Shown: piece after piece, positions 1-64,000 of the stretch
How positions within the stretch are numbered: the first letter of the stretch is position 1
How the letters are laid out: every line of letters starts with the position of its first letter
From: Cinnamomum chago
Lineage: Eukaryota > Streptophyta > Magnoliopsida > Laurales > Lauraceae
NCBI GenBank assembly: GCA_038049695.1
Contig: CP142452.1
Span: 34,770,501 to 34,834,500 of the forward strand
DNA length: 64,000 bases
Direction of reading: 5' to 3'
Translations under genes and position numbers: made by a program
Notes under the pieces: model-generated
Database searches by the model: none
Told to the model about the DNA's origin: nothing
The model's input: only the letters and a program-made list of their open reading frames with translations

Positions 1-437
1 CAAAAATCCTTGGCATGGGTTTGGCCATGCACAAAAACCCCAAAGTGGGCTCGGCTTCCCCATGGAAACCTATTCCACGTTCGGCCTGGCCTTAACAACT
101 CCCAATACACCATTGGCCAGCATGGCATTCACCATACAATTGTTCGATCAAAGAATTCCACTATCACTAAGGTTTCATCTCGCAATATACTAATTTCTTC
201 CACAAAATCAAAGATTTAATCCTATAACTTATCATAGTAGATTTTCCTAGCATCCAAAACAAGAAAAGAGCAACACATACACATGTAGAATTAGCAAACC
301 TACTCACCTTTGATATGCAAGGGTTTCTCTAGCAATATGAGGAAGACTAAAAGTCATAAATCAACCTCCAGTGGCTGGCTCCTCCTCCTCTAAGTTTGTC
401 TAGGGTTTATGGCTTCTTGATGAAATATAGTTAAGAG

Positions 438-520
<83 letters not shown>

Positions 521-1029
521 TTTCATGTCCCATGGTGGCATGGCTTTATAGCTTGAGATCACCCACCTTTCCTATTTGAACTCTACAAGAGTAGAATCTT
601 CTTTCTAATATCGTGTGACAGTCCTAAAAGGACATGTGCAAGCCCCCCGACCACCTCTTATTAGTAAAGACTTGGGTCCTATGTCCTACTTCTCTTTGTT
701 GAAATTCTCTTCTTATACTTACTCAAGGTCCCACCATTAACCCAACCATATCATACTTTAACCCCTAATATATTTTTAAGATTAAAGGGCCCTACTAATG
801 CTTCATACCTCATTGCCTCTTAAAAGCTTTAGGGCCCACATAGCTCAAATTATTTATTAAAAGAAGTCAAATTAATTGGATCATCATTTTCAACATTCAT
901 AAATAATAAAAAGATAAAAGAAAACATCTTAGCATTCAAAAATTCAAAGCATAGGATAAATTTTGATTAAGCATGCAAAAAAGGAAAAAAAAAAAAAAAA
1001 GAAACCCTAATTTAAATCAGGGATATTAC
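1..1029 (-). repeat. Probable LTR fragment (Ty3/gypsy type), truncated by the window edge
   Basis: On the minus strand this block begins at 1029 with TGTAATATCCC, a start typical of plant gypsy LTRs, and then runs AT-rich with scattered GGTCCCAC and GGGCCC words towards base 1. Similar wording recurs at about 4700-5226 and 12405-13378, which suggests one dispersed family. No partner LTR, primer site or target duplication is visible, so it may be a solo or partial LTR. It lies upstream of the first visible exon of the hydrolase gene and is probably intronic. No coding region is supported here. Confidence 0.4.
443..516. repeat. (GA)n microsatellite
   Basis: About 37 uninterrupted GA dinucleotides lie inside the left LTR-like block. 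Length polymorphism is likely. There is no evidence of a regulatory role. Confidence 0.95.
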
Positions 1030-1563
1030 ATAGATCTAGCCTGAACGTTACCTGGCCCAAGCTCTTGTCCATTCATTGTTGCAAGATGCCTTATCTTCTC
1101 GGCACTGCTCCTTGATCACTTTATATTTGAATGTTTGTTATCCTTTCTCCATTCAAATCTTCCCGCCTTCTTGTAGGGCACCTTCTTTAAATTTTTAGTG
1201 CAAACATTTAAAACTACTATGCTATGTTGTGTGGTCAAATGCTTTCTAGAGCCTTATAGTCTTTATAAGTTAGTCGGTCGTGTTTTTGGAGTAGGAAAAA
1301 GTATATCTAGCTTGTATTAGTTCTACTATTTTTTTTTTTTGAATTATAACTCTATTGTAAATAAACGTTGATACATCATAGGAGGAATATATTGAAAACA
1401 GTAAAACAACCAAAAAAAAAAAAAAGGATATGGAAGTCAAAAAAACAATGTTGAAATAAGTAAACTCTATTTCTTAACTCCCGTCGGAAGAATTTGCTTC
1501 TCTTGATGTGACAGAAGGAAGCATGAAATGTGGTTGCTAGGTCCAAGAGTTCTGCTACCAGAT
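1030..1563. other. Unassigned AT-rich spacer
   Basis: I see no exon, RNA gene or repeat that I can name. The 107-codon minus-strand open frame overlapping 1376-1699 is low-complexity and resembles no family I know. Confidence 0.5.
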
Positions 1564-1870
1564 TGATGCAGGCCCTAGGATTAGGGCTTGTGTGGAGGTG
1601 CTGAAGCACAATGAAGGTTCTGAAGTGCGTGTCCGACGACACTATTACACGTCTCTGCAGAGACTTCTTACGAGAATGCACCTCAATAATTAGACCCACA
1701 CAATTTTCTATTAATCAAAAGTCTGAAAATCTCTTTTCTACAATGCAATATAAATAGGAAAAGCAAACTTAGTTGCTAAGAAAACCTAATCAAACTAGGA
1801 AAGCAATAGAAATTACCCTAATTACAATCTTTCAACAAAATTAGTAACCTACTAACAATAGTTTAAAGAT
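1564..1870 (-). repeat. Partial LTR related to the 21747-24299 element
   Basis: The block starts TGATGCAGGCCCTAGG and then follows, with small indels, the LTR at 21747-22104: shared words include GGCTTGTGTGGAG or its variant, GTCTCTGCAGAGAC, CTACAATGC.ATATAAATA and AAACCTAAT.AAACTAGGAAA. It stops before the expected TGCATCA end, so it is 3'-truncated on this strand. Orientation (element on the minus strand) is inferred from the better-preserved relative at 21747-24299. Confidence 0.6.
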
Positions 1871-2395
1871 ATAAAAAGAAATATTAAAACTATCTGTAGT
1901 GCTGACTTTCCACGACAACCGAGCATTGTTTTAGTGTGTCACTTATAGTGGGGATTCGATGAATGCCCTAGTATAATCACGGAACCCTTGCTTATATTTC
2001 ACTATAACCGGACGCTACTGCAGTTTGTCACTTATAGCGAGGAATGCCCTAGCATGATCACGGAACAGTTTTTCCAGAATTCATGGTTTAAGATTTGACA
2101 AAAAAATTTATGCCAGTTGTCAACCTGACAACCATCCTTTTATCGGTGCTTGGAACTAGCAATAAACTGGCAGAGTTTATATTTACATTATATATATATT
2201 TATGTATAGAAATATTTCATTCAAAAATCTGCACAATAACTGTTTAGAAAGTTACTATTAAAAAAATGTTTAGAAAGTTCTGGAAAAATCTGAAGTATAC
2301 ATCCATTACATATTTTTTGTAGAATGGCAACTAATATGGATTAATGCACCTCGTACTTTTACTAATATGCTACTCTTGTTGTAAATGTTCTACAG

Positions 2396-2519
2396 CCTTC
2401 TTTACGGAGCAGAAGACCCTTCTATTGCTGGAATAGTATTGGACAGTGCTTTCTCTAACTTATTCGATTTAATGATGGAACTTGTGGATGTTTACAAAAT
2501 TCGGCTTCCAAAATTCACA
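2396..2519 (+). CDS. Hydrolase exon: strand after the nucleophile elbow
   Basis: Acceptor TTCTACAG precedes it and donor GTATGTTC follows. The first base completes a codon from an upstream exon; 41 codons follow and end in phase 0. It encodes [20 protein letters not shown] and then a helix ending [10 protein letters not shown]. In alpha/beta-hydrolases this segment follows GxSxG, so the serine exon should be the next one upstream, outside the window. Confidence 0.9.
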
Positions 2520-5500
2520 GTATGTTCTTCTTCCCCTTGCTGATAAAGATAAGAGGACAGTGGTTACAGTTACTTAAAAAAAAAAAAAAAAAACTTTTAT
2601 GGGAATCGATTAGTACTTAGAAATAATAGTATGGAAAATACAACCCTAGAAAGCCCCTTCAAAAAGAAAGATTACTGGCCATGGATGAAAATAGCGGTAG
2701 CGGCCCGCCGCCAAACCGATACGAAGCGGGCGATACGTAGCGTATCGGGGATACGTAACGGTGTAGCGGTGCGATTTTAAAAAATCGCCAAAAAAATCTG
2801 AAAAAATTCCAGAAAATCCAGAAAATTGTAAAATGAAAGAAAATGTGGTTCTTTTGCAAAAGTAAGTAAGAAAAGGGGGTGTAGCGGTGCCGTGCCCTCA
2901 ATATATGAGGTCTTGTATCGCTGTATAAATAGAAAATAATAGTAATGATTCGTTTTTTCAGATGTATTCATGTTTCTTAGTCATGTTAACTTAAAAAGTA
3001 ATGGAAAGCTAAATAGAAAAAAATTAGGATATGAAATAAAGGCATAAGAATTAAGAAGACTTAAGAGTTAGGTCATTAGTGAACATTGAACAATCAAATA
3101 TCAATACTTCAGCATTCAAGGTTCAAATTCAATCAAGTGAATGAACTATGAAGTGATCAACAATCAACATTCAACACCAATTTAGAAATGACAGAGAGTA
3201 GAGAGTTAGTGAAAGAAATAGGAAATTAGGAATACCTTGATCACCACCAAAAGGAATGTCTACCAAGATTCAAGGGGCTATGGTTATCCTCATCCGCATC
3301 AGTGTTATCATTTCTATTGGTATTGGCACCATATTGAATTTGATATTGATGAGTATTGGGATCCACAAATCCAAAGAAGCCAGTCGCACCCACATCATTC
3401 AATATATGAAAAGTACTGATAAAGCGGCCGAGCCCCGGAGGGCTGTCCGACGGCTCTTTTGGTGGTAAACCTAGGAAATTTCCTTTGGGCCGCTGTACGG
3501 TCTGCATTATGTGCTCAGTAGAAAATAGCTGACAATTTTTCGTTTATTACCTTAAAATGATTTTGTCGTTTGCCTGCGGCAGATCTGAATGTAAGTATGG
3601 AAGCAATTATAGAACTGAAAACTCAATTCAAGATCCAAATTGCTTACTTAGCAGTAATTAAAGTCCTGCTGATGTTGTTGAAGATGCAAGTGTGGCAGTG
3701 AGAGAGACAAGGAGCAGTGGGAATGGTAGTAGGCAAATGTTATTGATTAAAAGAGACTAGGGAGTACATAGTGGGAACCATAGAGATAGAGAAATGAGAA
3801 GAGAGGAATGGAATTGAATCGAAAGGGAAAGAAGGCATCATCTTCATCTTAGCCTTTTCCCTTTGATCTGGGTCCACCTAATATGATTGGTTGCCCTATT
3901 TGGTTGATGCAGGCAGCAAACTTGGATGGCTGTGAATCTTGCAGCAGCATCAAGATACTGCTTTAGCACAGGAAAACATGACAGGAATTGAACAACGCAT
4001 TTGACGAATCCAGAAACTGGTCTCTATGATTGTCATCAGGGAATCTGGAAACCAGCAAATCCATGTGAACATTGACCGAAGAAAACTCCTAAAGAAATTT
4101 ATGAAATAGAAAAGAACAATGTATCCAAGGTCCATACATCCTTGCTGGTGGGTTCTTTTCATAAAAAAAAGCAACTATTATTTTTATTCAACTCAACTAC
4201 CTTTTCTTTGGAAGCTAAGAGAAGTTGTATTAATCACATGGAAAATAAATGGGAGGGCCTCTTAAGCCTATGCATATTTAGATGGCATTCAATAAATTGT
4301 ACGGGGGAATTATTGTCAAGCCCTAAATTGCATATCATATTAGGTTATTAATGGATTGCATTTTATATCATCATAGATTTTCTTGGATGCATATTAGCTA
4401 TATTTTAGCAGGTCCCTAGCAAACATAATATCTTTGATCGTAGGTTCTCTTTACTTTGGTTTTGGGGTGGGGGTTCAGGGAAAAATGAGAATATTTTGTT
4501 TGAGCAGCCTCCAATCTAGGGTGTAACAACTTTTATCAGAGCTTTAAAGGACCCAGGGGAGATGGTGGTCTGAACATGATTGCATGATGCGAAAAAACAC
4601 CAAGCTTAAACAACTTAAGGAAATGGGATGGAGATGATGGTATGTCGTGTGCACATCTTTGGTAAAGGTTCGGGTCCCATCTCCATTAGTTTATAAGGTC
4701 TCAACATTTAAAAAGCGTCCCACAGCTAATCTTTTTTTTGATAACTCCCACAACTAATCTTTAGTAAACGAATACTTTAGTCTATGCAACTCCATGGGTC
4801 TTGCACAAGAAAAGGGTGGTCCCACCAACCTAATTCAAAGTAACATGCATTTGATGCTTAGTAATATGTTAGGTCCCATAATTAAAAGACAATTATCTAA
4901 CATGCAAAGGGTCCCACTAGATTCCTACTCGGATTTGATAAATATGGGTTGAGCCACTAGGGCCCTACTCAAAACTCCTTAAGCCATTACCTAATTAAAA
5001 CACAAATCTAGCCTATCCAAATAGGAAAAATTTTCGGTTCGGCCTCTAGGTCACAACCCAGGGGTGTTACCCACTGAAAAAAACCTACTTTCATTAATTG
5101 TATAATTGGCTCCCTTGGACATGCTCAATTGGAACTAGACTATTAATAGTAATATCAACAATTCAATTTAATATTACTCTAACCATTCAAAAATAAAAAA
5201 AATAAAAAATAAAAATAATACCCTACTGATGCAGCCTGGGAATCAAGATCGAATGGACCAAACCCACAGAATGGATTTGGATGAATTCAGATGGATTCTA
5301 AGGACTCCAGCACACGATTAAGAAACCAAACACAAATCAAAGCCAAAACTGAAATATTCTATTCAATAATCAAGGGTACCGATCCCTAAAGGGATTCATA
5401 TTTTTATAGAGAAGTAGCATTAGATGTCTCTTCCTACTAAGATTCTTCTTTCTAAAGGTTCCTAATCAAATGAGGAAATTTAATTTAATCAAATAGTCTA

Positions 5501-8500
5501 AAACAAATAGAAAACTAGCAAACTACTAGGAAGCCTAAATATGATAACTTCCCACAATCAGTCGGCTATTCCCCATTAGAATTTGTGGGTTGATCCAATG
5601 GGTTGGTCAGTTTGACCCAATAGCTCGTGGGTCCATCCCAGTGGACTTGGGCTTGGCTCGTCCTGCATCAATTCTCCCTCAATTCTCCCTGCCTTGGAAA
5701 AACTTAACTTCGGTGAGTGGATAGCTTGACAATGCTCATATAGGTTTGGATTTATGCGCTAAAAATCAGTAGCGGTGATCCATGAGGCATCCGACATGGG
5801 AGGATCTTTCCATCTGACAAGAAATTTCTAAAATCACGGTACCTCAAATGAGTGGGGATCTTCGCTCTGATACCAAATTGTACCCGAATTCGGAACTAAC
5901 AAAAAAAAAAAAGGTGCAATTTGCTTTCTTTACCAAGAATGTCTACTCGAAGTGGTCAAATGTTCCGGGGGGAATTTACTGACTGACAACAGGATGCTAT
6001 GATATCGTAATTATTTGAGTGGGTACATGCGTTGGAACTGGTCTAGTTGAGCGGGTGCTTGCACTAGAGGCTGGGTTTGCAGCTTCGCAGAGACCGGCTA
6101 TCGAAGCATCTCCTTGTGCAGGTATTCCACAAATCGCACCTCGACAAGATGGAACGGGCCAACATGAATCTATTCATGATTTCATCTAGCGCCTTTTTTT
6201 TTTTTTTTTTTTCTGAAAATGACCCTGAGGATACTCCAATGGCACCCAGAATTGATGATATTACCTAGTGAGTCAAAGTTGAAGTGGCTGATTTTTCTGG
6301 ACGCCTAAACTCAAAGGCTTTTATTGATTGGCTCAATTCTCTTAAAGACCATTTCAATTAATACCATATGGATGGCATGGCCTTTGTCAAGGTCAAGCTT
6401 AAGGGTTTAGCAAGAGCTTGGTGGCACGACACTAATCATAACAATCTTGTCATGGGACGCCCCACTATCACTAGGTGGATTGACATGCGCGAAAAGCTCA
6501 AAGGTAAGTACTTGCCCTGTAGGCTCTAACTATCCGGACATCCTTCAACAAAAGTTCTTTCTCTTCAGGCAGGGCACCTTATCATTAGATGAGTACACAA
6601 AGAAGTTCAATGATTATGTTATTTAGTGCAAAGTTCAAGAAGATAATTATGCACTAGTCAACCATTATCGAACTAGTTTGCGCCAAGAGAATAGGTGTGA
6701 GGTCCTCATGCATGATTTTGAAACAGTTGATGAAATCTATACAAGGCAAAAAGGGTCCTTTTGTACCCAATTTCTAGAACAATTGTGCATGAGGACCAAA
6801 TATGAGACGCTTCGGCCCCCAAACCAGGGAGCCAGTGACTCATAGAATACCCGATTCATAAAACAATCGTGCTCCACCACCATGTTATCATCCAGTCCCC
6901 AAATCCCAAAACAACAGTGCTCTACCACCAGGTTATCGTCCACCACCCCGTCAACACCCCAACCGGCCTAATCAACATCCTTTTGTACAAAACTAGAAGG
7001 GTGCAGTGCCACAGTGACATGATATGATGGGACGTAGACCCCTAGACAGGATCGATGGAATGATGGTTGTTGGCGATGTGGTCAACATGGTCACTATGCC
7101 AATTATTGCCCACAGGTTCGAGATCTTTATTATTGTGAAGAAGATGCTTATTATGAAGATGAACATTATGATGAGCATATTGAGATGGAACGACCCCCTA
7201 AGATTCCACTGGCGGAAGAGCAACCAGGCACTCATCAAGAAGTACAATCAGAACCTCTTCCTAGAGCCGCCACCACTGAAAAAGGAGGTGGTCCTATACT
7301 CATCAGTATCATATGCCAACTCCTCACCACCAATGAAAAGGAAGAAAAAGAGTGGCGGAGAACTTCAATATTCCGGATATGTGTGAGATGCAAAGGTAAG
7401 CTAAGTAATTTAATTATTGATGGTGGAAGTGCTATGAATATTGTTGAATAGGAAGTGAGTGATAAATTAAAATTGCCAACTGAAAAGCACTCAAAACCTT
7501 ACAAGGTTGCATGGGTAGATGATCATTCAATTCTTGTGACCGCGGATGTTTGGTTCCTAATAAAATTTGGATCTGTGAAGATGAAATATGGGGTGATATA
7601 ATTCCTATGAATATTGCTCACATACTTCTTGGACAACCATGGCTCTTCGATTGAGAGGTATATACTGATCAAAAGAGGCATATGCATTCTTTTGAGTGGA
7701 AAGGACAAATGGTAGGCCTTCTTCCATTGCCTCCATTAACATCTTCTTCAGTAGCTCCTACTACCCCATCCAATCCCCATGTCCTCACTATGCGTAAATT
7801 TGAGGATTGAAGTACTGAGCAAAATGTGATGTTTGCCTTATTCACTAAGGATTGTATTCCTAGTGAGGTTCAATCCCCCCTTCATGAATTTTTTGATTTG
7901 ATTCTTGAGGAACTACCTCCAATGCAAGACATAGGTATGCTATAGACCTAGTTCCTGGAGCGCCTTTGCCAAATCTGCTTGCTTCCGATATAACCCAAGT
8001 TAACAAATGCCAAGTTGATGATTTATTGTAGCGTGGGTACATCAAGGAAAGCCTTAGTTCTTGTATTGTTTCAGCCCTCCTTACACCAAAGAAGGATGTA
8101 AGCTGGTGTATGTGTGTGGAGACAGCTTCGCCATCAACAAAATCACAGTAAAGTATTGTTTTCCCATTCCTCGGATAGACGATATGTTAGATATGATGCA
8201 TGGATCCATTATCTTTTCAAAAATTGATTTGTGCCGTGGCTACCACCAAATTCGCATCTGACCGGGTAACGAATGTAAAACAATATTTAAAACAAGAGAG
8301 GGTCTCTATGAGTGGCTAGTCATGCCATTCGGTCTTTCTAATGCTCCAATCACTTTTATACGTGTGATGACTCAACCACTGTGCCCCTTTCTTGGCAAGT
8401 TTGTTGTTTATTTTGATGATATCTTGATATAAAGCAAGTCGAAGATAGAACATCTCGATCACTTGAGGCAAGTTTTTAGAACCTTGCGCCAAGATAAATT

Positions 8501-11500
8501 TTACATCAACCTCAAGAAGTGCACTTCCATGACTGATTTTGTGCTTTTCTTGGGTTATGTTATTACTATTTGAAGTGTGGAGGTCGATCCCGCCAAGGTG
8601 AAAGCTAATAAGCTATTATTGATTGGCCAACTCCGACAACTTTATCTGAAGTTGGGAGTTTCCATAGACTTGCCACCTTTTACAGGTGTTTTATTAGAAT
8701 TTTCAACAACACTATGGCTCCTATCACTGACTATATGAAACAAGGGCCATTCAAATGGACTAGTGCTACCACCCACGCATTTGAGCGGATCAAACGCAAG
8801 ATGACAGAAGCGCCAATCTTGCGCTTTCCAATAGGCGCTTTCCAAACTTTAACCAGGTTTTTTAAGTTACTTGTGATGCATCCAATGTTGGTATAGGAAG
8901 CATGCTTAGTCAAGAGGGTCACCCCATAGCCTTCTATAGTGAGAAGATCAATGAAGCCAAGAAGACATTATCTAGTCAGAAAAGAGTTTGTTTTATTTTC
9001 TGATGATGACGCCCTAAAGCATTTACACTCTCTGTAGAAATTGAGTGTGCACCGTGCAAGATGGAGTGCCTATCTTCAAGAATTCACTTTTGTCATCCGA
9101 CACAAGGTCGACAAAGAAAATCAAGTTGTAGATGCATTGAGCTGCCCTGAGCTTTTATTGACTTCCATGTTTGTCATTGTTCTTGGATTTGAAGAAATTC
9201 GGCAAAAGTGTACCCTGAAGATAAAGATTTTTGCCGCATCTACATCGATCTCCTTAATGGTGAGTAAGCTCAACATCCGCACTTCAGTATTCATGATGGC
9301 TATTTGTTTCATGGAGCAAAACTCTGCATACCAGCTACCTCTATCCGTGAACATATTGTGCAGGAATTACATGCTGGCGGATGTAGTGGACACTTGGGCC
9401 GCAACATGACCGTCGGCATTGTTACTGATAGGTTCTTCTGGCCTAAAATGAAATCCTATGTTATTAAAGTTTGTGCTTCATGCAGGGTTTGTCAACTTGC
9501 AAAGGGAAATAGAAAGAATGCAGGACTCTATCAGCCCTTTCCATTTCCACATGCTACTTGGGAAGATATCAGTATGGACTTTGTTCTGGTTCTACCGAAG
9601 ACAGTATGAGGAGTTGATTGTATATTTGTCATTGTGGATTGATTCTCCCAAGATGGCACACTTCATACCTTGCTCAAACTAATCTGACGCATCTAAGATA
9701 GCCTCATTTTCTTCTAAGAAGTGGTATGCCTCCATTGACTTCCGAAGACAATTGTTTTGATAGCGATATTAAATTTCTGAGTGAGAGTGGCTACCTACAC
9801 ACTACAAATGACTCTCTACACACTACATTTAAAAAAAAAAAAAACAAAAAAAAAAAATTCCTAAACTACCCTCGCCATCTCCTTCCTTCTCTCTCCCTTC
9901 TCCTCGTTGTCCACTGCCCACCCTCTCCCCTTCCTCTCCTCTCCCTCTTCCTCATCATCTTCCTCTCCTTCTCCCTCTCTATTTCCCTCTCTTTCCCTCT
10001 CCCTGCTCATCGCCGCCCGCCCACTCTCCTTCTCCCTCTTCCTCTCCTTCTCCCTCTCTATTTCCCTCTCCCCGCTCATCGCCGACCGCCGCCCGGTCAC
10101 CCTCTCCCCTTCCTCTCTCCCTCTCACGGTGGACAAGCAAATGGAGAAGAATCAAATGCTTTGGATGTAAAAATAAAATAAAATTTGCCATTGAAATCGG
10201 CGACCCGATTCGTTCGGCGTTACAGGGCTGAACGAATCGAGTTTGCTCGACGTTACAGGGCCGAACAAACCGAGTTTGCTCGGCCCTGTAACGCCGAGAA
10301 AACTCGATTCGTTCGGCCCCGTGTCGCCGAACGAATGTAGACAACGGGTAGTTTAGGAATTTTTTGTTTTTGTTTTTTTTTTATTTTAAAATGTAGTGTG
10401 TAGAGAGCAAAATGCAGTGTGCAGGTAGCAGCTCTCTTTATGAGTTACTTTTGGAAGACACTCTAGATGGCAATCGGGACAAAGTTACAGTTTGCCAATG
10501 CTTATCATCCACAAACTGACAGCCAAACAAAAGTGGTGGTTGCCACTAGAGTATCCCCAAGGTCCTTTTCAGAAAAAAGACGTCGGATGAAATCATGAAC
10601 ATATTCACATTGGCACGTTCCATCTTGTCGAGATAGATTTGTGGAATACCCGCGCTAGAAGATGCTTTGGTCCATTTGACCACTTTGAGTAGAAATTCTT
10701 TGTAAAGAAAAAAAAATTGCACTCTTTTTTTTTGTTAGTTCCGATTCAGGTTCAGTTTGGACCTGAACTTAGACCCAGAACTGGGATGGCTTTTCACGTG
10801 TGGAGTGTACACGTGATGGGTCAGTTTCCTTGTCTCAACTTATGTGTATAAGAGAAATAAAAGGAAGAAAAGAATACGACCCTTACTGTTTTGAGTTGAC
10901 AAAGGGGAGAGAAGAGGGGGTGTAGGCTTTGGTGATTTTTGAGTGCTTCAACGATGGAGTTGTGCGCTTGCAAGTGGTGTGGCTGGTCGGCGACTTGTTG
11001 TTGGCTGTTGTGACGACTCCGATGATTGTAGGGTTCTGGCGACTAGGGTGAAAGCTAGGGTGGGGCTTCTTCAGTGCACGGTACCATTGCACCCTTCTCT
11101 TTCTGGTTTTCTCAGTTTCTGTTATCTGTTCTTTTTTTCACTCGGGTATGGGATGGGCGTCGTTTGGGGTTTGGGGTTGTCGATTTGGTGGAGTAGGCTT
11201 GGAGAGGGTTTTTGAAGATGGGTTTAGTGAAATGACTGGGGCTAGGGTTTAATGAAGGATGATGGGCTCAGCAGGGGTTTGGTTTGACGGTGGTTGGGTT
11301 TCAATAGAGATGGGTCGGGATGGTTTAATGGTGACGGTGGACGATGAGTAAGGTGGAGTTGGGTTTTGTTTTGACAGACAATAAGATATGAGAAGAAGAA
11401 GACTAATAGAATGTAGAGAAGAGGGCATGGTACCTCAAACGAGTGGGGATCTTTGCTCTAATACCAAAGTGATGCAGCCCGAGAGTCCAAATCGAATAGA

Positions 11501-14500
11501 TCAAACCCATAGAAGGGATTTGGCTGAATCCAGATGGATTCTAAGCACTCAAGAGCACACGATTAAGAAACCAAACACAAATCAAAGGCAAACCTAAAAT
11601 CTTCTATTCAATAATCAAGGGTAACGATCCCTAAAGGGATTCACATATTTGTAGAAAAATAATATTAGATGTCTCTTCCTACTAAGATTCTTGTTTCAAA
11701 AGGTTCCTAATCAAATAGGGAAACATAATTTAATCAAAGAGTCTAAAACAAATAGGAAACTAGCAAACTACTAGGAAGCCTAAATATGATTACTTAGGCG
11801 TGTTTGGATGTACGGTGAATTGAAGTGAGGTGAAGCATCAAATCCTGAGAATAAAATATAGGGGATTATGATGGTCTTTTGTTTTTAGTTGTTTGATAGG
11901 GAATCTTTTTGACTTTTTGTGTAAAAAGAGGATTTTTTTTTTGTCAGTTAGTGGAGAAAGGATGTTGCTTTTTGACTTTTTTTTTTTAAGAGGAGGGGAT
12001 TTTGAATGTGTACTTTTGATATGACCCCTTGTCTTTTCTTGTCTGGATAATGGAGGCTTTACTTCACTTTAGCTTTACTAGTTAATTGCCAAACATGCTT
12101 AAGATTTATGGGCATATCCAATGGGCTCGGTTTGGTTGACCCAATAGCTCATGGGTCTGGCCCGGTGGACTTGGGCCTGGCTTGTCCTACACCATCAAGC
12201 TATCAAGCCACATATTAAAGTAAATAATTAGTTAATTATAAAGGGAGATGCTCCTATAAGAGATATCTCTCACCTTAAATGAGAGATTGGGTGGGGGCCC
12301 TCACGTCCATATCCAATGCCAACAGCTTAAATGTGAGGGCTCCCACACATATCTCTCATATAAGGTGAGAGATATCTCTCATAGGAGCATCTCCCAATTA
12401 TAAATTATTATTCTTTTTAAATTCAAGAAATTTAAACAATTTAATAAATACCCAAGGAAAATAACTAAAAAATAGATTATTCAAAATTTAAAGTCCCTAA
12501 TTCCTTCAGGGGGTTCTATGGTATTACAAGGATTCTAGAGCATTAGATGATAATTTGGACTCTAAATGAACTATAACATGGTGGACAGAGATGAGTTGTT
12601 GCAGTAACTGCAACTATAGTTGATCAAATTCAGTTCAAAACTCTAAACCAGAATCTATAACCAAGACTCCAAGAGACAACACCATACTAAAGCAGATTAA
12701 GATATCTACTCACCTTTTATAGACTTGGTTTGCCCGATTCACCGAGGGAAGAGAAAGGTCATTCACTAGGCTCTTCCAGTACTGCTGGATCTCATTCTCC
12801 TTCTACTTCTCTAGATTAGCGCTGCGGGAGTATGAGGGAAAGAGTATGGGAAAACAACAAGTAAAGAGATAGGGAGAGATGGTTGATGGTGTGGTGAAGT
12901 CCTAATGATGGGTTTCTCTCTTTTTAAACACATCGAGCACTACAAATAGACTTAAAATAGAAGTTGAAATCCTTCCAAGTTCAAGACATGTGCGCACAAT
13001 CTACTTTCTATTGGGCTTCGTATGCTAGATTCTATTTATTTTTACCATGCGACACTCCCTAAATTATCAAAACATGGTTCCAATCTCCCTAGTATAATAT
13101 AATAACTTCTAATGGTTAGAAACTAATGGGTCCTACCAATTTAGAATTACTTATCTAATAAGAAAAGGTCCCACAAAGGTTCCTCTTAAATCTAAATAAA
13201 TATGGGTTAGGCCACAGGGCCGATGCCAGAGATGTTATCCATTGATAAATCCTCATTTTTGTCAGTTACCCCTTTGGGCCAGCCCCAATTGAAAACCAAG
13301 GTATAAATATTAATTATCCAAACAATTACTTATATAACTACAATATATATATATGTAATGTATATATCCAAGATATTCTTAGGCCTTGTTTGGTATCTCT
13401 ACTCTTATTCCGACAAAGAGATCCAAAATAGAGCCATAAAAAAAAGAGACTGGAAAAAAAAAACCCTGTTTGGTATTGCACGGCTCTATTTTAAATAGAC
13501 CGTTTGGTATGCCCTCTATTTGTCTCTTATTATAGGGGTAGTTTCTGTCATTATGCAAAAAAAGAAACATATCACATTTGCTATTAGAGGAGTAGTTTCT
13601 TTGAGTATCTATGAGATAAATTTACATCTAGGTTGAATATTAACTTTCTCCAATCGATTAGAATCATACTGAACTAATGTTGATATGTGATACTCATCAA
13701 ATTCCATTAACCCATAAAAGCTGTCAATTAAGGAAAATACAACATTTAGCATTTGACAAGATGTTCATAAGATTAGCCTTTTTCAAAGAATTTTGTACAT
13801 TTGGCCCCAAAAGAAATTAAGTACACCATGAAAAAGTTTGACAAGAATCCTGTAATGACCATGAAAAATTAATTTGAAAAAGAAAAAAAAAACCCCATTG
13901 TAAATCAGTACCAGATGCAAAGAGGTAGTGGAGATAGGTAAACCCCATATATTCATGATATTTTTTAGAAATCTTTTATCCTTTCTTAGGGAACCCATAT
14001 ATTCATATTTATAGATTTCCTTTATGTAAAATAGACTTGTTATGTTGGGAAGAAATTGACAACCAAAAGCAGAAAACAAAACATAATCACGCAAGAAGAG
14101 GATGTAGTTCACTTGCTGGAGGCCTTTACTTCAATATTGCAAATCTCTTGCACCTAATGCAGTTGTTTCGGTGCCTTTTCACCCACTATAAGCAGATTGC
14201 AATTTTGATTAGCTTCCTTCGGTTCAAAATAAAGTGTATATATTGATAAGGAGTATATAGGGTCATTCATGTCATTCTGATTATTTCAATACATTCATGC
14301 ATTCCATTTGGGTAATTGCCCGGACAATTCACATAAATTAGAAGAAGTGAATAAAGAAAGCAAGCCCACATCATGGAGCAGATTTCTGAACATTCATCTG
14401 TGATAGATCAACAACCATGAATACAAATTGAGCACATCAACAACTTTGAACACTTGGACAACTTTGAACAATTGGATTTTCTTAAGGCCCAAATGTGTCC

Positions 14501-17500
14501 AAACCTATGATGCACGGATACTTCAAAATGGACAACGTATCATGCCGTATCGTATCCGATACTTCACTTTTTATGTGTAAAACCCGTGTCCTTGCCGTGT
14601 CCATGGTGTGTCCTTGCCGTGTCCATTCCGTATCTGGGCATCATAGATCCAAACACAAAGTGACTACATCAGCAACTGCAAATGTATATGTTCATTTCCC
14701 TCTTTTTTCCCCTTTCACTGCAACTAGTTTCCAGACTCCTTCCCTCTTTCTAATTTTTCAATTTGTGAAAAAAAAAAAAAACAACCACCACCATAGATTT
14801 CGGGCATTTCGGATGAAATACTGAGGTTTGGGCTGAGATTTTAGATTTCGTTTGAAATTCCCTGAAATCTGAAACAAAAACTTTTGACCACCATTTCGTT
14901 TCGGCATAATGGCCGAAACGAAAATTTTTGTCCATTCCAGCTGAAACGAAACAGAAATGACAACTCTGATCTTAGGTGCAATTTGTGCTGTATGAATGAT
15001 GGTGATATATTAGATTATTCTTTATGCACAACTAATGGTTCGACTTTAGGAAGTTGAGACAGTGTTCTACTATTGTGCTAGCAGTTTGGTTGATGATGGC
15101 AGCTATGGAACTGTGATTTTGTTTTGCTCTCAGGTTAAAATGGCTGTTCAGTACATGCGGCGTGTCATTCAGAAGAAGGCCAAATTTGACATTATGGATC
15201 TTAATTGTGCACAGGTTTGTCACTTGCATACATTATTGGGATTGCAGTTTTGTCTTTCTTGCCAGAGCAACATGTATGATACATACTTTTCCTTTTTCCA
15301 GTTGTCAGGGTTCATTTGATTCTAAAATAGATGTGGATCTTAATTTTTTTAGATCATAAATTAAAAAATTGGAGAGACTGTAACGCCCTGAAACCTGGAT
15401 CTCTTCAGATTCCGGAAACCTTACTATAATTATTTCAAGATCACAATATAAATCAAATTCTGCCAAGAATTGAGCAATTCCTTTAATTTATTTCAATATC
15501 ATTTAAGGTCGAATAATAAAGGAAAATAAATTGAATAACCAATAAGTCCTGAGCATAAAGAAAACCAAAGTTCAGTTTTTATTGAAGGAAAGACGTTCAT
15601 TTCTAAATTCTAATTCCTCTGGCTAAGATTCTAGACGCTCTCCCATCAGCCACACAGATTGAAATCCAAGGGCTGATCTTCCTCATCACCATGCTCCCCC
15701 ATGTGACCTGTACCTGAAGTGGGGCGAACCCCTAGTCAGTAAACTGGTGAGCAATATTTCTAAATCTATAAATCAAATTAGTAAACATAATTCAATAATT
15801 GTAATGACAAGGAGAAACTCACAAGATTAGACAAGGTGTCTTATGGAATTTCTTATGATCTTATAATTTTTCTAATATGAAATTTCATAACCGCATCCTA
15901 GCACTGGTCGAGTTCAATATTCCCAATCAAGGGTCCTTATAATTCAATAAGACTCTCGTAAGAGAGGTTCAGTGATTCAGTCTCTTACAGGAAGGAGGTC
16001 CTTTCAATAAGTCAATCAGGCTCTCCCATAAGAGAATGGTTCAGTATTCATTATTTGATTTAGTCCCTGTCAGACCTTATCCCTCCGTGCCCAGATGGGT
16101 TCACTATTCAAAATCAATACCCAGAGTAATTGTCATCACTGATGATCCAAATATGGTATCATTACCCAGTACAGTGCTCGCGGTAAAATGTTCTAAGTTC
16201 ACTATTCTGCATAGCACAAGGAAGTAATTCATTAGTTCTTTCATGACTGTTTTGCATTCATTAAAACTAACATGGTGTTATATAAACCAATCATCTTGAT
16301 ATAGGGCTAGTCCCACATAAACCGGGTTTAACTACGCCCCACTCCAATTTGAAATTGGTACCCGCCTATGTGGCACTACTTTAATATCATTAAGTTCTAA
16401 ATCCTCACTACAAGCCCAGTCTCTTACATAAGGAGTTTCTGTCAATGAAAGATAGGTCCCATGATTCCTTAAGTATTTTATTTCATAATAAGTGTACAAT
16501 GGATTAGGTTCTGAAAATATACACCCATAAGGTGCATCTCTAAGTTATACAATTAATCAGGGTCTACCTTATAATTCTTGAACAGAATCTGGATTGGCAT
16601 TTAATCAGTTGTGGATTCTGTGATAATTTGAGGTTTAAATGGAGATTTCTATGCATAAAAATCATAAAAAGGGGATGTGGGGAAATAATGGGTTTACCCA
16701 GGGTTCATTTTGTCAAGTCAGAAATTTTCACAAAAGAAGAAACCAACAGCGCAGGGCACTGTTCACTGTTTCAGAAAATGGGAGACTCACGGCCTTGTAG
16801 TTTTGGGACAATGGATGGCGGGCCCCTAACGGACCGATCCACCTGAGACCAGGGCCAACCTGGTTGCCCATCAGGGCCCAGCCAGATGGCTGGTCCTGAT
16901 CTATGATCAGGTGGGCCAGTGGGTCCCACAAGGCTGATCGATCAAGAAGTATTTTTAACAGTAGGATTCTGCAATTTTCCATTTTTCTCTTCTGATTGAT
17001 CCTTACCCTGGATCATGTTCCACAAGGTGTGTTTCCTCACATTCATCTGCTGAACATCAAACCAGAACTCTGTTTAAAAGAGAGAAAAATGGGGATTTGT
17101 TCAATGTGGAACACAGTCGGAAAAAAACAGAAAACAGAGGCTCACGCCTCAGTTGTTTTGGTCTTCAGATGACTGGCCCTGATCATTGATCAGGTGGCAC
17201 GGGGTCCCACAATCGTAGTCGACCAAACACCAAAAATCCATCAAAATCCCGACTCAGGGATTTCAAACGTCTGGATGGTGGACCAAACGGGGTCCATTCC
17301 AAGTGGGTGCAGCACTACTGTGGTTGCCACGGGTCCACTTCCGGATCCCTGGACCAGATCAATGGTCAAGTGGGCCATGTAGTCCCCACAAGTCCTGTCG
17401 ACCGTTGGGTATGGATGACGCTGGAAAACTGGAAATCCTTGTTTTCCATTCATTTCCTCCCCTGTGGTTTGGTTCTGGCATGGACTTCCCAACATAAAGA

Positions 17501-20500
17501 ATTAAACTTCATTAGGAAAGAAATCCATTCAAGATTTGGTCCCAGAACTTGGAATCTCCAGCCTTATCTTGCAATTTAGATTGTCCCCAAACCTCACCCT
17601 CACATACAAACTTTCATGACAGAAACTGTGGGCCTCACATGATCTGTCCCACAGAGGAGACAGACTCACCATGGGTCGTCCATTGGTTACCCACCAGATC
17701 TACGGATCTGATCCTTGATCGGTGAGGCATGTGGGCCCACTGTCCAAGTGGTTCAAAACTCTTTCTTGACAAGGAGATTCTGGTTATCTCCCCTTGATTT
17801 GGATTTCTTCCTTAATTCAAGATCTAAACAGTACCAATTGGATCAGTAATTTAGACTGCAGTTTCCCAATTTACAAGGTTCAGTTGGGTTTCCACCTCAA
17901 AATACAAGGTTCACATATGTCAACAGAACACGTATATGCCGATGGAGAACAAAGAAAAAGATCCTGGAGTTCTCTACTCCACTGGATCTTCATACAATGT
18001 AGAGAAATGAAATTCTCAAGACTTGTCAGTGTTCAGATTTCCATCTCCTAGGGCCTATTTGGGCATATACATGGTTAACAACGAAACCCCATATCAACAT
18101 TTATTTAGAAGTACCACTCACTGTCTTGTTTAGCTGATCGTGGCCTGTCTGATGTGAGATCTTGAATAGTGCATCGATTAAGTTTTCCGAAGTTGGTCTT
18201 CTCGTCTTCCCTATGAATCCTGCCGGTCTCTGCTGATCCCAAGGGAAAATTCCTCATCTGCACTCTTTTTCCTCCTCTCCTCTTCAACCCTAATGGGAGA
18301 ATCGGTGATCCAAACAGAGGAGTTAATAAAGAAATGGGTATGCAATAGAATCCAGTGATAACTCCAAATTTCTATCCGTTGGGAACTTCCCTTGGCATAC
18401 GAACGAAGTCCCCCCTCCCAAGGGGATGTCATTTGTAACAACTCAGCCTCCATTTGAATTTCAGATAACAAGACCTTAAATGGGGTTGTTAACAGGTCAA
18501 TTAAAATAAAACTAAAACGAACACAACAGCCCAACCCATTACCTTATGGGTTGGACCATAGTTACCTGATTCGCAATTCGACCAGTTCGGATTCGAATTC
18601 ACAGTTCGCAATTCAATAGTTACTCAAGTTCGAAAATTCGATGGGGTAGGTTCAGTTAATTCGGTTTACAATTCGCTCGATTCACAGTTTGAGTTCGATG
18701 AATTCGCTAAGTGAATTCGATGTAGTTCGATATAATTCATATGTCCATTCAATATATGCATAAATACTTCTTTACATATTAGATGGTTTAATAAGTATAT
18801 AAATAATAACATTTTACAAAAAACTATGAGCAAATAAATGTTTAAAAACAATCCATAATTTCTTCTATTATTAATCAATAAAATTTTTGGTCCTTCCAAT
18901 CTGACTCTTCAAGTAGGGATAAATAATCTTTTTTTAATATTTTATTCATATATTTCATAATTGATTGATCATATGGTTTTTTATTCCCGATAAAATAGGG
19001 AGCCATCTATTATGATTGAATTGGATTTTTAATAACTAGGACCCACTAAGGAGTTTTAACAATTTTCATTAAGTTTTTAGTGAGTCAAGATAGATGTAGA
19101 AAATAGATAAAATAATATTTAATAGTTTTTCTTAAAAAGAGGAATTGGGTGTAAAATGTATAATCAATATAACAAGGTTTTGTCACAATTTTTTGTGAAA
19201 TATCAATCTTTAACAAAGCATTGAAGAAAAATAATTATTGAATGGTTCGGATTTAATAAAAAAGAGCCATACATAGCAATAATGATGATGATTTAATGTC
19301 TGCATGTTTATTTATTGAATAATTTAATGTAGCATGTGATTAGATTTCTCATAGGTGGGACCCACATCAAATTTTATAAGATTTTATATCCATAAACTCA
19401 AGGAGAAAGAAATGAGTCTCCTCTCTCCTCATCTTCCACTTTTCCATTGTCTAAACTTGTGGATTTTCTAAATATATCATACACTACTTGTGTCACTCAA
19501 ACTTGGGCCCATGAATAAAAAATCTAAACTAGTAAAGATGAATGTCCTTGCGTTTAGCAATTATTGATTATTTTTACACTTCATTAAGAGAGGGATCTGC
19601 CGTTGATTTATTTAATATAAATAAGTAAGTACTTTTATAATATTTTATTCACATATCTTGTAAGTGACTAATCTTACAATATTTATAGTTTATTTTAGAG
19701 GGAAATTCAATTAAATTCCACATAAAAGGGGCCAATTATTTTGATCAATTAGGATTTATCATAAGTGAGACCCACATTGGGATTCACAGTACATTAAGAA
19801 AAAGATAAACATGGTATCCTGATATGTTGGTAAGTTGAAAAGTCAAAACTCAAAACATATGCAAGAGGAGAGAGAACAGATAGACTTTAGTACACATGAA
19901 TGTGATCTCAGATTGTATCTAACCTGGAGAGATCATGCGTTAAACTAGTGGAATTTCATAGTGTGAGTCCACCTATTAAAATCCAAACGGTTCAAAATAC
20001 ATGTCATATACCAACGTCTGGTATCATCAAATCTTACATCAATCAGAGCTTGTTCAGCCGTTGGATTGATTGCTTGATAAAAAATAGTGACAGCACAAAT
20101 CTTATGCATATTTATTATAACACTTAGCACAAAAAGTCAATCCAACGGTGGATCAAACTCAGATTGATAAATAGTTTAAGGATAACCTATGCACCTTGAG
20201 AATGATTATTGTGTATGGTTTGGATTCCAATAGGTGGACCCCACTGAGTTTTTCTTCTTTCAATTTGGAATTGCTCAGGATTTCGAATAGGATCCAACTC
20301 GATTTTATTTCCCTAAGAATTAAGTAGCAACGTTTGAAAAGATGGGAGTGTATTAAAAGGCTAGAAAATATATTAATTCCCATCTAGAGAATTGGGAAAG
20401 TTGCATTAATTGAGAGGGAAAGAGGAACGTTGCCCTTTCAACTTCCTCATCCCATCCCCTTTGTCTTCTGCAAGGCACTTTTCTCTTTTACTTTTTCTTC

Positions 20501-23500
20501 AGTAAAACTCTCTGCGAGTCCTCATGTTCATGTGAAGAAGGTTACAATGAGATAAATACCTGAAATCCAGCCTAACACGACAGATTGCGATGAGTCTGGG
20601 AACAACAATCAATTTCTAGATTTAACTGCACTGTGATTAAGCGATTGAGTGCACGAGATTAAATAGGTATTTTACAATTTGAGTTCTACTTGATTTCTAA
20701 AATCAATTTTTCTCTGATTCTTCTTCTGATTTAAGATTCTATTTTTAATTTTTTATGTTACTTAAATATAGATCTCTCTTCTCTGACTCCTTTTTTAGAC
20801 TTTTTCACTTCCGTTAGAAGTCTCTAATATCTTTCTTATTTCCTGAAATACAATACATGTCGAACTGAATCGAACCGGGCATTTTGCAAAATCCGATTTT
20901 CGCCAAATCAAATAGCGATTTATTCGCTTCGAATGGTACGGGATTCGGAACCCTGTCAACTGAATTAGGTAACTATGGGTTGGACGAATCTGGGCCTAAC
21001 TTGGCCCAGGGTATTAGAGAGACAAGGAATTTTATCTTATTTTATAGTATTAATGACTATTTGGTTGATTTGTTTGTAACATATACTTTATTCATAAATG
21101 AAAGTATAACTCAATGGTAAGCTTTTTGTTTCCCTGAGAAAACATCATTGTTTTAAACCATTTGAAGCTCATCTCAAGGCGAATTACTATGAGCAACAAA
21201 GATCTTTTCTAGTTTTCCATGTATGCAAATCGTCACAAGATATTTTAACGTGATAAAATTTCAGTAGTATTATTATAAATAACCAAACATTAAAAATTAA
21301 AATGGAAATTTTATTTTAATGATAACTATTGAATCGCGATACAATCACATTATGTGTAAATCAAAATGGACCCTCAATGAGTTTGCTGCTCAATGAGGTT
21401 TTCTTTTTCTTCTTTTTTTATTAGCTTTTATTTTTGACGGTTAAATATGAACTTGTATTACAAACGTTACAGCAAAACTTTCCTTAAAACGGAACTGTTG
21501 CTTTGTTGCTTAATCCTTTTTCTTCTACTACTTTATGCAAATCGTCATAAGATATTCTTTTGTGACAAAAAAAAAAAAAAAAAAAACTGTGGTGTTGTAA
21601 ATAGCCAAACACCAAATTATATTTGTAATGATAACTGTTGAATCGCTACAATCCTGATATGCGTAGACCCAAATGGATCCTTAATGAGTTTGTTACTCAA
21701 CAAGGTTTTTGTTTCTTCTTTTTTTCCTTTTATTTTGAGAAGTTAATGATGTAGGCCCTAGGGTCATGGCTTGCGTGGAGAGTGCCAAAACACAATATGA
21801 TGCCGACGCACGTGTTTTCAAACACTTCAACAAGTCTCTGCAGAGACGATAACAAGGACACACCTCAATGGGAAAACCTTATTCAATTAATCAACTCTGT
21901 TTGAGAATTTCTTCTCTACAATGCCATATAAATAAGAAACATAACTTAGGGCCTAAGAAACCTAATTAAACTAGGAAACTAAGCAAACTAGAATCCTATC
22001 CTAATTACAACTCTAAAATTAGAAACTTATGAAATATCGTTAGTGAATAAAAACCCTAAATCTACTTGGGGCCTACACTTGTGGCCTAAGGTCTATCTGC
22101 ATCATTCTCCCTGACTTGGAAAGAACTCGACCTCGAGTTCAGTAAATGTCCGCCTAGGTCGAAAATCAATCGGACAGACTTTTGATTCGTTGGTTGAGTG
22201 TCAATTGTTATGTATAACTTGGAATCTTTAGCTGATCTCTCTCTCTCTCCAACTTGAGGCCGACTTGGCACATCGCTTCTTTTGATGTAGAAATTTGTGT
22301 TTGGGAGATTTCAACAATTGATGCCTTTTCCCTTGTTGCCTGTATATTTTGCTCACCATCACCCATATGAGAAAATTCGAGGCCAACTTTAGTTGTGGAA
22401 TCTTTTGTGTCTTGCTCTAGCTTCACAGTTTGCAACTCCTCTGCAACTAGTTCCTCAACATGGTGGTCTACTGTTCTTTGAGGTAATTTCCTTCTTGAGG
22501 CATAACTTACCCCAGATGAGATCGTTTAAGCATGTGCTTCACACGAATTGCTTCCTGAAATGCTTCATGAATGGTCTTGTAGTCATTCATTCTCTCCACT
22601 ATATCCGGTTCCAAGCCTCTCAGAAAACTAATTAAATCATTCTCCTCATCATCCTTTAATCCACATGCGTCTTGGAGCCTTGAAAATTTGTCAGAGTATT
22701 CAAGAACATACAACTCATCTTGTTTCAAATCAAGAAATTGCTGAAAATAGTCTTCATTCTCAGCATACCATATTCCTTATTTAATTGCATATTTGGCTCT
22801 TTGAAGTGCATGGTAGAATTTATTGACATGCAATTTCATGTTGATTTTGATGTAAGAACGGACTGACCTTTTCTGGAGATATGCTCTCCACGAACACGAT
22901 GACGAAAATGGATCTAAAACCTTGCTTCTGTTAGCTCCAATACTGCGGAAAAAATTTCTGGCCTTTGATCTCAGTCAAACCTCCTTTGACTGAATTTGCA
23001 TGTCTCGCAGATGACATCGGGTGGTGTGAACTGATGGACTTTGCTTCAGTGGGCTTCTTCCAAACATGTTGGGTCAACAACATCTAAGTTTGACCTGAAC
23101 TAGAACTCTACCCTAACTTGAAGTCGAGCCGATCTTAGGCCCACGAATCCAGACGAGGCCTGCTTAGTCTCGGTGTTTGTATCGACACATGAGGAGAGGG
23201 CTTAACCCCCTTTTTGTTCTCTCTGGTCTCTAAAGATGATGAGAAGAGAGATCCAATAAATATGCAGACGGCTACGGTTGCTTGCTGTGGTCGGCAAAGT
23301 AGGGCGGTGATGGCTGAAGTCGGCGATGTGGACTCGTAGATGGTGCAGAGGTTAGGCTAGTGAGTACGCTTTTCTCTCACTGATGCCCCTTCTCTCTCTT
23401 CTTGTACTTTGATCTTCCTTTTCTCTCACTGATGGTGCATTGGAGAGGTGGTGGCTGGGATTTGGAGGTCCGGGAGATGGGTTCGGAGGTTTGGGGTTTT

Positions 23501-26500
23501 CAATTGGGTGAAGGCTTAAGGGTTTCGGGGGTTTTGGGCGACGTGGGAAAAAGGGTGGGGTTTTGAACTTGGGTGTGTGGGTTTGGTTCAGTAGGGATTT
23601 CAAAAGAAAGGGAGGGGTTTTGATGTTTGGGAATGGCGATATTGATTGGTGTCTGTGATAGAGCAGTGGGCTTATTGGGAGATGGTTAAGGTTTCTGGTT
23701 TGTGTGGATAATTTTTGTTTATTTATTATTTTTTTATTTTGGGGTTTTTGAAGGTTTGGTGGAGGCAGTGGGCACTGGTGGGTGGGGCAGGGAAGGTTTA
23801 AGGCTGGCAAGAGGACTGGGGTGGATTAGGCTCAAATTGGGTGGATTCCATTGGGTTTAGATTTGGAGATTTGACAAGGGGAATGGAACTGAGACGATCG
23901 GTGATAGGATTCGATACTGGTTGGATGGATGCATGATGGAATGGGAATAACCTCAATATATTCGGGTGACGAGCAGAACGAGAATTGGATCCAAACAAAG
24001 TCACGATCCGCATAGGAAACGTGAGCCCGCTCTAATAACAACTGATACGGGCCCTTGGGTTAGGGCTTGTGTGGAGAGTGCCCAAGCACAATACGATGCC
24101 GAAGGACATGTCCGCATACACTTCAATAAATAAAAACATAACTCAAGGCTTAAGAAATCTAATTAAACTAGAAAACTAAGCAAACTAGAATCCTATTCTA
24201 ATTACAAATCTAAAATTAGAAACTAATGACATCATTAGTGAATAAAAATCCTAAATCTACTTGGGCCTTACACATGTGGCCTGAGGTCTATCTGCCTCAG
24301 TTAAATGTGAACCTATATTACAAATATTACCATACAACTTAAATGTGACTGTCGCTTTGCTACGTCATCCTTCTTTTACTACTTTATGCCCATGTAACAA
24401 GGGCACTCGTGAAATCATTGATGATTTCTTTGACTTTGGTTTTGATTGTTGGTTGGTTGCTGTAGCAGAGCAGGGATTGTGATCAGTGTGTTATGCTAGA
24501 AATTAATGCATTTAATGCTGAGTGTTGCCTGCAATATGGATCCTGGAGGAAAATGGCCAGTTGGTCTTTCATGCTTGATCTCCCAACTATCATTTTCCCC
24601 ACACCTTTCTCTTCTTTATCTTTTCTTCTGTTTCGTCAAACAAAAGAAAAATAAAGTAAAAATAAAAGTTATTAGAATGCTTTAACAACCAGACTAGTCT
24701 TTTCTTTATTTTACTGTATATTTTCTTTAATTATTTATTATTAAAAACTGTATGTGAGGCTTATGCTTCATGCTTTGGGCAGTTAAAATGCCTGAGGCCC
24801 AGCCTCAAAAACATTGGTCTACGAATAATTGCTTTATCTGATGATGAAAAATGTATATATTATGTTCTACTGTCTGTCTCTCATCTCTGGAAGGTGTTTC
24901 ACACAAGCAGTCGTCTTCATTTCTTTAATAAATACTCTCACATGTTTTACATTATTTGTACATACTACAAGCTGAAAATTATAGTATATACGATCTATTT
25001 GGTGTTTATCCTGCAGGTAGCACCCAAGACTTTTATTCCTGCTTTATTTGGACATGCTACAGAGGATATTTTCATTCAGCCACATCATTCTGACAGCATC
25101 TTCAATTTATATGCGGTATTAACTTATCTAGATATTTTCTGCATCATTTGATATTGCTAAATTACATTGGCAGGTGGGCTTATATATTCATATAGGCTCA
25201 CCTGCCAATGTAAATATTGGCCTATATTGGCCTATGCTCGTAGCTTTAAGATACTTGTTGGTGTATATCCTTTATAAAAATAAAAATTCTCACTTGCCTT
25301 CTTATTTTGAACATTATGCAGGGGGATAAGAATATTATTAAATTTGAGGGAGACCACAACTCCCCTCGACCTCAGTTCTATTATGACTCTGTGTGCATTT
25401 TCTTCTTTAACGTCCTTCGTCCTCCTCAAACTTCATCAGCACGTTCAAGTACAGTCGAGACATATTATGATTTGGGAGACTTGAAAGTTGGTGCTGGTAT
25501 GGATGAGGTGATTTCTTCAATTCATTATAAGATGTCAAGGGTTGCTTGTATATAGATAGAACAGGAAAAAGAAAATTGATTTTCTTGATGTGTCATCCAG
25601 TGTAGCAATGTGGAAGCAGAAAAGGGGTGCACGTACACTTGTGTGGCAGGCACTAAATCCACGATCACTTGTAGTTTTGTTTTCATAGGGGAAAGATATG
25701 AAAGGGGATTCTGCTGACTGTAGAATCCAATGTTATCAGCCATGGATTCTGTGGTTTGCATATGTGCCCCAGTGAGCCTTAAAGATCTCTGATCAGATGT
25801 GCCCATATGAGCCTTAGAGATCTCTGATAGAAAAAGAAAATGCCAATAGCAGTAGTAAGTGTTTTATTTATAATTTATTTGAAATGAATGAGCAGAATGG
25901 TGGGGAAACTACTGTTAGAAAGGTAACGTAATTACTTGCGGCTTGGGGCATTTAGTTCCAAGTCATATGATTTTGTTTTTATTTTTATTTTTACCTACAC
26001 TAATAAATAATTACTTGAAATAATCTGTTATATTCATTCCGTATCTTATTATACTCTTCCTAGTCATTATGAGGTCTTAATGAAGATTGTTTTTTGTGAC
26101 TATTAAGTGCAAAGATTTTAAGGAATTGTTCTTGATTTTTTTAAAATTTCTTTTCAGAGCTTGTTATATGAGATTATTGCTGGTCTTCGTACTGTGGGTA
26201 CTGACACTGCAAGCACATCATCAGCTCCTCATCGTCCTCTAAATGGTAAAAGCTTGCAGTCTGTAAAGCTAAGTTTGGCTTGACTTCTTTGTTCACCACT
26301 AACCAATAGCTCAACAGATTTAACTACAAAATCAGTAAGCCAGTTGCTCACTGAAACTGGAGCTTTTACAGATGTGGTAAGTTCTCTCACTCAGGTTTTC
26401 CATCTTTTCCAATGTACAGTGTTCATCAATACCATTTTGCCTCAATTGCAGGATTCATTGCTTCATCAAGATTGTGTTCTTACTGATATGGATGGGAATG

Positions 26501-27827
26501 GTGGCAGTGACCTGGCCCACTTGCAGGTGAGCTTTTTAATGCGTCTTGAACTTTAAGTTTGAATATTGTATCTTATTCTTGGTAGGCATTGGTGAGCTGT
26601 TCGATCTGTTCGGGACATTCTGGTCTTTTCCATTTTAACTTGGAGTTGGTCTCGTGGCACACTATGATATTATGAATCAATGTGTCAAGCTTCCTGCTAT
26701 TTCTTTTGTGGATCCTGTGTCCATTCTACATTTTTGAAAGCAGGCCAAAAGCTACACTGTACTTTTGTTGACTCATAGTGACTAATTTATAAATCTTGTT
26801 CTATTGAAATTTAGATTTTTCCTCCTTTTCAGTGTTAATATTTCCTAGTCTGGCATGAAGTATTGGAATTTCTGGTTTTTCAGGAAAAAACAAATGGTAA
26901 GAATGAAGAATGCTGTTCACCATCAAGCTCTAACCAGGAGAGCTGGGGAAGATGTTCTTCTCTTGGAGTCAGTGATGAGGAGTCTTCCTCAGATTGCACT
27001 AGGAATGCCAACCGTAGGAATCAGGTCCTGTCCTATTTTTACATTTTCATACCTTTGTGCCAAAGTTCCTAGAATATCTCTATCTGAATTTTGAAGGCTG
27101 GCAAAATTGTTTACAAAAAAAGAGAATAGATCATTCAAGGAAAGTAAATCGTTTTCAGCTTGAACTGCCAATTGACCCCAGATTGCGTTGTCTGCATTTC
27201 AGACTAATACTTATAATAGGATCCTTCTAATAAGAGGATCCTAATTCCTGACCATCATATTCCTGGGTTGGGAAAAAAAAAAGGTGCTATAAAAAGGAAA
27301 GGCTGCATCTATATGTATCTCTGTGATTTTTTGTGGGACTCATAAACATTGGACTACATCATGGAATGTTCATATTTGTATTTTTTTATTCTTATTTTAT
27401 TTACGTGGAGCGTCCATATCAGTTGGACTGTCCATGAATCCGACCTCAGCTCCTCGTATTACAACCCAATGGCTGTGAGAGGAATATACACAGGTATATA
27501 ATATTGTGAATTATCTGATGAAAGGAATAGTTGTGAATATAGACAATATTGTGAGTTAATCTGATGAAAGGAATAGTTGGAGAATTGGTAATGTGACATG
27601 ATGTTGATGAATGGAAGACTTGTGTTTTTCAATGCCTGCAGACAACTCTCAAGGCACTTGCCACTCCTCTTAGACGGATACAATGCAAACCAAAAGACCC
27701 ACCAATAGAAAAGGAAGTCCAGTCCATTCCCAAGAAGCCCAAGCGGGAAAAACTCGAATCTCTAAGTCAGCGATTGCGTCGCTGCATTCCAAGAAGAAAG
27801 AAGCACACGAGACATCTATCATCATGA
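2396..27827 (+). CDS. Alpha/beta-hydrolase (serine aminopeptidase S33-like), C-terminal nine exons
   Basis: Exons 2396-2519, 15134-15214, 25017-25115, 25322-25507, 26158-26245, 26318-26376, 26452-26526, 26884-27024 and 27642-27827 join into one open frame of 345 residues plus TGA, each bounded by AG/GT. The product matches what I recall of a plant alpha/beta-hydrolase family of about 550 residues. Visible landmarks are [11 protein letters not shown] after the expected nucleophile elbow, a likely acid loop [16 protein letters not shown] and a likely catalytic histidine in GDHNSPRP. The C-terminal third is Ser/Asp/Glu-rich and then strongly basic ([17 protein letters not shown]), possibly a nuclear or membrane-contact signal. 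The start codon and the GxSxG exon lie before base 1. Substrate is unknown. The two largest introns (12.6 and 9.8 kb) are full of transposons but every splice phase is intact, so I infer a functional gene. Confidence 0.88.
2681..2930. repeat. GATACG/TAGCG word cluster, possible DNA-transposon end
   Basis: CGATACG, CGTAGCG, GTATCG and TAGCGGTG are reiterated on both strands within 2690-2785 and again at 2880-2925, around an AT-rich core. Dense reiteration of one short word is typical of subterminal regions of plant hAT-like elements. I could not define matching termini or a target duplication. Confidence 0.35.
2931..4439. other. Unassigned intronic sequence
   Basis: Both strands are open for about 70-90 codons around 3241-3507. 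The minus reading is Asn/Asp-rich with repeated NTHQYQ-like tracts and ends in FWW; it could be the tail of a decayed transposase, but no domain is recognisable. The edges 3241-3256 and 3459-3472 carry a short inverted repeat (CACCACCAAAAG and CTTTTGGTGGT). Nothing else can be named. Confidence 0.3.
4440..5226 (-). repeat. LTR-like flank interrupted by the 5227-12197 element
   Basis: GGTCCCAC words, an AATATGGGTTGAGCCAC-like stretch and a GTGTTACCCA stretch recur in the same order at about 13050-13300. The block breaks exactly where the TGATGCA LTR begins at 5227. This suggests that the inner element inserted into an older long-LTR element. No terminal motif can be fixed on the left. Confidence 0.35.
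5227..5670 (-). repeat. 3' LTR (444 bp) of a minus-strand gypsy-type element
   Basis: It begins TGATGCAGCC and ends CCTGCATCA, giving a 7-bp inverted terminal pair. It matches 11470-12197 in the same orientation over its whole length, apart from a 302-bp insertion in the latter. On the minus strand a TATAAAAATATG box lies inside it. A purine-rich run on the minus strand (5671-5690, GGGAGAATTGAGGGAGAAT) sits directly before its 5' end, as a polypurine tract should. That sets the element on the minus strand. Confidence 0.8.
5671..5690 (-). other. Polypurine tract of the 5227-12197 element
   Basis: The minus strand reads GGGAGAATTGAGGGAGAAT directly against the LTR start TGATGCAGG. This is the expected plus-strand priming site. 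A comparable tract adjoins the LTR at 22104. Confidence 0.65.
5864..5875 (-). other. Displaced primer-binding-site copy (tRNA-Met type)
   Basis: The minus strand reads TGGTATCAGAGC, complementary to the 3' end of initiator tRNA-Met, followed by GAAGATCCCCACTC. The same pair of words occurs at 11466-11433 next to the other LTR. Its place close to the polypurine end is wrong for an intact element and points to rearrangement. The neighbouring 5879 TGTACCC could be the edge of another LTR. Confidence 0.6.
5889..6244 (+). repeat. Inverted repeat arm S (gag 5' region)
   Basis: CGGAACTAAC at the left and GGATACTCC.ATGGCA at the right are mirrored, in reverse complement, at 10541-10765. Shared inner words include TATTCCACAAATC, CTCGACAAGATGGAACG and TTCATGATTTCATC. 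This arm carries about 120 extra bases (about 5970-6100). It reads straight into the gag relic, so this is the original orientation relative to gag. Confidence 0.75.
6230..9782 (+). pseudogene. Decayed gag-pol of a chromovirus-like Ty3/gypsy element
   Basis: Order on the + strand: gag core (about 6272-6760, with VADFSGRLN and LARAWWHD), zinc knuckle (7050-7115, [15 protein letters not shown]), protease ([12 protein letters not shown], about 7399-7446; the usual Cys of the family is replaced), reverse transcriptase (about 8020-8640, with YFDD at 8409-8420), RNase H (about 8700-9160) and integrase with its HHCC finger (about 9365-9500) and the first catalytic Asp (SMDFVL). Many stops and frameshifts interrupt every domain. 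A MITE splits the integrase at 9783 and a 100-base remnant follows at 10446. It lies opposite to the flanking LTRs. It is a relic with no coding capacity; lineage within the chromoviruses is not assigned. Confidence 0.85.
9774..10445. mobile_element. Mutator-type MITE (9783-10436) with 9-bp target duplication
   Basis: The ends are inverted copies of about 85 bases, starting GAGAGTGGCTACCT on the left and, reverse-complemented, GAGAGCTGCTACCT on the right, and both running into TTCCTAAACTACCC. The flanks TTTCTGAGT (9774-9782) and TTTATGAGT (10437-10445) form a 9-bp target duplication with one mismatch. Removing the element and one duplicate restores the integrase reading (phase kept between 9782 and 10446). 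A 9-bp duplication and G-initial long termini suggest the MULE group. It encodes no transposase; the long open frames here are low-complexity pyrimidine tracts. Confidence 0.85.
10203..10338. repeat. Nested GC-rich palindromes inside the MITE
   Basis: CGTTACAGGGCCGA (10251-10264) is mirrored by TCGGCCCTGTAACG (10280-10293) around CCGAGTTTGCTCGG. An outer pair, AACGAATCGAGTTT (10231-10244) and AAACTCGATTCGTT (10300-10313), encloses it, and CGATTCGTTCGG recurs at both edges. The block is strikingly GC- and CpG-rich in an AT-rich element. Confidence 0.8.
10446..10540 (+). pseudogene. Integrase remnant beyond the MITE
   Basis: It continues the integrase relic with YFWKTL, one in-frame TAG and [11 protein letters not shown]. 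The residue aligned to the third catalytic acid of the DDE triad is Lys. The homology stops at 10540, where the inverted gag arm begins. Confidence 0.75.
10541..10765 (-). repeat. Inverted repeat arm S' (gag 5' region, reversed)
   Basis: Reverse complement of 5889-6244 with a deletion of about 120 bases. It abuts the integrase remnant directly. On the minus strand it leads, through an unassigned leader (10766-11454), from the primer site and LTR at 11455-12197, so this arm has the orientation expected for the LTR pair. Confidence 0.75.
10766..11454 (-). other. Probable 5' leader of the minus-strand element
   Basis: Non-coding sequence between the gag arm and the primer-binding site. On the + strand 10900-11390 is G/T-rich with many GGGTTTGG-like words. 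A comparable GT-rich leader is present at 23340-23830 in the other LTR element, which supports the reading. No gene is seen. Confidence 0.45.
11455..11466 (-). other. Primer-binding site (tRNA-Met type, one mismatch)
   Basis: The minus strand reads TGGTATTAGAGC, three bases inside the LTR end at 11470. The consensus TGGTATCAGAGC is the usual plant gypsy/copia initiator-tRNA site. Confidence 0.75.
11470..12197 (-). repeat. 5' LTR of the minus-strand element, with insertion
   Basis: It starts TGATGCAGCC and ends near ACACCATCA, a degraded TGCATCA. Without the 302-bp insertion and its TTA duplicate it would be about 423 bases, close to the 444-base partner. Many substitutions relative to the partner indicate an old insertion. 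I see no 5-bp target duplication outside the pair. Confidence 0.8.
11794..12101. mobile_element. Tourist/PIF-Harbinger-like MITE (11797-12098), TTA duplication
   Basis: TTA flanks both ends (11794-11796 and 12099-12101). The termini are GGCGTGTTTGG and, reverse-complemented, GCATGTTTGG. The element interrupts an LTR whose partner at 5227-5670 is uninterrupted at this place, so the empty site is visible in the window. It has no coding capacity. Confidence 0.8.
12234..12404. mobile_element. Hairpin MITE (12243-12395) with perfect 9-bp target duplication
   Basis: GGGAGATGCTCCTATAAGAG at the left is mirrored at the right; the arms extend about 35 bases, to CTCTCACCTTA. AATTATAAA flanks it on both sides (12234-12242 and 12396-12404). 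The 9-bp duplication fits Mutator-like MITEs. The same terminus, GGGAGATGCTCCTAT, recurs at 30537, with a mirrored partner near 31998. Confidence 0.9.
12405..13378 (-). repeat. LTR-like remnants
   Basis: On the minus strand a TGTAATACCATAGAACCC start lies at about 12519 and is followed by AATTAGGGACTTTAAA. Further right, 13050-13300 repeats words of the 4700-5226 flank. Probably this is the outer element into which the 5227-12197 element inserted, plus a second copy. Boundaries are uncertain and no gene is seen. Confidence 0.35.
13379..13600. mobile_element. Tourist-like MITE end
   Basis: TTAGGCCTTGTTTGGTAT at 13379 is the classic terminus of plant PIF/Harbinger MITEs. GTTTGGTATTGC and GTTTGGTATGCC recur inside (13468 and 13502). 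I cannot find a clean mirrored right end, so the copy is truncated or composite. Confidence 0.5.
13601..15133. other. Intronic sequence with two short-word clusters
   Basis: At 14505-14645 the words CGTATC, CCGTGTCC and CCTTGCCGTGTCCAT recur several times. At 14795-14970 TTTCGG, GAAAC and TGAAATC recur. Each cluster resembles a subterminal repeat of a DNA transposon, but no pair of ends was found. The remainder is AT-rich and unassigned. Confidence 0.4.
15134..15214 (+). CDS. Hydrolase exon of 27 codons
   Basis: Acceptor CTCTCAG and donor GTTTGTCA flank it, phase 0 at both ends. It encodes [20 protein letters not shown] and then MDLNCAQ, a segment that I recognise as strongly conserved in plant members of this family. 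It stands alone between the two giant introns. Confidence 0.9.
15379..18548 (+). repeat. LTR-like block starting TGTAACGCCCTG
   Basis: TGTAACGCCCTGAAACC at 15379 resembles the starts of long plant gypsy LTRs. The following 3 kb is non-coding. I could not find a matching end, a partner or a target duplication, so a solo LTR is only a suggestion. It contains four diverged copies of a GATCAGGTGGGCC module (see the separate entry). Confidence 0.35.
16888..17755. repeat. Four dispersed copies of a palindromic GATC module
   Basis: Copies near 16888, 17170, 17350 and 17700 share a core CTGATC-N-ATGATCAGGTGGGCC followed by GGGTCCCACA and then a TCGACCA-like tail. Each contains a CCTGATC/GATCAGG palindrome. 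Spacings are irregular (about 180-350 bases), unlike a satellite. Confidence 0.5.
18549..20985. mobile_element. hAT-like non-autonomous element (18557-20977) with 8-bp target duplication
   Basis: The termini are CATAGTTACCTGATTC on the left and GAATTAGGTAACTATG on the right, inverted with one mismatch. Both flanks are GGTTGGAC (18549-18556 and 20978-20985), a perfect 8-bp duplication as hAT elements make. Both subterminal zones (18565-18735 and 20850-20960) are packed with ATTCG/CGAAT words, as expected of transposase-binding repeats. The 2.4-kb interior has no open frame longer than about 80 codons and no transposase motif, so the copy would depend on an enzyme from elsewhere. Confidence 0.8.
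20986..21741. other. Unassigned AT-rich intronic sequence
   Basis: Two loosely similar stretches (about 21220-21420 and 21530-21720) share TATGCAAATCGTCA, AACTGTTGAATCG or its variant, and TCAATGAGTTTG-like words, suggesting an old local duplication. No gene is seen. Confidence 0.4.
22105..22790 (-). pseudogene. Gag fragment and 3' coding tail of the gag-only element
   Basis: Codons on the minus strand from about 22728 to 22507 match a retrotransposon gag domain ([39 protein letters not shown]). Two further frames (22435-22208 and 22271-22086) carry a Gln/Ser/Glu-rich tail ending [11 protein letters not shown], which overlaps the polypurine site. Frame changes between these pieces show decay. 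Confidence 0.65.
22791..24028 (-). other. Leader of the gag-only element
   Basis: Non-coding or decayed. On the + strand 23430-23830 is G/T-rich, so the minus strand is C/A-rich and gives a 152-codon Pro/Lys-rich open frame that I treat as compositional. The first 200 bases after the primer site are open on the minus strand in two frames without recognisable motifs. Confidence 0.5.
24305..25016. other. Unassigned intronic sequence before the third visible exon
   Basis: AT-rich. The last 60 bases hold a pyrimidine-rich run ending TTTATCCTGCAG, a good acceptor. Words at 24305-24390 resemble 21430-21540 (AAATGTGAACCTATATTACAAA against AAATATGAACTTGTATTACAAA), which means that the LTR element split an older unit at its GTTAA target. 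Confidence 0.5.
25017..25115 (+). CDS. Hydrolase exon with the likely acid residue
   Basis: 33 codons in phase 0, acceptor CTGCAG, donor GTATTAAC. It encodes [19 protein letters not shown] followed by [10 protein letters not shown]. In alpha/beta-hydrolases the strand ending in G.(x)D precedes the catalytic Asp, so the Asp of ATED is the best candidate. Confidence 0.9.
25163..25212. repeat. 17-bp hairpin inside a 206-base intron
   Basis: Arms 25163-25179 (TACATTGGCAGGTGGGC) and 25196-25212 (GCTCACCTGCCAATGTA) pair fully in RNA if one G-U is allowed, with a loop of about 16 bases. It lies between exons 25017-25115 and 25322-25507. A TATTGGCCTA direct repeat follows (25213-25236). It may be a tiny MITE. 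Confidence 0.8.
25322..25507 (+). CDS. Hydrolase exon with the likely catalytic histidine
   Basis: 62 codons in phase 0, acceptor ATTATGCAG, donor GTGATTTC. It begins [17 protein letters not shown]; the DH pair fits the usual position of the catalytic His at the end of the fold. It then continues through [10 protein letters not shown] into a Ser-rich, Asp/Gly-rich linker ([20 protein letters not shown]). Confidence 0.9.
26158..26245 (+). CDS. Hydrolase exon, C-terminal extension
   Basis: 29 codons plus one base; acceptor TTTTCAG, donor GTAAAAGC. It encodes [20 protein letters not shown] and a short Ser/Pro tail. The single leftover G joins AT of the next exon to give Asp. Confidence 0.85.
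26318..26376 (+). CDS. Hydrolase exon of 59 bases
   Basis: Acceptor CTCAACAG, donor GTAAGTTC. Two bases complete the split Asp codon; 19 codons follow ([19 protein letters not shown]). The intron before it is only 72 bases, near the plant minimum. Confidence 0.85.
26452..26526 (+). CDS. Hydrolase exon of 25 codons
   Basis: Acceptor AATTGCAG, donor GTGAGCTT, phase 0. It is Asp/Gly-rich ([15 protein letters not shown]). The preceding intron is 75 bases. Confidence 0.85.
26884..27024 (+). CDS. Hydrolase exon, Ser/Cys-rich acidic segment
   Basis: 47 codons in phase 0. Acceptor TTTTTCAG. The donor CAG|GTCCTG is weak after the GT, but it keeps phase with the last exon, whereas the alternative GTAGGA at 27013 would not. 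It includes [18 protein letters not shown] and SDEESSSDC, probably disordered and a plausible phosphorylation region. Confidence 0.8.
27642..27827 (+). CDS. Hydrolase last exon with basic tail and stop
   Basis: 61 codons and TGA (27825-27827); acceptor CCTGCAG. It starts [20 protein letters not shown] and ends in a run rich in Lys and Arg (KKPKREK, then [15 protein letters not shown]). The basic clusters could act as a nuclear signal; this is inference only. Confidence 0.85.
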   Translation, partial: TTLKALATPLRRIQCKPKDPPIEKEVQSIPKKPKREKLESLSQRLRRCIPRRKKHTRHLSS

Positions 27828-28858
27828 AGATCTCCGCATCATACAATTTTCTGTAACTGCAAATTCTTCTTTTCTGTTTCTTGTGTTCATGTGTCACTTG
27901 TATTAGTGGTGTTGTTTTTGTGATGTGGAATGAATGGGTTAAAAGTATGCTGTTGATATTTTCTCCAAGAGGTATTTTTGGTCATTGTTTAGGTTTCTAT
28001 GGACAAGTTTATGGACTAAGGAATTTGTTGGGCATGTGGGGCGGTTATAGTTGGCTGGTGTGCCCTCTTGCATATTTTAACTTGTAAGTTTAGAATGCAG
28101 GTTATGATTTTGTGACCCCAGTAGATCAGTAGACGAAAACCTGATTGTTATATATTGTAAATCATCAGCTTTGGACATTTTTTCCATTACTATTCGATCC
28201 TGCAATATTGCTGTAATTTTGTTTTTAAACCACATTAACAACCAGAGATCTCTATCCTTGTTTGTAGCGCTGATCGTGGGGCTCGCGGGAATATAAAATA
28301 ATCAAGGTTCGTCTTTGATGGGCCCCACAAGTGAAAAAATGACTCTGTAACTAATTATACTAGTGCCCTTTTGGTTTGAGGGAGTGTGAAATACTTTGAT
28401 ACCAATATAGTAGGTGTGAACCAGAACGATTGTAAATGTGTCTTATAGTTGAAAAGTAAATGTGTCTTATATGTGACCAATTTGTCGTGGGCCTATTACT
28501 GGAATTTGGTGAGTGCCACATTATTTTGGAAACTTAACAGACTTTTAATATGTGTGCACACTATTAGAGCCTCAGAGGAACAGATTGCATGACTGAGAGT
28601 GTCCAATGGTGTCCCCCCGTTAAAAAAAAAAATGGAAGGATCTGATTGCATGATGAACAATGTAAAATAGAGACTTGAAGGACTTAATAGACATTATTAG
28701 TTTTTGAATATGAGAGAAATTTGCGACCAGTTGGCTTGAGCCCACACGAAATCTTAGAAGGATCTACAGTGTCAACATATAAAAATCTAAATTGCTTGAA
28801 ATATTTGTTTTTATGCCCTTATCTCTTTGCATTGAAGTTAACTATTCAAATTCAAGAG
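27828..28858 (+). other. 3' UTR and intergenic sequence
   Basis: The T-rich stretch after the stop (27830-28250) is probably 3' UTR. No single polyadenylation signal stands out; ATATAAAATAAT at about 28292 is one candidate. The remainder to 28858 is AT-rich with no recognisable gene. Confidence 0.4.
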
Positions 28859-29668
28859 GAGGTACATTAGTGTATTTTATTTGTAAATGATTTAATTTGG
28901 TGAATGAATCAAGAGATGGTGTGAACGCAAAACTCGAGAGACAGCATGATGTTTTATAATCACAAGGTTTTAAATAAGTCGTACAAAGATATAATATATG
29001 GATTGCTACTTCAATAGGAATATACAAAGATCTGAAACTACTGTAAGAATTTAAGCCCAGAAATAACACAAAGAAATTCTTTATATAACATTGGCTCAAT
29101 AATTAGTAAGCATGGGAAGATTGATGAAGATATTAACATAGGAGAAAATCAGGATTGGTTAAGTGGAGACTTGCTTCTAGAGTGCTCTGTGACCGACACA
29201 TACTGATAAGATTATAATTTTTTTTTTTTTTTTTTACAAGATAGCGATTATACTAGTTATGACCTATGGAGCATAATGCCGGCCAATTAAAAAACAAAAT
29301 ATGCACAAAATGGATGTATCACATATGAAAATGTTGAGGTGGATGTGTGGCATAAGTAGGAACGATAAAATTAGAAATGAACAATTTCAAGAGCACTTAG
29401 GGGTAACATCAATAGGGGATAAGATTAGAGAAATCTGTTTGATATGGTTTGGTCTTGTCCAACGCAGGCTGACAACAACGTCAATAAGGAAAGTTTGGCT
29501 ATACAGGTTGATTGCCCACCAAGGGTAAGGGGTAGGCCGAAGAGGTAGTAAAACTAGATATGAAGAAGTACAATTTATCCAAGGATCTAGCTCAGAATAG
29601 ATCAGGATGGAGAAATAGAATTCATGTAGTTGACCTTAATATAATTTGGTCAAGACTTTGATGATGAT
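28859..29668 (+). mobile_element. RTE-type LINE 3' end, copy 1
   Basis: The + strand at 29301-29545 encodes the C-terminal tail of an RTE-clade LINE reverse-transcriptase ORF (KMLRWMCG, KIRNEQFQEHLGV, IREICLIWFGLVQRR). This tail is common in plant RTE elements. The copy ends in TTTGATGATGATGA, the short-repeat tail type expected for RTE. It is 5'-truncated and carries stops. Upstream at 28859-29220 is decayed coding sequence, with shadows on the minus strand. Confidence 0.75.
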
Positions 29669-30473
29669 GAGGTACATTAGTGTATTTTATTTGCAAATGA
29701 TATAATTTGGTGAATGAATCAAGAGATGGTGTGAACGCAAAACTTGAGAGACAACATGATGTTTTAGAATCCGTAGGCTTTAAATAATTCGTACAAAGAT
29801 ATAATATATGAATTTCTACTTCAATAAGAATATACAAAAATCTGAAACTACTATAAGAATTGAAGCCCAGAGATAACACAAAGAAATTCTTTATATAACA
29901 TTGACTCAATAATTAGTAAGCACGGGGAGATTGATGAAGATATTAACATAGGAGAAAATCAGGATTGGTTAAGTGGAGACTTGCTTCTGGAGTGTTCTGT
30001 GACCGACACATACTGATAAGATTACAGATTTTTTTTTCCAAGATAGCGATTATACCAGTTATGACCTATGGAGCATAATGCTGGTCAATTAAAAAACAAA
30101 ATATGCACAAAATGGATGTATCACATATGAAAATGTTGAGGTGGATGTGTGGGAAAAGTAGGAAGGATAAAATTAGGAATGAACAATTTCAAGAGCACTT
30201 AGGGGTAACGTCAATAGGAGATAAGATTAGAGAAATCCGTTTGACATGGTTTGGTCTTGTCCAACGCAGGCTGACAACAGCGTCAATAAGGAAAGTTTGG
30301 CTATGTAGGTTGATGGCCCACTAAGGGGAAGGGGTAGGCCGAAGATGTAGTAAAACTAGATATGAAGAAGTACAACTTATCTAAGGATCTGGCTCAGAAT
30401 AGATCATGATGGAGAAATAGAATTAATGTAGTTGACCTTAATATAATTTGGATAGGACTTTGATGATGATGAT
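29669..30473 (+). mobile_element. RTE-type LINE 3' end, copy 2 (head-to-tail)
   Basis: It repeats 28859-29668 in direct order with scattered substitutions (for example IREIRLTWFGL for IREICLIWFGL) and a shorter T-run near 30029. It starts at the same word, GAGGTACATTAGTG, directly after the GATGAT tail of copy 1 and ends in TTTGATGATGATGATA. The identical 5' break in both copies means a tandem duplication, or a tandem LINE, rather than two independent insertions. Confidence 0.8.
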
Positions 30474-30536
30474 ATTATAAATGCTAATACTACTATTTAC
30501 TATTAGATTTATCAAGCCTATATATAGGGAGATGCT

Positions 30537-31365
30537 CCTATGAGAGGAGCTTATCTCACCTTACTATGAGAGATCTCATAAGCTGCAGCTTAGGATAAGG
30601 TACGTGCAAGTGTGTGGTGCCCACTTGGGGACTCACATGAGGGTGGAGATGGGGGGATTTCAAGGACTCCGTAGGACCTCCTCTGTACAAAAAATCAACC
30701 CAACCGTGGTTTCTATCATCTCCATCTGGGCCCAAAAGTTTCATGGTCAACAGTCCATTCAGATCGGTACACAGTCAATCCAACGGTCTAGTAAATTTGA
30801 ATCTAACCAAAAGTTTGTGGACATGTGCAATTTAGAGTGGGGGGTCATGTGTTTGGTCCATTTGGATGGACCAAGGGTGGGCCCCACAAGCATGAGCTTA
30901 CGGGATTTTATCCTAAGATTCAGCTTAGGAGAGCCTTGACCTTTTATATATGACAGGGGCTCTCCTAAGTTGCAACTTTTGTTATCCTAGCTGAAATCGT
31001 ATACAAAATCATCTCAATTGCAAATTGTATCAAATCATCGTCTCCAAAATCAAGATAAATCCAATTAGAACAGGATCCTCCAGTTCCATCATGCTAAAAA
31101 AAGAGATAGTCGACTTTAATTTGTTGGGCCAACACTGTTTCAGCTTAGGATAACATAAATTGCAGCTTAGGAGAGCCCTGCTATATATATATATACATGT
31201 ATGTTCACCATAGGGTGATGGATACTTACATTGCTTTCCCTCTTTATGTATGAACATTCTTTTTTCGCATATGACCATATATGGCTTTTCCTCTTTTGCA
31301 CATGAATATTTCCAAGTATTGTAAGTGTCCCTTACCCTATGGTGAGGGATGGATGCACATGAATA

Positions 31366-31402
<37 letters not shown>

Positions 31403-31865
31403 ATAACCTCAAAACATTTATCCAATTCATCAAGCCTGATTATATGAATTTTTCAAATTGTTTTGGTTGTGATTTTAGCTATAGAAATTTACAAAGGTGG
31501 TTTTCAAGATATTTGCCGAATAGGAAGGTATGTATCTTTTGGCATTATTTGTTTTGTTGCTATTGTAAACTTGAGGTCATTAAATGGTTTAAAATATATA
31601 TATATATTTTTTTTCAATTTGTCTTTGCAATTGCACTTAGATTCTTTATGTTCAAGTACTATTTTTTTTATATAGGTCATTGGTTTTAGACACTAATACA
31701 ATTTTTAATGAAGGACTTTCCAAAGAAATCACAGTATGATTTAATCCGACCAGTGCGTATTGATTATTTTCCCCCAAAATGGCTTTACTTATTATTTTTA
31801 TTTTTATATTGTTACTAAATACTTTTTTCATTTTTATTTTTATTTTTGATATATATGGATGAGTG

Positions 31866-31917
<52 letters not shown>

Positions 31918-31998
31918 GGCCCCCACCTTTATTTCTCATAGTAAGGTGAACCTTTATTTCTCATAGTAAGGTGAGAGTGTCTCATAAGAGCACCTCCC
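30537..31998. mobile_element. Nested MITE cluster with TA/CT microsatellites
   Basis: The outer ends are GGGAGATGCTCCTATGAG (30537) and, mirrored, CTCATAAGAGCACCTCCC (ends 31998), the same terminus as the MITE at 12243. Inside, a second family has arms TAAGCTGCAGCTTAGGATAA (about 30569) mirrored near 30905-30930. A third pair runs from GGGGCTCTCCTAAGTTGCAA (about 30956) to TTGCAGCTTAGGAGAGCCCT (about 31180). A (CT)n(TA)n tract lies at 31363-31402 and another at 31867-31914, each next to a GTAAGGTGAGAG or CCATAGGGTGA-like edge. The order suggests insertions into insertions. No coding capacity. Confidence 0.65.
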
Positions 31999-32252
31999 TA
32001 TATATATATATATATGTATTTAAATCCTCTTTGTTGTTTCTCCATTGCCTCCTTTTCCTTTATAAGTAGGTAATGGGACTTTTTTTTTTAATTCTTGCAT
32101 TATAGTAAACTCAAACTCACACATTCAAGCACACTTAGGATTTTTTTTTATTTGGGGAAGGTTCTTAATTATCATCATCATTACTCTCGTTTTTATTATT
32201 CTTCTATTCTAATTCTGAGATGGCATTAGTGTTTCAATCTAACTTTTATGAA

Positions 32253-32737
32253 TAACTTTTAAGAGATTCTAGATGCCCCCCATTTTTCTTTGCACATTGT
32301 CTTTCTCTCTACACCTCCATTGAATTTGGAAATTTCAAATCTTTCTTTGCACAACCCCCCATAATACCTAAACTAACCTCACCTCAAGCCCCACCCTCAC
32401 CCCAGGCACCACCATCAGAGGGAGAGGGAGAGGGAGCGAGCGAGGTGGGTGAGTGGGTGGGGGTGGGGGGGTGTGTGTGGGGGGGGGGGGGGGGGGGGGG
32501 GGGGGTCGTGGTGGTGGAGAAAGAGGTGTAGAAGGGGAGGCGGCGGCGGGCACGACGGTGGTGCTATTGGGCGATGAAGGTGAAATGGATAAGGAGGTGC
32601 AGAAGTGGAGAGGGGAGAAGGGGTAGTTTGTGGATTTACCACGAGAGTATATTTATAATAATTTCTTTTTAAAATGGTGGGTGTGCAAAGAAAAATGAGG
32701 GTGAGTATTTTGCAATTAAAAGCTCTCGTAACTTTTC
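32253..32737. mobile_element. MITE (32262-32728) with G-rich core
   Basis: ATTTTTCTTTGCACA (about 32283) is mirrored by TGTGCAAAGAAAAAT (about 32683). The outer right end reads GAGAGC on the reverse strand, like the element at 9783. TAACTTTTA (32253-32261) and TAACTTTTC (32729-32737) form a likely 9-bp target duplication with one mismatch. The core holds the purine-rich and poly-G stretch. No protein is encoded; the Pro-rich frames here are compositional. Confidence 0.6.
32479..32505. repeat. Homopolymer of 27 G
   Basis: An uninterrupted G run follows GTGGGGGTGGGGGGGTGTGTGTG. It could form G-quadruplex structures and is a likely place for sequencing or assembly length error. Confidence 0.9.
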
Positions 32738-32840
32738 TTGGTCAAGTCCAGTGGTCTCGGTCCCATATAAAACAAGGTGGTGGTGCCCACTCAATCCACC
32801 TAATGAAAGCGATCTCCTTTTATTGACTTTCATCCTCAAG

Positions 32841-33354
32841 GAAAAAAATGTTCAAATAAGGCCTTAAGTTTTTGCCTTATTTAAAAAATGCACATAAGTT
32901 CTAAAACTTTTTAAATTAGTCCCTAAATTTTTTAGAAAAATTTTCAATTAAGGATGTCTGGCCATTTAATGGTATTTTATGCCTTTTTCCCTCAATTTTT
33001 CTTCAAATGCCCAAAGTACCGTCCATTTAAAGCCATGACATGGTTTTATCAGCCACTACATTTAGTTGATCTTTGTGGAAATGCTAGTTTTCTTTGATCA
33101 CTATGGGGCTGCTAGTAAAAAAAAAAAAAGGAATAGAATATAAAGGAAGCGAAGGAGGATTTTATTTTAATGAATGGTAATTTGAATATTTTAAAAAACA
33201 TTGAGGAAACAAGTTGTAAGAAAATAGCTTTAAATGTATGAATGCCCTCAATTGAAAACTTCCTAGAAAACTTAGGGATTGATTTAAAAAGTTTTAAAAC
33301 TTATTTCTTTTTTTTTGAAATAAGGCTAAAACTTAAGGTCTTATTTGAAAATTT
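32841..33354. mobile_element. MITE with about 85-base inverted termini
   Basis: TTCAAATAAGGCCTTAAGTT (about 32850) and the following ATAAGTTCTAAAACTTTTTAAA are mirrored by 33270-33354. The flanks CATCCTCAAGG (32831-32841) and CATCATTCAAGG (33357-33368) may be an imperfect target duplication. The interior is non-coding. Confidence 0.6.
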
Positions 33355-35147
33355 CTCATCATTCAAGGGAGAGGCTATTCACACATCCCTCATTGCTCTT
33401 TACACATCCATCCGCCTGTCGGATGTAAATTTTGATCTCCCCGGGGAGGGAAATCGTCATTCATCTATATGTGCTATTTAAATTTTACATTGAAAATGAG
33501 GATTCCGACTACCCTCAAAATCGACGGATCATGATCGCCAGCTACGGTAACAGCCGTAACATCGTTCTTCGATGAAAGCCGAAGGAAAATGGCAGAAAAT
33601 AAATGGATGAGTTCTTCCTCTCATCTAATGTGCTGCCGGCAACACACGACGATCTTCCTGTTACATTAATTTGGGTCTCTTTGGGTCTCTTTAATATATG
33701 GTCAATTCAGGGCTATGAGTAAAAGTCCGAATAAAGTTAATCCTCACATAGCAAAATCATAGTGTATCCAAGTAAAATAAAATAATTAAAATAAAAAAAT
33801 AAAAGGGGCGAGGTGCCAAATATTTAAGAAGAGGATCGGCCTCGTTCCCGAGTACCCCCTTCTAATCCCTTGGCAAAATAGGATTTTAAGGCTGACTTTG
33901 CAAGCCGAAATGATGATGTAAATGAGACTTTGACTTGTGATTTTTGTGTTTTTCGTGTGCGATACACGAGTGATAAAAAAAAGTGAAAGGCCGATGGGCA
34001 TAATTGATTGAAGGTGGCCGATTGGCCGGTGTTTGTTTTAAAGGGGCCGATGGGCCATGATTGACTTGGAGGTGGCAGATGGGCTGAAATTGATTGTTTA
34101 AAGTGTGTGCGAAATCACTGATCTCATCTTATCATTTTCATTTATTCAATTTTAGAAATCAGTTCTTTATTCCCTTTTATCATTAAGTTCGATTAAATAT
34201 CTGGCACCTGAGATGGAGGAAGAAATAAAAGAAAAAAAAATATTTTTGGGTTTATTTTGTTGCTTTTATAGTTTTTATGGATTTTTTATATTGGGCTAGA
34301 AGGGCCTAACTAGGGGATTTTACTTGGGTTTACGTGATTAATGTTTTATTAGCGATCATCGGATTAACCCTAACCTAAGGTCCCAGACCGCCCACATCAA
34401 CTCTCCCATTCCCTTAACGGCGCCCGGAGAGAGAGTGAGACCTAACTTATTTAAATGAAAGAAACTAAAAGTAGTTTAAGCTGACTAGGGGGAGACCTAG
34501 ATCTCAGTCTGGGGTTTGACCTGGTGAGCCTAAACCACTATTTAATTTCTAGTTCCAGTTTATTAATATTTTTTTCTTTTTAATATCTTTTACTTTGTTT
34601 TTGGACTTTTGGGTTTTTTTATTTTTTTTTATTTTTCTGGTTTTATTTATAAATTCTAAAATCTCCTAAACTAATTTTTCTGATCCTGATGAAAAGGGAT
34701 GAGGAGAAGGAAATAAATTACTAATTTTTATTTATTAAAATCAACCTAACTAATTTAGACTTTTCTAAATAAATTCCCTAATCCTAATGAGAGTGGAGGA
34801 GGAGAAAAAAGTAATTATTAAACTTAACCTTATTGTTTTAATTAATCTAATACTAATATCTAGGGTTCTATTTTTTTGTTTGTTCTTTTCTTTCTTCTTT
34901 TTGTTCTTTCTGTTTTTGTTCTTTTTTTTTTTTTTTTGAGTTATGCAATTCTAATTCTTAAAAGGGAAACAAAATGAATAGATAAGTGAAATGTAGTCCT
35001 AATTTTTACAAAGATAACAAAATAAAGAAATAAGATGCAACATGATTATAATGCATGGGCATATTTTAATGCATGAGCATGTTTGAACAAGTTGGAATAA
35101 ATGGTGAAAAGAAAATTTTACCTAAGTGCATGAGCATATTTGACACA
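33355..35147. other. Unassigned sequence left of the Athila array
   Basis: It contains a loose triplicate of GGCCGATGGGC-like words (33990-34080), a T-rich tract (34560-34940) and a repeated TGCATGAGCAT word (35055, 35078, 35130). It looks like retrotransposon UTR or LTR material of another family. No LTR pair, exon or RNA gene is recognised. It joins the Athila LTR abruptly at 35148. Confidence 0.4.
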
Positions 35148-37169
35148 TACTTTAATTAAAAATTAATTACAAGTCTGAAAAAAATTAATTACAACCAAAG
35201 AAAAATAAAAATCCTAATCTAGAAACCTAATCTAAGTACTGCATCACCATAAGAATTATTAGTCCAACCAATTGCAATAATTATTAAGATGCATGAAAAT
35301 AAAATATAAATAAATAAAATCAGAGAAAAAAATGGATTTTAATTCTAAAACTTTGCAATAATTACTTTGCTAAATGCCATCAATAAAAATCAAGACCATT
35401 GCACCAAGTGCGCACTGTCACTACGCACAAAAATTCGATGTTGACCCATTGGTGAAGACCAAGACCCCATAAACTTGATTTATTAATGAAAGACCCATTA
35501 CAAGAAAATAACCATTACAAAATTATTTGAATCAAAATAAAATGCATCCAACCTTACCTTAGACACATGAAACACTAAATGGAGGAGAGGGACTCGCGGT
35601 CTTGAACGGCAATTCAACCGGCTCTCGTTTTGCGATCTGAAATCCAAGCAAGGGAAGATGATGAATAGATGGTCCGATGGTGGATCGACGGTAGCAACGG
35701 CGGTGGTGCGACGGTGGCGTGGAAATCCAAGTGGTGGTGTGCCTTAGGGAAGGCCTTGGATGAAATATTGATGGAAGGATGAAAGATGGAGAAAAATTAA
35801 TGGAAAATGAAGGGAAAATGGTTGCTGGTCGTCCAAGAGAAGGGGTGGATGGAATTGACGTGCAACCCATTTTTTGGTCTTTTTATATCGTCTTTTTATA
35901 TTCTTTTGATATCTTGGGCTGCAAGGTTTTTGGTTTGGGAATGATAAGTTATGTGGGGTCCAAGTTGGATTAGGATTAGGAGGGTTTTGTCAAAGTTTCA
36001 AGGGATTGGCCTACAATCCTAGTGAGAATAGGATTCTTATTATCTTATGCAACTTCCTCTCTTGGACCCACTTTGGCTAAGAATCAATTCAAATATGAAA
36101 TTTCAGATTTGAAACAAATCTTGGATGCTTGTGGTCCCCTTTTATCTTGGACGTGTAATGCCTTAGTATGGAGGGCTTGGACGTGTGTATTCTTGGGTTG
36201 AAAACTTCAAATCTTGAGGCCTATCTTTTTGGAGATAAATTTAACAACTTGGTGCTAAAATCTTGGATTCTTTGATTTAGTTTCCAACTTGGATTGCTTA
36301 GAAAGATCTTCCCACGGCCATTTTTTTAGAACTCTTCATGGTTGGAAAAATATCTTTTGATGGGCCCACTTCTCTCTTGAAAAGATCCCTTCAAATCTGA
36401 AATTAATTTCAAACATGGAATAGAAGTAGGCCCCACTTGAAAATATGCAACCTTTGAACTCCACACCATGCATGGACGTCCTCTCCTTGGCTGGATTTTC
36501 TTTTGCAAATTTTTTTCTTCTTTGTTTGGCTTGAATTGAATCTTAGCCATCCATCATGACATGTAAGCAATATTTGTTGGAGAGTAGATATGACACCTCA
36601 CATCACATGGCCCGCAAATTTGGAACTTATCTTCAAGAGATTAAATCTGAATTTTTGCATATGAGAGCGGACCCTCCCATGGTCGTCCCTACCTTAGAAT
36701 CCATGCCCAACGAAGGTGGGTCCCATGGTGCATTTGATTAATCAATTCTCTTCCGCGGGCCCCAATTTCTGAAATTCCCTACAAAAATAAAAGCAAATGT
36801 CAAAGAATAATCTATTCATATAGGGAAGGAATTATGCAAGATGCGGGCCCAATTCACATTAAATAGATGCATAAAATGTCACCATTTTATCAAATTTTCT
36901 TTAATTAAATCAATGGTGCAAATAAAATTCATCATTTTATGTGTAAATAAAATGCAATGAGAAATTTGTGACTTTCAATGCCAAAAATAGAGAAATTCAT
37001 GATTTTATGATAAAATGCAATTTTTCAATGAGTTTTGACTCGAATTCAAACTTTGATGGCCACAAACAGAAATCATGATTTTTATACTAAAATGGTGCAT
37101 GATTTGATGATTAAGTCCTTAATTAATTCTAAAATAATGAGGAAATTATGCATTTTTAAGGACTTATCA
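35148..37169 (-). repeat. LTR-A, truncated at its 3' end
   Basis: Same sequence as LTR-B from base 45077 on. About 147 bases that should include the U5 end and the CA terminus (equivalent to 44930-45076) are replaced by unrelated sequence. Its 5' end (minus strand) is intact: TGATAAGTCC at 37169. TATA-like TATAAAAAG occurs twice on the minus strand at about 35880-35901. Confidence 0.85.
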
Positions 37170-37181
37170 CACCCCCGAACC
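37170..37181 (-). other. Polypurine tract, copy 1
   Basis: The minus strand reads GGTTCGGGGGTG directly before the LTR start TGATAAG. This is the usual Athila arrangement. Identical tracts are at 47099-47110 and 57028-57039. Confidence 0.75.
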
Positions 37182-38641
37182 AGCATTTTGCTAGTCCCAA
37201 GCAAAATATGCGAACTAGGGTTGGTCTTCTAGCCTAATCTAATATAATATAAATGCAAAGACAAAATGGAAAACACCACTTTCGCTGGTAGCGTATGCAG
37301 CAAGCCCTTAAACCCCTAGGTTACTCCTAGTGGACGAGTTGTGCCTCGTGAGGGTTTGCAGTGAATATGTCCACAAAACTCATTTACCTAAAAATAAAAT
37401 AAAATGAAATAAAATAAATCAACGAAGAGTTTTTCAAAAGACGATTGAGTCAAATCAGATGCCTTGAATCCTCGAATAATCAAGATTTCAGGCTTTTCAA
37501 AATCTGGTTCGCTTTTTTCTTTTCAAATCTTTTAAAAAATTATACTAAAACTTTGGGTGCCCTGTGTAGGTGTATACATCAAATCAAAAATTTTAAATGT
37601 TCTATGATAATGCCATTAAAACAAAATTCTCTCTAAGAATTTCCAACTTTCCTAGATTCGGGGTATAACGCACACATGTGACTGTGCAATGCCTAGGTCC
37701 CTTAAGCTTTCTAATTAACCCATGTAATGAGCGTTAGGCCAATGACTCACAAAACAGATGTCTTTAGGGCACTACCTAGGTATATAAATACCCCTACGGG
37801 TTTACTAGCTCGGGATAAAAAGGCTACGAATCCAAACTCGTCACACAACTAAACACTTTCTTTTCTCTTTTTTTTTGTTTCTTTTTGTTTTTTTTTTCAT
37901 TGTTTTTTATAAACACCTATTTGTGCATCCCTTGACACCTTTTTTTTTATTTTTTTAAACGGTCCCCAACAATAGGCAGTCTTTTTCAATTCGCCGAATT
38001 AATTCACTGGTTTTGGTTGGCCTAACCTTACCGATGAACCAGGAGAACTCATATGACCAAATTTCAGAAAGTTGTCTCTTTTTTCTCTTTTGAAAGAACT
38101 CTGAAAATGACACTTAAATCTTTTTATTCAAGACTTTTGAAATGATGTACATGTGTTATTGTGAAAAACAAAGTTCGGTATTCTTTTTATCTTTCAAAAC
38201 ATTGTGAGCCTTCATTTTACTTCCTTCCAAAAATTCTGAAATTCAAGATTTCTAGACATCTTTGAATCGTCAAGTTCTTTTGAAAAATCCCTCTTTTTTT
38301 TGTTTTGTTTTGTTTTGTTTTCTTTTTTTCTTTTTTCTTTTTTTGAGAGAACTATGCAAAAATGAAAAAAAAATTGTTTAAAATTGGACAAGTGTGCTTG
38401 TTCCCACCCCCCAACCTAATCTAGACAGCGTCCTCGATGTCAGACATGAAATGCAAAATGGAATGTAACAAGAGGTGAAAATGTAAAGGGAGGAAAGGGG
38501 TAGAAAGCACCTAAAATAATGAAGCTTTTACGTAGAAACCTGTCTAATGTGAGACAAAGAATACAAAAAGAAAAGGCATGAAAAAATATATATATACACA
38601 TAATGTACAAAGGTGTGGGCCACTGTCAGATCTGGTGCCCA
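37182..38641 (-). other. Non-coding 3' internal region, copy 1
   Basis: About 1.46 kb between the end of pol and the polypurine tract. Many Athila elements carry an envelope-like ORF here; I see none, only frames below 70 codons, a (TTTTG)n tract at about 38300 and pyrimidine runs. The same region recurs at 47111-48570 and 57040-58499. Confidence 0.7.
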
Positions 38642-41600
38642 TTAATCCTGATAGACAGGATCGATCAGAGGAATTTCATTTTCCTCTGGAGGAAAAGTCT
38701 CCAAGAATGGTTTTAAACGTTGTCCATTAACTTTAAAAGAGGAACCATTCGATGGATCAATGAGGGTCACTGCCCCATATGGAAATACTTCTTGAACAAT
38801 GCAGGGGCCTGTCCAACGAGATCTTAACTTTCCAGGGAAAAGATGAAGTCGAGAGAATTGTACAATAGGACTTTTTGAGACGGATGGAATGACTTCCTTA
38901 ATATCCGTTTATCATAAACGGCCTTAGTCCTCTCTTTGTAAATTCTTGAGTTCATATAAGCCTCATTTCTCAATTCTTCTAATTCATTTAAATCAAGGGA
39001 TCTTTTCTCCCCAGCCTTGTTTAGATCAAGATTCAATTGTTTTATGGCCCAATAAGCTTTATGTTCCAGCTCCACCGGAAGGTGACAAGCTTTCCCATAT
39101 ATAAGCCGGTATGGAGACATCCCAATTGGGGTCTTATAAGCAGTTTTGTAAGCCCACAAAGCATCGTTTAGCCGCATTGACCAATCCTTACGACTTGGTT
39201 TTACCGTGATTTCCAAAATTCTTTTGATTTCCCTATTTGAGACCTCTACCTGCTCACTTGTTTGAGGGTGATAGGGGGTAGTCACTTTATGTGTAACACC
39301 GTAATTTTTAAACAAACTCTCAATGATGCGGTTACAAAAGTGAGTGCCCCCATCACTAATGATGGCACGTGGAGTTCCAAAACGGGAAAAGATATTGTCC
39401 AAGATAAACTTTTTGACAGTTTTAGCATCATTATTCCTACATGGGACTGCTTCAATCCATTTGGACACATAATCGACTACGACGAGGATATAATGAAAAC
39501 CAAAGCTCGGGGGAAAAGGTCCCATAAAGTCTATACCCCAAACATCGAATAACTCGACGACCAAAATTGGGTTTAAAGACATCATATTCCTTTTGGAAAT
39601 GGAACCCCATTTTTGGCACCGCTCACATGCCTTACAGAAGTGTAAATCCAAATTGTAAAATTTTGTGAACGGTCTTCTTAGCAGAAAAATGGCCACCACA
39701 AGCATGAGAGTGGGAAAATGATATTACACTGTTTATTTCATGGTCAGGAATGCATCTCCTAATGATTTGGTCTGGGCAGTATTTAAAAAGGTATGGTTCA
39801 TCCCAGAAAAACTGTTTCACTTCAGTGAAAAACTTATTTTTATCTTGTTGCGTCCATTCTTTTGGAATTTCACCTGAAGCTAGATAATTAGCAATATCAG
39901 CATACCATGGAGAATGGGAAAATGTGGCAAACAATTGCTCATCAGGGAAAGTGTCCTGGATTGGCAAGGGTTCTAAAGTGTTGGAAAGGACAAGCCTAGA
40001 AAGATGATCAGCCGCCACATTTTCTACTCCTTTCTTATCTTTGATTTCGATATTGAACTCTTAGAGTAAAAGGATCCATCTGATCAATCTGGGCTTGGCA
40101 TCCTTCTTGGAAAAAAGGTACTTCAGCGCAGAATGGTCAGTAAAGATCACAATTTTGGATCCAATTAAGTAGGAACGAAATTTATCCAGTGCATAGACCA
40201 CAACCAATAGTTCTTTCTCTGTTGTAGAATAATTAATCTGTGCACTGTTTAAAGTCCTGCTAGCATAGTAAATCACATATGGCTTTTTGTCCCTACGTTG
40301 CCCAAGAACTGCCCCAACCGCATAATCGCTAGCATCGCACATGATTTCAAAGGGCAGGCTCCAATCTGGATGTTGCATAATTGGAGCAGTCGTCAACATG
40401 TCCTTAAGCTTGGTAAAAACCGCTTGACATGCCTCTGTCCACTCAAATTCTGCTTCCTTTAGCAGAAGGTTACATAATGGTCTAGAAATGACACTGAAAT
40501 CTTTTATGAACCTTCTGTAGAATCCGGCATGCCCTAAGAAATTCTTACTTCTCTTACGGTTTTTGGGGAGGGCAAATTGGAAATTAAATCTATTTTGGCT
40601 TTGTCCACTTCCAATCCTCTAGATGATACAATGTGGCCAAGGACAATCCCTTGTCGTACCATAAAATGACATTTTTCCCAATTCAATACTAAATTCTTTT
40701 CTTCACACCTAGAAAGGACCTTAGTTAAGTTGCTCAAACAATCTTGGAATGAATCTCCAAAAACTGAAAAATCGTCCATGAAGACTTCGAGAAAACATTC
40801 CACCATATCACTAAAAATACCCAGCATGCACCTTTGAAAGGTTGCAGGAGCATTACACAGCCCAAAGGGCATCCGTCGATAAGCAAAGGTACCAAAGGGG
40901 CATGTGAAAGTTGTTTTCTCTTGGTCTTCAGGGGCGATTTCTATTTGATTGTACCCAGAATATCCATCTAAGAAACAATAATACTCGTAGCCAGCTACCT
41001 GTTCTAAAACTTGGTCCAAGAAGGGTAGGGGAAATGATCCTTTCGTGTGACAGCATTTGATTTTCTATAGTCGATACAAACTCACCAACTTGTGGGTACG
41101 CGGGTTGGGACGAGCTCATCATTAGCATTACGGACTACAGTGACGCCGGCCTTTTTAGGTATAACTTGGGTAAGGATAACCCATTGGCTATCCGAAATTG
41201 GGTAAATGATACCCACATCTAGAAGTTTTAAAACTTCAGCCCTAACCAATTCCTGCATAGTGGGGTTTAACCGGCGTTGCATTTGACGGGAGGGTTTTGC
41301 ATTCTCCTCCAAATAGATATGATGTGTACACATGAGGGAATTAATTCCCTTAATGTCAGCCACAGTCCAAGCAATTGCACCTTTGTGTAGTTTGAGCACT
41401 TGTAAGAGTTGGACTTCTTGGTCCTTGTCAAGGTGTGCAGAAATGACTACAGGAAATGTTTCATTTTCTCCAAGGTATGCATATTTCAGGTGAGAGGGCA
41501 AGGGTTTCAACTCAGGTTTGGGCGGCCTCATCTGAGATGGAAGGGACGAAGTACCAGTTGGTACCAGCTCTTCAGAAAAGGTTTTGCCTACAGTGTTGAC

Positions 41601-43895
41601 TAGTTCAACAGTGCTATCATGTTTTTCTTTGCAGAGGGTCAGGTCCTCAATTGACTTAATAGAATCGGAGATCGATTTTTCAAAAGTTTCTGCTGTAAGA
41701 ACACCGATCAAATCTACTTCTTCAAGGTCAATGTTATCATCCTGTGGTTGTTTGCAAAGGTCAAAAAAATTTAGCTCTAATGTCATGCTACCAAAAGATA
41801 GCGTCATTTTTCCATTCTGGCAATTGATCAGTGCATTGGATGTGGCTAAAAATGGTCTCCCCAAAATTACCGGAATCTGAGTATGAGGATATGCCAGAGG
41901 ATGAGCGTCTAGCACAATAAAGTCTACTGGAAAGTAGAACTTGTCAACCTGCACAAGCACATCCTCTACTATCCATCTCGGTCTTTTGATTGATCGATCT
42001 GCTAGTTGCAAAGTAACCTAGGTGGGTTTGAGTTCGCCCAGTCCCAATTTTACATAGACCAAGTAAGGTAGTAAGTTGACACTTGCCCCAAGATCAAGCA
42101 ATGCTTGTTCAATTTGATAATTTCCAATAATGCACGAAATTGTGGGGCATCCTGGGTCTTTGAATTTAGGGGGAGTGTCGTGCTTTAGAATTGCACTAGC
42201 TTGCTCAGTGAGAAACACTTTCTTTTGTACATGTATCTTACGCTTCAACGTGCATAACTCTTTAAGAAACTTTGCATAAGATGGGACTTGTTTGATTGGG
42301 TCTAACAACGGGATGTTAATTTTGACCTCTTTAAGCACATCCAAGATTTCCTGGTTCTGTATTGATAGCTTGGGAGGAGCTAATCGGTTAGGAAAAGGCG
42401 GTAAGGACTTGAATCCCGGAGGAACTGGGCTTTTCTCCTTGATAGGAGGGGCTTCATTTTCCAAATTAGGCTTTTCAATCTCTTTACCACTACGTAGAGT
42501 AGTAACAGCTTGAACCTGCTCCTTTGAATTTGACGGACCACCTTGATGAACCTCATATTGTCCTTTTGGATTGGGCTGTGGTTGGGCTGGAAAAGCCCCT
42601 TTATTTTGTGTTTCAATTAACTTGCAGAGGTTCTGCATGGTGTTCGGTAAATTCTCAAAGTTCCTATCATGTTTTTTATTAATGGACTCTTGATTCACCA
42701 TAAACTTAGCCACAAGTTCATCCCAAGGTGTCGTTTGAGTTGTAGGGGGTACCATTTGCTGTGTGTTTTGAGCATATGTACCAAAAATACCCCCAAATTG
42801 AGTTGACATTTGGTTGAAATTGGGCGGAGTAGCATTTGGGCCATTCCTCCAACTAAAGTTGGGGTGATTCCTCCGATTAGGGTTGTACGTGTTACCCAAA
42901 GAATTGTTAAACTGCCGGTTGTATGTATTAGTGGCATTTGCTTATTCGTGAAGCGCTTCTTGGAAAGCAGGGAGTGTTGGACACTCTGAAGAAATATGTT
43001 TATCACTAGCGCAGATGCCACAAACTACAGCAGGTTCCTTATTCTTCACAAATTTCAAGGACTCAACTTCTCTTGTAAGATAGGCAATTTTTGCTTGAAG
43101 ATCATCATTTTCTTTTAATACATATAACCACCCTCCCTTTGCTTAATTTGATTGTTTTACGGTGTCTATACCTTCATATGTGTCCCGATTTTGTGCACTA
43201 TCTGCCGAAAACTGAAGGTAGGTCCATGCTTGATTTGGGTTCTTTGCCATGAATTCCCCATTGCACATCATCTCCACGAATTGACGTGTTTCTAGACTAA
43301 GTCCATCATAGAAGTGACCAATTATATTGTGCAATTCAAATCCGTGGTGGGGACATGCAAGGAATAGTTCATTAAAGCGTTCCCAACACCTATAATAAGA
43401 CTCCTTATCTTTTTGTTTAAAACTCATAATATTTCTCCATAAGGTGTATGTCTTATGTAATGGGAAAAATTTCTTTAAAAATTCTCGGACCATGTCGGAC
43501 CATAGAACAATCGAATTGGGCTGTAAGGAGTGAAGTCATGCCTTAGCCTTATCTCTGAGGGAAAATGGAAATAAACAAAATTTGATAAGGTTTTCTCTCA
43601 CATGATTGAAGTGTAGTGTTGCACACACTTCTTCGAACTCTTTTATGTGCAAATATGCACTTTCCGATTCAAGTCCATGAAATTTGGGGAGAAGTTGGAT
43701 TACTCCCGGTTTGATATCAAATTGACCCGCACTTGCGGGTATAACCATGCACGACGGTGTGGCTTGTCGTGTAGGGTGAAGGTAATCACGTAGACTCCTA
43801 ATTAGTGGTTGATTCACCTCCCCATTATTATTGGGTCCATTCCCATTACCGTTCTCATTCCTAATTTCATCATTATCACTATGCTCATCAGCCAT
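38642..43895 (-). pseudogene. Athila gag-pol, copy 1, disabled
   Basis: Order on the minus strand: gag (from Met at 43895, RDYLHPTRQATPSC), zinc knuckle CGICASDKHISSEC (about 43020-42980), Gag-Pol linker, protease (LLDLGASVNLLPY, about 42090-42050), RT (FLDGYSGYNQI; active site FMDDFSVF), RNase H ([20 protein letters not shown]), integrase HHCC ([16 protein letters not shown]), DDE core ([25 protein letters not shown]) and a short C-terminus ending at TAA 38642. Stops at 43536, 43143, 42942, 42018, 41082 and 40061; frame breaks near 41030, 40540, 39640 (with loss of about a dozen codons in the zinc finger) and 38853. It cannot make a polyprotein. Confidence 0.92.
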
Positions 43896-44905
43896 ATTGG
43901 AAATCCTAATAGAACCAGGAGATCTAGATTCGTAGAATTTAATCAAGCCCTTGATAGGTGATTCCTTCCTTTCTAACCGATTTGAGGAGTCCCTCTGCCA
44001 AGAAGATGGGGGTCTTTCCTTTTTTTTTTGGAATTTTGAAAAGTTTTTCTTTTTAAAGAAACCTAGAAAGAAAAACTACCTAAGGTCCGTTTTTAGATTT
44101 AAAAGAATATTCTCAAATTCTTGCAAAGTCTTAATCTTAGAAAGTTTGATCTCTAAGGAAAGTTCCCAAACTCAAGTCTATGAAACTGGCCCGACTAGGT
44201 AAGCCCCCAGATCAGTGGTGGGGTCACGATGCGTTGCAAGAGTCCCGCTTAAAAACCACTTTCTAGAACAAGAGACTTGTCTCCCTTATCTAATGGGACA
44301 AGACTTGCCTAGACATCGAACCAATCAAGAAAGGCAGTTTGTTCGGCTTTCCAAAAAAATAACTAACCTTCTTAGAGAAAAATTCCAGCAAGTTTTTAAG
44401 AGTCCTTTTAAATTTTAAAAACAACTAAAATAACTGAATTTCCAATTAAAGTTCTGAAATTTTCAGATTTTGGCAAGTTTGGTGGCCAAAAAGCCGAATT
44501 TGCACGATCTAAGACTTGCCTTTGTGAGGGAAAGTTCCAGAGTTTTTTTGGAAACTTTAAAAACCTAAAAATATGAAAAAAAACTGATTTTAACACACTT
44601 AATTAATCCTAACCAGCAACTAAAAAATCAACCTAAACTAGTCCAAATTAGAACAAGTAAACTAGGCAATTTTTCGAAATTTATGTGATTTTTGAAAAAT
44701 CAGAAAAAATAATTTTTCAGATCTGAAATAGTCCCAATTTTATCAAAAATCAGAGATTAAAAATCCACTTTTTAATGCAATCGGGCTAGTCCAAACATTC
44801 CATGCATGCTACCCTTAGATTTAGAATGATTGCGGAATAATAAAGGCACACCCACAAAGCAATTAAAAAGATAGGTTGGAAAAATTACCTCAAACGAAGA
44901 AAAAC
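43896..44905 (-). other. 5' leader, copy 1
   Basis: About 1 kb between the primer site and the gag start. Non-coding; frames on either strand are short and without motifs. Recurs at 53825-54834. Confidence 0.7.
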
Positions 44906-44923
44906 TCCCCGGCAACGACGCCA
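44906..44923 (-). other. Primer-binding site, tRNA-Asp type, copy 1
   Basis: The minus strand reads TGGCGTCGTTGCCGGGGA, complementary to the 3' end of plant tRNA-Asp except for one T in place of C. Six bases separate it from the LTR end at 44930. This site is characteristic of the Tat/Athila branch. Copy 2 has it at 54835-54852. Confidence 0.85.
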
Positions 44924-44929
44924 AAAACT

Positions 44930-47098
44930 TGGTCGTAGCCCCAAGTGCAAGGCCGCGATTGTAGTAATAACTCGGTGAAGTCCGAGGTCGATCCACAGGG
45001 AGTAATTAATCGTGCAAAACCTGTCCTATTGAAAACTAGTTCTAGCCTAAAAAAAATTATACAAATCAAATGTCCTACTTTAATTCAAAATTAATTACAA
45101 GTCTGAAAAAAATTAATTACAACCAAAGAAAAATAAAAATCCTAATCTAGAAACCTAATCTAAGTACTGCATCACCATAAGAATTATTAGTCCAACCAAT
45201 TGCAATAATTATTAAGATGCATGAAAATAAAATATAAATAAATAAAATCAGAGAAAAAAAATGGATTTTAATTCTAAAACTTTGCAATAATTACTTTGCT
45301 AAATGTCATCAATAAAAATCAAGACCATCGCACCAAGTGCGCACTGTCACTACGCACAAAAATTCGATGTTGACCCATTGGTGAAGACCAAGACCCCATA
45401 AACTTGATTTATTAATGAAAGACCCATTACAAGAAAATAACCATTACAAAATTATTTGAATCAAAATAAAATGCATCCAACCTTACCTTAGACACATGAA
45501 ACACTAAATGGAGGAGAGGGACTCGCGGTCTTGAACGGCAATTCAACCGGCTCTCGTTTTGCGATCTGAAATCCAAGCAAGGGAAGATGATGAATAGATG
45601 GTCCGATGGTGGATCGACGGTAGCAACGGCGGTGGTGCGACGGTGGCGTGGAAATCCAAGTGGTGGTGTGCCTTAGGGAAGGCCTTGGATGAAATATTGA
45701 TGGAAGGATGAAAGATGGAGAAAAATTAATGGAAAATGAAGGGAAAATGGTTGCTGGTCGTCCAAGAGAAGGGGTGGATGGAATTGACGTGCAACCCATT
45801 TTTTGGTCTTTTTATATCGTCTTTTTATATTCTTTTGATATCTTGGGCTGCAAGGTTTTTGGTTTGGGAATGATAAGTTATGTGGGGTCCAAGTTGGATT
45901 AGGATTAGGAGGGTTTTGTCAAAGTTTCAAGGGATTGGCCTACAATCCTAGTGAGAATAGGATTCTTATTATCTTATGCAACTTCCTCTCTTGGACCCAC
46001 TTTGGCTAAGAATCAATTCAAATATGAAATTTCAGATTTGAAACAAATCTTGGATGCTTGTGGTCCCCTTTTATCTTGGACGTGTAATGCCTTAGTATGG
46101 AGGGCTTGGACGTGTGTATTCTTGGGTTGAAAACTTCAAATCTTGAGGCCTATCTTTTTGGAGATAAATTTAACAACTTGGTGCTAAAATCTTGGATTCT
46201 TTGATTTAGTTTCCAACTTGGATTGCTTAGAAAGATCTTCCCACGGCCATTTTTTTAGAACTCTTCATGGTTGGAAAAATATCTTTTGATGGGCCCACTT
46301 CTCTCTTGAAAAGATCCCTTCAAATCTGAAATTAATTTCAAACATGGAATAGAAGTAGGCCCCACTTGAAAATATGCAACCTTTGAACTCCACACCATGC
46401 ATGGACGTCCTCTCCTTGGCTGGATTTTCTTTTGCAAATTTTTTTCTTCTTTGTTTGGCTTGAATTGAATCTTAGCCATCCATCATGACATGTAAGCAAT
46501 ATTTGTTGGAGAGTAGATATGACACCTCACATCACATGGCCCGCAAATTTGGAACTTATCTTCAAGAGATTAAATCTGAATTTTTGCATATGAGAGCGGA
46601 CCCTCCCATGGTCGTCCCTACCTTAGAATCCATGCCCAACGAAGGTGGGTCCCATGGTGCATTTGATTAATCAATTCTCTTCCGCGGGCCCCAATTTCTG
46701 AAATTCCCTACAAAAATAAAAGCAAATGTCAAAGAATAATCTATTCATATAGGGAAGGAATTATGCAAGATGCGGGCCCAATTCACATTAAATAGATGCA
46801 TAAAATGTCACCATTTTATCAAATTTTCTTTAATTAAATCAATGGTGCAAATAAAATTCATCATTTTATGTGTAAATAAAATGCAATGAGAAATTTGTGA
46901 CTTTCAATGCCAAAAATAGAGAAATTCATGATTTTATGATAAAATGCAATTTTTCAATGAGTTTTGACTCGAATTCAAACTTTGATGGCCACAAACAGAA
47001 ATCATGATTTTTATACTAAAATGGTGCATGATTTGATGATTAAGTCCTTAATTAATTCTAAAATAATGAGGAAATTATGCATTTTTAAGGACTTATCA
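44930..47098 (-). repeat. LTR-B, 2,169 bp, shared by copies 1 and 2
   Basis: On the minus strand it runs from TGATAAGTCC (47098) to GGGGCTACGACCA (44930), with TG...CA ends. It is the 5' LTR of copy 1 and, at the same time, the 3' LTR of copy 2 (polypurine tract at 47099-47110). Two TATAAAAAG boxes lie at about 45809-45830, some 880 bases before the LTR end. The 103-codon minus-strand frame inside (45799-45488) is Ser/Pro-rich without known motifs. Confidence 0.88.
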
Positions 47099-47110
47099 CA
47101 CCCCCGAACC

Positions 47111-48570
47111 AGCATTTTGCTAGTCCCAAGCAAAATATGCGAACTAGGGTTGGTCTTCTAGCCTAATCTAATATAATATAAATGCAAAGACAAAATGGAA
47201 AACACCACTTTCGCTGGTAGCGTATGCAGCAAGCCCTTAAACCCCTAGGTTACTCCTAGTGGACGAGTTGTGCCTCGTGAGGGTTTGCAGTGAATATGTC
47301 CACAAAACTCATTTACCTAAAAATAAAATAAAATGAAATAAAATAAATCAACGAAGAGTTTTTCAAAAGACGATTGAGTCAAATCAGATGCCTTGAATCC
47401 TCGAATAATCAAGATTTCAGGCTTTTCAAAATCTGGTTCGCTTTTTTCTTTTCAAATCTTTTAAAAAATTATACTAAAACTTTGGGTGCCCTGTGTAGGT
47501 GTATACATCAAATCAAAAATTTTAAATGTTCTATGATAATGCCATTAAAACAAAATTCTCTCTAAGAATTTCCAACTTTCCTAGATTCGGGGTATAACGC
47601 ACACATGTGACTGTGCAATGCCTAGGTCCCTTAAGCTTTCTAATTAACCCATGTAATGAGCGTTAGGCCAATGACTCACAAAACAGATGTCTTTAGGGCA
47701 CTACCTAGGTATATAAATACCCCTACGGGTTTACTAGCTCGGGATAAAAAGGCTACGAATCCAAACTCGTCACACAACTAAACACTTTCTTTTCTCTTTT
47801 TTTTTGTTTCTTTTTGTTTTTTTTTTCATTGTTTTTTATAAACACCTATTTGTGCATCCCTTGACACCTTTTTTTTTATTTTTTTAAACGGTCCCCAACA
47901 ATAGGCAGTCTTTTTCAATTCGCCGAATTAATTCACTGGTTTTGGTTGGCCTAACCTTACCGATGAACCAGGAGAACTCATATGACCAAATTTCAGAAAG
48001 TTGTCTCTTTTTTCTCTTTTGAAAGAACTCTGAAAATGACACTTAAATCTTTTTATTCAAGACTTTTGAAATGATGTACATGTGTTATTGTGAAAAACAA
48101 AGTTCGGTATTCTTTTTATCTTTCAAAACATTGTGAGCCTTCATTTTACTTCCTTCCAAAAATTCTGAAATTCAAGATTTCTAGACATCTTTGAATCGTC
48201 AAGTTCTTTTGAAAAATCCCTCTTTTTTTTGTTTTGTTTTGTTTTGTTTTCTTTTTTTCTTTTTTCTTTTTTTGAGAGAACTATGCAAAAATGAAAAAAA
48301 AATTGTTTAAAATTGGACAAGTGTGCTTGTTCCCACCCCCCAACCTAATCTAGACAGCGTCCTCGATGTCAGACATGAAATGCAAAATGGAATGTAACAA
48401 GAGGTGAAAATGTAAAGGGAGGAAAGGGGTAGAAAGCACCTAAAATAATGAAGCTTTTACGTAGAAACCTGTCTAATGTGAGACAAAGAATACAAAAAGA
48501 AAAGGCATGAAAAAATATATATATACACATAATGTACAAAGGTGTGGGCCACTGTCAGATCTGGTGCCCA
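47111..48570 (-). other. Non-coding 3' internal region, copy 2
   Basis: Matches 37182-38641 base for base wherever I compared. No envelope-like ORF. Confidence 0.7.
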
Positions 48571-51500
48571 TTAATCCTGATAGACAGGATCGATCAGAGG
48601 AATTTCATTTTCCTCTGGAGGAAAAGTCTCCAAGAATGGTTTTAAACGTTGTCCATTAACTTTAAAAGAGGAACCATTCGATGGATCAATGAGGGTCACT
48701 GCCCCATATGGAAATACTTCTTGAACAATGCAGGGGCCTGTCCAACGAGATCTTAACTTTCCAGGGAAAAGATGAAGTCGAGAGAATTGTACAATAGGAC
48801 TTTTTGAGACGGATGGAATGACTTCCTTAATATCCGTTTATCATAAACGGCCTTAGTCCTCTCTTTGTAAATTCTTGAGTTCATATAAGCCTCATTTCTC
48901 AATTCTTCTAATTCATTTAAATCAAGGGATCTTTTCTCCCCAGCCTTGTTTAGATCAAGATTCAATTGTTTTATGGCCCAATAAGCTTTATGTTCCAGCT
49001 CCACCGGAAGGTGACAAGCTTTCCCATATATAAGCCGGTATGGAGACATCCCAATTGGGGTCTTATAAGCAGTTTTGTAAGCCCACAAAGCATCGTTTAG
49101 CCGCATTGACCAATCCTTACGACTTGGTTTTACCGTGATTTCCAAAATTCTTTTGATTTCCCTATTTGAGACCTCTACCTGCTCACTTGTTTGAGGGTGA
49201 TAGGGGGTAGTCACTTTATGTGTAACACCGTAATTTTTAAACAAACTCTCAATGATGCGGTTACAAAAGTGAGTGCCCCCATCACTAATGATGGCACGTG
49301 GAGTTCCAAAACGGGAAAAGATATTGTCCAAGATAAACTTTTTGACAGTTTTAGCATCATTATTCCTACATGGGACTGCTTCAATCCATTTGGACACATA
49401 ATCGACTACGACGAGGATATAATGAAAACCAAAGCTCGGGGGAAAAGGTCCCATAAAGTCTATACCCCAAACATCGAATAACTCGACGACCAAAATTGGG
49501 TTTAAAGACATCATATTCCTTTTGGAAATGGAACCCCATTTTTGGCACCGCTCACATGCCTTACAGAAGTGTAAATCCAAATTGTAAAATTTTGTGAACG
49601 GTCTTCTTAGCAGAAAAATGGCCACCACAAGCATGAGAGTGGGAAAATGATATTACACTGTTTATTTCATGGTCAGGAATGCATCTCCTAATGATTTGGT
49701 CTGGGCAGTATTTAAAAAGGTATGGTTCATCCCAGAAAAACTGTTTCACTTCAGTGAAAAACTTATTTTTATCTTGTTGCGTCCATTCTTTTGGAATTTC
49801 ACCTGAAGCTAGATAATTAGCAATATCAGCATACCATGGAGAATGGGAAAATGTGGCAAACAATTGCTCATCAGGGAAAGTGTCCTGGATTGGCAAGGGT
49901 TCTAAAGTGTTGGAAAGGACAAGCCTAGAAAGATGATCAGCCGCCACATTTTCTACTCCTTTCTTATCTTTGATTTCGATATTGAACTCTTAGAGTAAAA
50001 GGATCCATCTGATCAATCTGGGCTTGGCATCCTTCTTGGAAAAAAGGTACTTCAGCGCAGAATGGTCAGTAAAGATCACAATTTTGGATCCAATTAAGTA
50101 GGAACGAAATTTATCCAGTGCATAGACCACAACCAATAGTTCTTTCTCTGTTGTAGAATAATTAATCTGTGCACTGTTTAAAGTCCTGCTAGCATAGTAA
50201 ATCACATATGGCTTTTTGTCCCTACGTTGCCCAAGAACTGCCCCAACCGCATAATCGCTAGCATCGCACATGATTTCAAAGGGCAGGCTCCAATCTGGAT
50301 GTTGCATAATTGGAGCAGTCGTCAACATGTCCTTAAGCTTGGTAAAAACCGCTTGACATGCCTCTGTCCACTCAAATTCTGCTTCCTTTAGCAGAAGGTT
50401 ACATAATGGTCTAGAAATGACACTGAAATCTTTTATGAACCTTCTGTAGAATCCGGCATGCCCTAAGAAATTCTTACTTCTCTTACGGTTTTTGGGGAGG
50501 GCAAATTGGAAATTAAATCTATTTTGGCTTTGTCCACTTCCAATCCTCTAGATGATACAATGTGGCCAAGGACAATCCCTTGTCGTACCATAAAATGACA
50601 TTTTTCCCAATTCAATACTAAATTCTTTTCTTCACACCTAGAAAGGACCTTAGTTAAGTTGCTCAAACAATCTTGGAATGAATCTCCAAAAACTGAAAAA
50701 TCGTCCATGAAGACTTCGAGAAAACATTCCACCATATCACTAAAAATACCCAGCATGCACCTTTGAAAGGTTGCAGGAGCATTACACAGCCCAAAGGGCA
50801 TCCGTCGATAAGCAAAGGTACCAAAGGGGCATGTGAAAGTTGTTTTCTCTTGGTCTTCAGGGGCGATTTCTATTTGATTGTACCCAGAATATCCATCTAA
50901 GAAACAATAATACTCGTAGCCAGCTACCTGTTCTAAAACTTGGTCCAAGAAGGGTAGGGGAAATGATCCTTTCGTGTGACAGCATTTGATTTTCTATAGT
51001 CGATACAAACTCACCAACTTGTGGGTACGCGGGTTGGGACGAGCTCATCATTAGCATTACGGACTACAGTGACGCCGGCCTTTTTAGGTATAACTTGGGT
51101 AAGGATAACCCATTGGCTATCCGAAATTGGGTAAATGATACCCACATCTAGAAGTTTTAAAACTTCAGCCCTAACCAATTCCTGCATAGTGGGGTTTAAC
51201 CGGCGTTGCATTTGACGGGAGGGTTTTGCATTCTCCTCCAAATAGATATGATGTGTACACATGAGGGAATTAATTCCCTTAATGTCAGCCACAGTCCAAG
51301 CAATTGCACCTTTGTGTAGTTTGAGCACTTGTAAGAGTTGGACTTCTTGGTCCTTGTCAAGGTGTGCAGAAATGACTACAGGAAATGTTTCATTTTCTCC
51401 AAGGTATGCATATTTCAGGTGAGAGGGCAAGGGTTTCAACTCAGGTTTGGGCGGCCTCATCTGAGATGGAAGGGACGAAGTACCAGTTGGTACCAGCTCT

Positions 51501-53824
51501 TCAGAAAAGGTTTTGCCTACAGTGTTGACTAGTTCAACAGTGCTATCATGTTTTTCTTTGCAGAGGGTCAGGTCCTCAATTGACTTAATAGAATCGGAGA
51601 TCGATTTTTCAAAAGTTTCTGCTGTAAGAACACCGATCAAATCTACTTCTTCAAGGTCAATGTTATCATCCTGTGGTTGTTTGCAAAGGTCAAAAAAATT
51701 TAGCTCTAATGTCATGCTACCAAAAGATAGCGTCATTTTTCCATTCTGGCAATTGATCAGTGCATTGGATGTGGCTAAAAATGGTCTCCCCAAAATTACC
51801 GGAATCTGAGTATGAGGATATGCCAGAGGATGAGCGTCTAGCACAATAAAGTCTACTGGAAAGTAGAACTTGTCAACCTGCACAAGCACATCCTCTACTA
51901 TCCATCTCGGTCTTTTGATTGATCGATCTGCTAGTTGCAAAGTAACCTAGGTGGGTTTGAGTTCGCCCAGTCCCAATTTTACATAGACCAAGTAAGGTAG
52001 TAAGTTGACACTTGCCCCAAGATCAAGCAATGCTTGTTCAATTTGATAATTTCCAATAATGCACGAAATTGTGGGGCATCCTGGGTCTTTGAATTTAGGG
52101 GGAGTGTCGTGCTTTAGAATTGCACTAGCTTGCTCAGTGAGAAACACTTTCTTTTGTACATGTATCTTACGCTTCAACGTGCATAACTCTTTAAGAAACT
52201 TTGCATAAGATGGGACTTGTTTGATTGGGTCTAACAACGGGATGTTAATTTTGACCTCTTTAAGCACATCCAAGATTTCCTGGTTCTGTATTGATAGCTT
52301 GGGAGGAGCTAATCGGTTAGGAAAAGGCGGTAAGGACTTGAATCCCGGAGGAACTGGGCTTTTCTCCTTGATAGGAGGGGCTTCATTTTCCAAATTAGGC
52401 TTTTCAATCTCTTTACCACTACGTAGAGTAGTAACAGCTTGAACCTGCTCCTTTGAATTTGACGGACCACCTTGATGAACCTCATATTGTCCTTTTGGAT
52501 TGGGCTGTGGTTGGGCTGGAAAAGCCCCTTTATTTTGTGTTTCAATTAACTTGCAGAGGTTCTGCATGGTGTTCGGTAAATTCTCAAAGTTCCTATCATG
52601 TTTTTTATTAATGGACTCTTGATTCACCATAAACTTAGCCACAAGTTCATCCCAAGGTGTCGTTTGAGTTGTAGGGGGTACCATTTGCTGTGTGTTTTGA
52701 GCATATGTACCAGAAATACCCCCAAATTGAGTTGACATTTGGTTGAAATTGGGCGGAGTAGCATTTGGGCCATTCCTCCAACTAAAGTTGGGGTGATTCC
52801 TCCGATTAGGGTTGTACGTGTTACCCAAAGAATTGTTAAACTGCCGGTTGTATGTATTAGTGGCATTTGCTTATTCGTGAAGCGCTTCTTGGAAAGCAGG
52901 GAGTGTTGGACACTCTGAAGAAATATGTTTATCACTAGCGCAGATGCCACAAACTACAGCAGGTTCCTTATTCTTCACAAATTTCAAGGACTCAACTTCT
53001 CTTGTAAGATAGGCAATTTTTGCTTGAAGATCATCATTTTCTTTTAATACATATAACCACCCTCCCTTTGCTTAATTTGATTGTTTTACGGTGTCTATAC
53101 CTTCATATGTGTCCCGATTTTGTGCACTATCTGCCGAAAACTGAAGGTAGGTCCATGCTTGATTTGGGTTCTTTGCCATGAATTCCCCATTGCACATCAT
53201 CTCCACGAATTGACGTGTTTCTAGACTAAGTCCATCATAGAAGTGACCAATTATATTGTGCAATTCAAATCCGTGGTGGGGACATGCAAGGAATAGTTCA
53301 TTAAAGCGTTCCCAACACCTATAATAAGACTCCTTATCTTTTTGTTTAAAACTCATAATATTTCTCCATAAGGTGTATGTCTTATGTAATGGGAAAAATT
53401 TCTTTAAAAATTCTCGGACCATGTCGGACCATAGAACAATCGAATTGGGCTGTAAGGAGTGAAGTCATGCCTTAGCCTTATCTCTGAGGGAAAATGGAAA
53501 TAAACAAAATTTGATAAGGTTTTCTCTCACATGATTGAAGTGTAGTGTTGCACACACTTCTTCGAACTCTTTTATGTGCAAATATGCACTTTCCGATTCA
53601 AGTCCATGAAATTTGGGGAGAAGTTGGATTACTCCCGGTTTGATATCAAATTGACCCGCACTTGCGGGTATAACCATGCACGACGGTGTGGCTTGTCGTG
53701 TAGGGTGAAGGTAATCACGTAGACTCCTAATTAGTGGTTGATTCACCTCCCCATTATTATTGGGTCCATTCCCATTACCGTTCTCATTCCTAATTTCATC
53801 ATTATCACTATGCTCATCAGCCAT
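48571..53824 (-). pseudogene. Athila gag-pol, copy 2, disabled
   Basis: Identical in layout and lesions to copy 1: every stop and frame break recurs 9,929 bases to the right (for example stops at 53465, 53072, 52871, 51947, 51011 and 49990). The one coding change that I saw is Ser for Phe in the Gag-Pol linker (52713 against 42784). Gag start Met at 53824, end TAA at 48571. Confidence 0.92.
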
Positions 53825-54834
53825 ATTGGAAATCCTAATAGAACCAGGAGATCTAGATTCGTAGAATTTAATCAAGCCCTTGATAGGTGATTCCTTCCTT
53901 TCTAACCGATTTGAGGAGTCCCTCTGCCAAGAAGATGGGGGTCTTTCCTTTTTTTTTTGGAATTTTGAAAAGTTTTTCTTTTTAAAGAAACCTAGAAAGA
54001 AAAACTACCTAAGGTCCGTTTTTAGATTTAAAAGAATATTCTCAAATTCTTGCAAAGTCTTAATCTTAGAAAGTTTGATCTCTAAGGAAAGTTCCCAAAC
54101 TCAAGTCTATGAAACTGGCCCGACTAGGTAAGCCCCCAGATCAGTGGTGGGGTCACGATGCGTTGCAAGAGTCCCGCTTAAAAACCACTTTCTAGAACAA
54201 GAGACTTGTCTCCCTTATCTAATGGGACAAGACTTGCCTAGACATCGAACCAATCAAGAAAGGCAGTTTGTTCGGCTTTCCAAAAAAATAACTAACCTTC
54301 TTAGAGAAAAATTCCAGCAAGTTTTTAAGAGTCCTTTTAAATTTTAAAAACAACTAAAATAACTGAATTTCCAATTAAAGTTCTGAAATTTTCAGATTTT
54401 GGCAAGTTTGGTGGCCAAAAAGCCGAATTTGCACGATCTAAGACTTGCCTTTGTGAGGGAAAGTTCCAGAGTTTTTTTGGAAACTTTAAAAACCTAAAAA
54501 TATGAAAAAAAACTGATTTTAACACACTTAATTAATCCTAACCAGCAACTAAAAAATCAACCTAAACTAGTCCAAATTAGAACAAGTAAACTAGGCAATT
54601 TTTCGAAATTTATGTGATTTTTGAAAAATCAGAAAAAATAATTTTTCAGATCTGAAATAGTCCCAATTTTATCAAAAATCAGAGATTAAAAATCCACTTT
54701 TTAATGCAATCGGGCTAGTCCAAACATTCCATGCATGCTACCCTTAGATTTAGAATGATTGCGGAATAATAAAGGCACACCCACAAAGCAATTAAAAAGA
54801 TAGGTTGGAAAAATTACCTCAAACGAAGAAAAAC
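53825..54834 (-). other. 5' leader, copy 2
   Basis: Same as 43896-44905. No gene. Confidence 0.7.
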
Positions 54835-54852
54835 TCCCCGGCAACGACGCCA
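54835..54852 (-). other. Primer-binding site, tRNA-Asp type, copy 2
   Basis: Same site with the same single mismatch as at 44906-44923, six bases inside LTR-C. Confidence 0.85.
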
Positions 54853-54858
54853 AAAACT

Positions 54859-57027
54859 TGGTCGTAGCCCCAAGTGCAAGGCCGCGATTGTAGTAATAAC
54901 TCGGTGAAGTCCGAGGTCGATCCACAGGGAGTAATTAATCGTGCAAAACCTGTCCTATTGAAAACTAGTTCTAGCCTAAAAAAAATTATACAAATCAAAT
55001 GTCCTACTTTAATTCAAAATTAATTACAAGTCTGAAAAAAATTAATTACAACCAAAGAAAAATAAAAATCCTAATCTAGAAACCTAATCTAAGTACTGCA
55101 TCACCATAAGAATTATTAGTCCAACCAATTGCAATAATTATTAAGATGCATGAAAATAAAATATAAATAAATAAAATCAGAGAAAAAAAATGGATTTTAA
55201 TTCTAAAACTTTGCAATAATTACTTTGCTAAATGTCATCAATAAAAATCAAGACCATCGCACCAAGTGCGCACTGTCACTACGCACAAAAATTCGATGTT
55301 GACCCATTGGTGAAGACCAAGACCCCATAAACTTGATTTATTAATGAAAGACCCATTACAAGAAAATAACCATTACAAAATTATTTGAATCAAAATAAAA
55401 TGCATCCAACCTTACCTTAGACACATGAAACACTAAATGGAGGAGAGGGACTCGCGGTCTTGAACGGCAATTCAACCGGCTCTCGTTTTGCGATCTGAAA
55501 TCCAAGCAAGGGAAGATGATGAATAGATGGTCCGATGGTGGATCGACGGTAGCAACGGCGGTGGTGCGACGGTGGCGTGGAAATCCAAGTGGTGGTGTGC
55601 CTTAGGGAAGGCCTTGGATGAAATATTGATGGAAGGATGAAAGATGGAGAAAAATTAATGGAAAATGAAGGGAAAATGGTTGCTGGTCGTCCAAGAGAAG
55701 GGGTGGATGGAATTGACGTGCAACCCATTTTTTGGTCTTTTTATATCGTCTTTTTATATTCTTTTGATATCTTGGGCTGCAAGGTTTTTGGTTTGGGAAT
55801 GATAAGTTATGTGGGGTCCAAGTTGGATTAGGATTAGGAGGGTTTTGTCAAAGTTTCAAGGGATTGGCCTACAATCCTAGTGAGAATAGGATTCTTATTA
55901 TCTTATGCAACTTCCTCTCTTGGACCCACTTTGGCTAAGAATCAATTCAAATATGAAATTTCAGATTTGAAACAAATCTTGGATGCTTGTGGTCCCCTTT
56001 TATCTTGGACGTGTAATGCCTTAGTATGGAGGGCTTGGACGTGTGTATTCTTGGGTTGAAAACTTCAAATCTTGAGGCCTATCTTTTTGGAGATAAATTT
56101 AACAACTTGGTGCTAAAATCTTGGATTCTTTGATTTAGTTTCCAACTTGGATTGCTTAGAAAGATCTTCCCACGGCCATTTTTTTAGAACTCTTCATGGT
56201 TGGAAAAATATCTTTTGATGGGCCCACTTCTCTCTTGAAAAGATCCCTTCAAATCTGAAATTAATTTCAAACATGGAATAGAAGTAGGCCCCACTTGAAA
56301 ATATGCAACCTTTGAACTCCACACCATGCATGGACGTCCTCTCCTTGGCTGGATTTTCTTTTGCAAATTTTTTTCTTCTTTGTTTGGCTTGAATTGAATC
56401 TTAGCCATCCATCATGACATGTAAGCAATATTTGTTGGAGAGTAGATATGACACCTCACATCACATGGCCCGCAAATTTGGAACTTATCTTCAAGAGATT
56501 AAATCTGAATTTTTGCATATGAGAGCGGACCCTCCCATGGTCGTCCCTACCTTAGAATCCATGCCCAACGAAGGTGGGTCCCATGGTGCATTTGATTAAT
56601 CAATTCTCTTCCGCGGGCCCCAATTTCTGAAATTCCCTACAAAAATAAAAGCAAATGTCAAAGAATAATCTATTCATATAGGGAAGGAATTATGCAAGAT
56701 GCGGGCCCAATTCACATTAAATAGATGCATAAAATGTCACCATTTTATCAAATTTTCTTTAATTAAATCAATGGTGCAAATAAAATTCATCATTTTATGT
56801 GTAAATAAAATGCAATGAGAAATTTGTGACTTTCAATGCCAAAAATAGAGAAATTCATGATTTTATGATAAAATGCAATTTTTCAATGAGTTTTGACTCG
56901 AATTCAAACTTTGATGGCCACAAACAGAAATCATGATTTTTATACTAAAATGGTGCATGATTTGATGATTAAGTCCTTAATTAATTCTAAAATAATGAGG
57001 AAATTATGCATTTTTAAGGACTTATCA
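54859..57027 (-). repeat. LTR-C, 2,169 bp, shared by copies 2 and 3
   Basis: I saw no difference from LTR-B in the parts compared, including the A-run of 8 and the two T/C sites that separate LTR-B from LTR-A. Polypurine tract of copy 3 at 57028-57039. Confidence 0.88.
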
Positions 57028-57039
57028 CACCCCCGAACC

Positions 57040-58499
57040 AGCATTTTGCTAGTCCCAAGCAAAATATGCGAACTAGGGTTGGTCTTCTAGCCTAATCTAA
57101 TATAATATAAATGCAAAGACAAAATGGAAAACACCACTTTCGCTGGTAGCGTATGCAGCAAGCCCTTAAACCCCTAGGTTACTCCTAGTGGACGAGTTGT
57201 GCCTCGTGAGGGTTTGCAGTGAATATGTCCACAAAACTCATTTACCTAAAAATAAAATAAAATGAAATAAAATAAATCAACGAAGAGTTTTTCAAAAGAC
57301 GATTGAGTCAAATCAGATGCCTTGAATCCTCGAATAATCAAGATTTCAGGCTTTTCAAAATCTGGTTCGCTTTTTTCTTTTCAAATCTTTTAAAAAATTA
57401 TACTAAAACTTTGGGTGCCCTGTGTAGGTGTATACATCAAATCAAAAATTTTAAATGTTCTATGATAATGCCATTAAAACAAAATTCTCTCTAAGAATTT
57501 CCAACTTTCCTAGATTCGGGGTATAACGCACACATGTGACTGTGCAATGCCTAGGTCCCTTAAGCTTTCTAATTAACCCATGTAATGAGCGTTAGGCCAA
57601 TGACTCACAAAACAGATGTCTTTAGGGCACTACCTAGGTATATAAATACCCCTACGGGTTTACTAGCTCGGGATAAAAAGGCTACGAATCCAAACTCGTC
57701 ACACAACTAAACACTTTCTTTTCTCTTTTTTTTTGTTTCTTTTTGTTTTTTTTTTCATTGTTTTTTATAAACACCTATTTGTGCATCCCTTGACACCTTT
57801 TTTTTTATTTTTTTAAACGGTCCCCAACAATAGGCAGTCTTTTTCAATTCGCCGAATTAATTCACTGGTTTTGGTTGGCCTAACCTTACCGATGAACCAG
57901 GAGAACTCATATGACCAAATTTCAGAAAGTTGTCTCTTTTTTCTCTTTTGAAAGAACTCTGAAAATGACACTTAAATCTTTTTATTCAAGACTTTTGAAA
58001 TGATGTACATGTGTTATTGTGAAAAACAAAGTTCGGTATTCTTTTTATCTTTCAAAACATTGTGAGCCTTCATTTTACTTCCTTCCAAAAATTCTGAAAT
58101 TCAAGATTTCTAGACATCTTTGAATCGTCAAGTTCTTTTGAAAAATCCCTCTTTTTTTTGTTTTGTTTTGTTTTGTTTTCTTTTTTTCTTTTTTCTTTTT
58201 TTGAGAGAACTATGCAAAAATGAAAAAAAAATTGTTTAAAATTGGACAAGTGTGCTTGTTCCCACCCCCCAACCTAATCTAGACAGCGTCCTCGATGTCA
58301 GACATGAAATGCAAAATGGAATGTAACAAGAGGTGAAAATGTAAAGGGAGGAAAGGGGTAGAAAGCACCTAAAATAATGAAGCTTTTACGTAGAAACCTG
58401 TCTAATGTGAGACAAAGAATACAAAAAGAAAAGGCATGAAAAAATATATATATACACATAATGTACAAAGGTGTGGGCCACTGTCAGATCTGGTGCCCA
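57040..58499 (-). other. Non-coding 3' internal region, copy 3
   Basis: Matches 37182-38641. No envelope-like ORF. Confidence 0.7.
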
Positions 58500-61400
58500 T
58501 TAATCCTGATAGACAGGATCGATCAGAGGAATTTCATTTTCCTCTGGAGGAAAAGTCTCCAAGAATGGTTTTAAACGTTGTCCATTAACTTTAAAAGAGG
58601 AACCATTCGATGGATCAATGAGGGTCACTGCCCCATATGGAAATACTTCTTGAACAATGCAGGGGCCTGTCCAACGAGATCTTAACTTTCCAGGGAAAAG
58701 ATGAAGTCGAGAGAATTGTACAATAGGACTTTTTGAGACGGATGGAATGACTTCCTTAATATCCGTTTATCATAAACGGCCTTAGTCCTCTCTTTGTAAA
58801 TTCTTGAGTTCATATAAGCCTCATTTCTCAATTCTTCTAATTCATTTAAATCAAGGGATCTTTTCTCCCCAGCCTTGTTTAGATCAAGATTCAATTGTTT
58901 TATGGCCCAATAAGCTTTATGTTCCAGCTCCACCGGAAGGTGACAAGCTTTCCCATATATAAGCCGGTATGGAGACATCCCAATTGGGGTCTTATAAGCA
59001 GTTTTGTAAGCCCACAAAGCATCGTTTAGCCGCATTGACCAATCCTTACGACTTGGTTTTACCGTGATTTCCAAAATTCTTTTGATTTCCCTATTTGAGA
59101 CCTCTACCTGCTCACTTGTTTGAGGGTGATAGGGGGTAGTCACTTTATGTGTAACACCGTAATTTTTAAACAAACTCTCAATGATGCGGTTACAAAAGTG
59201 AGTGCCCCCATCACTAATGATGGCACGTGGAGTTCCAAAACGGGAAAAGATATTGTCCAAGATAAACTTTTTGACAGTTTTAGCATCATTATTCCTACAT
59301 GGGACTGCTTCAATCCATTTGGACACATAATCGACTACGACGAGGATATAATGAAAACCAAAGCTCGGGGGAAAAGGTCCCATAAAGTCTATACCCCAAA
59401 CATCGAATAACTCGACGACCAAAATTGGGTTTAAAGACATCATATTCCTTTTGGAAATGGAACCCCATTTTTGGCACCGCTCACATGCCTTACAGAAGTG
59501 TAAATCCAAATTGTAAAATTTTGTGAACGGTCTTCTTAGCAGAAAAATGGCCACCACAAGCATGAGAGTGGGAAAATGATATTACACTGTTTATTTCATG
59601 GTCAGGAATGCATCTCCTAATGATTTGGTCTGGGCAGTATTTAAAAAGGTATGGTTCATCCCAGAAAAACTGTTTCACTTCAGTGAAAAACTTATTTTTA
59701 TCTTGTTGCGTCCATTCTTTTGGAATTTCACCTGAAGCTAGATAATTAGCAATATCAGCATACCATGGAGAATGGGAAAATGTGGCAAACAATTGCTCAT
59801 CAGGGAAAGTGTCCTGGATTGGCAAGGGTTCTAAAGTGTTGGAAAGGACAAGCCTAGAAAGATGATCAGCCGCCACATTTTCTACTCCTTTCTTATCTTT
59901 GATTTCGATATTGAACTCTTAGAGTAAAAGGATCCATCTGATCAATCTGGGCTTGGCATCCTTCTTGGAAAAAAGGTACTTCAGCGCAGAATGGTCAGTA
60001 AAGATCACAATTTTGGATCCAATTAAGTAGGAACGAAATTTATCCAGTGCATAGACCACAACCAATAGTTCTTTCTCTGTTGTAGAATAATTAATCTGTG
60101 CACTGTTTAAAGTCCTGCTAGCATAGTAAATCACATATGGCTTTTTGTCCCTACGTTGCCCAAGAACTGCCCCAACCGCATAATCGCTAGCATCGCACAT
60201 GATTTCAAAGGGCAGGCTCCAATCTGGATGTTGCATAATTGGAGCAGTCGTCAACATGTCCTTAAGCTTGGTAAAAACCGCTTGACATGCCTCTGTCCAC
60301 TCAAATTCTGCTTCCTTTAGCAGAAGGTTACATAATGGTCTAGAAATGACACTGAAATCTTTTATGAACCTTCTGTAGAATCCGGCATGCCCTAAGAAAT
60401 TCTTACTTCTCTTACGGTTTTTGGGGAGGGCAAATTGGAAATTAAATCTATTTTGGCTTTGTCCACTTCCAATCCTCTAGATGATACAATGTGGCCAAGG
60501 ACAATCCCTTGTCGTACCATAAAATGACATTTTTCCCAATTCAATACTAAATTCTTTTCTTCACACCTAGAAAGGACCTTAGTTAAGTTGCTCAAACAAT
60601 CTTGGAATGAATCTCCAAAAACTGAAAAATCGTCCATGAAGACTTCGAGAAAACATTCCACCATATCACTAAAAATACCCAGCATGCACCTTTGAAAGGT
60701 TGCAGGAGCATTACACAGCCCAAAGGGCATCCGTCGATAAGCAAAGGTACCAAAGGGGCATGTGAAAGTTGTTTTCTCTTGGTCTTCAGGGGCGATTTCT
60801 ATTTGATTGTACCCAGAATATCCATCTAAGAAACAATAATACTCGTAGCCAGCTACCTGTTCTAAAACTTGGTCCAAGAAGGGTAGGGGAAATGATCCTT
60901 TCGTGTGACAGCATTTGATTTTCTATAGTCGATACAAACTCACCAACTTGTGGGTACGCGGGTTGGGACGAGCTCATCATTAGCATTACGGACTACAGTG
61001 ACGCCGGCCTTTTTAGGTATAACTTGGGTAAGGATAACCCATTGGCTATCCGAAATTGGGTAAATGATACCCACATCTAGAAGTTTTAAAACTTCAGCCC
61101 TAACCAATTCCTGCATAGTGGGGTTTAACCGGCGTTGCATTTGACGGGAGGGTTTTGCATTCTCCTCCAAATAGATATGATGTGTACACATGAGGGAATT
61201 AATTCCCTTAATGTCAGCCACAGTCCAAGCAATTGCACCTTTGTGTAGTTTGAGCACTTGTAAGAGTTGGACTTCTTGGTCCTTGTCAAGGTGTGCAGAA
61301 ATGACTACAGGAAATGTTTCATTTTCTCCAAGGTATGCATATTTCAGGTGAGAGGGCAAGGGTTTCAACTCAGGTTTGGGCGGCCTCATCTGAGATGGAA

Positions 61401-63753
61401 GGGACGAAGTACCAGTTGGTACCAGCTCTTCAGAAAAGGTTTTGCCTACAGTGTTGACTAGTTCAACAGTGCTATCATGTTTTTCTTTGCAGAGGGTCAG
61501 GTCCTCAATTGACTTAATAGAATCGGAGATCGATTTTTCAAAAGTTTCTGCTGTAAGAACACCGATCAAATCTACTTCTTCAAGGTCAATGTTATCATCC
61601 TGTGGTTGTTTGCAAAGGTCAAAAAAATTTAGCTCTAATGTCATGCTACCAAAAGATAGCGTCATTTTTCCATTCTGGCAATTGATCAGTGCATTGGATG
61701 TGGCTAAAAATGGTCTCCCCAAAATTACCGGAATCTGAGTATGAGGATATGCCAGAGGATGAGCGTCTAGCACAATAAAGTCTACTGGAAAGTAGAACTT
61801 GTCAACCTGCACAAGCACATCCTCTACTATCCATCTCGGTCTTTTGATTGATCGATCTGCTAGTTGCAAAGTAACCTAGGTGGGTTTGAGTTCGCCCAGT
61901 CCCAATTTTACATAGACCAAGTAAGGTAGTAAGTTGACACTTGCCCCAAGATCAAGCAATGCTTGTTCAATTTGATAATTTCCAATAATGCACGAAATTG
62001 TGGGGCATCCTGGGTCTTTGAATTTAGGGGGAGTGTCGTGCTTTAGAATTGCACTAGCTTGCTCAGTGAGAAACACTTTCTTTTGTACATGTATCTTACG
62101 CTTCAACGTGCATAACTCTTTAAGAAACTTTGCATAAGATGGGACTTGTTTGATTGGGTCTAACAACGGGATGTTAATTTTGACCTCTTTAAGCACATCC
62201 AAGATTTCCTGGTTCTGTATTGATAGCTTGGGAGGAGCTAATCGGTTAGGAAAAGGCGGTAAGGACTTGAATCCCGGAGGAACTGGGCTTTTCTCCTTGA
62301 TAGGAGGGGCTTCATTTTCCAAATTAGGCTTTTCAATCTCTTTACCACTACGTAGAGTAGTAACAGCTTGAACCTGCTCCTTTGAATTTGACGGACCACC
62401 TTGATGAACCTCATATTGTCCTTTTGGATTGGGCTGTGGTTGGGCTGGAAAAGCCCCTTTATTTTGTGTTTCAATTAACTTGCAGAGGTTCTGCATGGTG
62501 TTCGGTAAATTCTCAAAGTTCCTATCATGTTTTTTATTAATGGACTCTTGATTCACCATAAACTTAGCCACAAGTTCATCCCAAGGTGTCGTTTGAGTTG
62601 TAGGGGGTACCATTTGCTGTGTGTTTTGAGCATATGTACCAGAAATACCCCCAAATTGAGTTGACATTTGGTTGAAATTGGGCGGAGTAGCATTTGGGCC
62701 ATTCCTCCAACTAAAGTTGGGGTGATTCCTCCGATTAGGGTTGTACGTGTTACCCAAAGAATTGTTAAACTGCCGGTTGTATGTATTAGTGGCATTTGCT
62801 TATTCGTGAAGCGCTTCTTGGAAAGCAGGGAGTGTTGGACACTCTGAAGAAATATGTTTATCACTAGCGCAGATGCCACAAACTACAGCAGGTTCCTTAT
62901 TCTTCACAAATTTCAAGGACTCAACTTCTCTTGTAAGATAGGCAATTTTTGCTTGAAGATCATCATTTTCTTTTAATACATATAACCACCCTCCCTTTGC
63001 TTAATTTGATTGTTTTACGGTGTCTATACCTTCATATGTGTCCCGATTTTGTGCACTATCTGCCGAAAACTGAAGGTAGGTCCATGCTTGATTTGGGTTC
63101 TTTGCCATGAATTCCCCATTGCACATCATCTCCACGAATTGACGTGTTTCTAGACTAAGTCCATCATAGAAGTGACCAATTATATTGTGCAATTCAAATC
63201 CGTGGTGGGGACATGCAAGGAATAGTTCATTAAAGCGTTCCCAACACCTATAATAAGACTCCTTATCTTTTTGTTTAAAACTCATAATATTTCTCCATAA
63301 GGTGTATGTCTTATGTAATGGGAAAAATTTCTTTAAAAATTCTCGGACCATGTCGGACCATAGAACAATCGAATTGGGCTGTAAGGAGTGAAGTCATGCC
63401 TTAGCCTTATCTCTGAGGGAAAATGGAAATAAACAAAATTTGATAAGGTTTTCTCTCACATGATTGAAGTGTAGTGTTGCACACACTTCTTCGAACTCTT
63501 TTATGTGCAAATATGCACTTTCCGATTCAAGTCCATGAAATTTGGGGAGAAGTTGGATTACTCCCGGTTTGATATCAAATTGACCCGCACTTGCGGGTAT
63601 AACCATGCACGACGGTGTGGCTTGTCGTGTAGGGTGAAGGTAATCACGTAGACTCCTAATTAGTGGTTGATTCACCTCCCCATTATTATTGGGTCCATTC
63701 CCATTACCGTTCTCATTCCTAATTTCATCATTATCACTATGCTCATCAGCCAT
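58500..63753 (-). pseudogene. Athila gag-pol, copy 3, disabled
   Basis: Same domain order and the same lesions, 19,858 bases right of copy 1 (stops at 63394, 63001, 62800, 61876, 60940 and 59919). It shares the Ser variant with copy 2. Gag start Met at 63753, end TAA at 58500. The leader (63754-64000) continues past the window, so the array has at least this third unit. Confidence 0.92.
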
Positions 63754-64000
63754 ATTGGAAATCCTAATAGAACCAGGAGATCTAGATTCGTAGAATTTAA
63801 TCAAGCCCTTGATAGGTGATTCCTTCCTTTCTAACCGATTTGAGGAGTCCCTCTGCCAAGAAGATGGGGGTCTTTCCTTTTTTTTTTGGAATTTTGAAAA
63901 GTTTTTCTTTTTAAAGAAACCTAGAAAGAAAAACTACCTAAGGTCCGTTTTTAGATTTAAAAGAATATTCTCAAATTCTTGCAAAGTCTTAATCTTAGAA

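What the first reader, a model, noticed from the sequence alone, without database searches (positions are those of the whole stretch)
35148..64000. Tandem Athila array with shared LTRs, at least 2.9 units
A 9,929-bp unit (one LTR plus one internal region) repeats head-to-tail with almost no change. Normal insertion gives LTR-internal-LTR with target duplications; here single LTRs alternate with internal regions. Tandem retrotransposon arrays of this kind are known in plants but are uncommon, and arrays of long Athila elements next to a gene are more so. The right end lies outside the window.
Basis: partly seen in the sequence, partly recalled or inferred. Interest (0 to 1): 0.75.

Follow-up and report, generated by a model that had tools for sequence, protein, structure and literature searches.

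The report
Tandem retrotransposon array from LTR recombination
A dead plant retrotransposon appears to have been copied into four head-to-tail units when its two end repeats recombined out of register; such arrays are already known in plants, but here the recombination point can be read from the sequence.

Summary
A 9,929-bp unit (one LTR plus one internal region of an Athila-type Ty3/gypsy element, minus strand) repeats head-to-tail from 35,148 to the window end. The window's own genome shows the right end: four internal regions and five LTRs, 41.7 kb, no N. Units 2 and 3 are identical; away from the left edge, units 1 and 4 each differ from them by one base.

The outer LTRs (A left, E right) differ by 51 events. 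The three internal LTRs are identical to each other, match E at the 4 leftmost events and A at the other 47, so they are mosaics with one switch in a 70-bp interval. They carry mutations private to A and to E, so they formed after the element had inserted and aged. The best reading is unequal homologous recombination between the two LTRs of one old, inactive element. This argues strongly against a ready-made tandem insertion, fusion of two neighbouring insertions, and a simple assembly loop.

The kind is known: shared-LTR tandems are common in plants and Athila is enriched among them in three species (PMC11899658). The number of identical middle units still needs long reads.

The parts
35148..35149 (.). 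Left joint of the array: LTR A, cut by 147 bp, meets another dispersed repeat; about 2 bp (TA) shared at the joint
   Evidence: Unit homology starts at 35,148. The flanking repeat matches L020 up to 35,149 and runs on past the joint in L020, L023 and L024; L022 does not align with L020 beyond about the same point. The 2-bp overlap is my reading.
35148..37169 (-). LTR A, outer left LTR (3' LTR of the element), partial
   Evidence: Differs from internal LTRs only at 35,158, near 35,332, 35,377 and 35,400
37170..44929 (-). Internal region of unit 1; gag-pol remains in three frames with in-frame stops
   Evidence: Stop-to-stop pieces; Pfam domains
44930..47098 (-). LTR B, internal mosaic LTR, 2,169 bp
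   Evidence: Left part as E, right part as A; ends agree with two LTRs elsewhere that have 5-bp target duplications
45330..45399 (-). Switch interval in LTR B (between LTR positions 400 and 471)
   Evidence: Last E-type event at 400, first A-type event at 471
44907..44923 (-). tRNA-Asp-like primer binding site next to LTR B (second copy 54,836-54,852)
   Evidence: Recalled pattern, one mismatch, 0.02 expected by chance
47099..54858 (-). Internal region of unit 2
   Evidence: Same lesions as unit 1; one base differs, at 42,784/52,713
54859..57027 (-). LTR C, identical to B
57028..64000 (-). Internal region of unit 3, cut by the window end; array goes on to LTR D (64,788-66,956 in window-frame numbers), a fourth internal region and LTR E (74,717-76,892)
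38824..39723 (-). Integrase piece (PF00665)
   Evidence: E 1.6e-17
40534..41064 (-). Reverse transcriptase piece (PF00078)
   Evidence: E 2.7e-26
40061..40618 (-). RNase H piece (PF17917, PF17919)
   Evidence: E 2.3e-36
43146..43535 (-). Gag piece (PF03732)
   Evidence: E 3.1e-13

Best explanation
One Athila-type element inserted, its genes decayed and its two LTRs diverged. Then the right-hand (5') LTR of one chromosome copy recombined homologously with the left-hand (3') LTR of another, misaligned copy. That duplicated the internal region and made a mosaic internal LTR, E-type on the left and A-type on the right. At least one more exchange brought the array to four units. Shown: the array, its right end, unit identity, the single-switch mosaic, private mutations of both outer LTRs in the internal ones, shared lesions. 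Inferred: whether the partners were sister chromatids, homologues or a one-LTR circle that reinserted (the product is the same), the order of steps, the dates.
For: 51 events separate A and E; the internal LTRs match E at the 4 leftmost (positions 157-400) and A at the other 47 (471-2,160); the chance of that order with random labels is 4.0e-6. B, C and D are identical. Against the majority of three family LTRs, 2 of 3 left substitutions are E-derived and 18 of 43 right ones A-derived, so the internal LTRs carry mutations of both (one right site lies just outside the LTR). A and E are 97.7% identical, against 95.2-96.7% for the pairs of B or E with L006-L008 that I computed, as expected for two LTRs of one element. 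All units share the coding lesions. Full-length matches elsewhere reach 95% for a gag piece (36 non-array rows) and 92% for an LTR piece. Two of the nearest other LTRs are solo LTRs with perfect 5-bp target duplications, the deletion product of LTR recombination.
Against: No reads were available. Units 2 and 3 are indistinguishable, so their separate existence rests on the assembly. The left part of the mosaic has only four events. The genome lists are capped (40 of 423 and 40 of 179 candidates scored), and partial LTR matches elsewhere reach 94-97%, and 100% over 78 bases. No target duplication can be tested because the end of LTR A is missing.
Confidence: 0.93

Rival explanations
1. Assembly artefact: one element whose LTR-internal cycle in the assembly graph was walked several times.
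For: Units 2 and 3 are identical over 9,929 bp; no reads were seen; scaffold lengths look binned.
Against: A and E differ at 45 of 2,012 sites, and the mosaic LTR would need a false switch inside 70 bp between them. The units fall into three base-level types: unit 1, units 2 and 3, unit 4. There is no N across the array.
Confidence: 0.04
2. Single insertion of a ready-made tandem, by template switching or from read-through RNA of a one-LTR circle.
For: Proposed in print: PMC1950507 (part 1 of 2 read) and as one option in PMC11899658. It also gives near-identical internal regions.
Against: All LTRs would then start alike and gain mutations separately. Instead B, C and D are identical to each other and combine mutations private to A and to E.
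Confidence: 0.02
3. Recombination between two neighbouring, independent insertions of the same family.
For: It also makes a chimeric internal LTR with differing outer LTRs and no target duplication.
Against: Other copies differ from this one by at least 5% in the gag piece among 36 listed, whereas the internal regions here differ by at most two bases and share their lesions. It does not explain three identical internal LTRs.
Confidence: 0.01

Closest known systems
Tandem LTR-retrotransposon structures of plants (TLI1, TLI2 and the IDENTAM set, PMC11899658)
   Same: Internal regions alternate with shared LTRs; gypsy and, in three species, Athila are prone to it; a single insertion seems to lie at the origin.
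   Different: Four units here; the two rice loci described in detail have two. The authors left tandem insertion and later recombination both open; here the mosaic LTR points to later recombination.
Complex elements from recombination of two adjacent insertions (Devos type, described in PMC1950507)
   Same: A chimeric internal LTR and outer LTRs that differ.
   Different: Internal regions are copies of one element, not of two insertions.
Template-switch complexes of Triticeae (PMC1950507)
   Same: Three or more LTRs, nearly identical internal regions.
   Different: There the outer LTRs match closely and target duplications are present; here the outer LTRs are 97.7% identical and the left end is deleted.
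Athila clade of Ty3/gypsy elements (PMC6317226)
   Same: Non-chromovirus layout, tRNA-Asp-like primer site, large non-coding stretches, no second RNase H found.
   Different: No Athila ORF-1 domain found and no long extra ORF; the paper gives that domain for 16% of Athila elements (passage).

Membership tests
[quoted passage not shown]
   A-int-B-int-C-int-D-int-E; A lacks 147 bp
Tandem LTR-retrotransposon with shared LTRs | Flanking target-site duplication (seen in some: 10 of 28 in rice) | not testable with these tools
   Left end deleted; only the right flank AACTT is present
Product of LTR-LTR unequal recombination | Internal LTR is a mosaic of the two outer LTRs with one switch | tested here: met
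   4 events E-type, then 47 A-type, none contradicting
Recombination of two independent insertions | Internal regions from different copies | tested here: not met
   At most two bases differ between internal regions
Template-switch complex | Outer LTRs from one reverse transcription, internal LTR not a mosaic of later mutations | tested here: not met
Athila clade | Ty3/gypsy domain order gag-RT-RH-INT | tested here: met
   protease only a weak match below its cutoff
Athila clade | No chromodomain and no second RNase H (the latter marks Tat) | tested here: met
   None in the 14 element pieces scanned with Pfam; decayed frames weaken this
Athila clade | tRNA primer other than tRNA-Met; tRNA-Asp is among those of non-chromoviruses | tested here: met
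   Recalled tRNA-Asp pattern matched with one mismatch; passage
Athila clade | Athila ORF-1 domain (PF03078; reported in 16% of elements) | tested here: not met
   No match in the pieces scanned; not required
Athila clade | Place in an RT-RH-INT tree with named lineages | not tested
   No lineage-labelled reference set was at hand

The most novel reading that the evidence does not exclude
A dead Athila element is turning into a 9.9-kb satellite: the array grew stepwise, unit by unit, through LTR recombination in the recent past, and its copy number still differs between individuals of this species.
Probability: 0.3. Interest if true: 0.5.

Novelty: new member of a known kind. Interest (0 to 1): 0.4.

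Why it matters
The one systematic study of plant shared-LTR tandems that I read leaves open whether they insert as tandems or form by recombination afterwards (PMC11899658). At this locus the outer LTRs had diverged enough to mark the exchange, so the question can be answered for one case. The same three-way comparison of outer and internal LTRs can be run on any tandem whose outer LTRs differ. It also shows that an element without working genes can still gain copies.

Tried and rejected
Before the genome could be reached, only four differences clustered at the left edge were known, and a graph-loop artefact fitted them as well as recombination did; LTR E separated the two. I looked for the missing 147 bp of LTR A in the left 35 kb in case another repeat had inserted into it: no match. 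My first LTR boundary was 2 bp too long; searches corrected it, and one event counted (52 events, 46 of 2,014 sites) was dropped (51 events, 45 of 2,012). One search used the earlier boundary. Species identification failed: the best identity to a named species for the hand-joined hydrolase query was Nelumbo, 84% over 53% of the query, and one unnamed fragment had 98% over 27%. The right flank was never searched in the genome. In one search copy L022 does not align with L020 past the joint; the claim that the flanking repeat continues rests on L020, L023 and L024.

Papers: PMC11899658 parts 1-4 of 6; PMC1950507 part 1 of 2; PMC7251063 and PMC6317226 passages only; others in search listings only. 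The rate 1.3e-8 per site and year is recalled.

Full report
Observation. The window holds a direct repeat of period 9,929 bp from 35,148 to its right end. Units 2 and 3 are identical over 9,929 bp. Unit 1 differs from unit 2 at five places, four of them in its outermost 253 bp; such clustering has a chance of about 2e-6.

Anatomy. The element lies on the minus strand. A tRNA-Asp-like primer site (recalled pattern, one mismatch) lies next to an LTR of 2,169 bp, 44,930-47,098. The LTR ends are supported by two other LTRs in the genome that stand alone with perfect 5-bp target duplications, AAGTA and CTTTA. Gag, RT, RNase H and integrase domains follow in Ty3/gypsy order; protease and the integrase zinc-binding domain are only weak matches below their cutoffs. 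The coding region is broken: stop-to-stop pieces in three frames, with several in-frame stops and at least four changes of frame. Since the units differ by at most two bases away from the left edge, they share these lesions. In the array no ORF of 150 aa or more, stop to stop, lies outside the gag-pol pieces. By these features it is an Athila-type element; no tree was built.

Right end. The genome answered: 1.06 Gb in 14 contigs, window at C2:34,770,501-34,834,500. The array continues to LTR D, a fourth internal region and a complete LTR E (window-frame 74,717-76,892). In all there are four internal regions and five LTRs, A (147 bp missing), B, C, D and E, over 41.7 kb without N.

The mosaic. 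A and E differ at 45 of 2,012 aligned sites and by six indel events. At the four leftmost of the 51 events (LTR positions 157, 325, 377, 400) B, C and D match E; at the other 47 (471-2,160) they match A; none contradicts. An exchange between the right LTR of one copy and the left LTR of another must give exactly this: pure outer LTRs, internal LTR E-type on the left and A-type on the right, one switch. It lies between positions 400 and 471. Against the majority of three family LTRs (L006-L008), 2 of 3 left substitutions are E-derived and 1 A-derived; of 43 right ones, 25 are E-derived and 18 A-derived (earlier boundary, one right site just outside the LTR). So the internal LTRs hold mutations that arose separately in each outer LTR, which places the exchange after the insertion.

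Order of events. At 1.3e-8 per site and year (recalled; species unknown, so only a scale) K = 0.0227 puts the insertion near 0.9 million years, and 0 of 8,995 differences puts the separation of units 2 and 3 below about 13 thousand years. Base 42,953 is G in units 1-3, A in unit 4 and in 4 of 4 family relatives. Base 42,784 is A in unit 1, G in units 2-4 and in 3 of 4 relatives; the fourth, L016, has A. At protein level, of 120 relatives 88 cover the site, 7 of them with a gap; 53 have the residue of units 2-4 and none that of unit 1. This fits a first duplication, a mutation in the left unit, further copies of it, then a mutation in unit 1. The order rests on single bases.

Left end. The array meets another dispersed repeat at 35,148. 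That repeat runs on beyond the joint in three other copies, L020, L023 and L024; a fourth, L022, does not align past it. The missing 147 bp of LTR A were not found to the left. I read the joint as a deletion with about 2 bp shared; whether it came before or after the amplification is unknown.

Local origin. With a gag piece, 36 non-array rows have 92-95% identity (40 of 179 candidates scored). With an LTR piece, E has 94% and the best full-length match outside the locus 92%; partial matches reach 94-97%, and 100% over 78 bases (40 of 423 candidates scored). No near-identical source copy was seen in these capped lists, which fits amplification in place.

Comparison. PMC11899658 shows such tandems to be common and polymorphic in plants, with Athila enriched in Arabidopsis, almond and cotton, and leaves the mechanism open. 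PMC1950507 gives a chimeric internal LTR as the mark of recombination and closely matching outer LTRs with target duplications as the mark of template switching. This locus meets the first and not the second, with recombination inside one insertion. It is a new member of a known kind with a clear record of how it formed.

Open points. No reads were available. The units fall into three base-level types, so three units are supported by sequence differences; the identical pair 2 and 3 is supported by the assembly alone. Sister-chromatid exchange, exchange between homologues and reinsertion of a one-LTR circle give the same product.

Noticed in passing
28856-30472: A tandem duplication of about 815 bp, copies 92.5% identical, 4.7 kb left of the array. 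Its longer open frames look LINE-like to me, but Pfam found nothing.
   Followed up: partly
5216-11795: Direct repeats 5,216-5,550 and 11,459-11,795 (88% identical) enclose a decayed Ty3/gypsy element; only its integrase zinc-binding domain passes the Pfam cutoff.
   Followed up: partly
24467-24606: snoR135 H/ACA snoRNA, 64.4 bits against a gathering score of 45, apparently in an intron of the alpha/beta-hydrolase gene.
   Followed up: partly
L007 511-2709 and L008 (reverse strand) 510-2707: Two of the nearest non-array LTRs are solo LTRs with perfect 5-bp target duplications: the deletion product of the same kind of recombination.
   Followed up: yes
34185-35149: The left flank is a dispersed repeat with many copies (42 rows, 40 of 244 candidates scored), cut off at the array.
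   Followed up: partly
32447-32506: A G-rich run of about 60 bp.
   Followed up: no
G000 contigs C1, C2, C4, C5, C10, C12: The six contig lengths shown are all multiples of 2,500 bases, as if set by binned Hi-C scaffolding.
   Followed up: no
22510-22776: A gag-like fragment on the minus strand (weak Pfam matches below cutoff) inside the hydrolase gene region.
   Followed up: no
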